Assembly: GCF_018408855.1 (NCBI RefSeq)
Contig: NZ_AP024322.1
Coordinates: 2,852,001 to 2,916,000 of the forward strand
Length of the DNA: 64,000 bases
Reading direction: 5' to 3'
Origin: Caballeronia sp. NK8
Lineage (GTDB): Bacteria; Pseudomonadota; Gammaproteobacteria; Burkholderiales; Burkholderiaceae
Part shown: piece by piece, positions 1 through 64,000 of the stretch
Numbering within the stretch: the first letter of the stretch is position 1
Layout: each line of letters begins with the position of its first letter
Translations under genes and position numbers: made by a program
Notes under the pieces: model-generated
Database searches by the model: none
Told to the model about the DNA's origin: nothing
The model's input: the letters and a program-made list of their open reading frames with translations, nothing else

Positions 1-236
1 GGCACGCCGCCCCAGTCGAACGTGAACCGGTGCGCGGTCACATCGACGTCGAGCAAGCGCGTGACGATTTGCCCGTCGCCGTATTGCGCCGTCAGAAAGT
101 CGCCGCGGTTGGCGAGATTGCGCAGCGCCACGCCAATTTCCAGCGGATTGCGCCGCCCGAAATCCACGATCGGCGCAATATCCTCGTCGGCAACGTCATG
201 CTTTTGATAGGTGTTCATGGTGCTAGCCGTGTTCAT
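1..236 (-). CDS. ycgR: Flagellar brake protein YcgR, N-terminal part (cut by window edge)
   Basis: The reading frame runs off the left edge, so only the first ~78 residues are visible. They include the YcgR N-terminal signature NPLEIGVALRNLANRGDFLT followed by a VTRLLDVD stretch. In YcgR this domain is followed by a PilZ domain that binds cyclic di-GMP and slows the flagellar motor; the PilZ part lies outside the window, so its presence is inferred. Two in-frame ATG codons are possible, at 236 and 218 (MNTYQKHDV). The gene follows flgJ on the same strand, and a sigma-28-like promoter lies about 75 bases upstream, as expected for a late flagellar gene. Confidence 0.85.
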   Translation of the reverse strand, partial: MNTASTMNTYQKHDVADEDIAPIVDFGRRNPLEIGVALRNLANRGDFLTAQYGDGQIVTRLLDVDVTAHRFTFDWGGV

Positions 237-311
237 TGTGCTCGCGCCGCCCAGTCCCGGGCGTCGCGCGTCGACCGAACCTGAATCGGTCCGGCACTTC
301 GATTATTCAGG

Positions 312-338
312 TTAGCGGCATACCTCTTCAAAAGTTTA
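312..338 (-). promoter_or_regulatory. Sigma-28-like promoter of ycgR
   Basis: Read on the minus strand, TAAAC is followed after 14 bases by GCCGCTAA. The sigma-28 pattern seen before flgM in this window is TAAAG, 15 bases, GCCGATAA. One mismatch in each half and one base less spacing make this plausible but not certain. Confidence 0.5.
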
Positions 339-436
339 GGGTCGCCCGACGTTAAATGTATGTGGTGCGCCGTCCCGACGAACGTAAAACGTTTGCCATC
401 ACTTTTGATCGGAACATTCGCGCTTCCCGCGCGCCG

Positions 437-1486
437 TCAGACGATCTGACGCATGATCGAAATCAGCTTCTTCGCGTACTGCGGATCGGTCGCGTAGCCC
501 GCCTTCTGCATGCCGTGCGCGAAGCCCGCGACATCGCGCGAAGCCTGGATCACCGGCGCATAGCGCGGATTGTTCTTGATCACGCTCGCGTAATCGGTGA
601 GCGCTTCTTCGTACGAATCGTAAGCGCGGAACCGCTCGACGACCTTCTGCGGCCGGCCGTTCACGTATTCGGTCGTGACCGAATCGACGGTCTTGCCGGT
701 CCAGTTGCTCGTCGCCTTGATGCCGAAGATATTGTGGCTCGTCGCGCCGTTCGCGCTCTTGATCTCGCGCTTGCCCCAACCCGATTCGAGCGCCGCCTGG
801 CCGATGATGAAGCGCGCCGGAATGCCCGTCGCCGCGCTCGCGGCCTGCGCCGGCACGGCCAGACGGTCGACGAACGCGTTGACCTTGTCCGAACCGTTGC
901 CGCGCGCGGGCGGTTCGAGCGAGTCAGCCGCCGTATAGCCCTTGCCCGCGAGCGACGCGCTGCTCTTGCTGGCCTGCGCCGCCGCATAAGCCTTCGCCAT
1001 CGCGTTCATCGCGGCGAGATTGCCCGCGTTCGCTTCGAGATCGCCGCTGCCGCCCGACATGCCGCCGAGCGCCTGCATCGCGTTCATCGCATTGGCGCCG
1101 CCCGTGCCGCTCGCGTCGGTCTTGCCGCCCGCGTTGCGCATGAGCTGCTTCAACATCATGTCCGCCACGCCGATGCCCTTCGACGACATCTGCTGCGAAA
1201 GCTGCTGATCGAGCATCGACGTGAACGATTTCGTATCGTTCGATTCGAACGGGCTGTCCGAAGGCGTCGCGTCGCGCATGCTCTTGAGCATCATCTGCGT
1301 GAAGACCGCGTCGAACTGTTTCGCGGCCTGCTTCAGTCCCTGCTGCGGATTCGCGCCGGCCTGCGCGCGCAATGCATCGAAACCCTGCGTGTCGAGCGCG
1401 AAACGGTTCGACAGGTTCGATAAGCCGCTCGTCGTATCGGTCGATGCCAGCGCGGTGCCGGCGATTCCGCTCGTGTTCGAGTTCAT
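437..1486 (-). CDS. flgJ: FlgJ, rod cap and peptidoglycan hydrolase
   Basis: 349 residues. The N-terminal half has the FlgJ rod-binding domain (KQAAKQFDAVFTQMMLKSMRD, then a second helix ending MMLKQLMRN), which caps the growing rod. The C-terminal ~150 residues are a glucosaminidase-type muramidase domain (FIIGQAALESGWGKREI, GYATDPQYAKKLISIM); the Glu in ALESGWG is the expected catalytic acid. The enzyme opens the peptidoglycan so the rod can pass the cell wall. A Gly/Met/Ala-rich linker joins the halves and makes the protein somewhat longer than the enterobacterial form. It is the last flg gene visible in the flgB-J operon, 13 bases after flgI. Confidence 0.96.
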   Translation of the reverse strand: MNSNTSGIAGTALASTDTTSGLSNLSNRFALDTQGFDALRAQAGANPQQGLKQAAKQFDAVFTQMMLKSMRDATPSDSPFESNDTKSFTSMLDQQLSQQMSSKGIGVADMMLKQLMRNAGGKTDASGTGGANAMNAMQALGGMSGGSGDLEANAGNLAAMNAMAKAYAAAQASKSSASLAGKGYTAADSLEPPARGNGSDKVNAFVDRLAVPAQAASAATGIPARFIIGQAALESGWGKREIKSANGATSHNIFGIKATSNWTGKTVDSVTTEYVNGRPQKVVERFRAYDSYEEALTDYASVIKNNPRYAPVIQASRDVAGFAHGMQKAGYATDPQYAKKLISIMRQIV

Positions 1487-1499
1487 GTGGCTTCGTTCC

Positions 1500-2627
1500 T
1501 TAGATGATTTCGAGGTCTGCGCGCAGCGCGCCCGCGGCCTTCATCGACTGAAGAATCGAGATGAGATCCGCCGGCGTCGCGCCGAGCGCGTTGAGCGCCT
1601 TCACGACATCCGCGAGATTCGCGCCCGCGTTGAGCATCTTGAGCGCGCCGCTATCCTGTTTCAGTTGAATCGACGATTCCTTCGCGGCCACCGTCTGCCC
1701 GTTCGAGAACGCGCCCGGCTGGCTCACCGCCGTCTTCGTGTTGATCACCACCGACAGATTGCCGTGCGCCACCGCGCAGTTCTGCAACGTGACCATCTGG
1801 TTCATCACGATGGAGCCGGTGCGCGCGTTCAGGATCACCTTCGCGGCGGCCTGCGCCGGACGCACGTCGATGTTCTGAAGTTGCGCCATGAACGACACCT
1901 GCTCGCTCGCGTCCTGCGGCGCGCGCAGTTGAATCGTGCGGCCGTCGAGCGCGAGGGCCGTGCCCATGCCGAACTGGTTGTTCACCGCCGCGACGATCCG
2001 CTGCGTGGTGTCGAAATCCATGTCGCGCAGTTCCATCTGCATGACGCCGCCCTGCTGCTGCAACGCCGACGGCACCGCGCGCTCGACGATCGCGCCCGCC
2101 GAAATGCGGCCGACGGCAAGCTGGTTCACCTGCACCTTGCTGCCGTTCGCGCTCGCGCCCGCGCCGCCGACCACGAGGTTGCCCTGCGCCATCGCGTACA
2201 CCTGGCCGTCGGCGCCCTTCAGCGGCGACATCAGCAGCGTGCCGCCGCGCAGGCTCTTCGCGTTGCCGAGCGACGAAACGGTCACGTCGATCGCTTCGCC
2301 GGGGCGCGCGAACGGCGGCAGCGTCGCGGTCACCATCACGGCGGCCACGTTCTTCAACTGCATGTTCTGCGTCGTCGCCGAATTCACCGTGATGCCGAGG
2401 TTGCCGAGCATGTTGGTGAGCGATTGCGTGGTGAACGGCGTCTGCATCGTCTGGTCGCCGGTGCCGTCGAGACCGACGACGAGACCGTAGCCGATCAGCG
2501 GATTGTCGCGCACGCCCTGGAACGAGACGAGGTCTTTCAGGCGCTCGGCGTGCGCGGACGGTGCGGTATGGATCGCCACCAGCGCGGCGGCGAGCGAGAA
2601 CGAAACGAAACGAAGAAACGGATTCAT
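1500..2627 (-). CDS. flgI: FlgI, flagellar P-ring protein
   Basis: 375 residues from the ATG at 2627. A Sec signal peptide is visible ([20 protein letters not shown], with a probable cut after AHA), followed by the FlgI start [20 protein letters not shown] and [13 protein letters not shown]. FlgI forms the periplasmic P-ring around the rod in the peptidoglycan layer. The frame stays open further upstream, but that part overlaps flgH in another frame and lacks family similarity. The start is two bases after the flgH stop, which suggests translational coupling. Confidence 0.97.
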
Positions 2628-2629
2628 GA

Positions 2630-3313
2630 TCAGAACGGCGCGACGTTGAGGAAGAAGCGCTGCAGCCAGCCCATGTTCTGCGCTTCGTCGATATAACCCT
2701 TCGCCGAATATTCGATTTTCGCGTCGGCGACTTGCGTGGAGAAGACGGTGTTGCTGCCCGAGATCGTGGTCGGGTTCACGACGCCCGAGAAGCGCACGAA
2801 TTCGTTGCCCTGGTTGATGAGCATCTGCTTTTCTCCGCTCACCATCAGGTTTCCGTTCGACATCACTTCCGTGACGGTCACGGTCAGCGTGCCGCTGAAC
2901 GTGTTGGCCGCGCTTGCGCCGCCCGCCGCGGTGAACTTGTTCGCGCCGGTGGCCGACAGGTTCGTGTTGTTGAAGAGACCGCCGAAGAGGCCCGGCGTCG
3001 TCGGCACGGAGAACGAGCCGTTGCCGGCGCGGTTGGTGTTCGCCGCCGACGACTTGGTCGCGTTGACGTTTTCCGAAATCACGATGGTCAGGATGTCGCC
3101 GACATTGCGCGGACGCTGGTCTTCGAACAGCGGCCGGCCCGCGTAGCCCGCGTTGTAGATCGCGCCGGGCGAGCGCGTGCCGACGGGCGGCTGCGGCGGA
3201 CGCGCGGTCATCGGCTGCTGGACGATCGGCTCTTTCGGCACGAGGCCGCACGCGCCGAGCGCTGCGATGAGCGCGGCGATCGTGGCACGCGAGAGGATTT
3301 GAGTAGGCGACAT
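2630..3313 (-). CDS. flgH: FlgH, flagellar L-ring lipoprotein
   Basis: 227 residues. A lipoprotein signal is clear: a short hydrophobic stretch ends in LGAC with Cys22 as the lipidation site. The mature part contains the FlgH motif [20 protein letters not shown] and ends in [20 protein letters not shown]. FlgH forms the outer-membrane L-ring, partner of the FlgI P-ring. It lies between flgG and flgI in the usual order of the operon, 21 bases after flgG. Confidence 0.97.
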
Positions 3314-3334
3314 CTTCGTGACTCGTTTGAAACG

Positions 3335-4123
3335 TTAAACCTGCATCTGCGAGAGCGTCTGCAGCATCTGGTCGGACGTGGTCACGGCCTTGCTGTTGAT
3401 CTCGTAGGCGCGCTGGGTCTGGATCATGTTGACCAGCTCCTGCACCACGTTCACGTTCGACGCTTCCACATAGCCCTGCTGCAGCGAACCCGCGCCGTTC
3501 AGACCCGGCTGCGACACGTTCGGCGCGCCAGAGCTGCCCGTCTCGGAGAACAGGTTTTCGCCGCGCGCTTCGAGGCCGGCCGGGTTGATGAAGGTCGCAA
3601 GCTGGACCGCGCCGACCGTCGTGCTGTTCGTGCTGCCCGACTGCACGATCGACACCGTGCCGTCCGAGCCGATGGTGATCGACGTCGCGTTCTGCGGAAT
3701 CGTGATCGCCGGATTCAGCTGATAGCCGCTCGACGTGACGAGCTGGCCCTGCGCGTTGGTCTGGAACGAGCCGTCGCGCGTGTAGGCGGTCGTGCCGTCG
3801 GGCATCGTCACCTGGAAGAAGCCTTGACCGTTGATCGCGACGTCCTTCGAGTTGCCGGTCTGCTGCAGGTTGCCCTGCGTGTAGAGGCGCTCGGTCGCGA
3901 CCTGTTGCACGCCGGTGCCGAGCTGCACGCCCGATGCGAGTTCGGTCTGTTGTGTCGAGTTCGCGCCCGGCTGACGCGTGGTCTGATACAGCAGATCTTC
4001 GAACACCGCGCGCGAGCCCTTGAAGCCGTTCGTGCTCACGTTGGCGAGGTTGTTCGAGATCGTGTCCATCTGCGCCTGCTGCGCATTCATGCCGGTCGCG
4101 GCGATATAGAGTGAGCGATTCAT
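3335..4123 (-). CDS. flgG: FlgG, distal rod protein
   Basis: 262 residues, the usual length. The N-terminus [20 protein letters not shown] leads into the rod/hook motif [12 protein letters not shown], and the C-terminus has the paired axial helix motif [20 protein letters not shown] then [12 protein letters not shown]. FlgG builds the distal rod between the MS-ring and the hook. The neighbours flgF and flgH confirm the assignment. Confidence 0.97.
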
Positions 4124-4153
4124 GTCTGTTTCCTGATGTCCTTGCTTCGCCGC

Positions 4154-4906
4154 TTAGGAGAAGTTGAGCAGCTTATTGGCCGATTGTTCGTTCTGGTCCG
4201 CCGATTCCATCAGCTTGGTCTGCATCTGGAACTGGCGCGCGTTGGTGATCATCGAGACCATCGCGGAGACCGGGTTCACGTTGCTGCCCTCGAGCGCGCC
4301 GCCGGCCACGACGACGTTCGGGTCCGCATCGGCGGGGTCTCCGGTGGCGGTGCGGAAGAGACCGTCGTCGCCGCGCGTGAGCGTCGCCGGATCGGGATTC
4401 ACGAGCTTGAGCTGATCCACCACCGCGATCGCCGTCGGCGGGTCGCCGGGAATCAGCGCGGAGATCGTGCCGTCCTTTCCGATCGTCACTTCCGCGCCCG
4501 GCGGGATCGACAGCGGGCCGCCGCCGCCCAGCACCGGCAGGTTGTTCGCCGTGACGAGCTGACCGTTCTGATCCACATGCAGATTGCCCGCGCGCGTGTA
4601 CGCCTCGCTGCCGTCCGCCGCCTGCACGGACAGCCAGCCGGGGCCCTGGATGGCGACATCGAGCGGATTGCCGGTCTGTTGCACCGGGCCCGCCGAGTAG
4701 TCCGCGTTCGGCGTCGACGACAGCACGAAGGTGCGCGTCGTGCCATCGGCGGACTGGTTCTCGAACGACATCGGCACCTGGCGGAACGCCGCGAGCTGCG
4801 CCTTGAAACCCGTGGTCGACGTGTTCGCGAGGTTGTTCGCCACGACGGCTTGCTGCTCGAGAGCCTGGCTTGCGCCGGTCATCGCGGTGTAGATCAGACG
4901 GTCCAT
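4154..4906 (-). CDS. flgF: FlgF, proximal rod protein
   Basis: 250 residues from the ATG at 4906 ([20 protein letters not shown]). It has the axial protein motif [14 protein letters not shown] near the N-terminus and [20 protein letters not shown] near the C-terminus. The reading frame extends about 600 bases further upstream, but that portion is antiframe to flgE and has no similarity, so the family-typical start was chosen. FlgF is one of the four rod subunits and sits between flgE and flgG as usual. Confidence 0.95.
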
Positions 4907-4938
4907 GAATCGCTTCCTTCCTTGCGTGCGGACGACAC

Positions 4939-6156
4939 TTACAGATTGATCAGCGTCTGGTCGACGGTCTGCTGCGTCTTGATCGTCTGCGCGTTCGCCT
5001 GATAGTTGCGCTGCGCGGTGATCAGGTTCACGAGCTCGCTCGTCAGATCGACGTTGGAGTTTTCCACCGCGCCGCCCTGCAGCGTGCCGTGGTTGGTCGA
5101 GCCCGGCACGGAGACCTGCGCCGCGCCCGAAGCCGCGGTCTGCGCGTACACGTTGCCGCCGAGGTTCTGCAGGCCGTTCTGGTTGTTGAAGTTGGCGATC
5201 GCGATCTGGCCGAGCGCCTTCGTTTCGCCGTTCGAGTAGTTGCCCGTCAGCATGCCGTCGGTGCCGACCGTGAAGCCCGTCAGCTCGCCCGTGCTGTTGC
5301 CGTCCTGATGCAGATTCGTGAGGCCGCTCTTCGCGCCGTATTGCGTCGTGCCGGAAAGATCGAGCGTCAGCGATTGAGTCGCGCCCGCCGTCGCGCTCGC
5401 GCCGTCCGGAATCGTGAACGTGAAGGTCTTGCCCGAGGTCAGGTTGCCCGACGAATCGAACGTGACCGGGCCGAGATCCGTCTTGCTCGTGACCGGATCG
5501 CCGTAGCCCGCGAACGCTTCCCACGAGTTCGTGCCGGACTTCGTGAAGTACACCGACACTTTCTGCGTGCCGCCGAGCGAGTCGTAGGCATCGACGGAGG
5601 TCGACGCGTTGTACGTGTTGCCGTTGGTCGGATCGAAGTCCGCGGCCGCCTTCACGCTGTCCTGCGAGTTCAGGTTGAATGCGGCGGTGATCGTCTTGGT
5701 CGCCGTCGGCGCGATGTTCGCGGTCGGCACCGTGAGCGGCACCGTGCTCGCGCTGTTGACGACGCCGCTCGAATCCGCCGCGTAACCCATCAGCTGCAGG
5801 CCCGACGAGTTGACGATCTTGCCGGTGTCGTCGAGGTGGAACACGCCGTTGCGCGAGTACACGACCGAGCCGTTGTTCGACAACTGATAGAAACCGTTGC
5901 CGTTGATCGCGACGTCGAGCGCCTGGTTGGTCGTGGTGATCGTGCCTTGCGAGAACTGCTGCTGCACTTCGGACAGACGCGTGCCGATGCCGATCTGGTT
6001 GCTGACGGCCGTGGCCATCGAGTTGGCGTACATGTCGGCGAACTGCGCCGCGCCCTGCTTGAAGCCGACGGTGTTCGCGTTCGCGATGTTGTTGCCGATC
6101 ACGTCGAGGTCGCTCGATGCAGCGCCCAGACCGCTCAGTGCTTGTTGATAACTCAT
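4939..6156 (-). CDS. flgE: FlgE, flagellar hook protein
   Basis: 405 residues. It starts MSYQQALSGLGAASSDLDVI, followed by NNIANANTVGFKQGAAQFAD, and ends with the axial motif VENSNVDLTSELVNLITAQR. The middle section is the variable, Ser/Thr/Gly-rich outer domain of the hook. FlgE polymerises into the hook under the FlgD cap, encoded directly upstream at 6182-6901. Confidence 0.97.
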   Translation of the reverse strand: MSYQQALSGLGAASSDLDVIGNNIANANTVGFKQGAAQFADMYANSMATAVSNQIGIGTRLSEVQQQFSQGTITTTNQALDVAINGNGFYQLSNNGSVVYSRNGVFHLDDTGKIVNSSGLQLMGYAADSSGVVNSASTVPLTVPTANIAPTATKTITAAFNLNSQDSVKAAADFDPTNGNTYNASTSVDAYDSLGGTQKVSVYFTKSGTNSWEAFAGYGDPVTSKTDLGPVTFDSSGNLTSGKTFTFTIPDGASATAGATQSLTLDLSGTTQYGAKSGLTNLHQDGNSTGELTGFTVGTDGMLTGNYSNGETKALGQIAIANFNNQNGLQNLGGNVYAQTAASGAAQVSVPGSTNHGTLQGGAVENSNVDLTSELVNLITAQRNYQANAQTIKTQQTVDQTLINL

Positions 6157-6181
6157 GTTCTGTATCTCCGTGAATGCGGAA

Positions 6182-6901
6182 TCAAAGAATCGAAGCGACG
6201 CTCGTCAGCGCAACGGTCGAACCGTTCGCGAGCTTCAGGCCCGGCGCGCCGCCCGTCATCTGCACGACGCTCTGGACCTGCGAAGCCGACAACGTGGTCG
6301 CCGTCGCCTGCTGGCCGTTGATCGTGCCTTGCGCGGTGATCGTGTAGCTGCCGTCGGCGAGCGTGGCGCCCTTCGAATCGACCGGCTTCCAGCCCGTCAC
6401 CGGCACGACGCCCGCGCCCTGCGCACCGAGATCGAGCGTGTTGACGATCTGGCCCGACGAGTTCTTCACGACGATCTGCAGGTCGCTCACGTCGTTGGCG
6501 AGCTGCACGCCGAAGCTCGACGACGCGCCGCTCGACACCGTCATGCTGTTTCCTGCCGCGAGCACGTTCGAGCCGATGAGCAGCGCGGCCTGCGTCTGCT
6601 GGCCGGCCGAAAGCTGCGTCGCGAGCGACGACAGCGACGTGTTCAACTGGCCGATGCCCGTCACCGTGTTGATCTGCGCGAGCTGCGAGGTCATCTGCGA
6701 GCTGTCGGCGGGATTGGTCGGGTCCTGATTCTTCAGCTGCGTCACGAGCAGCGTGAGGAAGGTGTTCTGCAGATCCGACGCCGATTGCGCGCCGGTCGCC
6801 GAGGTCGACGTCGTCGACGCACTCGACGCGCCGTTCATGGTGTCGAGCAGCGTCTTCGACACGTTCGTGCCGTTGCTGCCGATGGTTGTGCTGGTCGTCA
6901 C
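6182..6901 (-). CDS. flgD: FlgD, hook cap and assembly protein
   Basis: 239 residues. The conserved N-terminal FlgD motif is visible (FLTLLVTQLKNQDPTNPADS, then SSQMTSQLAQINTVTGI), followed by a beta-rich C-terminal part with VNTLDLGAQGAGVVPVTGWK and DGSYTITAQG, matching the FlgD Ig/tudor region. FlgD caps the growing hook and is lost from the finished structure. It lies between flgC and flgE as in most flg operons. Confidence 0.95.
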   Translation of the reverse strand: MTTSTTIGSNGTNVSKTLLDTMNGASSASTTSTSATGAQSASDLQNTFLTLLVTQLKNQDPTNPADSSQMTSQLAQINTVTGIGQLNTSLSSLATQLSAGQQTQAALLIGSNVLAAGNSMTVSSGASSSFGVQLANDVSDLQIVVKNSSGQIVNTLDLGAQGAGVVPVTGWKPVDSKGATLADGSYTITAQGTINGQQATATTLSASQVQSVVQMTGGAPGLKLANGSTVALTSVASIL

Positions 6902-6924
6902 GTTGTGTTCCTTGAATGTCTGAA

Positions 6925-7350
6925 TCAGGTTCCGATGGTCAGGGTCTTGAGCATCAATTGCTTGGCGGTATTGAGCGTTTCGACGTTCGCCTGATAGGAA
7001 CGCGACGCGGAAATCATGTTGACCATCTCCTGCACCGGATCGACGTTGGGCAACGTCACGTAGCCGTCCGCGTTCGCGGCGGGGTTGCTCGGGTCGTAGC
7101 TGGTTTTCATCGGAGTCGGATCGTCGATCACGCCGGTCACCTGCACGCCGCCGACCTGCTGGCCCGACGCGGTGCGCGCGCCGCCGAGCGGATCGACCGC
7201 GAACACGACCTGCTTCGCCTTGTACGGCTGGCCGTCCGGGCCGGTCGTGCTGTCCGCGTTCGCGAGGTTCGACGCGGTGACGTTCAGGCGCTGCGCCTGG
7301 GCGGACATCGCCGAACCGGCGACGTTGAAGATGTTCATCAAAGAGGGCAT
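6925..7350 (-). CDS. flgC: FlgC, proximal rod protein
   Basis: 141 residues, typical for FlgC. It has the N-terminal motif [20 protein letters not shown] and the C-terminal [20 protein letters not shown] followed by [14 protein letters not shown]. It forms part of the proximal rod with FlgB and FlgF. It starts ten bases after the flgB stop. Confidence 0.96.
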
Positions 7351-7359
7351 CGCTATTCC

Positions 7360-7839
7360 TTAACTGTTCGACGTGATCGCCGAGAGCATCGACTTGATCT
7401 GCGAGCTCAGCACCGTCATGCCCGCCTCGAAGTGCAGCGCGTTGTCCGCGAACTGCACGCGCTCGGCGTCGAGATCGACCGTGTTGCCGTCGAGCGACGG
7501 CTGGCTCGGCACGCGATAGGCGAGCTTGCCGTAGTCATCGCTCGAACCGCCCGACGCGGCGAGCTTCGACGTGCCGCTCATGTGGCCCTTCGCCGTCGCG
7601 GCCATTGCGCCGCTGGTGCTCACGCTGACGGGTTGCGCCATCTTCAGCGTCGAATTGTTCGAGGCGCCGCCGCTCTGCTTGAGCGCGCCCGACAGCGCGC
7701 TCGAGAAATCGACGTCGCGCGCCTTGTAGCCGGGCGTGTCGGCGTTGGCGATGTTCGACGACAGCAATTCCTGCCGATACGCGCGCACGTCGAGCGCCTC
7801 ACGGCCAAAAGCGAATTCCTTGTCGAGTCTGTCTAGCAT
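7360..7839 (-). CDS. flgB: FlgB, proximal rod protein
   Basis: 159 residues from the ATG at 7839 (MLDRLDKEFAFGREALDVRA). The frame stays open 15 codons further upstream, but homologues begin at MLDRLDKEF. The FlgB motif LLSSNIANADTPGYKARDVD is clear, and the C-terminus ends in a helix (HFEAGMTVLSSQIKSMLSAI). It is the first gene of the minus-strand flgB-J operon, divergent from flgA; the shared intergenic region holds an inverted repeat at 7919-7948. Confidence 0.95.
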   Translation of the reverse strand: MLDRLDKEFAFGREALDVRAYRQELLSSNIANADTPGYKARDVDFSSALSGALKQSGGASNNSTLKMAQPVSVSTSGAMAATAKGHMSGTSKLAASGGSSDDYGKLAYRVPSQPSLDGNTVDLDAERVQFADNALHFEAGMTVLSSQIKSMLSAITSNS

Positions 7840-7918
7840 TGCGGTTTCTCCTGTCGGCAGCGCCGAGGCCTTTTTGCATGACACGAATCTTAGGAGCGGC
7901 GCGCAATAACTAATCCGA

Positions 7919-7948
7919 CGAATAACCGGGAAACGGGGCCTCTATTCG
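7919..7948. promoter_or_regulatory. Inverted repeat between flgB and flgA, candidate flagellar activator site
   Basis: CGAATA at 7919-7924 and TATTCG at 7943-7948 are perfect inverted halves separated by 18 bases. The left half is followed by ACC, giving CGAATAACC, which also occurs upstream of flhB (10428-10436). FlhD4C2 binds inverted half-sites in divergent flagellar promoters in enteric bacteria, so such a site is expected here. Assignment to FlhDC is inference. Confidence 0.45.
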
Positions 7949-8041
7949 ACGCTTGCCCGCGCCAGCCGATATCTAGAATTCGTTTCGTCAGTAGTCGCCG
8001 CGTGTTTTGCGGCTCGTTCGAATCAGGTATGGAGAAAGTCG

Positions 8042-9307
8042 ATGAGCAGGTCCGTCAAGCGTGCATCGAACCCTACGGCTCGCGCCGCAGCGATGTTCGC
8101 GCGCCGCACGCTGTGTGGCCTGCTGTTCTCGGGCGTCGCGGCGAGCGCGTTTGCGCAGCAGAGCGACGGCCCGATCGTCATTCCGGGCAATGCGGAAACC
8201 AATCCCGCCGCAGCGGCCGATATGGCGAAGAGTCTGAATGCAACGGCGTCGCGCGCTCCGGCTCCGGTTGCGGCGATGCCTGCGCCTGAAGGCGCGCGCC
8301 CGAGCGGCTATCGCGCCGCGACGAAAGCCGCCGACGCCGCGATGCGCAATGCCGCGCTGGCGCTCGAAGCCCGCGCCGATGCCGCCGACGATTCCATGAA
8401 CGATGCGAGCGGGATGATCGTCATTCCGGGAACGGGCGAAGCGAAGGCCGCGCCTGCGCCTGTGCTGCAGAAAGCGCCGGCCGTGTCCGCTTCACGCGAC
8501 GTGATGCCCGTCGTCGTGACGCGCGATGACGGCGCACCCGTTCGCAACACGAATACACGCCCCGTCGCGGCAAGTCCCGCGACGCCCGTCGCCGGCGCCG
8601 CTTCGCCGATGAGACGCGTGAGTTTCAATCCGTCTGCCGCGCCCGTCGCCGCCGCGTTGCCGCAAACGCCCGGCGCGCCCGCGACGACGCAGGACGGCGA
8701 ATCGATCCGCGTCGCCGCGCTCAATTTCCTCCAGCAACAGGCCGCCGGTCTGCCGGGCAAGGTCGACATCACCGTCACGCCGGTTTTCCCGCGCGGGCTC
8801 GCCGCCTGCTCGTCGCTCGATCCGTTCATGCCGACGGGCGCGCGGCTCTGGGGCCGCATGACGGTGGGCGTGCGCTGCGTCGGCGAGCGTCCGTGGACGC
8901 TCTATGTACAGGCGCGCGTGTCTATCAACGCCACGTACTATCTGGCCGCGCGCGCCATCGCGCCGGGCGAAGTGCTGAGCAACGCCGATCTGGTCGCCCG
9001 CGACGGCGATCTCACCGCGATGCCGCAGGCCATCGTCACCGATCCGGCGCAGGCCGTCGGCGCGGTGGCGCTGTCGCGCGTGCCCGCCGGACTGCCGCTG
9101 CGCACCGACATGCTGCGCGCGGCGAGTTCGGTCGCGATCGGCCAGAACGTGCATGTGGTCGCCGGCGGCTCCGGCTTCTCGATTTCGGCCGAAGGCACCG
9201 CGATGAACAACGCCGCGCCCGGCCAGCAGGTTCGTGTAAAAACCGCCGGTGGCCAGATCATCACCGGCATCGTGAAGGACAGTCAGACGGTGGAAATCGC
9301 GTTGTAA
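8042..9307 (+). CDS. flgA: FlgA, P-ring assembly chaperone with long N-terminal extension
   Basis: 421 residues, about twice the enterobacterial length. The C-terminal ~200 residues are FlgA: a CVGERPWTLYVQARV region, then the SAF domain (ARAIAPGEVLSNADLVARDG) and the end QVRVKTAGGQIITGIVKDSQ. The start at 8042 has a GGAG ribosome site seven bases upstream. Residues 1-38 look like a signal peptide with a long n-region (FARRTLCGLLFSGVAASAFA). Residues ~40-215 are Ala/Pro-rich and hold two copies of an IVIPG motif (45-49 and 126-130). FlgA helps FlgI assemble into the P-ring in the periplasm. It is divergent from flgB. Confidence 0.93.
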   Translation: MSRSVKRASNPTARAAAMFARRTLCGLLFSGVAASAFAQQSDGPIVIPGNAETNPAAAADMAKSLNATASRAPAPVAAMPAPEGARPSGYRAATKAADAAMRNAALALEARADAADDSMNDASGMIVIPGTGEAKAAPAPVLQKAPAVSASRDVMPVVVTRDDGAPVRNTNTRPVAASPATPVAGAASPMRRVSFNPSAAPVAAALPQTPGAPATTQDGESIRVAALNFLQQQAAGLPGKVDITVTPVFPRGLAACSSLDPFMPTGARLWGRMTVGVRCVGERPWTLYVQARVSINATYYLAARAIAPGEVLSNADLVARDGDLTAMPQAIVTDPAQAVGAVALSRVPAGLPLRTDMLRAASSVAIGQNVHVVAGGSGFSISAEGTAMNNAAPGQQVRVKTAGGQIITGIVKDSQTVEIAL

Positions 9308-9429
9308 CGCGCGAAGTGTTCGGTCCCCCACGTTTGTTTCATTTTGTTGCAAATGCGCTTGAAGCCCGCCAGACAAGGCTTTCACGGCGATGAGCGCGGC
9401 GAACGGAAGTTGGCGGTCCCCCGGCAGGG

Positions 9430-9457
9430 TAAAGTTTTCAAGCACCCTCGCCGATAA
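9430..9457 (+). promoter_or_regulatory. Sigma-28 (FliA) promoter of flgM
   Basis: TAAAG at 9430-9434 is followed after exactly 15 bases by GCCGATAA at 9450-9457. This is a perfect match to the sigma-28 consensus. The start of transcription would fall near 9464, just before flgM. FliA is encoded in this window at 29571-30302. Confidence 0.9.
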
Positions 9458-9477
9458 AGGACTCAACACGTTCGGGA

Positions 9478-9813
9478 ATGGACATCGTGAAAATCGAAAC
9501 GAATAGCAACACCACGCTGGCAGGCCTTCAAGACAACCTGCAACGCGCGTCGCAAAACGACGCGAAGGGCGCCACGGGCGCCGCGCAACAGTCGGGCGCG
9601 AACCCGGCGAAGAACTCGACGGTGAGCCTTTCGCCGCTGGCGAGCGACCTGCGCGCATCGAACGGTTCCGACATCGACACGGCGAAAGTCGAGTCGATCA
9701 AGGCCGCGATCCGCGACGGCAGTCTGAAGATGGATACGAGCAAGATCGCCGACGGCATTCTGAGCACCGCCCGCGACCTGCTGCAAACGAGAACCCCGCC
9801 GACCGGCGGCTGA
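9478..9813 (+). CDS. flgM: FlgM, anti-sigma-28 factor
   Basis: 111 residues from the ATG at 9478; a GTG at 9487 would give MKIETNSN, closer to the usual FlgM start, and is a real alternative. The C-terminal half carries the FlgM region: VSLSPLASDLR, then DTAKVESIKAAIRDGSLKMD and KIADGILSTARDLL. FlgM binds FliA in the cytoplasm until it is exported through the finished hook-basal body. It is directly preceded by a consensus sigma-28 promoter, so FliA drives its own inhibitor. flgN follows after about 100 bases. Confidence 0.93.
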   Translation: MDIVKIETNSNTTLAGLQDNLQRASQNDAKGATGAAQQSGANPAKNSTVSLSPLASDLRASNGSDIDTAKVESIKAAIRDGSLKMDTSKIADGILSTARDLLQTRTPPTGG

Positions 9814-9910
9814 ACGCGGTGACCCGGCCGCGCCTGCATCAAGGGCGCGCGGCGGCAAGCGGCGTTCGTGACACCGGCGGCTTTTGTGAAACCGCTTTTC
9901 GAGCGATGCA

Positions 9911-10345
9911 ATGAGAGACGCCCTGCTTGCCACCGTCACCGAAGAAGTCGCCGCTGTACAGGCCTTCGAATCCCTCCTCGTCGATGAGGAAAAAGCGCTG
10001 ATTGCGGCGCAGCCGCTGCCGGTGCTGCCCGAGATCATCGCGAACAAGACCGCGCTCACCGAACGCATCGCCGCGCTCGAAAAAGCGCGCGACGAGCAGT
10101 TGAACGCGCTCGGTTTCCCTGCCGGCTTCGTCGGCATGGAGGCCGCCGCCGCGGACGACAGCCAGATCGCCGAGCAATGGGCATTGCTCACTGCCGCGGC
10201 CCGCCGCGCGAAGCAGGGCAACAATAACAATGGCGTGCTGATCCGCACGCGCATGGAATACAACCGCAAGGCGCTCGCCGCCTTGCAGGTCGCGCCGTCC
10301 AAAGCCGGTTTCTACGGCCCGGATGGCCGCGTGCCGGGCGCCTGA
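9911..10345 (+). CDS. flgN: FlgN, export chaperone for hook-filament junction proteins
   Basis: 144 residues, mostly helical, with a FlgN-like N-terminus (EEVAAVQAFESLLVDEEKAL) and a C-terminal region rich in Asn and Arg (KQGNNNNGVLIRTRMEYNRK) that resembles the NxxxL-type part of FlgN. FlgN binds FlgK and FlgL before export. The position after flgM and the family length support the call. A strong terminator follows at 10372. Confidence 0.88.
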   Translation: MRDALLATVTEEVAAVQAFESLLVDEEKALIAAQPLPVLPEIIANKTALTERIAALEKARDEQLNALGFPAGFVGMEAAAADDSQIAEQWALLTAAARRAKQGNNNNGVLIRTRMEYNRKALAALQVAPSKAGFYGPDGRVPGA

Positions 10346-10371
10346 TCGTCCGACGCGCATTACTCATCGAA

Positions 10372-10408
10372 CGGCGCGTGCTTCCTGCGAGGCACGCGCC
10401 GCTTTTGT
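10372..10408 (+). terminator. Rho-independent terminator after flgN
   Basis: The 10-base arms CGGCGCGTGC (10372-10381) and GCACGCGCCG (10392-10401) are perfect complements and are followed by CTTTTGTTT. It closes the flgA/flgM-flgN transcripts before flhB. Confidence 0.85.
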
Positions 10409-10426
10409 TTCCCGCGCTTTCATCTA

Positions 10427-10465
10427 CCGAATAACCCCCTTTTCCCCAGCCTTATCCGTCGATGG
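10427..10465 (+). promoter_or_regulatory. Upstream element of flhB shared with flhF
   Basis: A 39-base block starting CCGAATAACCCC and ending in ATCC, two bases, CGATGG. The same block with the same length and mostly identical bases lies upstream of flhF (33132-33170, minus strand). It is 93 bases before the flhB start. Shared position and regulon suggest an early flagellar promoter, possibly FlhDC-dependent; that is inference. Confidence 0.55.
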
Positions 10466-10558
10466 CTGCTCGACGCCATCCGCAATAATCGCTTTCATCA
10501 AAAAGCGGCTTCGCGCCGCCCGCATGTGACAACTATGCAAGCAACGGAGTAAGGCCCG

Positions 10559-11767
10559 GTGGCAGAAGAAAGCGATCTCGAAAAAACCGAATCAGCCACT
10601 CCCAAGCGCCTGGAAAAGGCGCGGGAGGAAGGCCAGGTTGCGCGTTCGCGGGAACTCGCGTCATTCGCGCTGCTGGCGGCGGGATTTTTCGGCGTGTGGG
10701 GTTTGTCGGGGCCGATCAGCCAGCATTTGCAGTCGATCCTGCGCGGCGCGTTCACCTTCGACCACGCGACCGTGCTCGACACGCGCCAGATGATGATCGG
10801 CGCGGCGAACGCGGGCAAGGAAGGAATGTTCGCGGTGCTGCCGGTTCTCCTGCTCTCCGGTTTCGCCGCGCTCGCCGCGCCGATGGCGCTGGGCGGCTGG
10901 CTCATCACGACGAAACCGCTCGCGCCGAACTTCGGGCGCCTGAATCCGATCAGCGGTCTCGGCAAGATCTTTTCGGCGCAAGGGCCGGTTCAGCTCGGCA
11001 TGTCGATGCTGAAGACGATGGTCGTCGGCGGCATGGCGGGCTCGGCGATCTGGAGCCGCAAGGCCGAAGTGCTCGGCCTGCTGACGAAACCGCTCACGCT
11101 GGCGCTCGCCGACGCGATGCATCTGATCTTCGTGTGCTGCGGCATGGCGATCGGCGGGTTGTTTCTGGTCGCGGCCGTCGACGTGCCGTATCAGCTTTAC
11201 TCGCACGCGAAGAAGCTGCGCATGAGCAAGGAAGAAGTGAAGCGCGAGCACAAGGAAAACGAAGGCGATCCGCACATCAAGGGCAAGATCCGCTCGCAGC
11301 AGCGCGCGGCCGCGCGTCGCCGGATGATGCAGGCGATTCCGACCGCCGATGTGATCGTCACGAACCCGACGCACTTCGCCGTCGCGCTGAAGTACACCGA
11401 TGGCCAGATGCGCGCGCCGAAGGTCGTCGCGAAGGGCGTGAATCTGGTCGCGGGACGCATTCGCGAACTGGGCCGCGAGCACAACGTGCCGCTGCTCGAA
11501 GCGCCGCCGCTGGCGCGCGCGCTGTATCACAACGTCGAGATCAACCGCGAGATTCCGGGCGCGCTGTATGGCGCGGTCGCGCAGGTGCTGGCGTGGGTCT
11601 ACCAGCTCAAGCGCTACAAGGAAGATGGCGGCACGAAGCCGGACGAACCGTCCGATCTCGACGTGCCGAAGGAACTGGACAAGGGCGGCGTATCCGACGC
11701 CGACGCCGAACAGGAAGCCTCCGAGGCCCTGAACGGCGACAACACTGACAAGGGAGCCGCAGCATGA
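10559..11767 (+). CDS. flhB: FlhB, flagellar export apparatus switch protein
   Basis: 402 residues from a GTG start (MAEESDLEKTESATPKRLEK). The cytoplasmic N-terminal motif SATPKRLEKAREEGQVARS is followed by four hydrophobic segments and the C-terminal switch domain. The autocleavage motif NPTH is present with Asn at residue 269, the same number as in the Salmonella protein. FlhB switches export from rod/hook to filament substrates after self-cleavage. The C-terminal ~40 residues are acidic. The stop codon overlaps the flhA start (ATGA), so the two are translationally coupled. Confidence 0.97.
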   Translation: MAEESDLEKTESATPKRLEKAREEGQVARSRELASFALLAAGFFGVWGLSGPISQHLQSILRGAFTFDHATVLDTRQMMIGAANAGKEGMFAVLPVLLLSGFAALAAPMALGGWLITTKPLAPNFGRLNPISGLGKIFSAQGPVQLGMSMLKTMVVGGMAGSAIWSRKAEVLGLLTKPLTLALADAMHLIFVCCGMAIGGLFLVAAVDVPYQLYSHAKKLRMSKEEVKREHKENEGDPHIKGKIRSQQRAAARRRMMQAIPTADVIVTNPTHFAVALKYTDGQMRAPKVVAKGVNLVAGRIRELGREHNVPLLEAPPLARALYHNVEINREIPGALYGAVAQVLAWVYQLKRYKEDGGTKPDEPSDLDVPKELDKGGVSDADAEQEASEALNGDNTDKGAAA

Positions 11768-13872
11768 ACGCGCGCGCTGGATTTTTCGCCAAACGGCCCG
11801 ACGCGCTGGGCACGCAGAACTTGCGAGCCCTCGCTGGCCCGATCCTGATCTGCATGATCCTGGGCATGATGATTCTGCCCTTGCCCGCATTTTTGCTGGA
11901 CTTGCTGTTCACCTTCAACATCGCGCTGTCGGTGATGGTGTTGCTCGTCAGCATGTACACGCAAAAGCCGCTCGACTTCGCGGCGTTCCCGAGCGTGCTG
12001 CTGTTCTCGACGCTGCTGCGGCTGTCGCTGAATGTGGCGTCGACGCGTATCGTGCTGCTCGAAGGCCACACCGGCCCGGATGCGGCGGGCCAGGTGATCG
12101 AATCGTTCGGGCATTTTCTCGTCGGCGGAAATTTCGCGGTCGGTATCGTCGTGTTCGTGATTCTGATGATCATCAACTTCATGGTGATCACGAAGGGCGC
12201 GGGGCGGATCGCCGAAGTGGGCGCGCGCTTCACGCTCGACGCGATGCCCGGCAAGCAGATGGCCATCGACGCCGATCTGAACGCCGGCCTCATCAACGAG
12301 GAAACCGCGAAGAAGCGCCGTCAGGCCGTGGCGCAGGAAGCCGAGTTCTATGGTTCGATGGACGGCGCCAGCAAGTTCGTGCGCGGCGATGCGATCGCGG
12401 GCCTGCTGATCATGGTGATCAACGTGGTGGGCGGGCTGATCGTCGGCATGCTCCAGCACGACATGGACTTCGGGCACGCGGCGACCAACTACACACTGCT
12501 GACCATCGGCGACGGCCTCGTCGCGCAGATTCCGTCGCTCATCATTTCGACGGCGGCGGGCGTGATCGTATCGCGCGTCGCGACCGAGGAAGACATCGGC
12601 ACGCAACTGACGGGCCAGTTGTTCCAGAATCCGCGCGTACTGATGATCACGGGCGTGATCATCGGCATCATGGGTCTGATTCCGGGCATGCCGCACTTCG
12701 CGTTCATGCTGCTCGGCGGCGGCCTGATCTATGCCGCGCGCACGATGAACAAGCGCGCCGAAGCGAAGAAGAAGGCCAGCGCCGTCACCGATGTCACGCC
12801 GCTCGCGGCGAGCGCGGCGGCTGCATCGGCGGAAAATGCGGAAGCGAGCTGGGAAGATGTGTCGCTCATCGATCCGCTCGGGCTGGAAGTGGGCTATCGG
12901 CTGATTCCGCTCGTCGATCGCAACAGCGACGGCGAACTGCTCAAGCGCATCAAGGGCATTCGCAAGAAGTTCGCGCAGGAAATCGGCTTTCTGCCGCCGG
13001 TCATTCACATTCGCGACAATCTCGAACTTCGGCCGAACGGCTACCGGATCGCGCTGAAGGGCGTGGAAGTGGGCGTCGGCGAAGCGTTCCCGGGCCAGTG
13101 GCTCGCGATCAATCCGGGACAGGTGTCGGCCGCGCTGCCGGGCGCGCAGACGCAGGACCCGGCGTTCGGACTGCCGGCAGTGTGGATCGACACGAATCTG
13201 CGCGAACAGGCGCAGGTGTACGGCTACACCGTAGTCGATGCGAGCACGGTCGTCGCGACGCATTTGAATCATCTCGTCGTGACGCATGCGGCCGAGTTGC
13301 TCGGGCGTCAGGAAGTGCAGGCGCTGCTGGAGCGCATCGGCAAGGACACGCCGTCGCTCACGGACGATCTGGTGCCGAAGGTGCTGTCGCTCACGACGCT
13401 GCAAAAGGTGTTGCAGAACCTGCTCGACGAAAGCGTGCCGATCCGCGACATGCGTACGATTCTCGACGCGTTGCAGGAACACGCGCCGCGCACCTCCGAT
13501 TCGCACGACCTCACGGCGGCGGTACGACTGGCGCTGGGGCGCGCGATCACGCAGCAGTGGTATCCGGGCGCGGACGATCTGCAGGTGATGGGACTTGATC
13601 CGACGCTGGAGCGGGTGCTGTCGCAGGCGTTGTCGACCGGGGCGAATCCGGGGCTGGAACCGGGGCTTGCGCAGACGCTGATGAACTCGACGCAGAACGC
13701 GATCATGCGTCAGCAGAATCTGGGCTTGCCGCCGGTGCTGCTCGTGCAGCACTCGCTGCGTGCGATGCTGGCTCGCTTTCTCCGCAGAAGCCTGCCGCAG
13801 TTGAAGGTGCTGTCTTATGCGGAAGTGCCGGATACGCGAAATGTGAAGGTGGTGAATCTGATTGGCGCTTGA
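11764..13872 (+). CDS. flhA: FlhA, flagellar export gate protein
   Basis: 702 residues. The N-terminal half has about eight membrane segments with the FHIPEP-family region (FPSVLLFSTLLRLSLNVAST, KGAGRIAEVGARFTLDAMPG, MDGASKFVRGDAIAGLLIM). The C-terminal cytoplasmic domain includes ALPGAQTQDPAFGLPAVWI and ends in LPQLKVLSYAEVPDTRNVKV. FlhA forms the nonameric export gate with FlhB. flhF, often next in related genomes, does not follow; a convergent unknown gene starts at the next base. Confidence 0.97.
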   Translation: MNARAGFFAKRPDALGTQNLRALAGPILICMILGMMILPLPAFLLDLLFTFNIALSVMVLLVSMYTQKPLDFAAFPSVLLFSTLLRLSLNVASTRIVLLEGHTGPDAAGQVIESFGHFLVGGNFAVGIVVFVILMIINFMVITKGAGRIAEVGARFTLDAMPGKQMAIDADLNAGLINEETAKKRRQAVAQEAEFYGSMDGASKFVRGDAIAGLLIMVINVVGGLIVGMLQHDMDFGHAATNYTLLTIGDGLVAQIPSLIISTAAGVIVSRVATEEDIGTQLTGQLFQNPRVLMITGVIIGIMGLIPGMPHFAFMLLGGGLIYAARTMNKRAEAKKKASAVTDVTPLAASAAAASAENAEASWEDVSLIDPLGLEVGYRLIPLVDRNSDGELLKRIKGIRKKFAQEIGFLPPVIHIRDNLELRPNGYRIALKGVEVGVGEAFPGQWLAINPGQVSAALPGAQTQDPAFGLPAVWIDTNLREQAQVYGYTVVDASTVVATHLNHLVVTHAAELLGRQEVQALLERIGKDTPSLTDDLVPKVLSLTTLQKVLQNLLDESVPIRDMRTILDALQEHAPRTSDSHDLTAAVRLALGRAITQQWYPGADDLQVMGLDPTLERVLSQALSTGANPGLEPGLAQTLMNSTQNAIMRQQNLGLPPVLLVQHSLRAMLARFLRRSLPQLKVLSYAEVPDTRNVKVVNLIGA

Positions 13873-14844
13873 TTACGCCGACGCCTCGTTCAACTCCGGC
13901 TTCGATGTGTCGGAGATGTAGAGCCGAATGGGATTGCCCTCGTCGTCCAGTTCCGCCTTCGCGAGAAAGCGGATCGGGTCGGCTGAGGTCATCGCTTTTA
14001 CGTAGCGGTTGTTCGGGCGATTGAAAATCGGGTCGACCACGATGGCCGGGATGCGCGAGGTTGCGCCTTCCAGCGTGAGTCTGCATGCGCCTGTGGTCAT
14101 GTCGAATTGCGAGATGACGCCGACGTAGGGCTCGAGATGCTCCGTGACCGTGCCGGCATTTTGCGAGAAGGCGCGCTTGTGATCGGAGTCCAGTGTCATG
14201 AACTGCTTGCCTTCGGCGTAGAGGTCGATGCGTTGGCAGGAGTGGCCGATCGGGGACAGTGCCTGGCGTGCGGCGGGGCGTAGGGCGTCGGCGAGTTTGT
14301 TGGTGAGTGCTTTCAGTGTTTCGAAGTTCTGTTGATTGTGCTGCAGGGACTGCTGCAGCGCTTCGTTCATATGCTTCGATTGGTTCTGCAGCGCCTCATT
14401 CATGGACTTCGATTGGCTCTGCAGGGCGTGCAGCGCTTCGTTCATATACTTCGTTTGGCCCTGCAGGGCTTCACTTAGAAATTTCATTTGATCTTGATCG
14501 CGTCGAGAAAGTACATACTGAACAACGACAGCGAGCACAGCCCCGAATGCACCAGACCACAGGTCCCTGCTAGTCGCCATGCTTTTCACCATCGCGAGGA
14601 CTTCGAAGCAATGATGTTCGGCGACGGGAAGCGAAACCACACGAACATCGAGTGCATCGAGTTGAAGGGTGAGTCTACCCGTTGCAAGCGTGTTCGCGCA
14701 CAGCGCAAAGACAGAAGCAAAGCCCTGAATCGATACACCCAGCTGATTCAGATCTATCTCATGCGATGCAGCATCGTTGCCTTCGTATCGCACGCTGAGA
14801 ACGCAGAGGCAGACTTCGGAATTCGTATTGACAGCTTGCAGCAT
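13873..14844 (-). CDS. Unrecognised membrane-anchored coiled-coil protein
   Basis: 323 residues, not assigned to a known function. Residues 1-90 form a compact domain (HEIDLNQLGVSIQGFASVFA). One likely membrane helix follows at about 95-112 (LWSGAFGAVLAVVVQYVLS). Residues 122-170 are repeats of an x-M-N-E-A-L-Q unit with 11-residue spacing and one 14-residue step, predicting a coiled coil. The last ~110 residues are beta-rich (GTVTEHLEPYVGVISQFDMT). Base composition is lower in GC than the neighbouring flagellar genes, which suggests acquisition. The stop codon abuts the flhA stop on the other strand with no terminator. A sensor or defence role would be speculation. Confidence 0.7.
   Translation of the reverse strand: MLQAVNTNSEVCLCVLSVRYEGNDAASHEIDLNQLGVSIQGFASVFALCANTLATGRLTLQLDALDVRVVSLPVAEHHCFEVLAMVKSMATSRDLWSGAFGAVLAVVVQYVLSRRDQDQMKFLSEALQGQTKYMNEALHALQSQSKSMNEALQNQSKHMNEALQQSLQHNQQNFETLKALTNKLADALRPAARQALSPIGHSCQRIDLYAEGKQFMTLDSDHKRAFSQNAGTVTEHLEPYVGVISQFDMTTGACRLTLEGATSRIPAIVVDPIFNRPNNRYVKAMTSADPIRFLAKAELDDEGNPIRLYISDTSKPELNEASA
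14335..14481 (-). repeat. In-gene tandem repeat coding for MNEAL hendecads
   Basis: Four imperfect units of 33 bases (one of 42) encode FLSEALQGQTK, YMNEALHALQSQSK, SMNEALQNQSK and HMNEALQQSLQ. Such units can gain or lose copies and set the length of the predicted coiled coil. Confidence 0.8.
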
Positions 14845-14959
14845 TGTTGTTTGCTCCGCATGACATTCATATCGTCATGCTAAGCAAAGTGGGTGCATTC
14901 AGAAATCTGCCGAACGGACGACTTGCGCCGAATCTCGATCCGACGCAAGCCGCGAAGCC

Positions 14960-16348
14960 TCAACACTCCACGATATTCACCGCCAGCCCGCCGCGCGAAG
15001 TTTCCTTGTACTTGGTCTTCATATCCGCGCCCGTCTCTCTCATCGTCTTGATCACCGAATCCAGCGATACATAGTGAGACCCGTCGCCCCGCATCGCCAT
15101 GCGCGCGGCATTGACGGCTTTGACCGAACCCATCGCGTTGCGCTCTATGCACGGAATCTGCACCATCCCGCCGACCGGATCGCACGTCAGCCCGAGGTTA
15201 TGCTCCATGCCGATTTCCGCGGCATTCTCGACCTGCGCCGGTGTTCCGCCGAGCACCGCGGCCAGCGCGCCCGCCGCCATCGAACACGCGACGCCGACTT
15301 CGCCCTGACATCCGACTTCAGCGCCTGAGATGGAAGCATTCATCTTGTACAGAATGCCGATCGCCGCCGCCGTCAGCAGAAAGTCGATCACGCCTTGCGT
15401 GTTCGACCCCGGCACGAAGCGATCGTAATAGTGCAGCACCGCCGGAATGATGCCCGCCGCGCCATTGGTCGGCGCCGTGACGACACGTCCGCCGATCGCG
15501 TTCTCCTCGTTCACCGCGATTGCGTAGAGATTGATCCAGTCGATCATCGACAAAGGATCGCGCAGCGCCTGCTCCGGCTTGCCCGTCAGCGCCCGGTACA
15601 ACTGCGGCGCGCGCCGCTTCACCTGGAACGGCCCCGGCAAGTGCCCTTCCGCCGCCGGATTGCCGATACCGCACCCGCGCGCGACGCAATCCTGCATCAC
15701 GTCCCAGATACGCAGCAGGCCGCTGCGGATTTCGTCCTCGCTGCGCCACACGCGCTCGTTTTCCCACATCAGTTGCGCGATCGACTTGCCCGATTCCGTG
15801 CACATCTTCATGAGCTCGTCGCCGGTCAGGAACGGATACGGCAAATGCTCGTGCGCCGTCAGCACCGCCGTGTTCGCCGCGCCCGCCGTCACGACGAACC
15901 CGCCGCCAACCGACAGATACGTCGCCTCGCGCAGCAACGCGCCGTTCGCATCGAACGCGTGAAGCTTCATGCCGTTCGGATGCTCCGGCAACGCCTGCCG
16001 ATAGAACGCGATGTTCTCCTTGATCGTGAACGGAATCTTGCGCGTGCCGAGCAGCGCGAGCGTCTTCGACGCGCGCACGGCGTCCAGCCGCGCGACGATG
16101 CTCGACGCATCCACGGTATCCGGTGCGTCGCCCATCAGGCCGAGCATCACGCCGCGGTCGGTGCCGTGGCCTTTGCCCGTCGCGCCGAGCGAGCCGTAGA
16201 GCTCGCACTTCACCGATGCCGTCGAGTCCAGCAGCCCGTCCCGCTCGAGCCCTTGCGCGAACATCAGCGCGGCGCGCATCGGTCCGACGGTGTGCGAACT
16301 CGAAGGGCCGATGCCGATCTTGAAGAGGTCGAATACGCTGACTGCCAT
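14960..16348 (-). CDS. sdaA: L-serine dehydratase (serine ammonia-lyase), iron-sulphur type
   Basis: 462 residues, the usual single-chain length. The N-terminus has the family signature [20 protein letters not shown]. The three cysteines expected to hold a 4Fe-4S cluster lie in [17 protein letters not shown] and IPCIERN. The enzyme converts L-serine to pyruvate and ammonia. It follows the glycine cleavage genes on the same strand, so serine made from glycine can be deaminated. An alginate-lyase-like gene lies between it and gcvP, 21 bases upstream of sdaA. Confidence 0.96.
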
Positions 16349-16369
16349 GACTGCTCCTGCCTGTAAGAG

Positions 16370-17473
16370 TTAGCGCGCCGGCACCGGCAGACACACCGCG
16401 AGCCAGGCTGGCGGCGCCGGTGCGAGCCGCAACGCGACCGGCGTGTAGCGGCCGTCGAGACGTGCCGCGAGATGAAAGAGTTCAGCCGCGTTCTTCGGAT
16501 CCCACTGTCCCGAGAAACCCGGCAATCCGGCTTCGCGCCGCTTGGCGTCGAACGGCACCGACGATTTCACGAACTCATCGTGCGTCTTTGTGCCGAGCGC
16601 ATACGGCGTGAGCCAGTTGAGCGCTTCGGCGAGCGTCGCGCCCGACTGCGCGCGCTCCGGCAGCCAGTTGCGGTTGTGCCGCCGCGCGGAGAGGGCCGCT
16701 GTCACGAGCGGCTGAAGATCGTAAGTGACATAGCGCAGCGCGTCGCGCTCGGCGAAATCGACAGTCGATCCATCCGGCGCGATGTTGTCGCCGATATGCT
16801 CGACGAACAGCCGCTGCGCCGCGTTGATGAGCTTGCGGTCGTCGATCGTGAAAGCGCCCATCGCCACCAGCTTCACGCGATGACTTTGCCAGTTGTTCCG
16901 GTAATTGCCCGCGAGCGGCCGCGGCTGCTTGTCCATATCGGCGATATAACCGGTCACCATCTTCGTGATGAACGCGTTCGCCGCGTTGCGCGTCTTGACC
17001 GGCAAGGCGCTCGCCGTGAGGTCGTACGCGAGAATCAACGATTCGAAGTTCGTCTCGTCGATCGGGTTGAAGCTCGGCTGATAAGTCGTCGTCCAGGCGA
17101 GCAGGAAACGGTCGACGAGCCGCAGATAACGCTCGTCGCCGGTCGCGCGCCACGCGAGCGCGGCATCGCGCATCAGGCCGAGGTCTTTTTCCGCTTCGAT
17201 GCTTTCGTCGTAAATGCCTTCGTGCGGCAGCGTGCCCTCGGTGTGCAGCTTCGCGCGCGGCTTCGGCTGATCGCTCACATGCGATTGCACCATTTTCACG
17301 AGCGCCTTCACGCCGGGATCGGCATTGGTGCGCTCGCTCGTCTGCATCGCGGGCGCGGCGCAAAAATTCATCGCGGCCTGCGCGGACGATGCCGCGATCA
17401 GCATTGCGCCGAGCATCGCTCGCACCGCACGCACGCGGTTCGTCCCTTTCACCTCTCGCACCTTGAACGCCAT
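16370..17473 (-). CDS. Secreted alginate-lyase-family (PL5-like) protein
   Basis: 367 residues from the ATG at 17473, which has a GGGAG ribosome site; the frame is open 26 codons further upstream. A signal peptide is visible (VRAMLGAMLIAASSAQAAMN). The helical repeat pattern and the motif GNYRNNWQSHRVKLVAMGAF match the alginate lyase family, where the Asn-Asn and His-containing segment lies in the substrate groove. It probably acts in the periplasm on a uronic acid polymer, but the substrate cannot be read from sequence. A terminator after gcvP suggests separate expression or read-through. Confidence 0.8.
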   Translation of the reverse strand: MAFKVREVKGTNRVRAVRAMLGAMLIAASSAQAAMNFCAAPAMQTSERTNADPGVKALVKMVQSHVSDQPKPRAKLHTEGTLPHEGIYDESIEAEKDLGLMRDAALAWRATGDERYLRLVDRFLLAWTTTYQPSFNPIDETNFESLILAYDLTASALPVKTRNAANAFITKMVTGYIADMDKQPRPLAGNYRNNWQSHRVKLVAMGAFTIDDRKLINAAQRLFVEHIGDNIAPDGSTVDFAERDALRYVTYDLQPLVTAALSARRHNRNWLPERAQSGATLAEALNWLTPYALGTKTHDEFVKSSVPFDAKRREAGLPGFSGQWDPKNAAELFHLAARLDGRYTPVALRLAPAPPAWLAVCLPVPAR

Positions 17474-17536
17474 GTGTACTCCCTGTTTTGGCTTTTTGGT
17501 CCGGGGTGAGATGTTAGCTGTTCTGGAACGCGCCGC

Positions 17537-17571
17537 AAAACCGCCCGACAATGCTTTACGCTTTCGGGCGG
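17537..17571 (-). terminator. Terminator after gcvP
   Basis: On the minus strand CCGCCCGA and TCGGGCGG form an 8-base stem with a 15-base loop, followed by TTTTG. It lies about 30 bases after the gcvP stop. Confidence 0.75.
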
Positions 17572-17599
17572 TGCTCTCTCTCAGGTCCTGCGCGATACC

Positions 17600-20530
17600 T
17601 TACTCGTCCGCGTATTCCGATACCGGCACGCACGAGCACATCAGGTTGCGGTCGCCGTACGCATTGTCCGCGCGGCCGACCGGCGACCAGTACTTGCGCG
17701 TCACCAGCGACTTCAACGGATACGCTGCCGACTCGCGCGTGTACGTGTGCGCCCACGCATCCGACGTGACCACCGCCGCCGTGTGCGGCGCATGCTTCAG
17801 CACGTTGTCTTCGCGATCGGCGCGCCCTTCTTCGACCGCGCGGATTTCCTCGCGGATCGCGATCATCGCGTCGATGAAGCGGTCGAGTTCTTCCTTCGAT
17901 TCCGACTCCGTCGGCTCGACCATCAGCGTGCCGGGCACGGGGAAGCTCATCGTCGGGGCGTGGAAACCGTAGTCGATCAGGCGTTTCGCGACGTCTTCCA
18001 CCGAGATACCGCTCGATTCCTTGATCGGCCGCACGTCGAGAATGCACTCGTGCGCGACGAGTCCGCCCGCACCGCTGTACAGCACCGGATAGTGCGGCGC
18101 GAGACGCTTCGCGACATAGTTCGCGGCGAGAATCGCGCTTTCGGTGGCGGCGGTAAGACCTTGCGCGCCCATCATCGCAATGTACATCCACGAGATCGGC
18201 AGGATCGCGGCCGAGCCATAAGGCGCGGACGACACCGCGCCGATGCCCGCCTCATCGCGCTTGTAGCCGGTGGACGCCTGATTCGGCAGGAACTTCGCCA
18301 GATGCGCGCCGACCGCGACCGGACCGACGCCCGGTCCGCCGCCGCCGTGCGGAATGCAGAACGTCTTGTGCAGATTCAGGTGCGACACGTCGCCGCCGAA
18401 CTGGCCGGGCGCGCACAGGCCGACCATCGCGTTCATGTTCGCACCATCGACATACACCTGGCCGCCATGCGAATGGACGATGTCGCAGATCTCGCGGACG
18501 TTGCGCTCGAACACGCCGTGCGTCGACGGATACGTGATCATGATCGCCGCGAGATTGGCGGAATGCTTCTCCGCCTTCGCCTTCAGATCGTCGATATCGA
18601 CGTTGCCGTTCGCATCGCACGCGACGACGACGACCTGCATGCCCGCCATCTGCGCCGACGCCGGATTGGTGCCGTGCGCGGACGCCGGAATCAGACACAC
18701 ATTGCGATGCCCTTCGCCGCGCGACTCGTGATAAGCGTGGATGATGAGCAGGCCCGCGTATTCGCCTTGCGATCCCGCATTCGGCTGCAGCGACACCGCC
18801 GCGTAACCGGTGCACGCGACGAGCATCTGTTCGAGCTGATCGATCATCGTGCGATAGCCGGCCGTCTGCTCGGCGGGCGCGAACGGGTGAATCTGCGCGA
18901 ACTCGGGCCACGTCACCGGCAGCATTTCAGAGGTCGCGTTGAGCTTCATCGTGCAGGAGCCGAGCGGGATCATCGTGCGATCGAGCGCGAGGTCCTTGTC
19001 GGCGAGGCTGCGCAGATAGCGCAGCATTTCGTGTTCGGAATGATGGCGATTGAAAACCGGATGCGTCAGGTATTCGCTCGTGCGGTGCAGTTCGGCCGGC
19101 AGCGGATCGGACGCGGCCTGATCGAGCGCGTCGATATCGAACGTTTCGGTCTTGCCCGCGACTTCCGCGAACAGCGCGAAGAGCTTGAGCAGGTCGTCGC
19201 GCGTGGTGGTTTCATCGAGCGATACGCCCACTTGCGTTGCGCTCACGTGGCGCAGATTGACATGCGCGGCGTATGCAGCCTGATGCAGCCCGGTCGTGTT
19301 CGCGCCGCTGTCGATCGTGACCGTGTCGAAGAACGTGTCGTTGGCGATGGTATAGCCGAGCTTCTTCACGCCCGCTGCGAAAATCGATGCCACGCGGTTC
19401 ACGCGCAGTGCGATCGTCTTCAGACCGCGCGGGCCGTGATAGACGGCGTACATGCTCGCCATGATCGCGAGCAGCGCCTGCGCCGTGCACACGTTCGACG
19501 TCGCCTTTTCGCGGCGAATATGCTGTTCGCGCGTTTGCAGCGCGAGACGCAGCGCGGAGTTGCCCTGCGCGTCGACGGTCACGCCGACGAGACGCCCCGG
19601 CATCTGGCGCTTGAATTCATCGCGCACGGCCATGTACGCCGCGTGCGGGCCGCCGAAGCCGACCGGCACGCCGAAACGCTGCGTATTGCCGATCGCGACA
19701 TCCGCGCCCCATTCGCCCGGCGGCGTGATGAGCGTCAGCGCGAGCAGATCCGCCGCCGCGACGACATGGCCGCCCGCAGCGTGAATCGCTTCGGCCAGCG
19801 CGCGATAGTCTCGCACATCGCCGTTCGCGCCCGGATACTGCAGCAGCACGCCGAACGCGTTCGCGCTCGCGGCGTCGGCGGCCGGGCCGACCTTGACTTC
19901 GATGCCCGCGGGCTTCGCGCGCGTCTTCACCACTTCGATGGTCTGCGGCAGCACGTCATCGGCGACATAGAACACGTTCGATTTCGGCTTGCCGACGCGT
20001 TGCAGCAGCGTCATCGCTTCGGCGGCGGCGGTGGCTTCGTCGAGCAGCGAGGCGTTCGCCATCGCGAGGCCAGTCAGGTCCATGATCATCTGCTGGAAAT
20101 TCAGCAGCGCTTCCAGACGCCCTTGCGAAATTTCCGGCTGATACGGCGTGTAGGCCGTGTACCACGCCGGATTTTCGAGCACGTTGCGCAGGATCACCGC
20201 CGGCGTGTGCGTGCCGTAGTAGCCCTGGCCGATATAAGTTCGAAACACCAGATTCTCGTCCGCCAGCTTGCGCAATGCCGCGAGCGCTTCCGCCTCGCTC
20301 TTGGGCTGCGTGAACGCGCCGAGCGGCAGCGTTTCCTTGCGGCGGATCGATTCAGGAATCACCGCGTCGATGAAGGCCGCGCGTGACGCGAAACCGAGCG
20401 CGTCGAGCATGGCGCGCTGGTCCGCGTCATCGGGGCCGATGTGCCGCTCGGCGAATGCGTCGTGGCATTCGAGCGCGGCGAGTGACAGGGAGGTGCGGTT
20501 CATCAGGCGATCCGGGTGTTCGAGCTTCAT
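17600..20530 (-). CDS. gcvP: Glycine dehydrogenase (decarboxylating), P-protein
   Basis: 976 residues from the ATG at 20530 ([20 protein letters not shown]), which has an AGGA site nine bases upstream; an ATG 15 codons earlier is less likely. The two fused homologous halves are both present. The PLP lysine lies in [16 protein letters not shown] at about residue 722. P-protein decarboxylates glycine and passes the aminomethyl group to the lipoyl arm of GcvH. It is the third gene of the gcvT-gcvH-gcvP operon under the glycine riboswitch. Confidence 0.97.
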
Positions 20531-20584
20531 GTGAATTCCTGCGATGCGGCTCGTTGCCCGAGCCGCCATCGTCATTGAGATGGG

Positions 20585-20965
20585 TTATTCGCCGATCGAC
20601 TTGCCGTAGCCTTCGGCGTCGAGCAGCTTGTCGAGACCGGCGTCGCCGGCCGGCTTGATCTTGAAGAGCCAGCTTTCGTACGGCGCGCCGTTCACCTGGT
20701 CGGGCGTCGCGCTGAGCGAGTCGTTGGCGGCGACGATCTCGCCCGAGACCGGCGCGTAAATGTCGGATGCGGCCTTCACCGATTCGATCACGGCGATGGC
20801 ATCGCCCGCCGCGACGGTCTTGCCCACCGCGGGCAGTTCGACGAACACGATGTCACCGAGCGCTTCCTGCGCGTGATCGGTGATGCCGATGGTCAGCGTG
20901 CCATCGGATTCGGTGCGGACCCATTCGTGCGATTCGGTGTATTTCAGATCGGCCGGGATGCTCAT
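20585..20965 (-). CDS. gcvH: Glycine cleavage system H protein
   Basis: 126 residues, the normal length. The lipoylation lysine is K64 in [18 protein letters not shown], and the N-terminal [10 protein letters not shown] is typical. GcvH carries the aminomethyl intermediate between the P, T and L proteins. It lies between gcvT and gcvP with short gaps on both sides. Confidence 0.98.
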
Positions 20966-21026
20966 TGAATGCTCCTTGCGTGGTTCTTTCGTGAGGTTCT
21001 TGATCGGAGAAACGAGCGCGACGGCG

Positions 21027-22151
<1,125 letters not shown>

Positions 22152-22269
22152 CGGGGCCTCGGTTCGCCAGACAAAAAAGGCCACGCAGCGCACATTTCGC
22201 TTTGCAGATGGACCTTTCGTGCTGCCGGAAGCAGCGCGCAAGGCTCATGCCGCTGAGCGATTGCTATGC

Positions 22270-22515
22270 GTGACCCCTCTGTCCTCGGTACCTGAGAGAT
22301 TGCGCGAACCGTGCACAGTCGTGCCGCGGTTCATCGCGCGCCCCTTCGGTGGGCAGCCTGCTCATCGTTTTCGATGAAACCGCTGCCGCTCTCCAGAGTG
22401 CGAGGAACTTCGTTCCTCGACGCCGTCGGTCCTTTTGCCTGAGAGTTTGCGGGTGTGCCCCTTCGGCGGCGCGGTTCTCGATGCATACGAAAACCACGCG
22501 CTCTCCCGACGCGTG
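22270..22515 (-). promoter_or_regulatory. Tandem glycine riboswitch upstream of gcvTHP
   Basis: Read on the minus strand, two glycine aptamers lie in series. The first runs from about 22513 to 22424 (GGGAGAGCGC at the start, CTCTCAGGCAAAAGGACCG at the end). The second runs from about 22400 to 22275 (CTCTGGAGAGCGG at the start, ATCTCTCAGGTACCGAGGAC at the end). Both contain the conserved ACCGAAGGGGC or CCGAAGGGGC core. Glycine binding by such RNAs usually turns on glycine cleavage genes. Confidence 0.95.
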
Positions 22516-22600
22516 CGGCAGAATTTACGCGACCGAATTGGGGTTGTCAAACGGATTCGGCCGGGTCCGATGGACGGCGTACGCGCTTGCTGAACTGTGT

Positions 22601-23647
22601 TCAGGCGATCCGCTGGAACGCCACCCGCCTTCCTTCCCTCTCACTCTGAATCGCCAGTTCGATGATGGTCATCGTATCGACCGCGTCCTGCGGCGAAACC
22701 GGAAACGGCTTGCCCTCCTGAATCGAAGCCGCCAGCGCCCGATAAAACTCGATATACGCGCCATCCTTCGTGGCGAATTCATGACGCAGATCGAGATCGC
22801 CGTCGACTTCGCGAAGCACGCCCGGCGGATTCTTCGCAAACTCCGGATTCCCCGGCCTCATGCCCGCGCGCAACTGATCTTCCTGCGTATCGAGTCCGTT
22901 CTTCACGTAGCTGCCGCGCGTGCCGTGGATCGCGAACCGCGGCGGCTCCAGCGCCGCGAGCGCGCTCGCGTGCAGGATCACTTCCTTGTCGTCGTAGCCG
23001 AGCACGAGATGCACATAATCCGGCGCGTGCGCGTGATCCCGGTGCACCTTCACAAACGCCGTCACTGTCTGCGGCGCGCCGAACAGCGTGAGCGCCTGAT
23101 CGATCAGATGCGGCCCCAGATCGAACAACAGGCCGCCGCCGCGCTCCGCTTCCTCGCGCCAGCGCTGCGGCACTTTCGGGCGAAAACGGTCGAAATGCGA
23201 TTCGTAATGCGTGATGCGCCCGAGCCGCCCGCTCTCGATGAGCGCGCGCACCGTCATGAAATCGCCATCCCAGCGGCGATTATGAAACGGCGCGAACACG
23301 AGGCCTTTTTGCTGCGCGAGATCGGCGAGCGTGCGGGCGTCGCGCGCGGACAGCGTGACGGGTTTGTCGACGACCACGTGCTTAACCGCCGACAGCGCGC
23401 GGTGCGCGAGATCGAAGTGCGTGTCGTTCGGCGTCGCGACGACGACGCATTCGAGCCCGTCGACGGCGAGCAGCGCGTCGAAATCCGCGACGATCTGCGC
23501 GTTCGGATAATCAGCCTGTGCGCGCTCTGCCTGGCTCGTCGCGATGGCCGTGACTTCCGCCCGGCCGCAGTGCTCGATGACGGGCGCGTGAAACGTCGCC
23601 CCGGCGAGGCCGTAACCCATTACGCCGACTTTGAGTGCTGTGTTCAT
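22601..23647 (-). CDS. Gfo/Idh/MocA family NAD(P)-dependent oxidoreductase
   Basis: 348 residues. The N-terminal Rossmann fold starts KVGVMGYGLAGATFHAPVIE, and the family segment VVVDKPVTLSARDARTLADL corresponds to the EKP motif, with Asp in place of Glu. The C-terminal beta-sheet domain follows (GRITHYESHFDRFRPKVPQR, GGGLLFDLGPHLIDQALTLF). The sequence resembles the YdgJ/YhhX branch; the sugar or inositol substrate cannot be told. It is a single gene upstream of, and on the same strand as, the riboswitch and gcv operon. Confidence 0.88.
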   Translation of the reverse strand: MNTALKVGVMGYGLAGATFHAPVIEHCGRAEVTAIATSQAERAQADYPNAQIVADFDALLAVDGLECVVVATPNDTHFDLAHRALSAVKHVVVDKPVTLSARDARTLADLAQQKGLVFAPFHNRRWDGDFMTVRALIESGRLGRITHYESHFDRFRPKVPQRWREEAERGGGLLFDLGPHLIDQALTLFGAPQTVTAFVKVHRDHAHAPDYVHLVLGYDDKEVILHASALAALEPPRFAIHGTRGSYVKNGLDTQEDQLRAGMRPGNPEFAKNPPGVLREVDGDLDLRHEFATKDGAYIEFYRALAASIQEGKPFPVSPQDAVDTMTIIELAIQSEREGRRVAFQRIA

Positions 23648-23808
23648 GCGGGCATCGTCCTGTCGTGGAATCAGTTCGATATTGTGTCACGATGCCCGTC
23701 CGGCACGGAACGAGGGCCGGAACCGGCCGCATTCTATCGTGTTAACATCGCGCACTCTTCCACGCGCCGGCGCTTGCCGCGCGCCTCAAATTCCAGAAGC
23801 CCAGAACG

Positions 23809-25896
23809 ATGTCCGCAGGTCTGAACGCCGCGCAAAGCGAAGCCGTGCGCTATCTCGACGGTCCCTGTCTCGTGCTCGCCGGCGCCGGCAGCGGCAAGAC
23901 GCGCGTGATCACGCAGAAGATCGCGCATCTGATCGAAGGACGCGGCTTCGAGCCGAAGCACATCGCCGCGCTCACCTTCACGAACAAGGCCGCGCTCGAA
24001 ATGCGCGAACGCACCGCGAAGCTGCTCGAAGGCAAGACGCTCACGACGCCCGGCAAGGAAGGCCGCAAGATTCCCGTCAATCAGTTGACGATCTGCACCT
24101 TTCACTCGCTCGGCGTGCAGATCATGCGCCAGGAAGCGGAGCACGTCGGACTGAAGCCGCAGTTCTCGATCATGGATTCGGACGATTGCTTCGGCATGGT
24201 TCAGGAACAGCTCGGCACGACGGACAAGGGGCTGATCCGCAAAGTGCAGTCGACGATCTCGCTGTGGAAAAACGCGATGGTCTCGCCCGATCAGGCCGCC
24301 GTGCTCGCGAGCAACGAGGACGAGCATCAGGCCGCGATCGTCTTTCGCAGCTATGCGGCGACGCTGCACGCGTATCAGGCGCTCGATTTCGACGATCTGA
24401 TCCTGCGCCCCGCGCAGCTTTTCGCGCAGAACGAGCAGGTACGCGACAAGTGGCAGAACCGCCTGCGCTATTTGCTGATCGACGAATATCAGGACACCAA
24501 CGCCTGTCAGTATGAATTGCTGAAGCAGCTCGCCGGCCCGCGCGCCGCGTTCACGGCGGTCGGCGACGACGATCAGGCGATCTACGGCTGGCGCGGCGCG
24601 ACGCTCGAAAACCTCGCGCAGCTCGGCAAGGATTTTCCGAAGCTGCACGTGGTCAAGCTGGAGCAGAACTATCGCTCGACGGTGCGGATTCTGACGGCGG
24701 CGAACAACGTCATCGCGAACAATCCGAAGCTGTTCGAGAAGAAGCTGTGGTCCGAGCACGGCATGGGCGACACGATCACCGTCACCGGCTGCAACGACGA
24801 GGAGCACGAGGCCGAGTCTGTGGTATTCCGGCTGTCGGCGCACAAGTTCGAGCGGCGCACGCAGTTTCGCGACTACGCGATTCTCTATCGCGGAAACTTC
24901 CAGGCGCGTATCTTCGAACAGGTCTTGAGGCGCGAGCGCATTCCCTATGTGCTGTCGGGCGGGCAGTCGTTCTTCGACAAGGCCGAGATCAAGGACCTCA
25001 TCGCGTATCTGCGTCTGATCGCGAATCCCGACGACGATCCCGCGTTCATCCGCGCGATCACGACGCCGCGGCGGGGCGTCGGCAACACGACGCTCGAAGC
25101 GCTCGGCGCGTTCGCGGGCGCGGCGAAGGTGTCGCTGTTCGAGGCGGTGTTCATGGGCGGTATCGAGGCACGGCTGTCGGCGCGGCAGGTCGAGCCGCTG
25201 CGCACGTTCTGCGAGTGGATTCGCCGTCTGTCGGACCGCGCCGCGCGCGATCCCGCGACCGAAGTGCTCGACGACATGATGGAAGCCATCCACTACGAGG
25301 CGTATCTCTACGACGCGTACGACGAACGCCAGGCGCAATCGAAATGGCAGAACGTGCTCGAATTTCTCGAATGGCTCAAGCGCAAGGGCACGAAGCCGGA
25401 AGCCGCGCCCGGAACGGAGCAGACCGGCTACGACACCGCCGACGGTTTCGCCGATGAAGGCAAGAACCTGCTCGGCCTGATCCAGACTGTCGCGCTGATG
25501 TCGATGCTCGAAGGCAAGGACGAAGATCCGGATGCGGTGCGGCTGTCGACGGTGCATGCGTCGAAGGGGCTGGAGTATCCGCACGTGTTTCTGGTGGGCG
25601 TCGAGGAAGGCATCATGCCGCATCGCGGCGGCTCGGACGATGACGCGCCCATCGACGATGCGCGCATCGAGGAAGAGCGGCGGCTGATGTATGTCGCGAT
25701 CACGCGGGCGCAGCGCAGCCTGCATCTGAACTGGTGCAAGAAACGAAAGCGCGCGCGGGAGACGGTGGTGTGCGAGCCGTCGCGTTTCATCCCGGAGATG
25801 CTGCTCGACGACGCGCCGCCGCCGACGGCCGAGGAAAAGCCGCTTTCGCCGAAGGACCGCATGGCGATGCTCAAGGCGATGTTGCAGAAGAGCTGA
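23809..25896 (+). CDS. rep: Rep/UvrD-type superfamily 1 DNA helicase
   Basis: 695 residues, close to Rep length. Helicase motifs appear in order: Q-motif LNAAQSEAVRY, Walker A GAGSGKT, DEYQDTN (motif II), GDDDQAIYGWRGA (III), EQNYRS (IV), VHASKGLEYPHVFLVGVEEG (V) and EERRLMYVAITRAQ (VI). It moves 3' to 5' on single-stranded DNA and, if Rep, clears proteins ahead of the replication fork. Rep is preferred to UvrD on length and on the C-terminus, which lacks the longer UvrD tail. A bidirectional terminator follows. Confidence 0.88.
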   Translation: MSAGLNAAQSEAVRYLDGPCLVLAGAGSGKTRVITQKIAHLIEGRGFEPKHIAALTFTNKAALEMRERTAKLLEGKTLTTPGKEGRKIPVNQLTICTFHSLGVQIMRQEAEHVGLKPQFSIMDSDDCFGMVQEQLGTTDKGLIRKVQSTISLWKNAMVSPDQAAVLASNEDEHQAAIVFRSYAATLHAYQALDFDDLILRPAQLFAQNEQVRDKWQNRLRYLLIDEYQDTNACQYELLKQLAGPRAAFTAVGDDDQAIYGWRGATLENLAQLGKDFPKLHVVKLEQNYRSTVRILTAANNVIANNPKLFEKKLWSEHGMGDTITVTGCNDEEHEAESVVFRLSAHKFERRTQFRDYAILYRGNFQARIFEQVLRRERIPYVLSGGQSFFDKAEIKDLIAYLRLIANPDDDPAFIRAITTPRRGVGNTTLEALGAFAGAAKVSLFEAVFMGGIEARLSARQVEPLRTFCEWIRRLSDRAARDPATEVLDDMMEAIHYEAYLYDAYDERQAQSKWQNVLEFLEWLKRKGTKPEAAPGTEQTGYDTADGFADEGKNLLGLIQTVALMSMLEGKDEDPDAVRLSTVHASKGLEYPHVFLVGVEEGIMPHRGGSDDDAPIDDARIEEERRLMYVAITRAQRSLHLNWCKKRKRARETVVCEPSRFIPEMLLDDAPPPTAEEKPLSPKDRMAMLKAMLQKS

Positions 25897-25919
25897 TGCC
25901 TTTTTCGTGCGTCAAATAA

Positions 25920-25955
25920 AAAACCCTGCGCCACTAAACGCAGGGTTTTGCTTTG
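25920..25955. terminator. Bidirectional terminator between rep and the cytochrome c gene
   Basis: AAAACCCTGCG (25920-25930) and CGCAGGGTTTT (25939-25949) form a perfect stem with an 8-base loop, with A-rich DNA on the left and T-rich on the right. It serves the convergent genes on both sides. Confidence 0.9.
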
Positions 25956-25971
25956 TGGCCCGGCGAAAACG

Positions 25972-26865
25972 TTACTTGGCCGCGTTCACCATGTAATCGA
26001 CGGCGGCCTTCACGTCCGCATCCGGTGCGTTCGATCCGCCCTTCGGCGGCATCGCGCCCTTGCCGTGCAGCGCGTAGTTGTAGACGGTGTCCATCGGTTC
26101 CTTGAGGCGGGGCGCCCATGCGGCCTTGTCGCCGAACTTCGGCGCGTTGAGCACGCCGGCTGCGTGACAGGCCTGGCAGACTTGCTCGTAGAGCGCCTTG
26201 CCGGCCTGGGCGGCATCGGCGCTTTGGGCGCCCGCTGCCGGCGCCGCCGCCTGCGGCACGGACGCCAGCGCTGCGACGGCCGCAGCCGCTTGAGCGTTCT
26301 CGTTGGCGCTCGCGCCTGCCGGGGCCGCTGCCGCACCCGGCGCGCTCGCGCTTGCCGCCGCGCCCGAAGCGGGTTGAGCCGGCTCTGCCAGTTTGCCGCC
26401 GCTGCCATTCGCCATATAGACGACCGCGCGCGCGATTTCGAAGTCGCTGTAGTCGTCGGGATTGGTGCCGCCGCGCGCGGGCATGGCGCCTTTGCCGTTG
26501 AGCGCGTTGTGCAGGAGCGTGTCGTAACCTTCGCCGATGCGCGCCGCCCACGCGCCGGCATCGCCAAACTTGGGCGCGCCGGCCGTGCCCGTTGCGTGAC
26601 AGGCCGAGCACACGGCCTTGAAGACTTCCTCGCCGGATTTGTAGACGCGCGGCGCGTTGGCGTCGCGGACATCGACCTGCGCGGCGGGCGCGATGCGTTC
26701 CTTCACCGATTGCTCGATGTCCGTGCCCGCGCCGACGCGCGTGGAATTGTTCACGTACACCGCGAGCAGGATGATGATGGCGACCGGGATGCCGAATCCC
26801 GCGATGATCGCGGCGATGAGTTGGCCGGGCGTCTTGATCGGGGCTCCGTGGGGTGCTTCGCTCAT
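25972..26865 (-). CDS. Membrane-anchored di-haem cytochrome c (c5-like)
   Basis: 297 residues. An N-terminal membrane helix lies at about 17-38 (LIAAIIAGFGIPVAIIILLA). Two c-type haem sites follow, CSACH (86-90) and CQACH (230-234), each with a GKGAMP segment supplying the likely Met ligand (M128 and M272). The domains are repeats of each other joined by an Ala/Pro-rich linker (about 160-220). It is expected to carry electrons in the periplasm to a terminal oxidase; the partner is unknown. Confidence 0.92.
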   Translation of the reverse strand: MSEAPHGAPIKTPGQLIAAIIAGFGIPVAIIILLAVYVNNSTRVGAGTDIEQSVKERIAPAAQVDVRDANAPRVYKSGEEVFKAVCSACHATGTAGAPKFGDAGAWAARIGEGYDTLLHNALNGKGAMPARGGTNPDDYSDFEIARAVVYMANGSGGKLAEPAQPASGAAASASAPGAAAAPAGASANENAQAAAAVAALASVPQAAAPAAGAQSADAAQAGKALYEQVCQACHAAGVLNAPKFGDKAAWAPRLKEPMDTVYNYALHGKGAMPPKGGSNAPDADVKAAVDYMVNAAK

Positions 26866-27178
26866 GCTTGTCTCGTCTCCCGTTTTTTGGTGTGAGTCGG
26901 TTCAGTGACAGCGTGACAGCTACCGCATTGCGCTTGGGCGCGCCTTGGGGAAAGGCACGGTCGATTATAGACGGAACGCTTAACTGTCGGCGCGGGCTGG
27001 CCGACACGGTGGAGCGGGCGTTTACCCGAATCGTGTGATGCTTGCGGCGATGTTTAGCGCGATGCGTCCGTCCCCATGCGATGGACGAAGTCACGGAAAA
27101 CAGGTATCCTCTCGGATTCGCATGGGCCTTGCAGCCGCCTTTCGGTGTGCTTCTTTCTTCGCAAGGCATCCCTCCGAT
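26866..27178. other. Intergenic region between cytochrome c and tRNA-Arg
   Basis: 313 bases without a convincing gene. It carries the divergent upstream regions of the cytochrome gene and the tRNA. Only the tRNA promoter at 27082-27110 could be picked out. Confidence 0.6.
27082..27110 (+). promoter_or_regulatory. Sigma-70-like promoter of tRNA-Arg
   Basis: TGGACG at 27082-27087 and TATCCT at 27105-27110 are spaced 17 bases apart, with four of six consensus bases in each box. The start of transcription would be about 60 bases before the mature tRNA. Confidence 0.5.
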
Positions 27179-27254
27179 GCGCCCGTAGCTCAATGGATAG
27201 AGTACTGCCCTCCGAAGGCAGGGGTTGCTGGTTCGATCCCAGCCGGGCGCGCCA
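27179..27254 (+). tRNA. tRNA-Arg, anticodon CCG
   Basis: A full cloverleaf can be drawn: acceptor GCGCCCG pairs with CGGGCGC, the D-stem begins GCTC, the anticodon stem CTGCC pairs with GGCAG around the loop CTCCGAA, and the T-arm is GCTGG-TTCGATC-CCAGC. The CCA end is encoded. The anticodon CCG reads the arginine codon CGG. Confidence 0.97.
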
Positions 27255-27275
27255 AATCTTCCCCCTGACGCGCGA

Positions 27276-28283
27276 TCATTCTGCGGCCGCTCCCGCGATC
27301 ACCGTCCCCCACCCAAACCCCATCCCCGCCAGCCACCGTCTGTAAGCCACCGCCATCCGATCACATCGCTGATGCAACTCCGCATCCAGATCGAGCGGCA
27401 GACGTTGCGGCCATTGCGACTCCACGATCGGCGTGTCCTGCATCAGGATCTCCATATTGAAGTCGTAAAGCTCCTGGTCGCTGTGCGTCGAATCATCCTC
27501 GTGAATGGAAACGAGCCACGCGCGCGTTTCCGTCTGCGTCACCGGCGACGCCGCCAGCATGATGTGCAACGCGCCCTGCCCGCCCGACGCCATCTTCGTG
27601 AGACTCGCGATCAACGGCCGCTTCACGCGATACACATAGTCGATCATCGCGCCGCCGCCTTGTCCCGGAATGCCCGCGGGCTGCCAGTATCGACATTGCC
27701 GCGCTTCGAGTCCTCCATCGGCAGTCTGCACGACGTCGTAGTCCGGCACTTCCGTATGCGCCTCTTCGCCGAGAATCCCGACATGCACGAACGAGAAGTG
27801 CGCCATATCCAGAAAGTTCTCGACCACGCGCGGCGCCGATGACCTCACCGTCTGCGGCGCAAGATTGATGCGCCGGCCGCCCGCGATCTCGGCTTCGGGA
27901 AAGACATCGAGCGCATGCGCGGGCTCGCCGAAGCACATCCACACGACGCCGTACTTTTCCTCGCTGATGAAGGTCGTCGCGCACGCACGCTTCGATGGAC
28001 GCAACGACGGATTCGATGGAATCCGCAAGCATTGCCCTTCGATGTCGTAACGCCAGCCGTGATACGGACACACGATCTGATCGCGCATCACGTGTCCGAG
28101 CGACAACTGCGCCCCGCGATGCGGACAGTAATCGCGCCACACATGCGCCGCGCCGATACTGTCGCGCCACACGACGATGCGCTCATCGGCAACGATGAAC
28201 CCGCGCGCGCCGCCGTCGGGCACGTCCTCGCTATTGCAGATCGGCAGCCATTCGCCTGCCAGGGAAAGCATTCCTTCGCTCAT
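27276..28283 (-). CDS. Rieske non-haem iron oxygenase, alpha subunit type
   Basis: 335 residues. The Rieske 2Fe-2S ligands are C53, H55, C72 and H75 (DYCPHRGAQL, VCPYHGWRYD). The mononuclear iron site appears as FLDMAHFSFVHVGILG with two His. The C-terminal domain is shorter than in large dioxygenase subunits, as in vanillate demethylase-like and related aromatic oxygenases. It probably hydroxylates or demethylates an aromatic or similar compound with a separate reductase, which is not encoded nearby, so the substrate is unknown. Confidence 0.88.
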   Translation of the reverse strand: MSEGMLSLAGEWLPICNSEDVPDGGARGFIVADERIVVWRDSIGAAHVWRDYCPHRGAQLSLGHVMRDQIVCPYHGWRYDIEGQCLRIPSNPSLRPSKRACATTFISEEKYGVVWMCFGEPAHALDVFPEAEIAGGRRINLAPQTVRSSAPRVVENFLDMAHFSFVHVGILGEEAHTEVPDYDVVQTADGGLEARQCRYWQPAGIPGQGGGAMIDYVYRVKRPLIASLTKMASGGQGALHIMLAASPVTQTETRAWLVSIHEDDSTHSDQELYDFNMEILMQDTPIVESQWPQRLPLDLDAELHQRCDRMAVAYRRWLAGMGFGWGTVIAGAAAE

Positions 28284-28474
28284 CGCAGTGAATCAGAAAT
28301 AGAAGTCCGAAAGCCGTTCTTACACGAAACACAGCGTCTTCGCAAAACGTTGCAAAATAGCGGATCGCTCGCTCGGTGCAACTCGATGCCACTCCACTCA
28401 ACCGATGCCATGCGACGGGGCCGCAGGTCATAACAGCAAGATAAAAGCAAGAAATCACCACCCAGGGGTTCAGT

Positions 28475-29569
28475 ATGGAGCAGGCGCATCAACCGGCACG
28501 CCGGGCTTATGCCTTCGCATGGTCCGAGCACCGGAATCCCGAACGCGAGCAGGCCACGCTGCGGGTCTGGATGGGAGCGGCGGTTCTTCTGGCCTACGGC
28601 ATTTTTACCTGGCTCCGCCCGTCGCACGATGCATTGCTGGTCGCACGCATCGTCGCACTCTATGTGTCCTACGGCGCGGTTACGCTGTTGATCGTCAGCC
28701 GCATGGCGTCTCCTTCGGAGAAGCGTCTCACCGTCACGACCATCGCCGATCAATCGATTCTCGGACTCGCGCTCGCCGCGGGCGGCGCCATCGCGCTGCC
28801 GCTCATCTGGGTGATCTTCTGGTTTCTTATCGGCTCGGGATGCCGTTACGGCAAGCGCACGCTCGCCGTTTCGTGCACGACGGCGCTCGTCATCGTCGTG
28901 GCGCTGGGAATCTGGCAGCCGTGGTGGCACGCGAATCTGCCCGCCGCGATCGGTCTGGGGCTGAGCGTGCTGGGCGCATCGGTTTATCTGAGCGTGCTCG
29001 TCGACCGGCTCGGCAGCGCGAATCGCGATCTCGCGCGTCAGGCATCGACCGATCCGCTCACGGGACTATCGAACCGATACGCGCTCGAACATATCGTCGA
29101 TCGCGCGATGAACGCACGCGAAACCGATGGCAATCAAGCCACCGCGCTCCTGCTCATCGATCTCGATGGCTTCAAGGAAGTCAACGACACTTACGGCCAC
29201 GCCGTCGGCGACATGCTGCTGCAATCGTTCGCGCAATCGCTCGAAAAGCGCATGCGCAAGACGGACACCATCGCGCGGCTGGGCGGCGACGAGTTCGTCG
29301 TGCTCGCGCATCACGTGCGCGACCGGGCGGCCGTGCTCGCAGTGGCCGACAGCATCCACTCCGTGCTGAACGCGCTCACGTCGGTGCAGGAGCGGCCGGT
29401 GTCGGTGTCGGCGAGCATCGGCGCGTGTCTGCTTTCCTGTGCGACGGCCGCGCATCAGTCCGGCATGACCGCCGTGCTGCGCGCCGCCGACCGCGCGATG
29501 TACCGCGCCAAAAGTCTCGGCGAAGGCAAAACCGTCTTCGCCGAGACGCGGGACTTCGAAACGAACTGA
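28475..29569 (+). CDS. Membrane-bound diguanylate cyclase (GGDEF)
   Basis: 364 residues. Residues ~25-185 contain about five or six hydrophobic segments of a membrane sensor region. The catalytic domain follows (STDPLTGLSNRYALEHIVD) with an intact GGDEF at 270-274. An inhibitory I-site RKTD lies five residues before it, so product inhibition is expected. It makes cyclic di-GMP from GTP and may feed the YcgR flagellar brake encoded in this window. It is convergent with fliA with only one base between stop codons. Confidence 0.94.
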   Translation: MEQAHQPARRAYAFAWSEHRNPEREQATLRVWMGAAVLLAYGIFTWLRPSHDALLVARIVALYVSYGAVTLLIVSRMASPSEKRLTVTTIADQSILGLALAAGGAIALPLIWVIFWFLIGSGCRYGKRTLAVSCTTALVIVVALGIWQPWWHANLPAAIGLGLSVLGASVYLSVLVDRLGSANRDLARQASTDPLTGLSNRYALEHIVDRAMNARETDGNQATALLLIDLDGFKEVNDTYGHAVGDMLLQSFAQSLEKRMRKTDTIARLGGDEFVVLAHHVRDRAAVLAVADSIHSVLNALTSVQERPVSVSASIGACLLSCATAAHQSGMTAVLRAADRAMYRAKSLGEGKTVFAETRDFETN

Positions 29570-29570
29570 A

Positions 29571-30302
29571 TCAGGCCTCGACGCTCGTCCACGCCTGTTC
29601 GCGCAGCTTCACGCGCAGACGGGCGACCGCCTGGCTGTGCAACTGGCACACGCGCGACTCGCTCACTTCCATCACCGCGCCGATTTCGCGCAGGTTCAGC
29701 CCGCGTTCGTAATAGAGGCTCATCAGGAGCTTCTCGCGCTCGGGCAGCTTGTCGATCGCTTCGATCAGCGCACCGCGCAGACTGTCGTCGAGCAGCGCGG
29801 ACAACGGGTCCGAACGGTCGACGCAGTAGCGGTCGAGGAACGGTTCGTCGTCGGCGGAGCGGTCGAAGTCTTCGTAGTAGATCAGCTGGCTGCCGTGCAG
29901 ATCCTGAAGCATCGACTGATACTCGGGAAGCGGCAAGTTCATGTGCTCCGCGATCTCCGTCTCGCTCGCGGAGCGGCCGAGGTTCTGCTCGACCTTGTGC
30001 ACCGCCGATTCCACTTCGCGCGAGGTCTTGCGCATGCTGCGCGGCAGCCAGTCGTTGGCGCGCAGCTCGTCGAGCATCGCGCCGCGAATGCGCTGGCTCG
30101 CATACGTTTCGAATTGCGCGCCCTGATCTTCCTTGTAGCGGCTCGCCGCGTCCATCAGGCCGATCATGCCGGCCTGGATGAGATCGTCGAGATCGACGCT
30201 CGCCGGCATCTTGGCGACGAGCTGAAGCCCCAGCCGGCGAACGAGCGGTGCATATTTCGTCAGCACGTCGGACTGTGAGAGTTTGCCTTGGGCGTTATAC
30301 AT
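29571..30302 (-). CDS. fliA: RNA polymerase sigma-28 factor FliA
   Basis: 243 residues from the ATG at 30302 (MYNAQGKLSQSDVLTKYAPL); a GTG three codons upstream is possible, but a GGTG site lies seven bases before the ATG. Regions 2 (LDDLIQAGMIGLMDAASRYK, FETYASQRIRGAMLDELRAN), 3 and 4 (LPEREKLLMSLYYERGLNLR, EVSESRVCQLHSQAV) are complete. FliA directs transcription of late flagellar and chemotaxis genes, such as flgM here. It lies downstream of flhG on the same strand. Confidence 0.97.
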   Translation of the reverse strand: MYNAQGKLSQSDVLTKYAPLVRRLGLQLVAKMPASVDLDDLIQAGMIGLMDAASRYKEDQGAQFETYASQRIRGAMLDELRANDWLPRSMRKTSREVESAVHKVEQNLGRSASETEIAEHMNLPLPEYQSMLQDLHGSQLIYYEDFDRSADDEPFLDRYCVDRSDPLSALLDDSLRGALIEAIDKLPEREKLLMSLYYERGLNLREIGAVMEVSESRVCQLHSQAVARLRVKLREQAWTSVEA

Positions 30303-30320
30303 CCTGGTCACCTATCTTGA

Positions 30321-31250
30321 TCACATCGACGCCGTGCTGCTCATTGCAAAGTCGTGAAGCGCAACCGCACGATGCGTCGCCTCCCGCCCGCCCTGTTCAG
30401 AGTCGCCAACCGGAATTCGCGCGTCTGCCTGGCCGTCCGCCGCGCGCATATAAGGCGCGGGGCGCATCGGCCAGTGGAGGAGCTCCGCCGCTATCGCGCG
30501 GTAGTCGCGCGCCGCGGCCGTGGCCGGGAACGCTTCGACTGCGCAGCGTGAGAGATCCTTCGCCCGAGCGACGCGCGCATCCTCGGACACATACCCTGCC
30601 TGCACGAGCGACACGGCCAGATACCGGCTCGCGACGCCCGACAGGTTGTCGAACGCGACCGCCGCGTCGGCCGGGTTCTGCACGTGATTGATGAGCACGC
30701 GGAACTGGCCGATCGCATGGGCGTAGTGCAGACGCTTCATGCACGCATACGCCTCGGTGATCGCCGACGCGGCCACCCGCGTCACAATGAGAAAGTCATG
30801 CGCCTGCGCCGCGAGGCTCGACAGCGCGCCGTGGCGGTCCAGTTGCGCATCGATCAGCACGATGTCCGCCGGACCATCGAGCAATGCGCGGCACTGCGCG
30901 GCATCGTGGCTGATGCGCTCGTCGCGCGGCGCGGCGATCAGCGAGAAACCGAACGGCGTGCGCTCGACGACATCCGCGAGCGCGCGGCGGCCGGACATCG
31001 CCGCAGCGAGCGCGCCTTGGTCGGACAGGCCCAGCATGCGGCTCACCGATGCCGAATCGCGATGCTCGTCGATCACGAGCACGTCCTTGCCATGCACGGA
31101 CAGCGCCGCGCCGAGATTCACCACCGCCGACGAGCAGCCGATGCCCGCCGGACCGCCCGCAACCGCCACCACGCGCGAACCGGCACGCGTGAGGAGCCGT
31201 CGCAGACCTTCCGCCTGGTCGAGCACGAGCTTATCCAAAGTGCACCCCAT
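30321..31250 (-). CDS. flhG: FlhG-type MinD/ParA-like protein with altered Walker A
   Basis: 309 residues from the ATG at 31250, overlapping the end of flhF by 20 bases; a GTG at 31268 is also possible. The N-terminal helix DQAEGLRRLL (D11, Q12, A13, L16, R17) matches the FlhG motif that stimulates FlhF GTPase. The Walker A region reads AGGPAGIGCSSAVVNL, so the lysines of the usual KGGVGKT are missing. FlhG limits flagellar number; whether this form binds ATP is doubtful. Position between flhF and fliA makes the identity firm. Confidence 0.88.
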   Translation of the reverse strand: MGCTLDKLVLDQAEGLRRLLTRAGSRVVAVAGGPAGIGCSSAVVNLGAALSVHGKDVLVIDEHRDSASVSRMLGLSDQGALAAAMSGRRALADVVERTPFGFSLIAAPRDERISHDAAQCRALLDGPADIVLIDAQLDRHGALSSLAAQAHDFLIVTRVAASAITEAYACMKRLHYAHAIGQFRVLINHVQNPADAAVAFDNLSGVASRYLAVSLVQAGYVSEDARVARAKDLSRCAVEAFPATAAARDYRAIAAELLHWPMRPAPYMRAADGQADARIPVGDSEQGGREATHRAVALHDFAMSSTASM

Positions 31251-33024
31251 GCATTTCGGTCGTGGCACGCGCCGACAAAGCGGACAGCAGCGCCGGCACT
31301 TCCTCGTCGTGCGGCACGAACGGCGAGCCGTCGCGCGGAATGCAGAACGCGCTCTTGATGAGAAACCGCTTGGTCGCGACGTATAGGTTCTCCGGCACCT
31401 TCTGGCCGGTCGACACGTAATGCACGGGCAGCTTGTAGCGGATCACCGTATCGAGCACGCCGCCGAGATTGGTCGCCTCATCGAGCTTGGTGAGGATGCA
31501 GCCCGCGAGCGGCGGCTGATCCGGCGCGCTCTTGTACGCCTGCACGACTTCGTTGAGCGTGTCGCCGTGGCTGGTCGCGTTGAGCAGCAGGATGCGCTGC
31601 ACCGGTTGACCCGCGCCGCACAGCATCGCGATCTGGTCCGAAACCATGCGATCGCGCTGGCTCATGCCGATCGTGTCGATCAGCACGATATGTTTGTTGC
31701 GCAGCTCGGACAGCGCGAGCTGCAGGTCGGCGGCGTCTTTCACCGCGTGGACCGAGACGCCGAGAATCTTGCCGAAGATGCGCAGTTGCTCGTGCGCGCC
31801 GATCCGGTAGCTGTCGGTCGTGAGCAGCGCGACCTTGCTCGCGCCGAAGCGCATCACGCAGCGCGCCGCGAGCTTCGCGGTGGTCGTCGTCTTGCCGACG
31901 CCCGTCGGGCCCATCAGCGCGAACACGCCGCCGCGCTCCATCAGCGCGTCTTCGCTGTCCATCACCGGAATATTCGTTTCGAGCACCTGCTGCACCCATT
32001 CCAGCGCGCCTTCCACGCTTTCCATCTCCGGCATGTTGTCGACGACCATGCGGACGAGCTGCGCGGAAAAGCCGGCTGCGAAGAGACGCTTGGTCAGCGC
32101 GCCGCCCGTCGCGTTGCGGCGCTGGCGCTCGCCCCAGAGCAAGCCGGAGAAGTGCTCTTCCATCATCGAGCGCATCGACGACAGCTCGTTCATCACTGTT
32201 TCGTTGACCACCTGTTCCATGCGCGCGCGGATCGCTTCGGTCACGACCGCAGCCGCGTTCGCGGGCAGACCTTCGAAAGCGCCTTCCGGCGCGGCGGGCG
32301 CGGCGTTCGTGGCCGGTGCTTCGGCGTGCGGCGCGCTCGCGTTGATCTTCTGCGCGGCGCGACGCGCGGCGACTTGCGCGGCTTCGCGCGCCCAGTCGGG
32401 CGTTTCGACCTTCGATTGCACCGGCGCCTGAACTTCGGGCGCGCGAGTCGCTTGTGCCTGAGCTTGCTGGCGCAACGCGTACTTGCCCGTTTCCGGCGTC
32501 TTTTCGGCGCGCGTTTCCTGCCGCGCTACCGGCACCGGCACGCCCATGCCACGCGCAATGGCGGCGGACGCCGAGAGCGGACGGTTCGACGGCATCGTCG
32601 CCTGTTGCGCGATCCGCTTCGCGTGCTCGATCAGCCAGGGATTCGAATCGGCCATCGTGCGCGGCGCTTCGTCGTCGGCTTCTTGTTCGTGCGTGAGCGC
32701 GTCTTCATCGTCGGCGTCGGTGTTCGCGCCGAAGACCGAGGAAAACACGTCGCCGCTCGCGTAAGGATTCGCGGCGGCTTGCCTGGCCGGCAGCGCGGCC
32801 GCCGCAGCAGCCAGCGCGGCGCGCGACGTGCCCGGCGAGCGCACGGCCTGCTCATTCGCGGCGGGCGAGATCGACGCGATATCGCTGTCCGCGACGCCGA
32901 CGATCTCGACGGAGCCATCATCCAGCGTGCGATTGGACAGCACCACGGCATCGGGTCCGAGCGCTTCACGAACCTGGCGCAGTGCGTCGCGGCTGTTCGC
33001 GCCGATGAATTTACGAATGTTCAA
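31231..33024 (-). CDS. flhF: FlhF, SRP-type GTPase controlling flagellar placement
   Basis: 597 residues if translation starts at the TTG at 33024 (MNIRKFIGANSRDALRQVRE), which matches the family start and has a GGGGG site five bases upstream. An ATG at 33081 would add 19 residues. The N-terminal B domain is followed by a long Ala/Pro/Gln-rich linker, then the N and G domains with Walker A FALMGPTGVGKTTTTAKLAA, DTIGMSQRD and ILTKLDEATNLG. FlhF brings export parts to the cell pole. flhG overlaps its end. Confidence 0.94.
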   Translation of the reverse strand: MNIRKFIGANSRDALRQVREALGPDAVVLSNRTLDDGSVEIVGVADSDIASISPAANEQAVRSPGTSRAALAAAAAALPARQAAANPYASGDVFSSVFGANTDADDEDALTHEQEADDEAPRTMADSNPWLIEHAKRIAQQATMPSNRPLSASAAIARGMGVPVPVARQETRAEKTPETGKYALRQQAQAQATRAPEVQAPVQSKVETPDWAREAAQVAARRAAQKINASAPHAEAPATNAAPAAPEGAFEGLPANAAAVVTEAIRARMEQVVNETVMNELSSMRSMMEEHFSGLLWGERQRRNATGGALTKRLFAAGFSAQLVRMVVDNMPEMESVEGALEWVQQVLETNIPVMDSEDALMERGGVFALMGPTGVGKTTTTAKLAARCVMRFGASKVALLTTDSYRIGAHEQLRIFGKILGVSVHAVKDAADLQLALSELRNKHIVLIDTIGMSQRDRMVSDQIAMLCGAGQPVQRILLLNATSHGDTLNEVVQAYKSAPDQPPLAGCILTKLDEATNLGGVLDTVIRYKLPVHYVSTGQKVPENLYVATKRFLIKSAFCIPRDGSPFVPHDEEVPALLSALSARATTEMHGVHFG

Positions 33025-33131
33025 ACTTGCCCCCGATGAGGTGAGACTGCGATCTTTAGCCAGCGGGCTCACTCGATTCATTGCGATGCCCGCTTTTCAG
33101 TGAGGCCATTATTGCGAACTTCGCCTTTTGC

Positions 33132-33170
33132 CCATCGCTGGATAAAGGGTGAGAAAAAGGGGTATTTCGG
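33132..33170 (-). promoter_or_regulatory. Upstream element of flhF shared with flhB
   Basis: Read on the minus strand the block starts CCGAAATACCCC and ends ATCC, two bases, GCGATGG. It has the same 39-base length and mostly the same bases as 10427-10465 before flhB. It lies 50 bases before the possible ATG and 107 before the preferred TTG start of flhF. The rest of 33025-33334 holds nothing else recognisable. Confidence 0.55.
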
Positions 33171-33334
33171 CTGATGGGAATACGGCGTCCGGCGTGAAAG
33201 CTCGCGCGCGCCGGAAAAAGATTCCGCTTCGCCGCTGTTCGAACACTTGCCCGACGGCGTAAGCTTTAGGGCATTTCGCTCACCGTCCGGCGCGCGTTCC
33301 GGCCGCACCGGATATTCAAAGGAGACTTCTTCGC

Positions 33335-35023
33335 ATGGCGTCTGCTGTCCCTTCCGAAGGTCGAACCACCGGCGCGCGTCTCGTCGTCGATGCGTTCGTG
33401 CATCACGGCGTCGAGCGCGTGTTCTGCGTGCCCGGCGAGAGCTTTCTGGCCGTGCTCGATTCCCTGCACGACGAAACCTCGCAAATTCAGACGATCGTCT
33501 GCCGCCACGAAGCGGGCGCGGCGAACATGGCCGAGGCGGTCGGCAAGCTGACGGGCAAACCGGGCATCGCGATCGTGACGCGCGGGCCGGGCGCGACGCA
33601 CGCGTCGATCGGCGTGCACACCGCGTTTCAGGATTCGACGCCGATGATCCTGCTGATCGGCCAATGCGCGCGCGATCACATGGACCGCGAGGCGTTTCAG
33701 GAGATCGACTACCGGCGCATGTTCGGGCAGATGGCGAAATGGGTCGCGCAGATCGACGATCCGCGCCGCGTGCCGGAATATCTGAGCCACGCGTTTCACA
33801 CCGCGACCTCGGGCCGTCCGGGTCCGGTCGTGCTCGCGCTGCCGGAAGACATGCTGACCGAAGCGGTCGACGCGGCGCCGCCCGCGCCGCCGTATCAGCG
33901 CGTGGCCGCGTCGCCTTCGGCGGCGCAGATCGAACGCCTGCGCGCGTTGCTCGCGAACGCGAAGAAGCCGTTCGTCATCGCGGGCGGCAGCGGCTGGAAC
34001 ACGCAGGCGACGCAGGATTTCGCGCGCTTCGTCGAACAGTGGCAATTGCCGGTGGGCTGCGCGTTCCGCTATCAGGACACGCTGAACAACGAGCATCCGA
34101 ACTACGCGGGCGATGTCGGTCTCGGCATCAACCCCGCGCTCGCCGCGCGCGTGCGCGACGCCGACGTGCTTTTCGTGCTCGGCCCGCGCATGGGCGAATC
34201 GACGACGGGCGGCTACACGCTGCTCGACATCCCGAAGACGAAGCAGACGCTCATCCACGTACATCAGGGCGCGGAGGAACTGGGGCGCGTGTACAGCGCG
34301 GATCTGCCGATCGTCTCGGGCATGCCGGAAATCGCGTCGATGCTGGCCGCGCTTGAAGCGCCGCCCGATGTCGCGTGGAAGGGCGAAGCCGAAGCCGCGC
34401 ACGCCGCGTATCTGGAATGGCGCACGCCGCGCCCGATGCTCGGCAATGTCCAGCTCGGCGACATCATGCGTCAGCTTGCGGAGACGATTCCCGCCGATTC
34501 GATCCTCACCAACGGCGCGGGCAATTACGCGACGTGGCTGCATCGGCACTGTTCGTATCGGCATTTCCGTTCGCAGGTCGCGCCGACGAGCGGTGCGATG
34601 GGCTACGGCGTGCCCGCCGCGATCGCCGCGAAGTCGCTCTATCCGGAGCGCACCGTGATTGCGTTCGCGGGCGACGGCTGCTTCATGATGTCGAGCCACG
34701 AACTCGCCACGGCGATGCAGTATCGGCTGGCGGTGATTTTCATCGTCGTGAACAACGCGCAGTTCGGCACGATCCGGATGCATCAGGAGCGGCACTATCC
34801 GCATCGCGTGCACGGCACGGGGCTCACGAATCCCGACTTCGTCGCGTATGCGCGCGCATTCGGGGCGCACGGCGAGCTGGTCGAGACGACCGATCAGTTC
34901 ATGCCCGCGTTCGAACGCGCGGTCGGTTCGGGTTTGCCCGCAGTGATCGAAATTCGCATCCCGCAGGATCAGAGCACGCCGGGCGCGACACTCGAACAAA
35001 TTCGCCAGCAAGGCCAGCGCTAA
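33335..35023 (+). CDS. Thiamine-pyrophosphate enzyme, acetolactate synthase-like
   Basis: 562 residues. The three domains of the family are present: the pyrimidine-binding domain with catalytic-type E59 (IVCRHEAGAANMAEA), the central domain, and the PP-binding domain with GDGCFMMSSHELATA ending VVNNAQFG. The sequence resembles acetolactate synthase large subunits, but no small subunit gene is adjacent, so it may be a catabolic enzyme or a decarboxylase of another 2-oxo acid. It is monocistronic, divergent from flhF. Confidence 0.85.
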   Translation: MASAVPSEGRTTGARLVVDAFVHHGVERVFCVPGESFLAVLDSLHDETSQIQTIVCRHEAGAANMAEAVGKLTGKPGIAIVTRGPGATHASIGVHTAFQDSTPMILLIGQCARDHMDREAFQEIDYRRMFGQMAKWVAQIDDPRRVPEYLSHAFHTATSGRPGPVVLALPEDMLTEAVDAAPPAPPYQRVAASPSAAQIERLRALLANAKKPFVIAGGSGWNTQATQDFARFVEQWQLPVGCAFRYQDTLNNEHPNYAGDVGLGINPALAARVRDADVLFVLGPRMGESTTGGYTLLDIPKTKQTLIHVHQGAEELGRVYSADLPIVSGMPEIASMLAALEAPPDVAWKGEAEAAHAAYLEWRTPRPMLGNVQLGDIMRQLAETIPADSILTNGAGNYATWLHRHCSYRHFRSQVAPTSGAMGYGVPAAIAAKSLYPERTVIAFAGDGCFMMSSHELATAMQYRLAVIFIVVNNAQFGTIRMHQERHYPHRVHGTGLTNPDFVAYARAFGAHGELVETTDQFMPAFERAVGSGLPAVIEIRIPQDQSTPGATLEQIRQQGQR

Positions 35024-35101
35024 GGGACAAACTTTCAATCTTCTTGCAGCACGCTCCCGGTGGCAGTAGAGTAGCCAGTTCGAAAACACTGGGAGTTAGC
35101 G

Positions 35102-35365
35102 ATGCTTAAGATTCTGGCTTTGTCGTTGGCAATGGGGTTGTCGGGTGCGGCGTTCGCAAAGGCCGACTGCACGGCGCATCCCAAGAGCGAGTGGATCAAG
35201 GAGTCGGACGCCAAGGCGCAACTCGAAGCACAGGGCTACAAGATCAAGAAATTCAAGGTCGATGGAAACTGCTACGAGATCTACGGCCACGACAAGAACG
35301 GCAAGAAGGTCGAGATCTATTACGACACGAAGACGCTTGCCGTCGTGAAGTCGGAAGTCGAATAA
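35102..35365 (+). CDS. Small secreted PepSY-domain protein
   Basis: 87 residues. A signal peptide (MLKILALSLAMGLSGAAFA) is followed by a single PepSY unit (SDAKAQLEAQGYKIKKFKVD, YEIYGHDKNGKKVEIYYDTK). It should be periplasmic. It is two bases ahead of a cytochrome b561 gene, a pairing often seen, and may assist that electron carrier. The specific role is not known. Confidence 0.88.
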   Translation: MLKILALSLAMGLSGAAFAKADCTAHPKSEWIKESDAKAQLEAQGYKIKKFKVDGNCYEIYGHDKNGKKVEIYYDTKTLAVVKSEVE

Positions 35366-35367
35366 GC

Positions 35368-35901
35368 GTGACGCCCGTGGCTCGCGTGAGAGTGTGGGAC
35401 GCGTGGGTGCGAGTCACGCATTGGGCGGTCGCGGGCATCGTCGTGTGGAATCTGTTCGGGCCGACGGATTCCACGCATCGTCTGCTCGGGTATGTCGCGG
35501 CGGGGTTCGTGGTCGCGCGCGTCGTGTGGGGCTTCGTCGGGTCGCGGCATGCGCGCTTCTCGGCGTGGTGGCCAACACGTCCGCATCTCGTTGAATATCT
35601 GCGCTCGCTTGCGTCAGGCAAGCCGATGCATCACGTCTCGCACAATCCGCTCGGCGGATTGATGGCGCTCGTTCTATGGTTTCTGATTCTCGCGCTCGCG
35701 GTGTCGGGCTGGATCATGCGCCTCGATGCATTCTGGGGCGAGGAATGGCCGCAGGAGATTCACGCGTGGCTCTCGGTCGCGGTCGAGGTGTGTGTTTGCG
35801 TGCATGTCGCGGCGGCCGTGTTGATGAGCGTGTGGACGCGGGAGAATCTCATCGGGGCGATGGTGACGGGGAATAAACGCGACAAGCATCCACGCAAATG
35901 A
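35368..35901 (+). CDS. Cytochrome b561-type membrane protein
   Basis: 177 residues from a GTG at 35368 (or 35377), just after the PepSY gene stop. Four membrane segments are visible with conserved His near their ends: RVTHWAVAGI, THRLLGYVAAGFVVARVVWG, SHNPLGGLMALVLWF and EIHAWLSVAVEVCVCVHVAA. These are the expected b-haem ligands. It probably passes electrons between the quinone pool and a periplasmic partner. The frame continues upstream through the PepSY gene, but that part has no similarity. Confidence 0.88.
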   Translation: MTPVARVRVWDAWVRVTHWAVAGIVVWNLFGPTDSTHRLLGYVAAGFVVARVVWGFVGSRHARFSAWWPTRPHLVEYLRSLASGKPMHHVSHNPLGGLMALVLWFLILALAVSGWIMRLDAFWGEEWPQEIHAWLSVAVEVCVCVHVAAAVLMSVWTRENLIGAMVTGNKRDKHPRK

Positions 35902-36029
35902 CCTGCTTCGAGGCAGCTTAAATTCAGCATCCTGCACTACCAATGGAACCGAGCCGCTTCCGATAATCGAATCCGCACTCTCGATACTGAGAGTCGACTC
36001 GATGATCGATAAAAAGGAGCGACTGCACG

Positions 36030-36932
36030 ATGTCCCACGCAGCGAGGCAACTGACCAAGATCGGCGTTTTCTATGACGGGAATTACTTCGATCGCGTCAG
36101 CAAGTACTACAACCATCGGCATGATAAAAGGGCCTGGATTTCCATTCCGGGGCTTCACGAGTACATACGCTACCGAGTAGCGGATGAAGAAGCCGTCGAT
36201 ATGCGCAACTGTCAAGTGACCGATGCGCATTATTTCCGCGGCCGCTTCTCTGCGCAGAAGAGCAAAGAGAAGGGCGACGATGCGTTCTACTACGAGCGCG
36301 TAGTTGACGACATGCTGATGCGCGAGAATGTCACCGCGCATTATCTGCCGATGAACTTCGCCGGAAAGGAAAAAGGCATTGATGTATGGCTGGCGCTCGA
36401 AGCCTTCGACCTTTCGATCCACAAGCACTTCGACGTTGTCGTGCTGATCGCAAGCGACAGCGACTATATTCCGCTGGTCCGAAAGCTCAAGACGCTCGGG
36501 ATTCGTGTCATGGTCGTCACTTGGACCTTCACGCAAGCAGTCAGTAGCGGTGACGCCAAGCCCGAAAGGCCGAGCACGATGCTGCTCAAGGAAGTGAGCT
36601 ATCGCATACCGATGTCCGAAGTCATCGACAGGATGGACGAGACAAAGGGAGATGAACGCGACGTGTTGAGCGACCTGTTCCAGCGACGCCGTGACCGACA
36701 ACCTAATTCGAGTGCGCCAGAGGCTGATTGGAAGATCGGGATCATCGAGAGCCTGACGGAAAAGTACGGATACATCAGACCGGAAAATGGCCTGAAGAAG
36801 ATCTACTTCTACTACTCCGCTCTGACTGATGCGGAATCCGACGAACTCGAAATTGGCATGGAAGTGAGCTACCTGGAAGGCACGGGACAGAAAGGCCCAT
36901 TCGCGAAGAAAGTTCGAACGGTCAGCAGCTAG
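36030..36932 (+). CDS. NYN-domain nuclease fused to a cold-shock domain
   Basis: 300 residues. Residues ~8-195 match the NYN (PIN-like) fold: D16 in VFYDGNYFD, D118 in GIDVWLALEA and D143/D145 in ASDSDYIPLV form the acidic metal site of these RNases. Residues ~234-298 look like a cold-shock domain (GIIESLTEKYGYIRPENG, KIYFYYSALTDAESDELEIG, GPFAKKVRTV). Both halves act on RNA in known families, so an RNA-processing role is likely but the target is unknown. A GGAG ribosome site precedes the ATG. GC content is clearly lower than in neighbouring genes, suggesting recent gain. Confidence 0.82.
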   Translation: MSHAARQLTKIGVFYDGNYFDRVSKYYNHRHDKRAWISIPGLHEYIRYRVADEEAVDMRNCQVTDAHYFRGRFSAQKSKEKGDDAFYYERVVDDMLMRENVTAHYLPMNFAGKEKGIDVWLALEAFDLSIHKHFDVVVLIASDSDYIPLVRKLKTLGIRVMVVTWTFTQAVSSGDAKPERPSTMLLKEVSYRIPMSEVIDRMDETKGDERDVLSDLFQRRRDRQPNSSAPEADWKIGIIESLTEKYGYIRPENGLKKIYFYYSALTDAESDELEIGMEVSYLEGTGQKGPFAKKVRTVSS

Positions 36933-36933
36933 A

Positions 36934-36975
36934 AGAAAACAAAACGGCCCGGCCGCCAACGCGGACCGAGCCGTT
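36934..36975 (-). terminator. Terminator of the LivJ-type gene
   Basis: On the minus strand AACGGCTCGGTCCGC pairs with GCGGCCGGGCCGTT around a 4-base loop, followed by TTGTTTTCTTCT. It lies just after the stop at 37002. Confidence 0.85.
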
Positions 36976-37001
36976 CGATACAACGCAGAAAACCCGAACG
37001 T

Positions 37002-38150
37002 TTACTTCCCGCCCACGCTCTGCAACGTCGTCCACTTCCCGCCGACGACCTTATACAGCGTGATGCCGCCGTTCTTCAGATCGCCCTTCGAGTCGTACGA
37101 CAGGTGCTTCGCCGTGACGCCCTGCATGTCGGTCTTCGCGAGGAACGGCAGGTACTTCGCCGGGTCCGTCGAGTTGGCCGCCTTCATCGCGTTGAACATG
37201 GCCATCGCGCCGTCGTAGGCGTACGGCGAGTACGTCTGCACGTCTTCGTTGAAGCGCTTCTTGTACTTCGCCGAGTAATCCGCGCCGCCCGGCATTTCGT
37301 CCATCGGCAGGCCGGCGAGCGATGCCACCGTGCCGTCAGCCGCGTCGCCCGCGATCTTCACGAAGGTGTCCGTCTTCACCATTTCGCCCGCCATCAGCGG
37401 CGCGCGGAAGCCGAGCGTCTTCATCTGCTTGACCATCGGGCCGGCTTGCGAATCCGCGCCACCGTAGTACACGAGGTCCGGATTCATCGACTTGATCTTG
37501 GTCAGAATCGCCTTGAAGTCCACGGCCTTGTCGTTCGTGAACTCGCGCACGACGATCGTGCCGCCCGCCGCCTTCGCCGCCTTCTCGAACTGGTCGGCGA
37601 GACCCTGGCCGTAGGCCGTGCGGTCATCGACGATCGCGATCTTCTTGACCTTCAGATTCTTCACCGCGTACTCACCCGCGACCGAGCCTTGCTGCGTGTC
37701 GGAGGTCATCATGCGGAAGGCGGTCTTGAAGCCTTGCGTCGTGTATTCGGGCGCCGTCGCCATCGCGATTTCGGGGATGCCCGCGTTCGCGTAGATGCGC
37801 GATGCCGGGATCGTCGTGCCCGAATTGAAGTGGCCGAGCATGCCCTTGATGCCGTCATCGACGAGACGCTGCGCGACGGTCGTGCCCGTGCGCGGGTCAG
37901 CCTGGTCGTCGGCCGAGTTCAGCACGATGCGAACCGGCTTGCCGCCGATCACCGGCTTCGTGGCGTTGAAATCTTCGACAGCCAGCGTGATGCCGTTCTG
38001 CATGTCCTTGCCGTAGTGCGCCTGCGCACCGGTCAACGGGCCTGCATAACCAACCTTCACGTCCTCGGCTTGCTGCGCAAATGCGGTCCCCGCGAGCGAC
38101 AGGCCGGCGAGCGTCATGGCTGCTGCCAGCTTGGTCATCGTGTGCTTCAT
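37002..38150 (-). CDS. Branched-chain amino acid ABC transporter binding protein (LivJ-like)
   Basis: 382 residues. A signal peptide (LAAAMTLAGLSLAGTAFAQQ) is followed by the Peripla_BP type I fold: VKVGYAGPLTGAQAHYGKDM, MLGHFNSGTTIPASRIYANA and VAIVDDRTAYGQGLADQFEK-like segments. It binds leucine, isoleucine, valine or a similar amino acid in the periplasm. No permease or ATPase genes are adjacent, so it must work with a transporter coded elsewhere. Its terminator is strong, fitting a highly expressed single gene. Confidence 0.92.
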   Translation of the reverse strand: MKHTMTKLAAAMTLAGLSLAGTAFAQQAEDVKVGYAGPLTGAQAHYGKDMQNGITLAVEDFNATKPVIGGKPVRIVLNSADDQADPRTGTTVAQRLVDDGIKGMLGHFNSGTTIPASRIYANAGIPEIAMATAPEYTTQGFKTAFRMMTSDTQQGSVAGEYAVKNLKVKKIAIVDDRTAYGQGLADQFEKAAKAAGGTIVVREFTNDKAVDFKAILTKIKSMNPDLVYYGGADSQAGPMVKQMKTLGFRAPLMAGEMVKTDTFVKIAGDAADGTVASLAGLPMDEMPGGADYSAKYKKRFNEDVQTYSPYAYDGAMAMFNAMKAANSTDPAKYLPFLAKTDMQGVTAKHLSYDSKGDLKNGGITLYKVVGGKWTTLQSVGGK

Positions 38151-38250
38151 AGCTTCTCCTGGTTCCAGTGTGGATGGCAGCTTGTGCCGGGATCGCCGTG
38201 CCTGCTGCCGCTTGTTTGAATTCGTTTGAATCGAGCGCTCGAGGGATATC

Positions 38251-41200
38251 TCAACCGATCGTCATCAAATTCGCATTACCGCCCGCCGCCGCCGTGTTCA
38301 CGCTCACCGAGCGTTCCGTCAGCAGACGTTCGAGCGCGTAGTCCTCGCCGTCGTGGCCAGCGTCGGCGAATGCCCCCGCCGCCACACCCTGCACCGATAC
38401 GATCGGCCCCGGGCGCTTCGCGACTTCCTTCACGAGCGACAGCAGTTCATCGCTGTCGCCCTCGAACAGCACGGCGTCGAAGTCCTCCGCCGCCTTGCGC
38501 ACATAAACATAAGGCTTCAGCGACGCCGGCAGCGACGCCGCCAGCTGCTCGCCCGCCGATCCGCTGAACAACGCGCGGTTGCCCGTCGCGAGCACGGCGG
38601 CCAGTTGCGCGCGCGCACCGCTCGCCGTCGCGGCCACGCACAGCACCGTGCCGCGCGCGCCGAGCGTATAGGTGTTGCGCTCGCCGGTCGGGCCGTTCAG
38701 CACCGCCGTCGCGCCCGCCATTACGTGTTGCAGATAGCCATCGCAGCGCGCGGCCGTCTGCGGATCGCGTTCGCCGATCGCCCAGTCGCGCAACGCGGTG
38801 AGCGCCGCGGCGGGCGTGTCCTTCGACGCGGCCTGATCCACCACGAGCGTGCTCGCGAGCGACTTCGGCAAACCGGTCGGGCGCTTGGCCAGCAGCCGCT
38901 GCAAATACAGCGCGCCACCCGCCTTCGGACCCGTGCCCGACAGCCCTTCGCCGCCGAACGGCTGAACCCCGACGACCGCGCCGATCACATTGCGGTTCAC
39001 GTAGATGTTGCCCACGTGCGCCCGCGCGATCACATGCGCGATGGTTTCGTCGATGCGTGTATGGATGCCGAGCGTGAGCCCGTACCCGGTCGCGCGAATT
39101 TGGTCGAGGAGTTTATCAAGGTTCGAACGGCGATAACGCACCACGTGAAGCACCGGGCCGAACACTTCGCGCTTCAGTTCGTCGATGCCGTCGAGCTCGA
39201 TGAGCGTCGGCGGCACGAACGTGCCTTGCGCGCAGTTGTCGGGCAGCGGCAGTTGCGTCACGTTGCGGCCCTTGTCGCGCATGCCGGCGATGTGCGCGTC
39301 GATGCCGCGCTTCGCGTCCGCGTCGATCACCGGGCCGACGTCGGTCGACAGGCGATCCGGATTGCCGACCGCGAGCTGATTCATCGCGCCGGTCAGCATT
39401 TCGAGCGTGCGGTCGGCGACATCGTCCTGCAGGCACAGCACGCGCAGCGCCGAGCAGCGCTGGCCGGCCGAATCGAACGACGACTGCAGCACGTCCGCGA
39501 CGACCTGCTCCGCGAGCGCGGACGAATCGACGATCATCGCGTTCTGGCCGCCGGTTTCGGCGATCAGCGGAATCGGGCGGCCGTCCGGATCGAGGCGCTC
39601 GGAGAGCGTCTTGTTGATGAGGCGCGCGACTTCCGTCGAGCCGGTGAACATGACGGCGCGCGTGCGCGGATCGGCGACCAGCGCCGCGCCCACGGTTTCG
39701 CCATTGCCCGGCAGCAGTTGCACCGCGCCTGCCGGCACGCCCGCTTCGCGCAGAATCCGCACGGCTTGCGCGGCGATCAGCGGCGTCTGTTCAGCCGGCT
39801 TCGCGAGCACCGGATTGCCAGCGGCGAGCGCGGCGGCGACCTGCCCCATGAAGATCGCGAGCGGGAAATTCCACGGGCTGATACACACGACCGGACCGAG
39901 CGGGCGATGCGTGTCGTTCGAGAATTCGGCGCGAATCTGCGTCGCGTAGTAACGCAGGAAGTCGATGGCCTCGCGAATTTCCGCGATGGCGTTGGGCAGC
40001 GACTTGCCCGCCTCGCGCACGACGAGGCCCATCAGCGTGTGCATCTGCGCTTCGAGCAGATCGGCGGCGCGCGTGAGGCAATCGGCGCGATCTTCGACGG
40101 GCGTCGCCTGCCAGATCGGCGCGGCGGCCACCGCGTTCGCAATCGCGGCGCTCACCTGTTCCGGTGACGCTTCCACGACCGTGCCGACGAGATCGCGCAG
40201 ATCCGATGGATTGCGCACATCGCGCGCGACGCCGTTGGCAATGTCGCCGCCTTCAAGCATCGGTTCGGCGCGCCACGGATGATGCGCGCTCGCCAGCAAC
40301 GCCGACGACAGCGACGCCAGACGATGCTCGTTCGACAGATCGAGGCCCATCGAGTTGAAGCGCTCGTTGCCGTAAAGCTGACGCGGCAGCGGAATCTTCG
40401 CGTGCGGCGCGCCGAGCGGCGTGATCTCCTGCGCTTCGTCGATTGGATCGCGCACGAGTTCCTTCACCGGAATGGATTCATCGGCGATGCGATTCACGAA
40501 CGACGTGTTCGCGCCGTTCTCCAGCAGCCGGCGCACGAGATACGCGAGCAGCGTTTCGTGCGTGCCGACCGGCGCATACACGCGGCACGGACGGTTCAGC
40601 TTGTCGCGGCCGGTCACTTCTTCGTAGAGCGGCTCGCCCATGCCGTGCAGGCACTGGAACTCGTACTGGCCGGGATAGTAGTTCTGTCCCGCGAGGTGAT
40701 AGATCGCGGACAGCGTGAATGCGTTGTGCGTCGCGAATTGCGGGTAGACGGCATCGGGCGCGCCGAGCAGTTTCTTCGCGCACGCGAGGTACGAGATGTC
40801 CGTGTAGATCTTGCGCGTGTAGACCGGATAACCTTCGAGGCCATCGACCTGCGCGCGCTTGATTTCCGTATCCCAGTACGCGCCCTTCACGAGACGAATC
40901 ATCAAACGATGACGACTGCGGCGCGCGAGATCGATCAGATAGTCGATGACGAACGGGCAGCGCTTCTGATAACCCTGCACCACGAAACCGATGCCGTTCC
41001 AGCCCGCCAGTTCCGGATCGAAACAGAGGGCTTCGAGCAGGTCGAGCGAGATTTCGAGGCGGTCGGCTTCCTCCGCGTCGATGTTCAAGCCGATGTCATA
41101 ACGGCGCGCCAGTTGCGCGAGCGAGCGCACGCGCGGCAGCAGCTCGTTCATCGTGCGTTCCTGCTGCGAGCGCGAATAGCGCGGATGCAGCGCGGACAAT

Positions 41201-42177
41201 TTGATCGAAATGCCCGGGCCTTCGTAGATGCCGCGTCCGCCGGCCGCCTTGCCGATCGCGTGAATCGCCTGCTCGTAGGACGCGTAGTAGCGCTGCGCGT
41301 CTTCCTCGGTCGTCGCGGCTTCTCCGAGCATGTCGTAGGAATAGCGGAAGCCGCGCGCCTCGTACTTGCGGCTGTTCGCGAGCGCTTCGGAAATCGTTTC
41401 GCCGGTGACGAACTGCTCGCCCATCAGGCGCATCGCCATGTCGACGCCCTTGCGGATCAGCGGCTCGCCGCCCCGACCTATCAGACGCGTCAACGCGGAC
41501 GACAGACCCGTCTCGCTGTTCGTCGTCACGAGCTTGCCGGTAATCATCAGGCCCCACGTCGCCGCGTTCACGAACAGCGACGGCGCCTGACCCATGTGCG
41601 ATTTCCAGTCGCCCTTGCTGATCTTGTCGCGGATCAGCGCGTCGCGCGTGGCGCGGTCGGGAATGCGCAGCAGCGCTTCGGCGAGACACATCAGCGCGAC
41701 GCCTTCCTGGCTCGACAGCGAGAACTCGTGGATCAGCCCTTCGACGCCGCCGCCCGAACTCTTCGCGCGCAGCGCTTCGACGAGCTTCGTCGCGAGCTTT
41801 TCGGTTTCGGCGGAGACGGTCGCAGGCAGACGCGCCTGACCGATCAGGAACGGCACGCACTCCGGCTCCGGCCGGCGATACGCCGCCGTGATCGCCGCGC
41901 GCAGCACGGATTGCGGCTGCACGTTCTGCGCGAAATCGAGGAAGGGATGAAGCGCGCCGTCTTCGTCGCCGTCGACGGGCGCGGCGTCGGACATTTCGGA
42001 CGAGCCGTTCGCGCCCGACAGCTCGGGCGGAAGCTGGCCGTGCTCGATGCGCTCGAGGTAGGCGAAGATCGCCTGCTTGATCAGCCAGTGGGGAGTGCGC
42101 TCGAGACGCGTCGCGGCATCTTTCAGCCGGGAACGCAGGAGATCGTCGACTTTGACGCCAAGGGTTGTGCTCGCCAT
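38251..42177 (-). CDS. putA: PutA, trifunctional proline utilisation protein and repressor
   Basis: 1308 residues. The N-terminus is a ribbon-helix-helix DNA-binding domain (MASTTLGVKVDDLLRSRLKD, TPHWLIKQAIFAYLE). A proline dehydrogenase domain follows (MIRLVKGAYWDTEIKRAQVD, YEFQCLHGMGEPLYEEV). Next is a P5C/aldehyde dehydrogenase domain with catalytic Cys in SAGQRCSALRVL and Glu in AETGGQNAMIV. A C-terminal domain typical of long PutA follows. The enzyme oxidises proline to glutamate on the membrane and represses its own gene in the cytoplasm. GTTGCA half-sites upstream (42255-42286) fit that control. putP is not in the window. Confidence 0.97.
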   Translation of the reverse strand: MASTTLGVKVDDLLRSRLKDAATRLERTPHWLIKQAIFAYLERIEHGQLPPELSGANGSSEMSDAAPVDGDEDGALHPFLDFAQNVQPQSVLRAAITAAYRRPEPECVPFLIGQARLPATVSAETEKLATKLVEALRAKSSGGGVEGLIHEFSLSSQEGVALMCLAEALLRIPDRATRDALIRDKISKGDWKSHMGQAPSLFVNAATWGLMITGKLVTTNSETGLSSALTRLIGRGGEPLIRKGVDMAMRLMGEQFVTGETISEALANSRKYEARGFRYSYDMLGEAATTEEDAQRYYASYEQAIHAIGKAAGGRGIYEGPGISIKLSALHPRYSRSQQERTMNELLPRVRSLAQLARRYDIGLNIDAEEADRLEISLDLLEALCFDPELAGWNGIGFVVQGYQKRCPFVIDYLIDLARRSRHRLMIRLVKGAYWDTEIKRAQVDGLEGYPVYTRKIYTDISYLACAKKLLGAPDAVYPQFATHNAFTLSAIYHLAGQNYYPGQYEFQCLHGMGEPLYEEVTGRDKLNRPCRVYAPVGTHETLLAYLVRRLLENGANTSFVNRIADESIPVKELVRDPIDEAQEITPLGAPHAKIPLPRQLYGNERFNSMGLDLSNEHRLASLSSALLASAHHPWRAEPMLEGGDIANGVARDVRNPSDLRDLVGTVVEASPEQVSAAIANAVAAAPIWQATPVEDRADCLTRAADLLEAQMHTLMGLVVREAGKSLPNAIAEIREAIDFLRYYATQIRAEFSNDTHRPLGPVVCISPWNFPLAIFMGQVAAALAAGNPVLAKPAEQTPLIAAQAVRILREAGVPAGAVQLLPGNGETVGAALVADPRTRAVMFTGSTEVARLINKTLSERLDPDGRPIPLIAETGGQNAMIVDSSALAEQVVADVLQSSFDSAGQRCSALRVLCLQDDVADRTLEMLTGAMNQLAVGNPDRLSTDVGPVIDADAKRGIDAHIAGMRDKGRNVTQLPLPDNCAQGTFVPPTLIELDGIDELKREVFGPVLHVVRYRRSNLDKLLDQIRATGYGLTLGIHTRIDETIAHVIARAHVGNIYVNRNVIGAVVGVQPFGGEGLSGTGPKAGGALYLQRLLAKRPTGLPKSLASTLVVDQAASKDTPAAALTALRDWAIGERDPQTAARCDGYLQHVMAGATAVLNGPTGERNTYTLGARGTVLCVAATASGARAQLAAVLATGNRALFSGSAGEQLAASLPASLKPYVYVRKAAEDFDAVLFEGDSDELLSLVKEVAKRPGPIVSVQGVAAGAFADAGHDGEDYALERLLTERSVSVNTAAAGGNANLMTIG

Positions 42178-42254
42178 ATTTCCTTCGTTTGCCGGTCGTG
42201 CTCAGCCGGCCAGAGACCTGAAAAGTTGGCGAATCGTACTCCGCTGATATAAAA

Positions 42255-42286
42255 GGTGCAACCGAGATTTTCGCTAAGGTTGCACC
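42255..42286. promoter_or_regulatory. Candidate PutA operator
   Basis: GGTGCAACC (42255-42263) and GGTTGCACC (42278-42286) are perfect inverted copies with centres 23 bases apart, about two helical turns. Each contains GTTGCA, the sequence bound by the ribbon-helix-helix domain of enterobacterial PutA. It lies 78-109 bases upstream of putA. Confidence 0.75.
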
Positions 42287-42486
42287 ACGATGAACCCTTA
42301 CGCCACAAGGGCTTGAGCGGTGCACCTCCGGTCGGCCGTCGACGCGCTCGTCCTAGTATTTTCCCTAATCCGATATTTTTGAGACATCCCCTAAATCAAT
42401 GCCCGGCCTGCGCCGATATAAACGCAATGCGCCGCATGGTGCGGCATGCGCGGCCGATTCGCCGCGATATCGGGAGAACGACGAGC

Positions 42487-42642
42487 ATGAGCACTTGGAT
42501 GGTGATAGCCAGCGTGTGGGCGATGTTCGCAGTCTGCGTCGTGTTGTTCGTGCGAGGCGCGTCGCCGCACGTCCAGCGGTCCGACAAGACCACGGACGAA
42601 CCCGACCGGCCCGCCGGCGATGTTTCCCGCGCCAAGGTTTGA
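42487..42642 (+). CDS. Small single-pass membrane protein
   Basis: 51 residues: MSTWMVIASVWAMFAVCVVL is one membrane helix, followed by a charged tail (RSDKTTDEPDRPAGDVSRAK). A GGGAGAA ribosome site lies nine bases upstream of the ATG, which supports translation. The reading frame is open further upstream but without similarity or ribosome site. Function is unknown. It is convergent with priA and separated from it by ten bases. Confidence 0.6.
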   Translation: MSTWMVIASVWAMFAVCVVLFVRGASPHVQRSDKTTDEPDRPAGDVSRAKV

Positions 42643-42651
42643 GCCGCGCGA

Positions 42652-44889
42652 TCAGACGTCCAGCGGATCGACTTCGACGTTCCAGCGCAGCACGCCCTTG
42701 AGCGAGCGCAGCACCGGCTGCCACGCGCGCAGCGACGCCTGTAGCGCCGCACGCGACGCGCTTTCGAGCAGCAATTGCGCGCGGTGGACATTGAACACTT
42801 TTACGATGGTGAGCGGCACCGCATCGTAGACCGTCACGCGGTCCGCGCCCGGTAGCGGCGCGAATGCCGCCGCCGCTTGCTCCAGGAACCCGAGCGCGGC
42901 TTCCAGCGTGCGGCCTTCGGCGCGCAGCATCGCCTGATAGACGAACGGCGGCAGGCGCGCGTCGCGCCGCTCGGCGAGCGTCGAATTGGCGAAACCCACG
43001 TAGTCTTGCCGCGACAGCGCCTGATACAGCGCGTGGCGCGCATAACGCGTCTGGATCATCACTTCGCCGGGCAAACCCGCCCGCCCCGCGCGTCCGCTCA
43101 CCTGCGTCAGTTGCGCGAACAGCCGCTCGCTCGCGCGGAAGTCGTGCGAGAACAGCGCGGTATCGGCGTTCAGCACGCCCACGAGCGTCACGCGCCGGAA
43201 GTCGTGGCCTTTCGCGATCATCTGCGTACCGACGAGAATGTCGACCTCGCCCGCGTGCACGTCGGAGAAGAGCGCCTGCGCGCTGCCCTTGCGGCGCGTG
43301 CTGTCGGCGTCGATGCGCAGCACGCGCGCGCCCGGCACCACGCTCGCGAGCGTCTCCTCGACACGTTGCGTACCGCGGCCCATCGGCGCGATATCGATGT
43401 TGCCGCAGTCCGGGCACGACTTCGGAATGCGCGACTCCCATCCGCAGTGATGACAGCGCAGCGCGCGCTCGGGCTTGTGCAGCACGGCATAGGCGCTGCA
43501 GCGCGGGCAGCCCGCGACCCAGCCGCAGGCGTCGCAGGAGAGGATCGGCGCATAGCCGCGCCGGTTCAGAAACACGAGACTCTGCTCACCGCGCTCGAGG
43601 CGCGTCTTCAATGCGGCGATGAGCGGCCCCGCCAGTCCGTCCACCGACGCGCGGCCGCGTTGTCTTTCCTCTTCCAGATCGATGAGCTTCACGCTCGGCA
43701 GCGCCGCTTCGGCGACGGCGCGGCGCGAGAGCGTCAGCCGCGTGTAGCGGCCCTGCTCCGCCTGCCACCAGGTTTCGAGCGACGGCGTCGCCGATCCGAG
43801 CACGACGGGAATGTCCAGTTGCTTCGCGCGGTAGATGGCCAGATCGCGCGCGGAGTAGCGCAGGCCTTCCTGCTGCTTGTAGGCGGGATCGTGTTCTTCA
43901 TCGACGACGATGATCGCGAGCGTCGGCATCGACGCGAGAATCGCGAGGCGCGTGCCAAGCACGATGCGCGCGCTGCCGGTATGCGCCGCGAGCCAGTTGC
44001 GCGCGCGCTCGCCTTCGGCCAGGCCGCTGTGCATCGTGACGATCGAGCCTTCCGCGAGCGCCGCGAAACGCGCGCGGAACGCGGCTTCGAACTGCGGCGT
44101 CAGGTTGATTTCGGGAACGAGAACGAGCGCTTGCGCATCCGGGCGGGCGGCGAGCAGCGCGGCGAGCGCGTGCAGATAGACTTCGGTCTTGCCGCTGCCC
44201 GTCACGCCGTGGAGCAGGAACGGCGCGAAACCTTGCGCGCCGGAGATGGCCTCGACGGCGTCGCGCTGTTCGCCGGTCAGCACCGGCAAAGACGCGGCGC
44301 CGGTCGGAGCGGTGACACCGGATACGGTGACGTTTTCCGTTACTGCTTCGATCCAGCCGCGCGCGAGCCAGTCGTCGAACGTCGCGCTCGCTTTAGGATG
44401 CAGCGCGCGCGCATCGGACAAGGCGAGCCACGGTTGTTCGGCGAGCGCATCGGCGAGACGGCGCAGGGCGCTTGCGCGCGCGGGCAACGCGTCCGGCAGA
44501 TGCACGCGCCCTTCCGGCAATAGCCGATAACGCGGCTCGACGGCGAAAAGACGATCCCAGCGCGAGGCATCGCGCAGCGCTTGAGGCAGCGCCGGCAACG
44601 CGACTTCGCCCAGACCGCGCTGGTAGTAATCGGCGGCGAAGCTGGCAAGCGCGATCCACGCTTCGGATAACGGCGCGCAACGCTCGCAGATCCCCGTGAC
44701 GGCGCGCAGTTTGTCGGCAGGCACGTCACTTGTAGGGGTGATTTCGCAGATCAGTCCGACGATTTCCCGCCGCCCGAACGGCACCCGCACCAGCATGCCG
44801 ATGGCCGGTGTCTGCTCCAGCGTGTAGCGATAGTCGAACAGCACCGGCATGGGCTGATCGACGGCCACGCGGACGAAGAGGTCGATCAC
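42652..44889 (-). CDS. priA: PriA, primosomal replication restart helicase
   Basis: 745 residues. The N-terminal 3'-end-binding domain (VDQPMPVLFDYRYT, GMLVRVPFGRREIVGLICEI) is followed by helicase motifs: Walker A HGVTGSGKTEVYLHAL, DEEH box IIVVDEEHDPAYKQQEG and YSARDLAIYRAK. The zinc-binding insert has eight Cys (LSCDACGWVAGCPRC, LRCHHCGWESRIPKSCPDCG). PriA loads the replisome at stalled forks. The upstream 447 bases are unusual in holding DnaA-box-like sequences. Confidence 0.97.
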   Translation of the reverse strand: MIDLFVRVAVDQPMPVLFDYRYTLEQTPAIGMLVRVPFGRREIVGLICEITPTSDVPADKLRAVTGICERCAPLSEAWIALASFAADYYQRGLGEVALPALPQALRDASRWDRLFAVEPRYRLLPEGRVHLPDALPARASALRRLADALAEQPWLALSDARALHPKASATFDDWLARGWIEAVTENVTVSGVTAPTGAASLPVLTGEQRDAVEAISGAQGFAPFLLHGVTGSGKTEVYLHALAALLAARPDAQALVLVPEINLTPQFEAAFRARFAALAEGSIVTMHSGLAEGERARNWLAAHTGSARIVLGTRLAILASMPTLAIIVVDEEHDPAYKQQEGLRYSARDLAIYRAKQLDIPVVLGSATPSLETWWQAEQGRYTRLTLSRRAVAEAALPSVKLIDLEEERQRGRASVDGLAGPLIAALKTRLERGEQSLVFLNRRGYAPILSCDACGWVAGCPRCSAYAVLHKPERALRCHHCGWESRIPKSCPDCGNIDIAPMGRGTQRVEETLASVVPGARVLRIDADSTRRKGSAQALFSDVHAGEVDILVGTQMIAKGHDFRRVTLVGVLNADTALFSHDFRASERLFAQLTQVSGRAGRAGLPGEVMIQTRYARHALYQALSRQDYVGFANSTLAERRDARLPPFVYQAMLRAEGRTLEAALGFLEQAAAAFAPLPGADRVTVYDAVPLTIVKVFNVHRAQLLLESASRAALQASLRAWQPVLRSLKGVLRWNVEVDPLDV

Positions 44890-45336
44890 CGTGCGCGGCC
44901 TCGCGCGCAGCGTTGTGGTACACGGGCGAGGCTGTAGCCGACGAAGTTAAAGTGAAACATCAGAATCGCCTGTAAACCGCCGATTATTTTTGAATTTCCG
45001 TCGCTTTCCACAGGCCTGTGGATAACTTTGTTGAGAAGTGCGTTTGCGAAGACCGCAAAGTGCGTCGCGAAAGCTCTATGTGCGTTAGCCCACATTTCGG
45101 GCAAAGCTTTGAAAAATCGTTAAATATCATTGACTTGAAGCACATATAGCGACACTTTATTGGCTGCTCGGACCCATACGTCTGATGGCGCGCCGCAGCG
45201 AACAAAATGTGCATAAGTTCAGTCTTGACATCGGGGAAGGTCGCGTGAGCCGGGCGATCCGGACGGAATGATCCAGCCCCTGACAACCCGTCGTGGTGCA
45301 TCGACGCTGCACTGCAGCATGCGGCCCGCGAAGGAA
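44890..45336. other. Long AT-richer intergenic region with DnaA-box-like sites
   Basis: 447 bases between hemE and priA with no convincing gene. A 16-base perfect palindrome TCCACAGGCCTGTGGA lies at 45007-45022; its right side is the perfect DnaA box TTATCCACA read on the minus strand (45025-45017) and its left side is CTTTCCACA (45004-45012, one mismatch). A further box TTATGCACA lies at 45216-45208 on the minus strand. The part around 45115-45165 is rich in A and T. Confidence 0.55.
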
Positions 45337-46467
45337 TCAACTTGCCGACGAACCTGCGCGCATCGCACGGCTGTGACGATGAACTTCGTCGACGAGTTCC
45401 GCCACATGCTCGGGCGGCGTGAACTGCGAAATGCCGTGGCCCAGATTGAAGACGTGGCCCGGAAAATTCCCGAAGCTATTCAGCACGGCGCGCGCTTCGG
45501 TGCGGATCGCCGCAGGCGGCGCGAACAGCACGCTCGGGTCGATATTCCCTTGCAGCGCCACGCGCGACCCGACTTTCTGCCGCGCGGTATTCAGGTTCAT
45601 GGTCCAGTCGAGACCGACCGCATCGACGCCCGTCGCAGCGATTTCCTCGATCCACAAACCGCCGCCCTTCGTAAAGGTGATGACCGGCACGCGCTCGCCA
45701 TCGTGCTCGCGCTTGAGGCCCGCGACCACCTTCGCGATGTATTCGAGCGAGAAGCGCTGATACGCGCCATCGGCGAGTGCGCCGCCCCAGGTGTCGAAGA
45801 TCATCACGGCCTGCGCGCCGGCTTCGATCTGCGCGTTCAGGTACGCGGTCACGGCTTGCGCGTTGATGTCGAGAATGCGGTGCATCAGGTCGGGGCGCGA
45901 ATACGCCATCGACTTGACGGTGCGATGATCGTCCGAGCCGCCGCCTTCGACCATGTAGCACGCGAGCGTCCACGGACTGCCCGAAAAGCCGATCAGCGGC
46001 ACTTTCTGGCGGCCTTGCGCGTCGGTGAGCGCGCGGCGGATCTGGCTCACGGCGTCGGTGACGTAGGACAGCGTGGCGCCGATGTCCGGCACGGCAAGGC
46101 GCTTCACGTCGTCTTCCGTGCGCACGGTGCGCTCGAAACGCGGACCTTCGCCCTGGACGAAGTTCAGGCCGAGGCCCATCGCGTCGGGCACGGTGAGGAT
46201 GTCGGAGAAGAGAATCGCGGCGTCGAGCGGAAAGCGTTCGAGCGGCTGAAGCGTGACTTCGGTCGCGTAGTCCCGATTCTTCGCGAGGCCGAGAAAACTT
46301 CCCGCGCGGCCGCGCGTCGCGTTGTACTCGGGCAGATAGCGTCCTGCCTGGCGCATCAGCCAGATCGGCGTGTAGTCGGTCGGCTGGCGCAGGAGCGCGC
46401 GCAGGAAGGTGTCGTTCAGAAGAGTGTGTGCCACGTCGCTCGATGCTGAAGGCAGAGAATCGTCCAT
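45337..46467 (-). CDS. hemE: Uroporphyrinogen III decarboxylase
   Basis: 376 residues. The two family signatures are present: [15 protein letters not shown] near the N-terminus and [20 protein letters not shown] in the middle, with the catalytic-type Asp in [16 protein letters not shown]. The enzyme removes four carboxyl groups from uroporphyrinogen III to give coproporphyrinogen III in haem synthesis. The C-terminal [17 protein letters not shown] is intact. It is divergent from the PheC-like gene. Confidence 0.97.
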
Positions 46468-46617
46468 TCTACCGGAGCGGCCCGGCGTTTTCGTTGACTG
46501 AGCCCGGCAATTCGGGGAGGCTCATGCAGCGCGGCCTATGCCATTCAGCCGGGTGTTCAGAGACCCAAAGGCCTAGTTATCATCGACACGCCTCTACAAC
46601 TAAAACCAGGAGAATCG

Positions 46618-47460
46618 ATGCAACGCACGTCTGTCAGTCTCGCTGCTTCCGCCCTTGTCATGTCGCTCGCGCTCACGGGCGCCGCGCAGGCTCAAACGAT
46701 TCAGGCCGGCGCCGTCGCCGGCGCGAAGCCTGCGGCATCGGCGCCCGCCGCCGTGGCGCCCTCGCGGCTCGACGATATCCTCGCGCGCCACACGCTGCGC
46801 ATCTGCACGACGGGCGACTACAAGCCTTACTCGTTCCTGCGCCCGGACGGACAGTTCGAGGGGATCGACATCGATCTCGCGGACAGCCTCGCGAAGTCGC
46901 TCGGCGCGAAGGCGGAGTATGTGAAAACGTCGTGGTCGAACCTGATGAACGATTTCGTCTCCAAGTGCGACATCGCCGTGGGCGGCATCTCGACCACACT
47001 GGAGCGACAAAAGCGCGCGTTCTTCACGGCGCCGTACATGGAAGACGGCAAAACGCCCATCGTGCGTTGCGGTGATGTCGACAAATATCAGACCGTCGAG
47101 CAGATCGATCAGCCGAACGTGCGGACCATCGTCAATCCGGGCGGCACCAACGAGCGGTTCGCGAAGCAGTTCTTTCCGCACTCGCAGTTGATCGAGTATC
47201 CGGACAACGTGACCATCTTCAAGCAGATCCTCGAAGGCAAGGCCGACGTGATGGTCACGGACGCATCCGAAACCCTGCTTCAGCAAAAGCTCAATCCCGG
47301 CTTGTGCTCGGTGCATCCGGACAAGCCGTTCCAGTTCGGCGAAAAGGCGTATCTGCTGCCGCGCGGCGACGTGCCGTTTCAGCAGTATGTCGATCAGTGG
47401 CTGCATCTCGCCCGGTCGTCGGGCGAGTTTCAGGGCGTGTACGACAAGTGGCTGAAGTAA
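46618..47460 (+). CDS. Periplasmic PheC-like cyclohexadienyl dehydratase / solute-binding protein
   Basis: 280 residues. A signal peptide (SLAASALVMSLALTGAAQAQ) and an Ala/Pro-rich linker precede a type II solute-binding fold. Motifs close to Pseudomonas PheC are visible: TTGDYKPYSFLRPDG, EGIDIDLADSLAKSLGAK, IAVGGISTTLERQKRAFF, NPGGTNERFAKQFF and EKAYLLPRGD. PheC makes phenylpyruvate from prephenate (or phenylalanine from arogenate) in the periplasm. A plain amino acid binding role is the alternative, because the folds are related. An AGGAG site precedes the ATG. Confidence 0.8.
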   Translation: MQRTSVSLAASALVMSLALTGAAQAQTIQAGAVAGAKPAASAPAAVAPSRLDDILARHTLRICTTGDYKPYSFLRPDGQFEGIDIDLADSLAKSLGAKAEYVKTSWSNLMNDFVSKCDIAVGGISTTLERQKRAFFTAPYMEDGKTPIVRCGDVDKYQTVEQIDQPNVRTIVNPGGTNERFAKQFFPHSQLIEYPDNVTIFKQILEGKADVMVTDASETLLQQKLNPGLCSVHPDKPFQFGEKAYLLPRGDVPFQQYVDQWLHLARSSGEFQGVYDKWLK

Positions 47461-47463
47461 CGC

Positions 47464-48411
47464 TCAGCGCGCCACGCGCGTGAGTTCGCCCGCGCGTTCG
47501 CCGAGCCGGCGCAGCCAGCCGAGTGCCGCGTCGGATTGCGAATGGATGCGCGCAAAGCCGTGCGTCATGTCGCGCCCATCGATCATCTCGACGCGGCCGC
47601 CGTTGGCTTCCAGAAAGCGCTTGAGCTCGCAGGCGTCGTCGTAGAGCGGATCGTAGCCCGCCGCGACGACGATCGCGGGCGCCGGCGTGCGCTCGTACGG
47701 TTCGGACAGCGGAAACGCGCGCACATCGTGTTCGTGCGGCGCTTCGCCCGACAGAAACTGGGTCCAGTACCACTTCATTTCGTCGTTGGTGAGGCCGGGG
47801 CCGTTCGCATTGGCGATGCAACTGGGGCTTTCGAACTGCCGCCGCAGCGCCGGATAGAGCAGCAATTGCAGACCGACGAGGCCAGCCACGCGCTGGTTCG
47901 CGCCGCGCGCCGCGACGACGGCCAGATGCGCGCCCGCGCTGTCGCCGCCGACGGCGAGCCGGTCGGTCGCGAAGCCGAGACGCGAGCGATGCTCCGCGAG
48001 CCAGATCAGGGCGTCGAGCGCGTCGTCGCACGGCGCGGGAAACGGGTATTCGGGCGCAAGCCGATAGTCGACGCTCACGACAGCGCACTGTGAATCCAGT
48101 GCGAGTTGTTCGACGAGACCGTCGTGCGTGTCCAGATCACCGATCACCCAGCCGCCGCCATGGAAGTAGACAATGAGCGGCAACGGGCCGCGGGCTGCTT
48201 TCGCCTTGTAGACGCGGGCGGCAAGCGTGCGGCCTTCCAGCGGAATCTCGATGTCTTCGGCAATCACGTCGCTGCCACGTTCGCGGGCGTAAGCTTTGGC
48301 AATGTCGCTGAAGCGCTTGCGCACCGTTTGCGCGTCCGCATCCGCCCCCAAAGGAGGAAAGGCTTCGGCACTCGCGCGGTAGTAGCGAAGCAAGGCTGCA
48401 TCGATGGTCAT
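47464..48411 (-). CDS. Alpha/beta hydrolase of the hormone-sensitive lipase family
   Basis: 315 residues from the ATG at 48411 (MTIDAALLRYYRASAEAFPP), which has a GGAG site six bases upstream; an ATG four codons earlier lacks one. The oxyanion motif HGGGW is in LIVYFHGGGWVIGDLDTHDG. The catalytic Ser lies in GGDSAGAHLAV, and Asp/His in AAGYDPLYDDACELKRF and DMTHGFARI. It should hydrolyse short-chain esters; the natural substrate is not known. It converges with the PheC-like gene, three bases apart. Confidence 0.92.
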   Translation of the reverse strand: MTIDAALLRYYRASAEAFPPLGADADAQTVRKRFSDIAKAYARERGSDVIAEDIEIPLEGRTLAARVYKAKAARGPLPLIVYFHGGGWVIGDLDTHDGLVEQLALDSQCAVVSVDYRLAPEYPFPAPCDDALDALIWLAEHRSRLGFATDRLAVGGDSAGAHLAVVAARGANQRVAGLVGLQLLLYPALRRQFESPSCIANANGPGLTNDEMKWYWTQFLSGEAPHEHDVRAFPLSEPYERTPAPAIVVAAGYDPLYDDACELKRFLEANGGRVEMIDGRDMTHGFARIHSQSDAALGWLRRLGERAGELTRVAR

Positions 48412-48423
48412 GCGTGTCTCCAT

Positions 48424-48705
48424 AGCTTTTTGTCAGTGAAATATCGTTAGGAACGGGGTTCTGCGCATCGATTTCATGCGTCCGCGCGTTCGATTTTCGC
48501 GGAAAGCTAGAATAATCGCACTAGTCCTTAAAGCGGCATTTATCGGTCGACGGGGACCGAACGCGTAAATCCTCCGAATAACGGACAATATATCCGCGCA
48601 AATCAGAAGAATCGCGCGAGAAAATTGCCCGTGAGCCTTATTCCACGGGGGTTACAACCTGAAACACTTTGTTACGGCGACCCGGAATCAATTCGCCCAC
48701 AATCT
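48424..48705. other. Intergenic region upstream of the esterase
   Basis: No gene supported. It contains short inverted repeats (TCGGTC and GACCGA at about 48545-48561; TCCG-CGGA-TCCG around 48573-48594). Promoters of the esterase and of the candidate small RNA are presumably here, but none could be placed with confidence. Confidence 0.4.
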
Positions 48706-48722
48706 GTTGAAACGGTTTCAAC
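48706..48722. repeat. Perfect 17-base palindrome upstream of a candidate small RNA
   Basis: GTTGAAAC and GTTTCAAC flank a single central G. Such symmetry is typical of repressor operators. It overlaps TTGAAA (48707-48712), a possible -35 box, with a weak TATTCG 17 bases further. Confidence 0.6.
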
Positions 48723-48735
48723 ACGGATGTATTCG

Positions 48736-48917
48736 GGCGCGCTGTGCAAAAGCCGCGTGATCCGGTGGCAGACTTTTGGTCGAAGCTCTCTTGTTGGGGG
48801 CATCCGTGTTGGGATCGTTCTTCGAGTGCACAAGCATTCGAAACATCCCACGTTTGGTCTCCTCGCGCTAACCCCGTAGCGTGTGGTTTTTAGCGGGCTC
48901 CAGGCCCGCTTTTTTTT
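48736..48917 (+). ncRNA. Candidate structured small RNA with own terminator
   Basis: No reading frame here looks real. A long imperfect hairpin can be drawn from 48805 to 48852: CGTG, GGGAT and TTCGAGTGC on the left pair with GCATTCGAA, ATCCC and CG on the right around an ACAA loop. A strong terminator follows at 48892-48917. The 5' end is not defined. No known RNA family was recognised. Confidence 0.4.
48892..48917 (+). terminator. Strong Rho-independent terminator
   Basis: AGCGGGC and GCCCGCT form a 7-base stem with a 5-base loop followed by eight or more T. No protein gene precedes it on this strand within 1.4 kb, so it must end a non-coding transcript or a long leader. Confidence 0.88.
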
Positions 48918-48978
48918 CGCCTGGACAAACGTTTGCCATGTCTGAAGGTTCAAGGACATGGGCGTTTGGTTCCACGAC

Positions 48979-49004
48979 AAAGGGAGCGCCACGGCGCTCC
49001 CTTT
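48979..49004. terminator. Inverted repeat after the acyl-CoA ligase gene
   Basis: AAAGGGAGCGCC and GGCGCTCCCTTT are perfect 12-base arms with a 2-base centre. It lies 30 bases after the ligase stop (minus strand) and can act as a terminator in either direction. Confidence 0.7.
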
Positions 49005-49033
49005 GTCATTTCATGCCCCGTGTAGCGTGCGGC

Positions 49034-50764
49034 TTACGCGGTTTTCGCTTCGGCCAGCTTCAACTCGTCGATCATGCGGGCGCGCATCACGAACTTTTGC
49101 GCCTTGCCGGTGACGGTCATGGGCAGTTCGTCGACGAAGCGGATATAGCGCGGGATCTTGTAGTGCGCGATCTGCCCCTGGCAGAACTCGCGGATATCCT
49201 CTTCGCTCGCCTGTTCGCCCGGACGCACGACAATCCACGCGCACACTTCCTCGCCGTACTTCTGATCCGGCACGCCGAACACCTGCACGGACTGCACCTT
49301 CGGATGACGGAAGAGGAATTCTTCGATTTCGCGCGGATAGATGTTCTCGCCGCCGCGGATCAGCATGTCCTTCAGCCGCCCGACGATGTTGCAGTAACCT
49401 TCTGCGTCGAGGGTCGCGAGGTCGCCGGTGTGCATCCAGCCGTCGACGATGGCCTCGCGCGTCTTCGCGTCGTCGTTCCAGTAGCCCTTCATCACCGAGT
49501 AGCCGCGCGTGCACAGCTCGCCGGTCTCGCCGACCGGCACGATATTCCCCAGCGGATCGACGATCTTCACCTCCAGATGCGGCTGAATGCGTCCGACGGT
49601 CGTCGTGCGCTTGTCGAGGGGATCGGTCGTCGAGCTCTGGAACGATACCGGACTGGTCTCCGTCATCCCGTACGCGATCGTGATCTCGCTCAGGTGCATC
49701 GTCGAAACGACACGCTTCATCGTCTCGATCGGACATGGCGAGCCCGCCATGATGCCGGTGCGCAAGCGGCTCAGGTCGTATTTCGAGAAGTCGGGGTGAT
49801 CGAGTTCGGCAATGAACATCGTCGGCACGCCGTGCAGCGCGGTGCACTTCTCCTCGTGGACCGCGGTGAGCGTCGCGCCCGGGTCGAAGGCTTCGCCAGG
49901 AAAGACCATCGCGCAGCCGGTCGAGACGCACGCCAGCACGGCCAGCACCATGCCGAAGCAGTGGTACAGCGGCACGGGAATGCAGAGCGAATCCTGCTCC
50001 GTGAGCCGCATCGCCATCGCGATGTAGCGTGCGTTATTGACGATATTCCGATGCGTCAGCGTCGCGCCCTTCGGATTGCCGGTCGTGCCGCTCGTGAACT
50101 GGATGTTGATCGCCTCGTCCGAGCCGAACTGCGCTTCGAGCGAATCCAGTTTCGCGGCATCGGCCTGCGCGCGGCCCGTGTGCATCACGTCATTGAAGTT
50201 GAGCATGCCGGGCGTCTTGCCCTCGCCCATGCGGATCACGGCGCGCAATTCCGGCAGCTTCGCGGCGTTCAGCGCGTTAGGCGCGGCGTCGGCGAGCTCG
50301 GGTGCGAGCGCCTGGAGCATCTCCAGATATTTCGATGACTTGAACTGCTCGGCCGCGATGATCGCCTTGCACCCGACCTTGTTCAGCGCATATTCGAGCT
50401 CGGCCAGCCGATACGCCGGATTGATGTTCACCAACACCGCGCCCATGCGCGCGGTGGCGAATTGCGTCAGCAGCCATTCCGCGCGATTCGGCGACCAGAT
50501 GCCGACGCGGTCGCCCGCCTGGATGCCGAGCGCGAGCAGCCCGCTCGCCAGCACATCGACTTCATTGGCGAACTCGCGCCAGGTCCAGCGGATGTTCTGC
50601 TCGCGGAACACGACGGCCGGGCGGTCGGGAAACCGGCTCACTGTTTCGAGAAAAAAGCGCGAAACGGTTGCGTTCGTCAACGGGATGTCGGTCGCGCCGC
50701 GAACGTGGGAAATGCCGTCGCGCGGTTCGATCTGCGCGCCGGCTTGCGTCGGTTCAATTGCCAT
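49034..50764 (-). CDS. AMP-forming acyl-CoA synthetase (fatty acid-CoA ligase family)
   Basis: 576 residues. Adenylate-forming motifs appear in order: P-loop-like [51 protein letters not shown], then the hinge and C-terminal [19 protein letters not shown] with the catalytic Lys in TVTGKAQKF. It activates a carboxylic acid, probably a medium or short fatty acid, to its CoA thioester. It resembles FadD-like ligases often annotated as AMP-binding protein. It is a single gene with no beta-oxidation genes beside it. Confidence 0.9.
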
Positions 50765-50981
50765 CGATGGTCTCCGCCATGGTGAGTCGCCGCCCGATGA
50801 AGGCTAAATGGAGGCCATTGTGCATCGCAAAGACGCGCGCGGGCATTGAGTGTTTCCCCGCAATGCCGATTTGCCACCGGCAACAAAAATCGCGCTGAAT
50901 CAGACACTTATCGACGAATCAAACGTGACCCACATAACCGATATGCAGTTTTGCGCGCGCGATTTGCCGATTTGGAGCATA

Positions 50982-51010
50982 AAAAAAGCAGCCCGAAGGC
51001 TGCTTTTTTG
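50982..51010 (-). terminator. Terminator of the ATP synthase operon
   Basis: On the minus strand AAAAAAGCAGCC and GGCTGCTTTTTT form a stem around a 4-base loop. It follows the atpC stop by about 30 bases. Confidence 0.92.
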
Positions 51011-51040
51011 TTCTGCTGAACGCCGCGCGGCGCGTCACGC

Positions 51041-51466
51041 TCAGTGCTTCGCGTGTGCCTTGCGCAGACGTTGAATCGCTGCGAGCTGTGCTGTCGCGTA
51101 AGCGAGTTCCGCTTGCGCGGTCGCATACTCGAGCTCCGAGGTGTTGTTCTGAATCGCTTCCTCGGCACGCTTCTTCGCCTGCTCCGCTTTCGCTTCGTCG
51201 AGATCGGCGCCGCGGATGGCGGTATCGGCGAGTACGGTCACGATGCCCGGCTGGATTTCGAGAATCCCGCCTGCAACGAACACGAACTCTTCCGAGCCGT
51301 CTTCCGCCTCGATGCGCACCGCGCCCGGACGAATACGCGTGATGAGCGGCGTGTGGCCGGGCAGAATGCCCAGTTCACCCGCTTCGCCCGGCAGCGCGAC
51401 GAACTTCGCCTGGCCCGAGAAGATCTGCTCTTCCGCGCTGACGACGTCTACCTTGATGGTTGCCAT
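51041..51466 (-). CDS. atpC: ATP synthase F1 epsilon subunit
   Basis: 141 residues. The N-terminal beta-sandwich ([39 protein letters not shown]) and the C-terminal two-helix part rich in Ala/Lys/Glu are both present. Epsilon couples rotation and can inhibit ATP hydrolysis. It is the last gene of the operon, about 75 bases after atpD. Confidence 0.97.
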
Positions 51467-51540
51467 TTATGTCGACTCCTGGTGAGTGTTGTTCGCGGAC
51501 GCCAGCCGTAAGACTGACGCCCCAGAGACACACCCGACCT

Positions 51541-52962
<1,422 letters not shown>

Positions 52963-52979
52963 TCACGCGGTCAGCAAAA

Positions 52980-53873
52980 TCAGACCGCTGCGGCGCCGCC
53001 GACGATTTCCGACAGTTCTTTCGTAATCGCGGCCTGGCGGCTCTTGTTGTAGACGAGCTGCAGTTCGTTGATCACGGTCTTCGCATTGTCCGAAGCGGCC
53101 TTCATCGCGACCATCCGCGCCGATTGCTCCGACGCCATGTTTTCCGCGACTGCCTGATAGACGAGCGCTTCAACGTAGCGCACGAGCAGCTCGTCCACCA
53201 CGGTTTGCGCGTCCGGCTCGTAGATGTAATCCCACGAGGTCTTCGGCGTCTCGCCTTCGGCTTGCTTGTCCGCTTCCTTGTGCAGGTCTTCCGCCGACAA
53301 CGGCAGCAGCTGCTCGATCACCGCTTCCTGCTTCATCGTGTTGATGAAGCGCGTGTACGCCAGGTACACCGCGCTGATCTTGCCTTCCGAGTACAAGTCG
53401 AGCTGCACCTTGATCGCGCCGATCAGCTTTTCCAGATGCGGCGTGTCGCCCAGTTGCGTGACTTGCGACACGACACTGGCCTTCAGGCGATTCAGGAACC
53501 CGAGACCCTTGCTGCCGATCGCCGACGCCTCGATCTTGACACCGCTCTGATCGAGTTCCTTGATCTTGAGCAGCGACGCACGCAGCACGTTCGTGTTCAT
53601 GCCGCCGCACAGACCCTTGTCGGTCGTGACGAGGATCAGGCCGGCCGTCTTCACGCCCTTGTTCTCGACCATGAACGGGTGGCGATACTCAGGGTTCGCC
53701 TTGCTCATGTGCGATGCGATTGCGCGGACCTTGTCGGCATACGGACGGGCGGAACGCATGCGTTCCTGGGCGCGGCGCATCTTCGATGCGGCGACCATTT
53801 CCATCGCTTTCGTGATCTTGCGCGTGTTCTGCACGCTCTTGATCTTGCCGCGAATTTCCTTCATTCCAGCCAT
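52980..53873 (-). CDS. atpG: ATP synthase F1 gamma subunit
   Basis: 297 residues. The conserved N-terminal helix [20 protein letters not shown] and C-terminal helix [20 protein letters not shown] form the coiled shaft; [16 protein letters not shown] is also typical. Gamma is the rotor axle inside the alpha/beta ring. It lies between atpA and atpD. Confidence 0.97.
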
Positions 53874-53937
53874 TGCTTACTCCTTGATCGAAGCCGCGCG
53901 ATGCTCAAAGTCATCGCGCGTTGCTCCTCAGTCCCGA

Positions 53938-55479
<1,542 letters not shown>

Positions 55480-55537
55480 TATTCGCTCCTGATAGTCAAT
55501 TCTGTTGCGTGCCAGCTAAGGCGCTTCTTTGGAAGCG

Positions 55538-56080
55538 TCAGGCGGTCAGAGCCGTCTGCATGCTGGCGAGGCGCGCGCGGACCGAGGTATCGAGCACTTC
55601 GTCGCCAACCGTCACGCGAACGCCGCCGATCAGCGAACGATCGACTTCGACGATCGGTTTCAGCTTGCGCTGAAACTTGCGTTCGAGGCTTGCAACGAGG
55701 TCGTTCAACTGTTCGCCTTCGAGGGGGAACGCGCTCACGATGTGAGCATCGGCAGCACCTTCACGGGCGTTCTTCAGCTCGTCGAACTGGACGGCGATTT
55801 CCGGCAGCAGCGGCAGGCGATGGTTCTCGACCAGCATGCCGACGAAGTTCTTCGCTTGAGGCTGGCTCTGCGCGAGCGGCGAGTTCACTGCGGCGAGCAG
55901 GAGATCGACGATTTGCTGACGGCTCACCTTCGGGTTCGAAGCGACCGTTTCCACTTCGGGCAGACGCGCAACCTGTGCCAGCTCCTCGACGAAGGTGGAC
56001 CAGCCCGCGAGATCGCCGCTTTCGGCCACGCGGAACAGCGCTTCTGCGTAAGGACGAGCGATGGTTGCAAGTTCGGCCAT
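55538..56080 (-). CDS. atpH: ATP synthase F1 delta subunit
   Basis: 180 residues. It begins with [20 protein letters not shown] and ends with the family motif [20 protein letters not shown] followed by [11 protein letters not shown]. Delta joins F1 to the peripheral stalk made by AtpF. It starts two bases after the atpF stop. Confidence 0.97.
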
Positions 56081-56082
56081 GA

Positions 56083-56553
56083 TCAGAGCTCGGCTTTGAG
56101 TTGATTCAGCAGATCGGCGTGAGCCTTCTGATCGACTTCGCGCTTCAGAATCTGCTCGGCGCCTTTCACAGCCAGTGCCGCGACTTCAGCGCGCAGCGTC
56201 TCGCGCGCCTTCACGACCTGCTGGTCGGCGTCCGCCTTGGCTTGCGCGACGATGCGCGCGGCTTCGGCCTGGGCGTTCGCCTTGATTTCGTCGGCGACTG
56301 CGGCCGCGCGCTTTTCAGCGTCGGCGATGCGTTGCTGGCCGTCGTTGCGCGCTTGCGCGAGTTCCTGGTCCACGCGCTTGTGCGCAGCTTCGAGTTCCGC
56401 TTTGCCCTTGTCGGCGGCGGCGAGGCCGTCGGCAATCTTTTTCGAGCGCTCGTCGAGGGCGTTGATCAACGGGGGCCACACGAACTTCATCGTGAACCAC
56501 GCGAGGATCAGAAACACGACCATTTGCGCAAACAGGGTTGCGTTGAGATTCAC
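56083..56553 (-). CDS. atpF: ATP synthase F0 b subunit
   Basis: 156 residues. One membrane helix near the N-terminus ([20 protein letters not shown]) is followed by [20 protein letters not shown] and a long charged coiled coil. It forms the peripheral stalk. The 133-base gap to atpE holds a possible hairpin (56598-56633). Confidence 0.97.
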
Positions 56554-56597
56554 GGTGTTTCCTTAAACGTTGCTTGATCGGAGGTGAAACGGTTAAA

Positions 56598-56633
56598 AGG
56601 CGCTCATCGGCTTGTTGAGCTCGATCAGCGCCT
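56598..56633 (-). promoter_or_regulatory. Terminator-like hairpin between atpE and atpF
   Basis: On the minus strand AGGCGCT and AGCGCCT form a 7-base stem around a 22-base loop, followed directly by TTTTAA. It could reduce read-through or mark a processing site and so favour AtpE over the later subunits; this is inference. Confidence 0.35.
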
Positions 56634-56686
56634 CATCCATTCCGTTCAGGCGTCTTTAAAAGTCAGACGCACAGTTCCGAGGAACC

Positions 56687-56971
<285 letters not shown>

Positions 56972-57046
56972 TTAAAGACTTTGGAACTGGATTTATAAAA
57001 AACGAAAACCTGAAAACTGAACGATTCCGGAACGTGCCGTCACGCG

Positions 57047-57898
57047 TCAGTGTGAGTCATGCGCCTGGCCGATGTACACCAGCGTCAGCATCATGAAAAT
57101 GAACGCCTGCAACAACACGATCAGAATGTGGAAGATCGCCCAGACCGTGCCCGCGACCACATGGCCGAGGAAGCCGAGAACGGAGGTGTCCGCACCGAAC
57201 GTCCACATGCTGCCCAGAAGGGCGATCAGCAGGAACAGCAGTTCGCCGGCGTACATGTTGCCGAAGAGCCGCATGCCGAGCGAAACCGTCTTGGCGACGA
57301 ACTCGATGATGTTCAGCGCGAGGTTCGGAATCCACAGCAGCGGATGCGCGCCGAACGGAGCGGACAGGAGTTCGTGCACGAAGCCGCCTGCGCCCTTGAT
57401 CTTGAAGTTGTAGTAGATCATCAGCACGAACACGCCGAGCGCGATGCCGATGGTGCCGTTCAGGTCAGCCGTCGGCACGATGCGATGATGCGGCAGGACC
57501 TGTTCGAGACCCAGCCAGCCGATGACGCGGCCCGGCAAGTCGACGGGGATGAAGTCGAGCGTGTTCATCAGGGCGACCCAGACGAACACGGTCAGTGCGA
57601 GCGGAGCGATGAAGCGGCGGCTGCCGTGGATCATCGACTTCGACTGGTCTTCGACCATTTCGACCAGCATCTCGATGGCGCACTGGAAACGGCCGGGAAC
57701 ACCGGACGTCGCCTTGCGCGCCGCAAGACCGAGAATGAGAATGGTCACGAGACCGCACACGATCGACCAGAACAGCGTGTCGAGATTCCAGACGTGGATG
57801 TCGAAGATCGACGTCTGTGTCTGCGTGGAAAGATTCTGCAAGTGGTGCGCAATGTACTCGGACGGATCCAGAGCGTGCGTTCCTTCGCTAGCTGCCAT
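57047..57898 (-). CDS. atpB: ATP synthase F0 a subunit
   Basis: 283 residues from the ATG at 57898 ([20 protein letters not shown]); the frame extends upstream, but homologues start here. Several membrane helices are present, and the conserved region [20 protein letters not shown] includes the essential Arg. It forms the proton half-channels against the c-ring. It is the first core gene after atpI. Confidence 0.95.
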
Positions 57899-58075
57899 AT
57901 CGTTAAAGCCACCCAAATTGTCAAAAATCTTTCGCCGCCTGTCGCCGCCGAGCCGCCGCATCGCGTCGCGGCTCCGGTTCGAGAGGCCCGAGTGCGGAAT
58001 GTGATCCGCACCTGTTCATATCCGATGCTACTTGCAACCCGTGCTGCAGGCACTTACCTGGGACGTCAAGAATCG

Positions 58076-58621
58076 TCACCGAAGCGCCATTGCAACCCAG
58101 TAAGTCTTCAGAGCGACGATGTACGTAACGAGCAAGGGCAGCCACAACGCGCTCTTGTACCAGTACGCGACCGCCACGAACATGGCAATCGTCGCTCCCA
58201 TCTTGAGCGCCTCGCCGATCATCCAGCTCATGATCGTCTCGGCGCCGCTCTTCGCTTTCAGGCGCGAGGCGAACAAGGCGCTCGGCACCCAGCAGATTGC
58301 TCCCCCCAGAAATGCGGACAGCGCAGCATCGCCCGGCGGCTTGTAGAACAGCCACCACAACAGCGTCGCACCCAGGGACAAAACCATTTGCGCTGCCACG
58401 ACTCTAAAAGGCGTGACACGCGATGGACGACTCACCTCAGGGCCAAACAGCTTCTCTGCCTGATCCCGCGTGAGCGGAACGATATTGTTTTCTTGCGCTT
58501 CGGCATCCCACGAGTCGTTCGACGAACCGCGCGGCTGATTTCCGGAGGCGTTCGCCTCGCCGGTTGCGTGAGCGTCCGGCGCTCGATTTTCCTCTCGCAC
58601 CGTCTTCAAACCTTCAACCAA
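58076..58621 (-). CDS. atpI: ATP synthase subunit I
   Basis: 181 residues from a TTG at 58621; a GTG at 58600 with a GAAGG site is an equally likely start. The N-terminal ~70 residues are polar and not conserved. Four membrane helices follow (FRVVAAQMVLSLGATLLWWL, FLGGAICWVPSALFASRL, EALKMGATIAMFVAVAYWY, LLVTYIVALKTYW). AtpI helps c-ring assembly. It is the first gene of the atp operon and has a good promoter upstream. Confidence 0.85.
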   Translation of the reverse strand: MVEGLKTVREENRAPDAHATGEANASGNQPRGSSNDSWDAEAQENNIVPLTRDQAEKLFGPEVSRPSRVTPFRVVAAQMVLSLGATLLWWLFYKPPGDAALSAFLGGAICWVPSALFASRLKAKSGAETIMSWMIGEALKMGATIAMFVAVAYWYKSALWLPLLVTYIVALKTYWVAMALR

Positions 58622-58686
58622 AAGTCCGGGAAATCACCCTGCGCTTTCGCAGCGCTTTCGAGGTGGCCTAGCTGATAAATCCGGGC

Positions 58687-58715
58687 GATTGTAAGCGATT
58701 GTTGTCGCGGATTCA
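58687..58715 (-). promoter_or_regulatory. Promoter of the ATP synthase operon
   Basis: On the minus strand TTGAAT and TACAAT are spaced exactly 17 bases apart, with four of six and five of six consensus bases. The start would be near 58680, about 60 bases before atpI. Confidence 0.7.
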
Positions 58716-58753
58716 ATAGTTTAGGTGTGTCAAAAGCCAAGCGGACAAACCTT

Positions 58754-58777
58754 AAAAAACGGTCTCAAAAGTGAGAC
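58754..58777 (-). terminator. Terminator of the SLC13-type permease gene
   Basis: On the minus strand GTCTC and GAGAC form a short stem around ACTTTT, followed by CG and TTTTTT. A perfect palindrome CCTTGCAATTGCAAGG (58781-58796) lies just before it. It separates the permease from the atp promoter. Confidence 0.65.
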
Positions 58778-58831
58778 TTTCCTTGCAATTGCAAGGACAT
58801 TATCAGTCGATGGAAGAGCTTCCGATCAGCG

Positions 58832-59968
58832 TCAAACGAGCACCCAACCGATGACTATCGCCACGATCCAGAACGGTATCGACACAATGTGAAATGGCAT
58901 CCACATGCCCTTTTCGCCCGACAGTCTGACCGCGATCAGATTGGCCAGCGAGCCGATCGCCACGCCGAAGCCGCCGACGCTCACGCCAAAAGCGAGCGCG
59001 CGCCAATCCTTGGAGAACTCCGCGAGAACGATGGCGGCGGGTACATTGCTGATCGCCTGCGAAAGCACGGCGCCGGCCGCGTACGCGCGCACCGGCGTTC
59101 CGATACCGAGATGCGCGATCGCCGCGTGAATCGACGGTAACGCGGCCGCGCTACGCAGCACGATGAACATCAACACGAAGATGAGCAACAACAGCCAGTC
59201 GATCCGAAACACGACTTCGCGACGCCACAGCAGAAAGACGATCGCGAGCGCGGCGAGCGCGGGGCCGGCGTGATGCGCGTCGGCGAGAGCGACGAACGCG
59301 GCGAACGCAAGCACGCTGACGCCGCACAGCACGCGATCGACGCGATGTTCTTCGACATCGCCGGACAGATCGAGCGGTTCGGCGCGGAACATCGCGAAGG
59401 TGACGACGCCGAGCAGCGCCATCAACGCCGCGCACAGCGGCAGCAGCGCCCATACGAACGCCGGAAAGCCGACGCCGCTCGTCTGCCATAGAAAGAGGTT
59501 CTGCGGGTTGCCTAGCGGCGTGAGGACCGATCCTGCATTGACCGCCAGTGCGATCACGATGACGAGCCGCTTGATCGGCAGCGGCGCGAGTTTGTGCAGC
59601 GACAACGCGAGCGGCACGACGGCGAAGAGCGCGACATCATTGGTCAGTACCGTCGACAGACCCGCTGCCAGCGCGACGAGCAGCAGCGCGAGGGTTCGCT
59701 CGCCGTGAATGTGATGCACGAGCCGATGCGCCGCCCACATCAGGAATCCTGACAATTCGATCGCCTTGGTCAAGATCAGGAGACCGGCGAGCGTGAGCAC
59801 CGTCTGCCAGTCGACGAGACCAGGCAGCGACGTGAGCGGGCGCGGATGCGCGATCTGCAGCGCGATCAGCGCGACGACGAGTATCGACAGAACCGGCTCT
59901 TTCGAGACGGCTCGCCAGATACGCGCGAAGAAATCGGACCGCGGGCGGTCGGCGTTGTATTCGGACAA
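58832..59968 (-). CDS. SLC13/ArsB-type anion permease
   Basis: 378 residues with about ten membrane segments. Family features are TILTKAIELSG-like and TVLTNDVALFAVVPLALSLH, then GSVLTPLGNPQNLFLWQTSG, and in the second half AVLSQAISNVPAAIVLAEFS. The two Asn-Asp/Asn-Val-Pro hairpins are typical of the ion transporter superfamily. It should move di- or tricarboxylates, sulphate or arsenite with sodium or protons; the substrate is unclear. Its place between parB and the atp operon is unusual. Confidence 0.85.
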   Translation of the reverse strand: MSEYNADRPRSDFFARIWRAVSKEPVLSILVVALIALQIAHPRPLTSLPGLVDWQTVLTLAGLLILTKAIELSGFLMWAAHRLVHHIHGERTLALLLVALAAGLSTVLTNDVALFAVVPLALSLHKLAPLPIKRLVIVIALAVNAGSVLTPLGNPQNLFLWQTSGVGFPAFVWALLPLCAALMALLGVVTFAMFRAEPLDLSGDVEEHRVDRVLCGVSVLAFAAFVALADAHHAGPALAALAIVFLLWRREVVFRIDWLLLLIFVLMFIVLRSAAALPSIHAAIAHLGIGTPVRAYAAGAVLSQAISNVPAAIVLAEFSKDWRALAFGVSVGGFGVAIGSLANLIAVRLSGEKGMWMPFHIVSIPFWIVAIVIGWVLV

Positions 59969-59981
59969 GTGGCGCGCGAAA

Positions 59982-60884
59982 TCAGGCTGTGGGCGTGGTG
60001 GTTTCGATGCTGCCGCGCAGCTTCGTCAGGATGCCTTCGAGCGAGTCGAGATTGCCGAAGTCGATCGTGACCTTGCCACGCCCTCTTCCACCCAGCTTGA
60101 TCTTCACATTCGCGGACAGCAGATCGGACAGCTCTTCTTCCAGACGGCGCGTATCACGTCCGCCATCGTTCGCGGCGCGCGCTTTTGTCGCAGGCGCTTC
60201 TTTGGTCGTCGCGGCGACGAGGCGTTCGGTTTCACGCACCGACAGACGGCGGTTCACGACATGATTGGCGAGCTGGATCTGCGTGGCGGCGTCGACTGCG
60301 AGCAGCGCGCGCGCGTGACCCATGTCGAGGTCGCCGGCGAGCAGCATCGTCTGCACGGGCGTCGCGAGGTTCAACAGGCGCAGCAGATTCGACACCGCGC
60401 TGCGCGACCGACCGACCGACTCGGCGGCCTGTTCGTGCGTGAAGCGGAATTCGTCGAGCAGACGCTGGATGCCCTGCGCCTCTTCCAGCGGGTTCAGGTC
60501 CTCGCGCTGAATGTTCTCGATCAGGGCCATCGCAGCGGCCGCCTGATCTGGCACGTTTTTTACCAGAACCGGAACTTCATCGAGACCGGCCATGCGCGCG
60601 GCGCGAAAACGTCGCTCGCCCGCGATGATTTCGTAGTGATCGTCGCCGACCGAGCGCACGAGAATGGGTTGCATCAGCCCTTGCGCGCGAATGCTCGCGG
60701 CGAGCTCCTGCAGCGCGCCCTCGTCCATCCGGGTACGCGGCTGATACTTGCCGGCCTGCAGCTTGTCGAGCGGCAGCACCGTGGGCATGCCTTCGCCGCG
60801 CACGGCTTCCGTGATGTCGACGCTGCCGCCGAGCAATGCATCCAGGCCACGGCCCAACCCCTTCTTCTTCATCACAGCGCTCAT
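59982..60884 (-). CDS. parB: Chromosome partitioning protein ParB
   Basis: 300 residues. The N-terminus has KKGLGRGLDALLGG, then DKLQAGKYQPRTRMDEGALQ. The CTP-binding GERRFRAARMAGLDEVPV motif and the helix-turn-helix FTHEQAAESVGRSRSAVSNL are intact. ParB binds parS and spreads as a CTP-dependent clamp to gather the origin region. A perfect parS lies 2 kb away in mnmG. It is 45 bases after parA. Confidence 0.97.
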   Translation of the reverse strand: MSAVMKKKGLGRGLDALLGGSVDITEAVRGEGMPTVLPLDKLQAGKYQPRTRMDEGALQELAASIRAQGLMQPILVRSVGDDHYEIIAGERRFRAARMAGLDEVPVLVKNVPDQAAAAMALIENIQREDLNPLEEAQGIQRLLDEFRFTHEQAAESVGRSRSAVSNLLRLLNLATPVQTMLLAGDLDMGHARALLAVDAATQIQLANHVVNRRLSVRETERLVAATTKEAPATKARAANDGGRDTRRLEEELSDLLSANVKIKLGGRGRGKVTIDFGNLDSLEGILTKLRGSIETTTPTA

Positions 60885-60929
60885 TTCGGTTCCTCCGTCG
60901 GCGTTCTCTGCCGCATCGAGTGGGTTTGC

Positions 60930-61712
60930 TTAGTTGACGACGTCGAGCGCGCGCACGCGCTCGATCATTTCCGTGCCGAACTGGATATACGCCTGCGCGC
61001 CGCGCGAAGACTTGTCGAACACGACGCCCGGTAGCCCGTAGCTCGGCGCTTCGGCGAGGCGCACATTTCGCGGGATCACGACGTCGAACAATTTGCTGCC
61101 AAAGTGTTCCTTCAATTGATCCGACACTTGCTGCTGCAACGTAATTCGAGGATCGAACATTACGCGCAGAAGGCCGATGACCTTCAGATCGCGATTCAGA
61201 TTCGCGTGGACCTGCTTGATGGTATTGACAAGATCGGACAGCCCTTCCAGCGCGAAGTACTCGCACTGCATCGGAATCACGACGCCGTGGGCTGCGCACA
61301 GCGCATTCAGCGTCAGCAAGGAAAGCGCCGGAGGGCAATCGATCAGCACAAAGTCATAGTCATCGACTACTTCGGCAATCGCGACACGCAGAATACGTTC
61401 GCGATTCTCCATATCCACGAGTTCGACTTCGGCGCCCGCCAGTTCGCGATTGGCCGGCAGCACGTCGTAATTGACGGCGGGTGGACGCACACGCGCCTCA
61501 CGAAGCGTGACGCCATCGACCAGCACTTCATATACGGTGTTCTCGCACGCTGCCTTGTCGATGCCGCTGCCCATTGTCGCGTTGCCCTGCGGATCGAGGT
61601 CGATCAGCAGCACGCGCTGATCGAGTCCTGCGAGGCTTGCCGCGAGATTGACCGCTGTCGTGGTCTTTCCAACGCCGCCCTTCTGATTTGCGACGCAGAA
61701 GATTTTTGCCAT
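60930..61712 (-). CDS. parA: Chromosome partitioning ATPase ParA
   Basis: 260 residues. The deviant Walker A box is intact (VANQKGGVGKTTTAVNLAAS) and is followed by LLIDLDPQGNATMGSG and DFVLIDCPPALSLLTLNALC. ParA forms a DNA-bound gradient that moves ParB-parS complexes. It is between rsmG and parB in the normal order. Its intact lysines contrast with FlhG in this window. Confidence 0.98.
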   Translation of the reverse strand: MAKIFCVANQKGGVGKTTTAVNLAASLAGLDQRVLLIDLDPQGNATMGSGIDKAACENTVYEVLVDGVTLREARVRPPAVNYDVLPANRELAGAEVELVDMENRERILRVAIAEVVDDYDFVLIDCPPALSLLTLNALCAAHGVVIPMQCEYFALEGLSDLVNTIKQVHANLNRDLKVIGLLRVMFDPRITLQQQVSDQLKEHFGSKLFDVVIPRNVRLAEAPSYGLPGVVFDKSSRGAQAYIQFGTEMIERVRALDVVN

Positions 61713-61788
61713 CGTTTAGAGTCCTCGTTTCTTCGCTGTCAGAAGATCAGCGTGGCTGGAATGCCGAATGGAACCGCACGGCGGACCG

Positions 61789-62454
61789 TTATTCTGGCTC
61801 GACGGCAATCTCGACCAGATGCCGCTCCGCATCGAGCATCGGAACGATCAGGCGCTCGATACCGAGCACCGTGGCGCCTGCCGGGAGACGCGTGGCTTCG
61901 GCATCGGGCCTCACACCCTTCATTGCCAGAATCCGCCCATCATCGGCTACCAGATGACGCGAAAGTGTAACGAAATCGGAGAGCTCTGCGAATGCGCGCG
62001 ACACGATTACGTCAAATTTTTCCGGCACTTCGATACCCGGACGTAAACTTTCGACGCGCCCCGTCACAACCGACAGATTGCTCAGACCTAACTGCACCTT
62101 CACTTGCGACTGAAATGCCGTTTTCTTGTGAACGATGTCGTTCAACGTGACACGCAATTCCGGCAAGGCGATCGCCAGCACGATACCAGGCAAACCGCCA
62201 CCCGAACCAACGTCAAGCACTGCCGCAGGTTTACGCGCCGACACAGCCGGCACGATGGCAAGCGAGTCCAGGATGTGCTGGATCATCATCTGCTGCGGAT
62301 CGCGGATCGCCGTCAAGTTATACACGGCATTCCACTTTCCGAGCAGCGCGACGTAATCGAGCAGTGTCTGTTTTTGCGATGACGACAGCGCAAGGCCGAG
62401 TGCGGCGACGCCCTTATCGAGCGTCGTCGCCAAGGTTAGATTGCCTTCCGTCAT
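61789..62454 (-). CDS. rsmG: 16S rRNA (guanine527-N7)-methyltransferase RsmG
   Basis: 221 residues. The SAM-binding motif is [20 protein letters not shown], preceded by [20 protein letters not shown], which is typical of GidB/RsmG. It methylates G527 of 16S rRNA. Its ATG overlaps the mnmG stop by four bases (ATGA), so the two are coupled. Confidence 0.97.
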
Positions 62455-64000
62455 TGAACCGCCGTCGGGTTAGCGGATGCGGAATCGTCGCTGGCCGAAT
62501 TGCGGCCACGACGGCCAGCGCCGCGCTTCAGATGAACCATCAACAGCGATATTGCAGCCGGAGTGATGCCGGAGATGCGCGACGCCTGCCCGATCGTCTC
62601 TGGGCGGTGCTGCAACAGCTTTTGACGCGCTTCGAAGGACAAGCCACGGACATCGTTATAGTCGAGGCCTTCGGGCAAGCGCGTATTCTCCTGCGCGCCG
62701 TTGCGGACGATTTCGTCGGCTTGGCGATCGATATAGCCCTGATACTTCACGCCGATTTCGATCTGTTCCTTGATCTGGGCGGCGAGCACCGGGTCTTCGG
62801 CAAGCGCCGCTTCGGGACCACATGTGCCATCGCGGAGCGCGCAGACACCGTCATAGGAAACGCCCGGGCGGCGCAGAAGATCCGCCAGGCTATATTCGTG
62901 ATCGATCGGCTTGCCCAACAAGGCGGTGGCCTCCTCCGCTGACAATGTCTTCGGATTAACCCACGTCGAACGAAGCCGCTGTGTTTCACGTGAAACAGCG
63001 TCGCGTTTGCGGCTGAATGCATCCCAGCGGATGTCGCCGACAACACCCAGCTCGCGCCCAATTTCGGTAAGACGCATGTCCGCGTTGTCCTCACGCAGCG
63101 AGAGACGATATTCGGCGCGGCTGGTGAACATCCGATACGGCTCCGAGACGCCACGCGTGACGAGATCGTCGACGAGAACGCCCAGATAAGCCTGATCGCG
63201 ACGCGGAGACCACGCCTCTTTCCCCTGCACTTGCAGTCCGGCATTGATGCCCGCGAGCAAGCCCTGCGCGGCAGCTTCTTCGTACCCTGTCGTGCCATTG
63301 ATCTGTCCGGCGAAGAACAAGCCCCCGATGGCCTTGGTTTCCAGCGAAGCCTTCAGCGCGCGTGGATCGAAATAATCGTATTCGATCGCATAGCCAGGAC
63401 GCAGGATGTGCGCGTGTTCCAGTCCGCGCATCGACCGGACGAGATTGAGCTGGACATCGAACGGCAGGCTGGTCGAAATACCATTCGGATAGAACTCGTT
63501 CGTCGTCAGCCCTTCCGGTTCCAGGAAGATCTGGTGCGCGTCTTTCGAAGCAAAACGATGAATCTTGTCCTCGATCGACGGGCAATAGCGCGGTCCGACG
63601 CCTTCGATGACGCCCGTATACATCGGCGAGCGGTCCAGACCGGAGCGGATTATGTCGTGCGTTTGCGAGTTCGTATGTGTGACCCAGCACGGCATCTGCT
63701 GCGGATGCTGCTCCACTCGTCCGAGAAACGAAAACACCGGAATCGGATCGAGGTCACCAGGCTGCTCTTCGAGTTTCGAAAAATCGATCGTACGACCGTC
63801 GATACGCGGCGGCGTGCCGGTCTTGAGCCGGCCTTGCGGGAGCTTCAACTCCTTCAAGCGTGCCGACAAGGAAACCGCTGCCGGATCGCCCGCGCGTCCA
63901 CCGACATAATTGTTCAACCCGACGTGAATCTTCCCATCGAGGAAGGTGCCGGCCGTCAGCACCACGGCTCGGGAGCGGAAACGCAGGCCAACCTGCGTCA
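62451..64000 (-). CDS. mnmG: tRNA uridine 5-carboxymethylaminomethyl modification enzyme MnmG (C-terminal part)
   Basis: About 516 C-terminal residues; the N-terminal FAD-binding start lies beyond the right edge. The visible part contains [57 protein letters not shown] and the C-terminal helical tRNA-binding domain. With MnmE it modifies the wobble uridine of several tRNAs. The gene contains a parS site at 62982-62997, in frame with normal coding. Confidence 0.97.
62982..62997. other. parS centromere site inside mnmG
   Basis: A perfect 16-base palindrome TGTTTCACGTGAAACA, identical to the standard ParB-binding parS sequence. It lies in the coding part of mnmG, 1.3-3 kb from parA and parB. 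Confidence 0.97.

Follow-up and report, generated by a model that had tools for sequence, protein, structure and literature searches.

Predicted FlhDC boxes before flagellar operons of Caballeronia sp. NK8, and a flhF promoter probably duplicated from that of flhB

Introduction

FlhDC is the master switch of early flagellar genes, and in E. coli its class 2 targets include flgA/flgB, flhB, fliE/fliF and fliL. The FlhDC box consists of two 16-bp inverted half-sites with a 10-12-bp spacer (PMC9962212), and the E. coli fliL, flhB and flgA loci are given as ChIP-mapped FlhDC targets in PMC4183435. In Burkholderia glumae, flhBAFG and fliA are reported to be co-transcribed, flhF is described as FlhDC-dependent and fliA as possibly having a promoter of its own (PMC3885665). 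The genes and the master regulator are the same in B. glumae and at the locus described here, and the flhB box recurs in related genera; however, the B. glumae genes form one co-transcribed unit, whereas here fliA, a flhG-like gene and flhF lie on the other strand behind a box of their own. Here we describe this box in Caballeronia sp. NK8. It resembles a site of approximately the same length that precedes the same genes in E. coli class 2, and it is highly probable that the element drives class 2 operons as an FlhDC box. Its copy before flhF appears to have arisen from the flhB promoter by duplication in connection with an operon split.

Results and discussion

The window, that is, the whole 64,000-nucleotide stretch of the NK8 genome analysed here, contains the following features.

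7912..7956, plus strand: third predicted FlhDC box, between flgB (minus) and flgA (plus)
7974..7979, plus strand: TAGAAT, putative -10 of flgA, 17 bp past the box
8042..9307, plus strand: flgA (ChapFlgA)
10421..10465, plus strand: predicted 45-bp FlhDC box of the flhB promoter, with the 39-bp version as its right part
10484..10489, plus strand: AATAAT, putative sigma-70 -10 of flhB, 18 bp past the box
10559..11767, plus strand: flhB, GTG start (TIGR00328 above cut-off)
11764..13872, plus strand: flhA, overlapping flhB (TIGR01398 above cut-off)
29571..30302, minus strand: fliA (sigma-28), separated from the flhG-like gene by 18 bp, assuming an ATG start
30321..31268, minus strand: flhG-like MinD/ParA-family gene, overlapping flhF (matches below cut-offs; named flhG from its position)
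31231..33024, minus strand: flhF, TTG start, MNIRKFIG (TIGR03499 above cut-off)
33021..33042, minus strand: remnant of an ancestral flhA 3' end (ACCTCATCGGGGGCAAGTTTGA), running up to and into the flhF TTG start
33108..33113, minus strand: AATAAT, putative -10 of flhF, 18 bp past the box
33132..33176, minus strand: predicted FlhDC box of the flhF promoter

The original prediction placed matching 39-base blocks before flhB and flhF, and these align there without a gap (29/39 identical, counted by eye). The extent was underestimated: the full element is 45 bp, its left edge (CATC...) lies 6 bases before the start of the 39-base version, 33/45 positions are identical between the two copies, and the match resumes further on, where 18 bases (7/18 identical) separate each 45-mer from an identical AATAAT. 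The predicted spacings are correct: the flhB GTG (10559) lies 93 bases past its box, and for flhF the distance is 107 bases when counted to the TTG (33024) and 50 when counted to an upstream in-frame ATG (33081). In a window of this length a pair of short blocks might agree by accident, or belong to a repeat scattered in the genome, but the runner-up ungapped match to the flhB 45-mer on either strand of the window reaches 25/45, and a 45-mer followed 18 nt later by AATAAT is present in 37/37 fetched FlhF loci from named Caballeronia and relatives (23 distinct 45-mers), where the element is kept while the flanks diverge. Together with the genome scan below, in which no other scored candidate exceeds 17.4 bits, this makes chance likeness or a scattered repeat vanishingly improbable.

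Five more sites occur in the NK8 genome, before flgB/flgA, fliE/fliF, fliL, fliP and flgK. A profile (R1) trained on the seven NK8 sites and eight orthologues scores these sites at 28-56 bits with the next match at 17.4, in a scan where all seven sites are training rows and 150 of 4405 first-look candidates from the 9.2-Mb genome were scored; all seven matches above 17.4 bits precede flagellar genes. Of the weak R1 matches, C1:114635 and C4:1637527 were compared with ORF lists and neither precedes a recognisable flagellar gene. A model built from the flhB and flhF sites and their orthologues alone ranks fliL, flgK and fliP next in 321,210 bases of the genome, and the flgA and fliF sites are not among the best 18 matches of that scan. 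No site is reported in the locus holding flhD-flhC-motA, and so none for motA. Each of the seven sites is followed by a -10-like hexamer matching TATAAT at 4 or 5 of 6 positions, 18 bp past the 45-mer at five sites and 17 bp past it at flgA and fliF. A whole-genome pattern, loosened after the flgB/flgA site had been seen, gives 13 matches with up to 3 mismatches compared with 2 for a reversed control: flhB and flhF (0 mismatches each), the flgB/flgA site (3) and ten others. The flgB/flgA site is weak by the flhB/flhF consensus alone, and under a stricter consensus it has 8/23 mismatches, no better than chance matches in that scan; its location and its agreement with the E. coli consensus suggest that it belongs to the set. 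We note that the gene taken as flgB here is a rod-protein gene on the minus strand.

These results support a defined early-flagellar promoter class, as originally proposed, with the suggestion that it is not a sigma-28 site and that FlhDC be tested. Of the further genes named for a search, fliE, fliF and fliL have the pattern before them and motA has none reported, and of the candidates examined across the genome no other reached a similar score. Rather than being particular to this lineage, as had been supposed, the class matches the FlhDC box and class 2 promoters of E. coli. In 17,003 bases of flagellar DNA from E. coli K-12, the fliL, flhB and flgA boxes take ranks one to three under a 69-bp model built from the seven sites, and at these sites a -10-like hexamer lies 17 bp past the box, compared with 17-18 bp here. 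The E. coli fliE/fliF box ranks ninth in a 45-bp scan and is outside the ten best listed for 69 bp, and the R1 profile detects none of the E. coli sites at E <= 1. Matched directly to the E. coli consensus (AAYGSSNNAAATAGCG-N10-12-inverse), the seven sites agree at 15-20 of 28 positions: flhF, flgA, fliL, flgK and fliF reach 18-20, above shuffles (fractions 0 to 0.028), and flhB (15) and fliP (16) stay within the range of shuffles. The 45-bp length fits an FlhDC box and half-sites are readable by eye, as CATC-N2-CCGAAWWA or GAATAACC compared with AAYGSSNNAAATAGCG in E. coli. Inverted-repeat symmetry is likewise a reading by eye, as ungapped self-complementarity covers 12-22 positions and exceeds shuffles at 0/7 sites (fractions 0.10 to 0.98). 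Unlike E. coli boxes, the element has C or G runs flanking a central A or T run, and NK8 carries extra sites before fliP, flgK and flhF, with none found before fliA (no R1 match near the gene). Class 3 promoters recognized by sigma-28 (FliA) likewise serve flagellar genes; the element described here differs in having a 45-bp box with an AATAAT -10. Because the seven-site model ranks the E. coli fliL, flhB and flgA boxes first, the element very probably belongs to a known kind, the FlhDC boxes of class 2 promoters.

The distribution of FlhC bears on the same question. NK8 itself encodes flhD-flhC-motA and has four FlhC proteins in total, and R1 matches occur in 29/34 family genomes with FlhC (five have none) compared with 1/26 without, eight of these genomes having supplied the eight orthologous R1 rows. 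This co-occurrence is weak evidence, because an FlhB match of at least 46% identity is likewise missing from 25 of the 26 genomes that lack FlhC. G038, a 70% complete genome, is R1-positive with no FlhC match, which together with symmetry not above shuffles and the poor fit of the flhB and fliP sites would suit a different activator, such as a FleQ-like, quorum-sensing or nucleoid protein, whose site merely resembles an FlhDC box. We regard this as improbable given the length, the overlapping targets and the nearly equal -10 distance shared with E. coli FlhDC promoters, the presence of flhDC-motA, and the FlhDC dependence of flhF in B. glumae described above.

Under the FlhDC reading, FlhD4C2 would occupy the approximately 45-bp box, replace a -35 element and recruit sigma-70 RNA polymerase to the AATAAT -10 located 18 bp downstream. 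One copy would switch on flhBA and the other flhF-flhG-fliA, both as early, class 2 operons, thereby placing sigma-28 under FlhDC control. The flhF promoter would be a copy of the flhB promoter, set upstream of the flhA remnant as the ancestral flhBAFG-fliA operon split. That FlhDC binds and activates here, that the -10 is used, that a duplication lies behind the likeness, and in what order the events took place are our inferences.

The gene order of relatives is consistent with such a split. In NK8, the fliA/flhG-like/flhF cluster begins 15.7 kb after flhA. Sixteen related genomes lack a box before flhF, and there the gene overlaps the stop of flhA; in 10 genomes of three genera with an uncoupled flhF, flhF has its own box; in G040 and G020, the promoter lies between flhA and flhF. 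An ancestral internal promoter was considered as the source of the flhF box and rejected, as 16 of 26 flhF loci score <=1.9 within 330 bp (234 bp in one), the 26 being those with a located start (L130-L133, where the N-terminus was not found, are left out). In the FlhB tree, the box-bearing genera need two changes, and a branch sets them apart from the rest in 4% of 200 bootstrap trees; a single origin of the flhF box, or one gain with one loss, is neither demonstrated nor contradicted by it.

The flhB and flhF upstream regions of the same genome align in 9/10 genomes over 76-139 columns (blastn, E 8e-9 to 4e-31, values to which the constrained box and -10 contribute). Convergence under strong selection for an optimal FlhDC site could produce such likeness, with no promoter duplication, and is compatible with the constraint on box and -10, the poorly conserved 18-bp gap in NK8, G055, where the upstream regions show no alignment at the box, and the fliL-flgK box pair of NK8, which reaches 31/45 compared with 33/45 for flhB-flhF. 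However, likeness extends beyond the constrained parts: when only the 45 bases past the -10 are compared, their similarity exceeds that of shuffles (p <= 0.012) in 7/10 genomes (not significant in G030, G040 and G055), and in G013 and G040 the match reaches 35-38 bp upstream of the box, with 139 columns at 81% identity (E 4e-31) in G013. The two boxes of G034 are identical at 43/45 positions, and in NK8 the next best partners are flgK for flhB (26/45) and fliL for flhF (25/45). Convergence is thus unlikely, and a duplicated flhB promoter would explain why the flhB and flhF boxes are closer to each other than to the other five.

The remnant of the flhA 3' end before flhF is supported in 8/10 genomes and falls short of significance in G009 and G047 (p 0.06). 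In NK8, it gives a local score of 21 (90 bp) against the flhA 3' ends of three operonic relatives, compared with a maximum of 15 in 500 shuffles, and its GGGGG may still serve as the flhF ribosome-binding site. In G013, the apparent 'gap -4' before flhF is to such a remnant rather than to an intact flhA. In G015 and G052, a box also lies between flhB and flhA, and the regions upstream of these two genes match over no more than 51 columns (E 0.014) and 53 columns (E 0.002), respectively.

The promoter of flhF appears to be a copy of that of flhB, carried along when the ancestral cluster split in two. We favour, with some reserve, a scenario in which, in an ancestor shared by Caballeronia and two related genera, the flhB promoter was copied before flhF within flhBAFG-fliA, a fragment of flhA was left behind, and the spare FlhDC promoter let the operon break and be inverted or displaced, with fliA and the late genes staying under FlhDC. 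No report of such a flhF promoter or its duplication was found in a limited search of titles and the beginnings of abstracts, and novelty is not established.

Implications

These analyses provide a usable FlhDC-box profile for the Burkholderiaceae, where the enterobacterial consensus fits poorly, making class 2 operons predictable from sequence. They also offer a readable case of operon fission, from an intact FlhDC-dependent operon in a related species, through a promoter between flhA and flhF (G040 and G020), to halves that lie apart. Where the halves have separated, control of the sigma-28 gene by the master regulator would be preserved through the extra promoter.

An element shared by flhB and flhF

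The blocks before flhB and flhF align without a gap, and leftward extension of both gives a 45-bp element identical at 33/45 positions (flhB copy, CATCTACCGAATAACCCCCTTTTCCCCAGCCTTATCCGTCGATGG; flhF copy, CATCAGCCGAAATACCCCTTTTTCTCACCCTTTATCCAGCGATGG), confirming the common element of the original prediction. The next best match to the flhB 45-mer elsewhere within the window is 25/45. AATAAT lies 18 bases past the 45-mer in both copies; the gap itself is unconserved (7/18), whereas the hexamer and its spacing are conserved. Sites in the window are:

7912-7956, third site, between flgA and a gene for a basal-body rod protein that is taken as flgB
10427-10465, plus strand, block before flhB; A/T-run centre at 10440-10443
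33132-33170, minus strand, block before flhF; A/T-run centre at 33154-33158

By eye, two inverted half-sites can be made out in the box, an outer CATC...CGATGG and an inner GAATAA or GAAATA...TTATCC; ungapped self-complementarity was not above shuffles at any of the seven sites of the own genome (fractions from 0.10 to 0.98). About 3-5 A or T in a row, with runs of C or G on either side, make up the box centre (CCCCAAATCCCC, GGGGAAAACCCC); this pattern recurs at the other five sites and is perhaps a bending signal.

Seven sites and their probable assignment to FlhDC

The flgB/flgA site is weak by the flhB/flhF consensus (mismatches at 8/23 positions) and was included in the PWM that first found four more sites in a neighbouring flagellar region outside the window (L069). 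These precede fliF (divergent from fliE), fliL, fliP and flgK, named from Pfam. The distance from the 45-mer to a -10-like hexamer downstream is 18 bp at flhB, flhF, fliL, fliP and flgK, and 17 bp at flgA (TAGAAT) and fliF (GATAAT). The seven sites and eight flhB promoters of other genomes align gapless over 74 columns in MAFFT. A more independent test relied on a 69-bp model built solely from the sites of flhB and flhF and their orthologues, run over 321,210 own-genome bases (window, further stretches and loci, with overlaps possible). The top scores were flhF (87.6) and flhB (82.2), followed by fliL (23.2), flgK (17.9) and fliP (16.2) and then by values of at most 7.5; the flgA and fliF sites were not among the best 18 matches. 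With a profile trained on all 15 sequences (R1), scores at the seven sites ranged from 28 to 56 bits, and the next match in the 9.2-Mb genome reached 17.4. This supports specificity only, because the seven sites belong to the training set and scoring covered 150 of the 4405 first-look candidates.

When the seven sites were made into a 69-bp model and flagellar DNA of E. coli K-12 (17,003 bases) was scanned with it, fliL (9.1), flhB (6.1) and flgA (4.2) ranked first, with the next place at 0.9. These three are predicted FlhDC boxes, judged by fit to the published consensus, and carry -10-like hexamers (GATAAT, CATCAT and TACAAT, respectively) 17 bp past the 45-mer. The E. coli fliE/fliF box was ninth in a 45-bp scan and absent from the best ten listed for 69 bp, and R1 found no E. 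coli site at E <= 1. Own sites match the E. coli consensus at 15 to 20 of 28 positions, those of flhB and fliP not above shuffles. Agreement is good in target genes and layout and partial in sequence. The element is a putative FlhDC box and its class very probably a known one; the early-flagellar promoter class originally proposed is supported by seven sites before flagellar genes and by the E. coli ranking.

The own genome has four strong FlhC matches and two weaker ones, with C5 and C7 encoding near-identical proteins. The strong matches are:

C1:123849 (L070), in flhD-flhC-motA, where no site was reported
C2:703491 (L072)
C5:459758 (L074)
C7:317000 (L073)

From E. coli and Burkholderia glumae we infer that FlhDC on the box would substitute for a -35 and bring sigma-70 polymerase to AATAAT. 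The flhB copy would drive flhBA, and the flhF copy would drive flhF, the flhG-like gene and fliA, three genes that overlap or have at most 18 bp between them; the R1 scan of the own genome found no box nearer to fliA. The flhF copy would be the step from FlhDC to sigma-28. A B. glumae study reports flhBAFG and fliA as co-transcribed and flhF as FlhDC-dependent, and indicates that fliA might have its own promoter (PMC3885665).

Conservation among relatives

All 37 FlhF loci identified in named Caballeronia and relatives have the 45-mer with AATAAT at 18 nt before flhF (23 distinct 45-mers). Before flhB, the own-site PWM scores at least 19 in 27/30 family loci, own genome included, and 8.3 at the expected place in L102; L091 and L093 have no such match and, by eye, show a variant box followed by GATAATGCC. 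R1 matches at E <= 0.001 occur in 30/60 family genomes, directly before flhB by position in 26 of these 30. They occur in 29/34 genomes with an FlhC match versus 1/26 without (G038, 70% complete; Fisher p 1e-10), a co-occurrence that is weak evidence because 25 of the 26 also lack an FlhB match of at least 46% identity and eight R1 rows derive from eight of the genomes compared.

TTGAC stands between box and -10 in 15/30 flhB upstream regions (L075-L104), about 8 bp before the -10 and therefore too close to be its -35. In two genomes of genus g15 (L180 and L186, in G015 and G052), flhB has a variant box by eye, flhA does not overlap flhB, and an R1 site stands between the two genes; this is possibly a second gained internal FlhDC promoter.

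Probable promoter duplication and operon fission

In the own genome, flhB-flhA (plus strand) opposes flhF, fliA and, in the flhG position, a MinD-like gene (all minus strand), with 15.7 kb from flhA to fliA. The stretch of about 16 kb that separates the halves of the former operon (13873-29570) includes, at a minimum, a DUF7946 protein, a Rieske oxygenase and a frame that is GGDEF-like by eye. The flhF start could be placed in 26/30 family FlhF loci. It overlaps the flhA stop in 16 of these, by 4 bases in 15 and by 7 (calculated) in one, and scores within 330 bp stay at or below 1.9. In the other ten (the own genus with its four sampled genomes, genera g13 and g20 with three each), flhF is uncoupled from any intact flhA and has a box, found by R1 in 10/10; in G040 and G020, where the box lies between the two genes, flhA is still 293 and 358 bp upstream.

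In nine of the ten uncoupled genomes, blastn aligns the region upstream of flhB with that upstream of flhF across the box and the -10 and on into the leader, over 76 to 139 columns; E runs from 8e-9 to 4e-31, values that include the constrained box and -10. In G055 the two regions were not aligned at the box. The closest box pair is that of G034 (43/45). The 45 bases past the -10 alone are alike beyond shuffles in 7/10 genomes (p <= 0.012), the exceptions being G030, G040 and G055. Across the same ten genomes, the bases just before flhF match the flhA 3' end of operonic relatives, above all 500 shuffles in six (the own genome G000 as well as G030, G013, G034, G020 and G051), at p 0.006 and 0.008 in G040 and G055 and at p 0.06 in G009 and G047. 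In G013 the remnant can be recognised at the protein level (43% identity, 44 codons, E 4e-4). In the window the remnant is ACCTCATCGGGGGCAAGT. The TTGA directly after it contains the start of flhF and, by this reading, would also contain the stop of the former flhA.

Most simply, the flhB promoter would have been copied before flhF inside the operon, after which the flhA piece decayed and separation followed. There may have been one origin, which is compatible with the FlhB tree though not demonstrated by it. Promoter duplication with operon fission is probable, and is the part of the result worth keeping.
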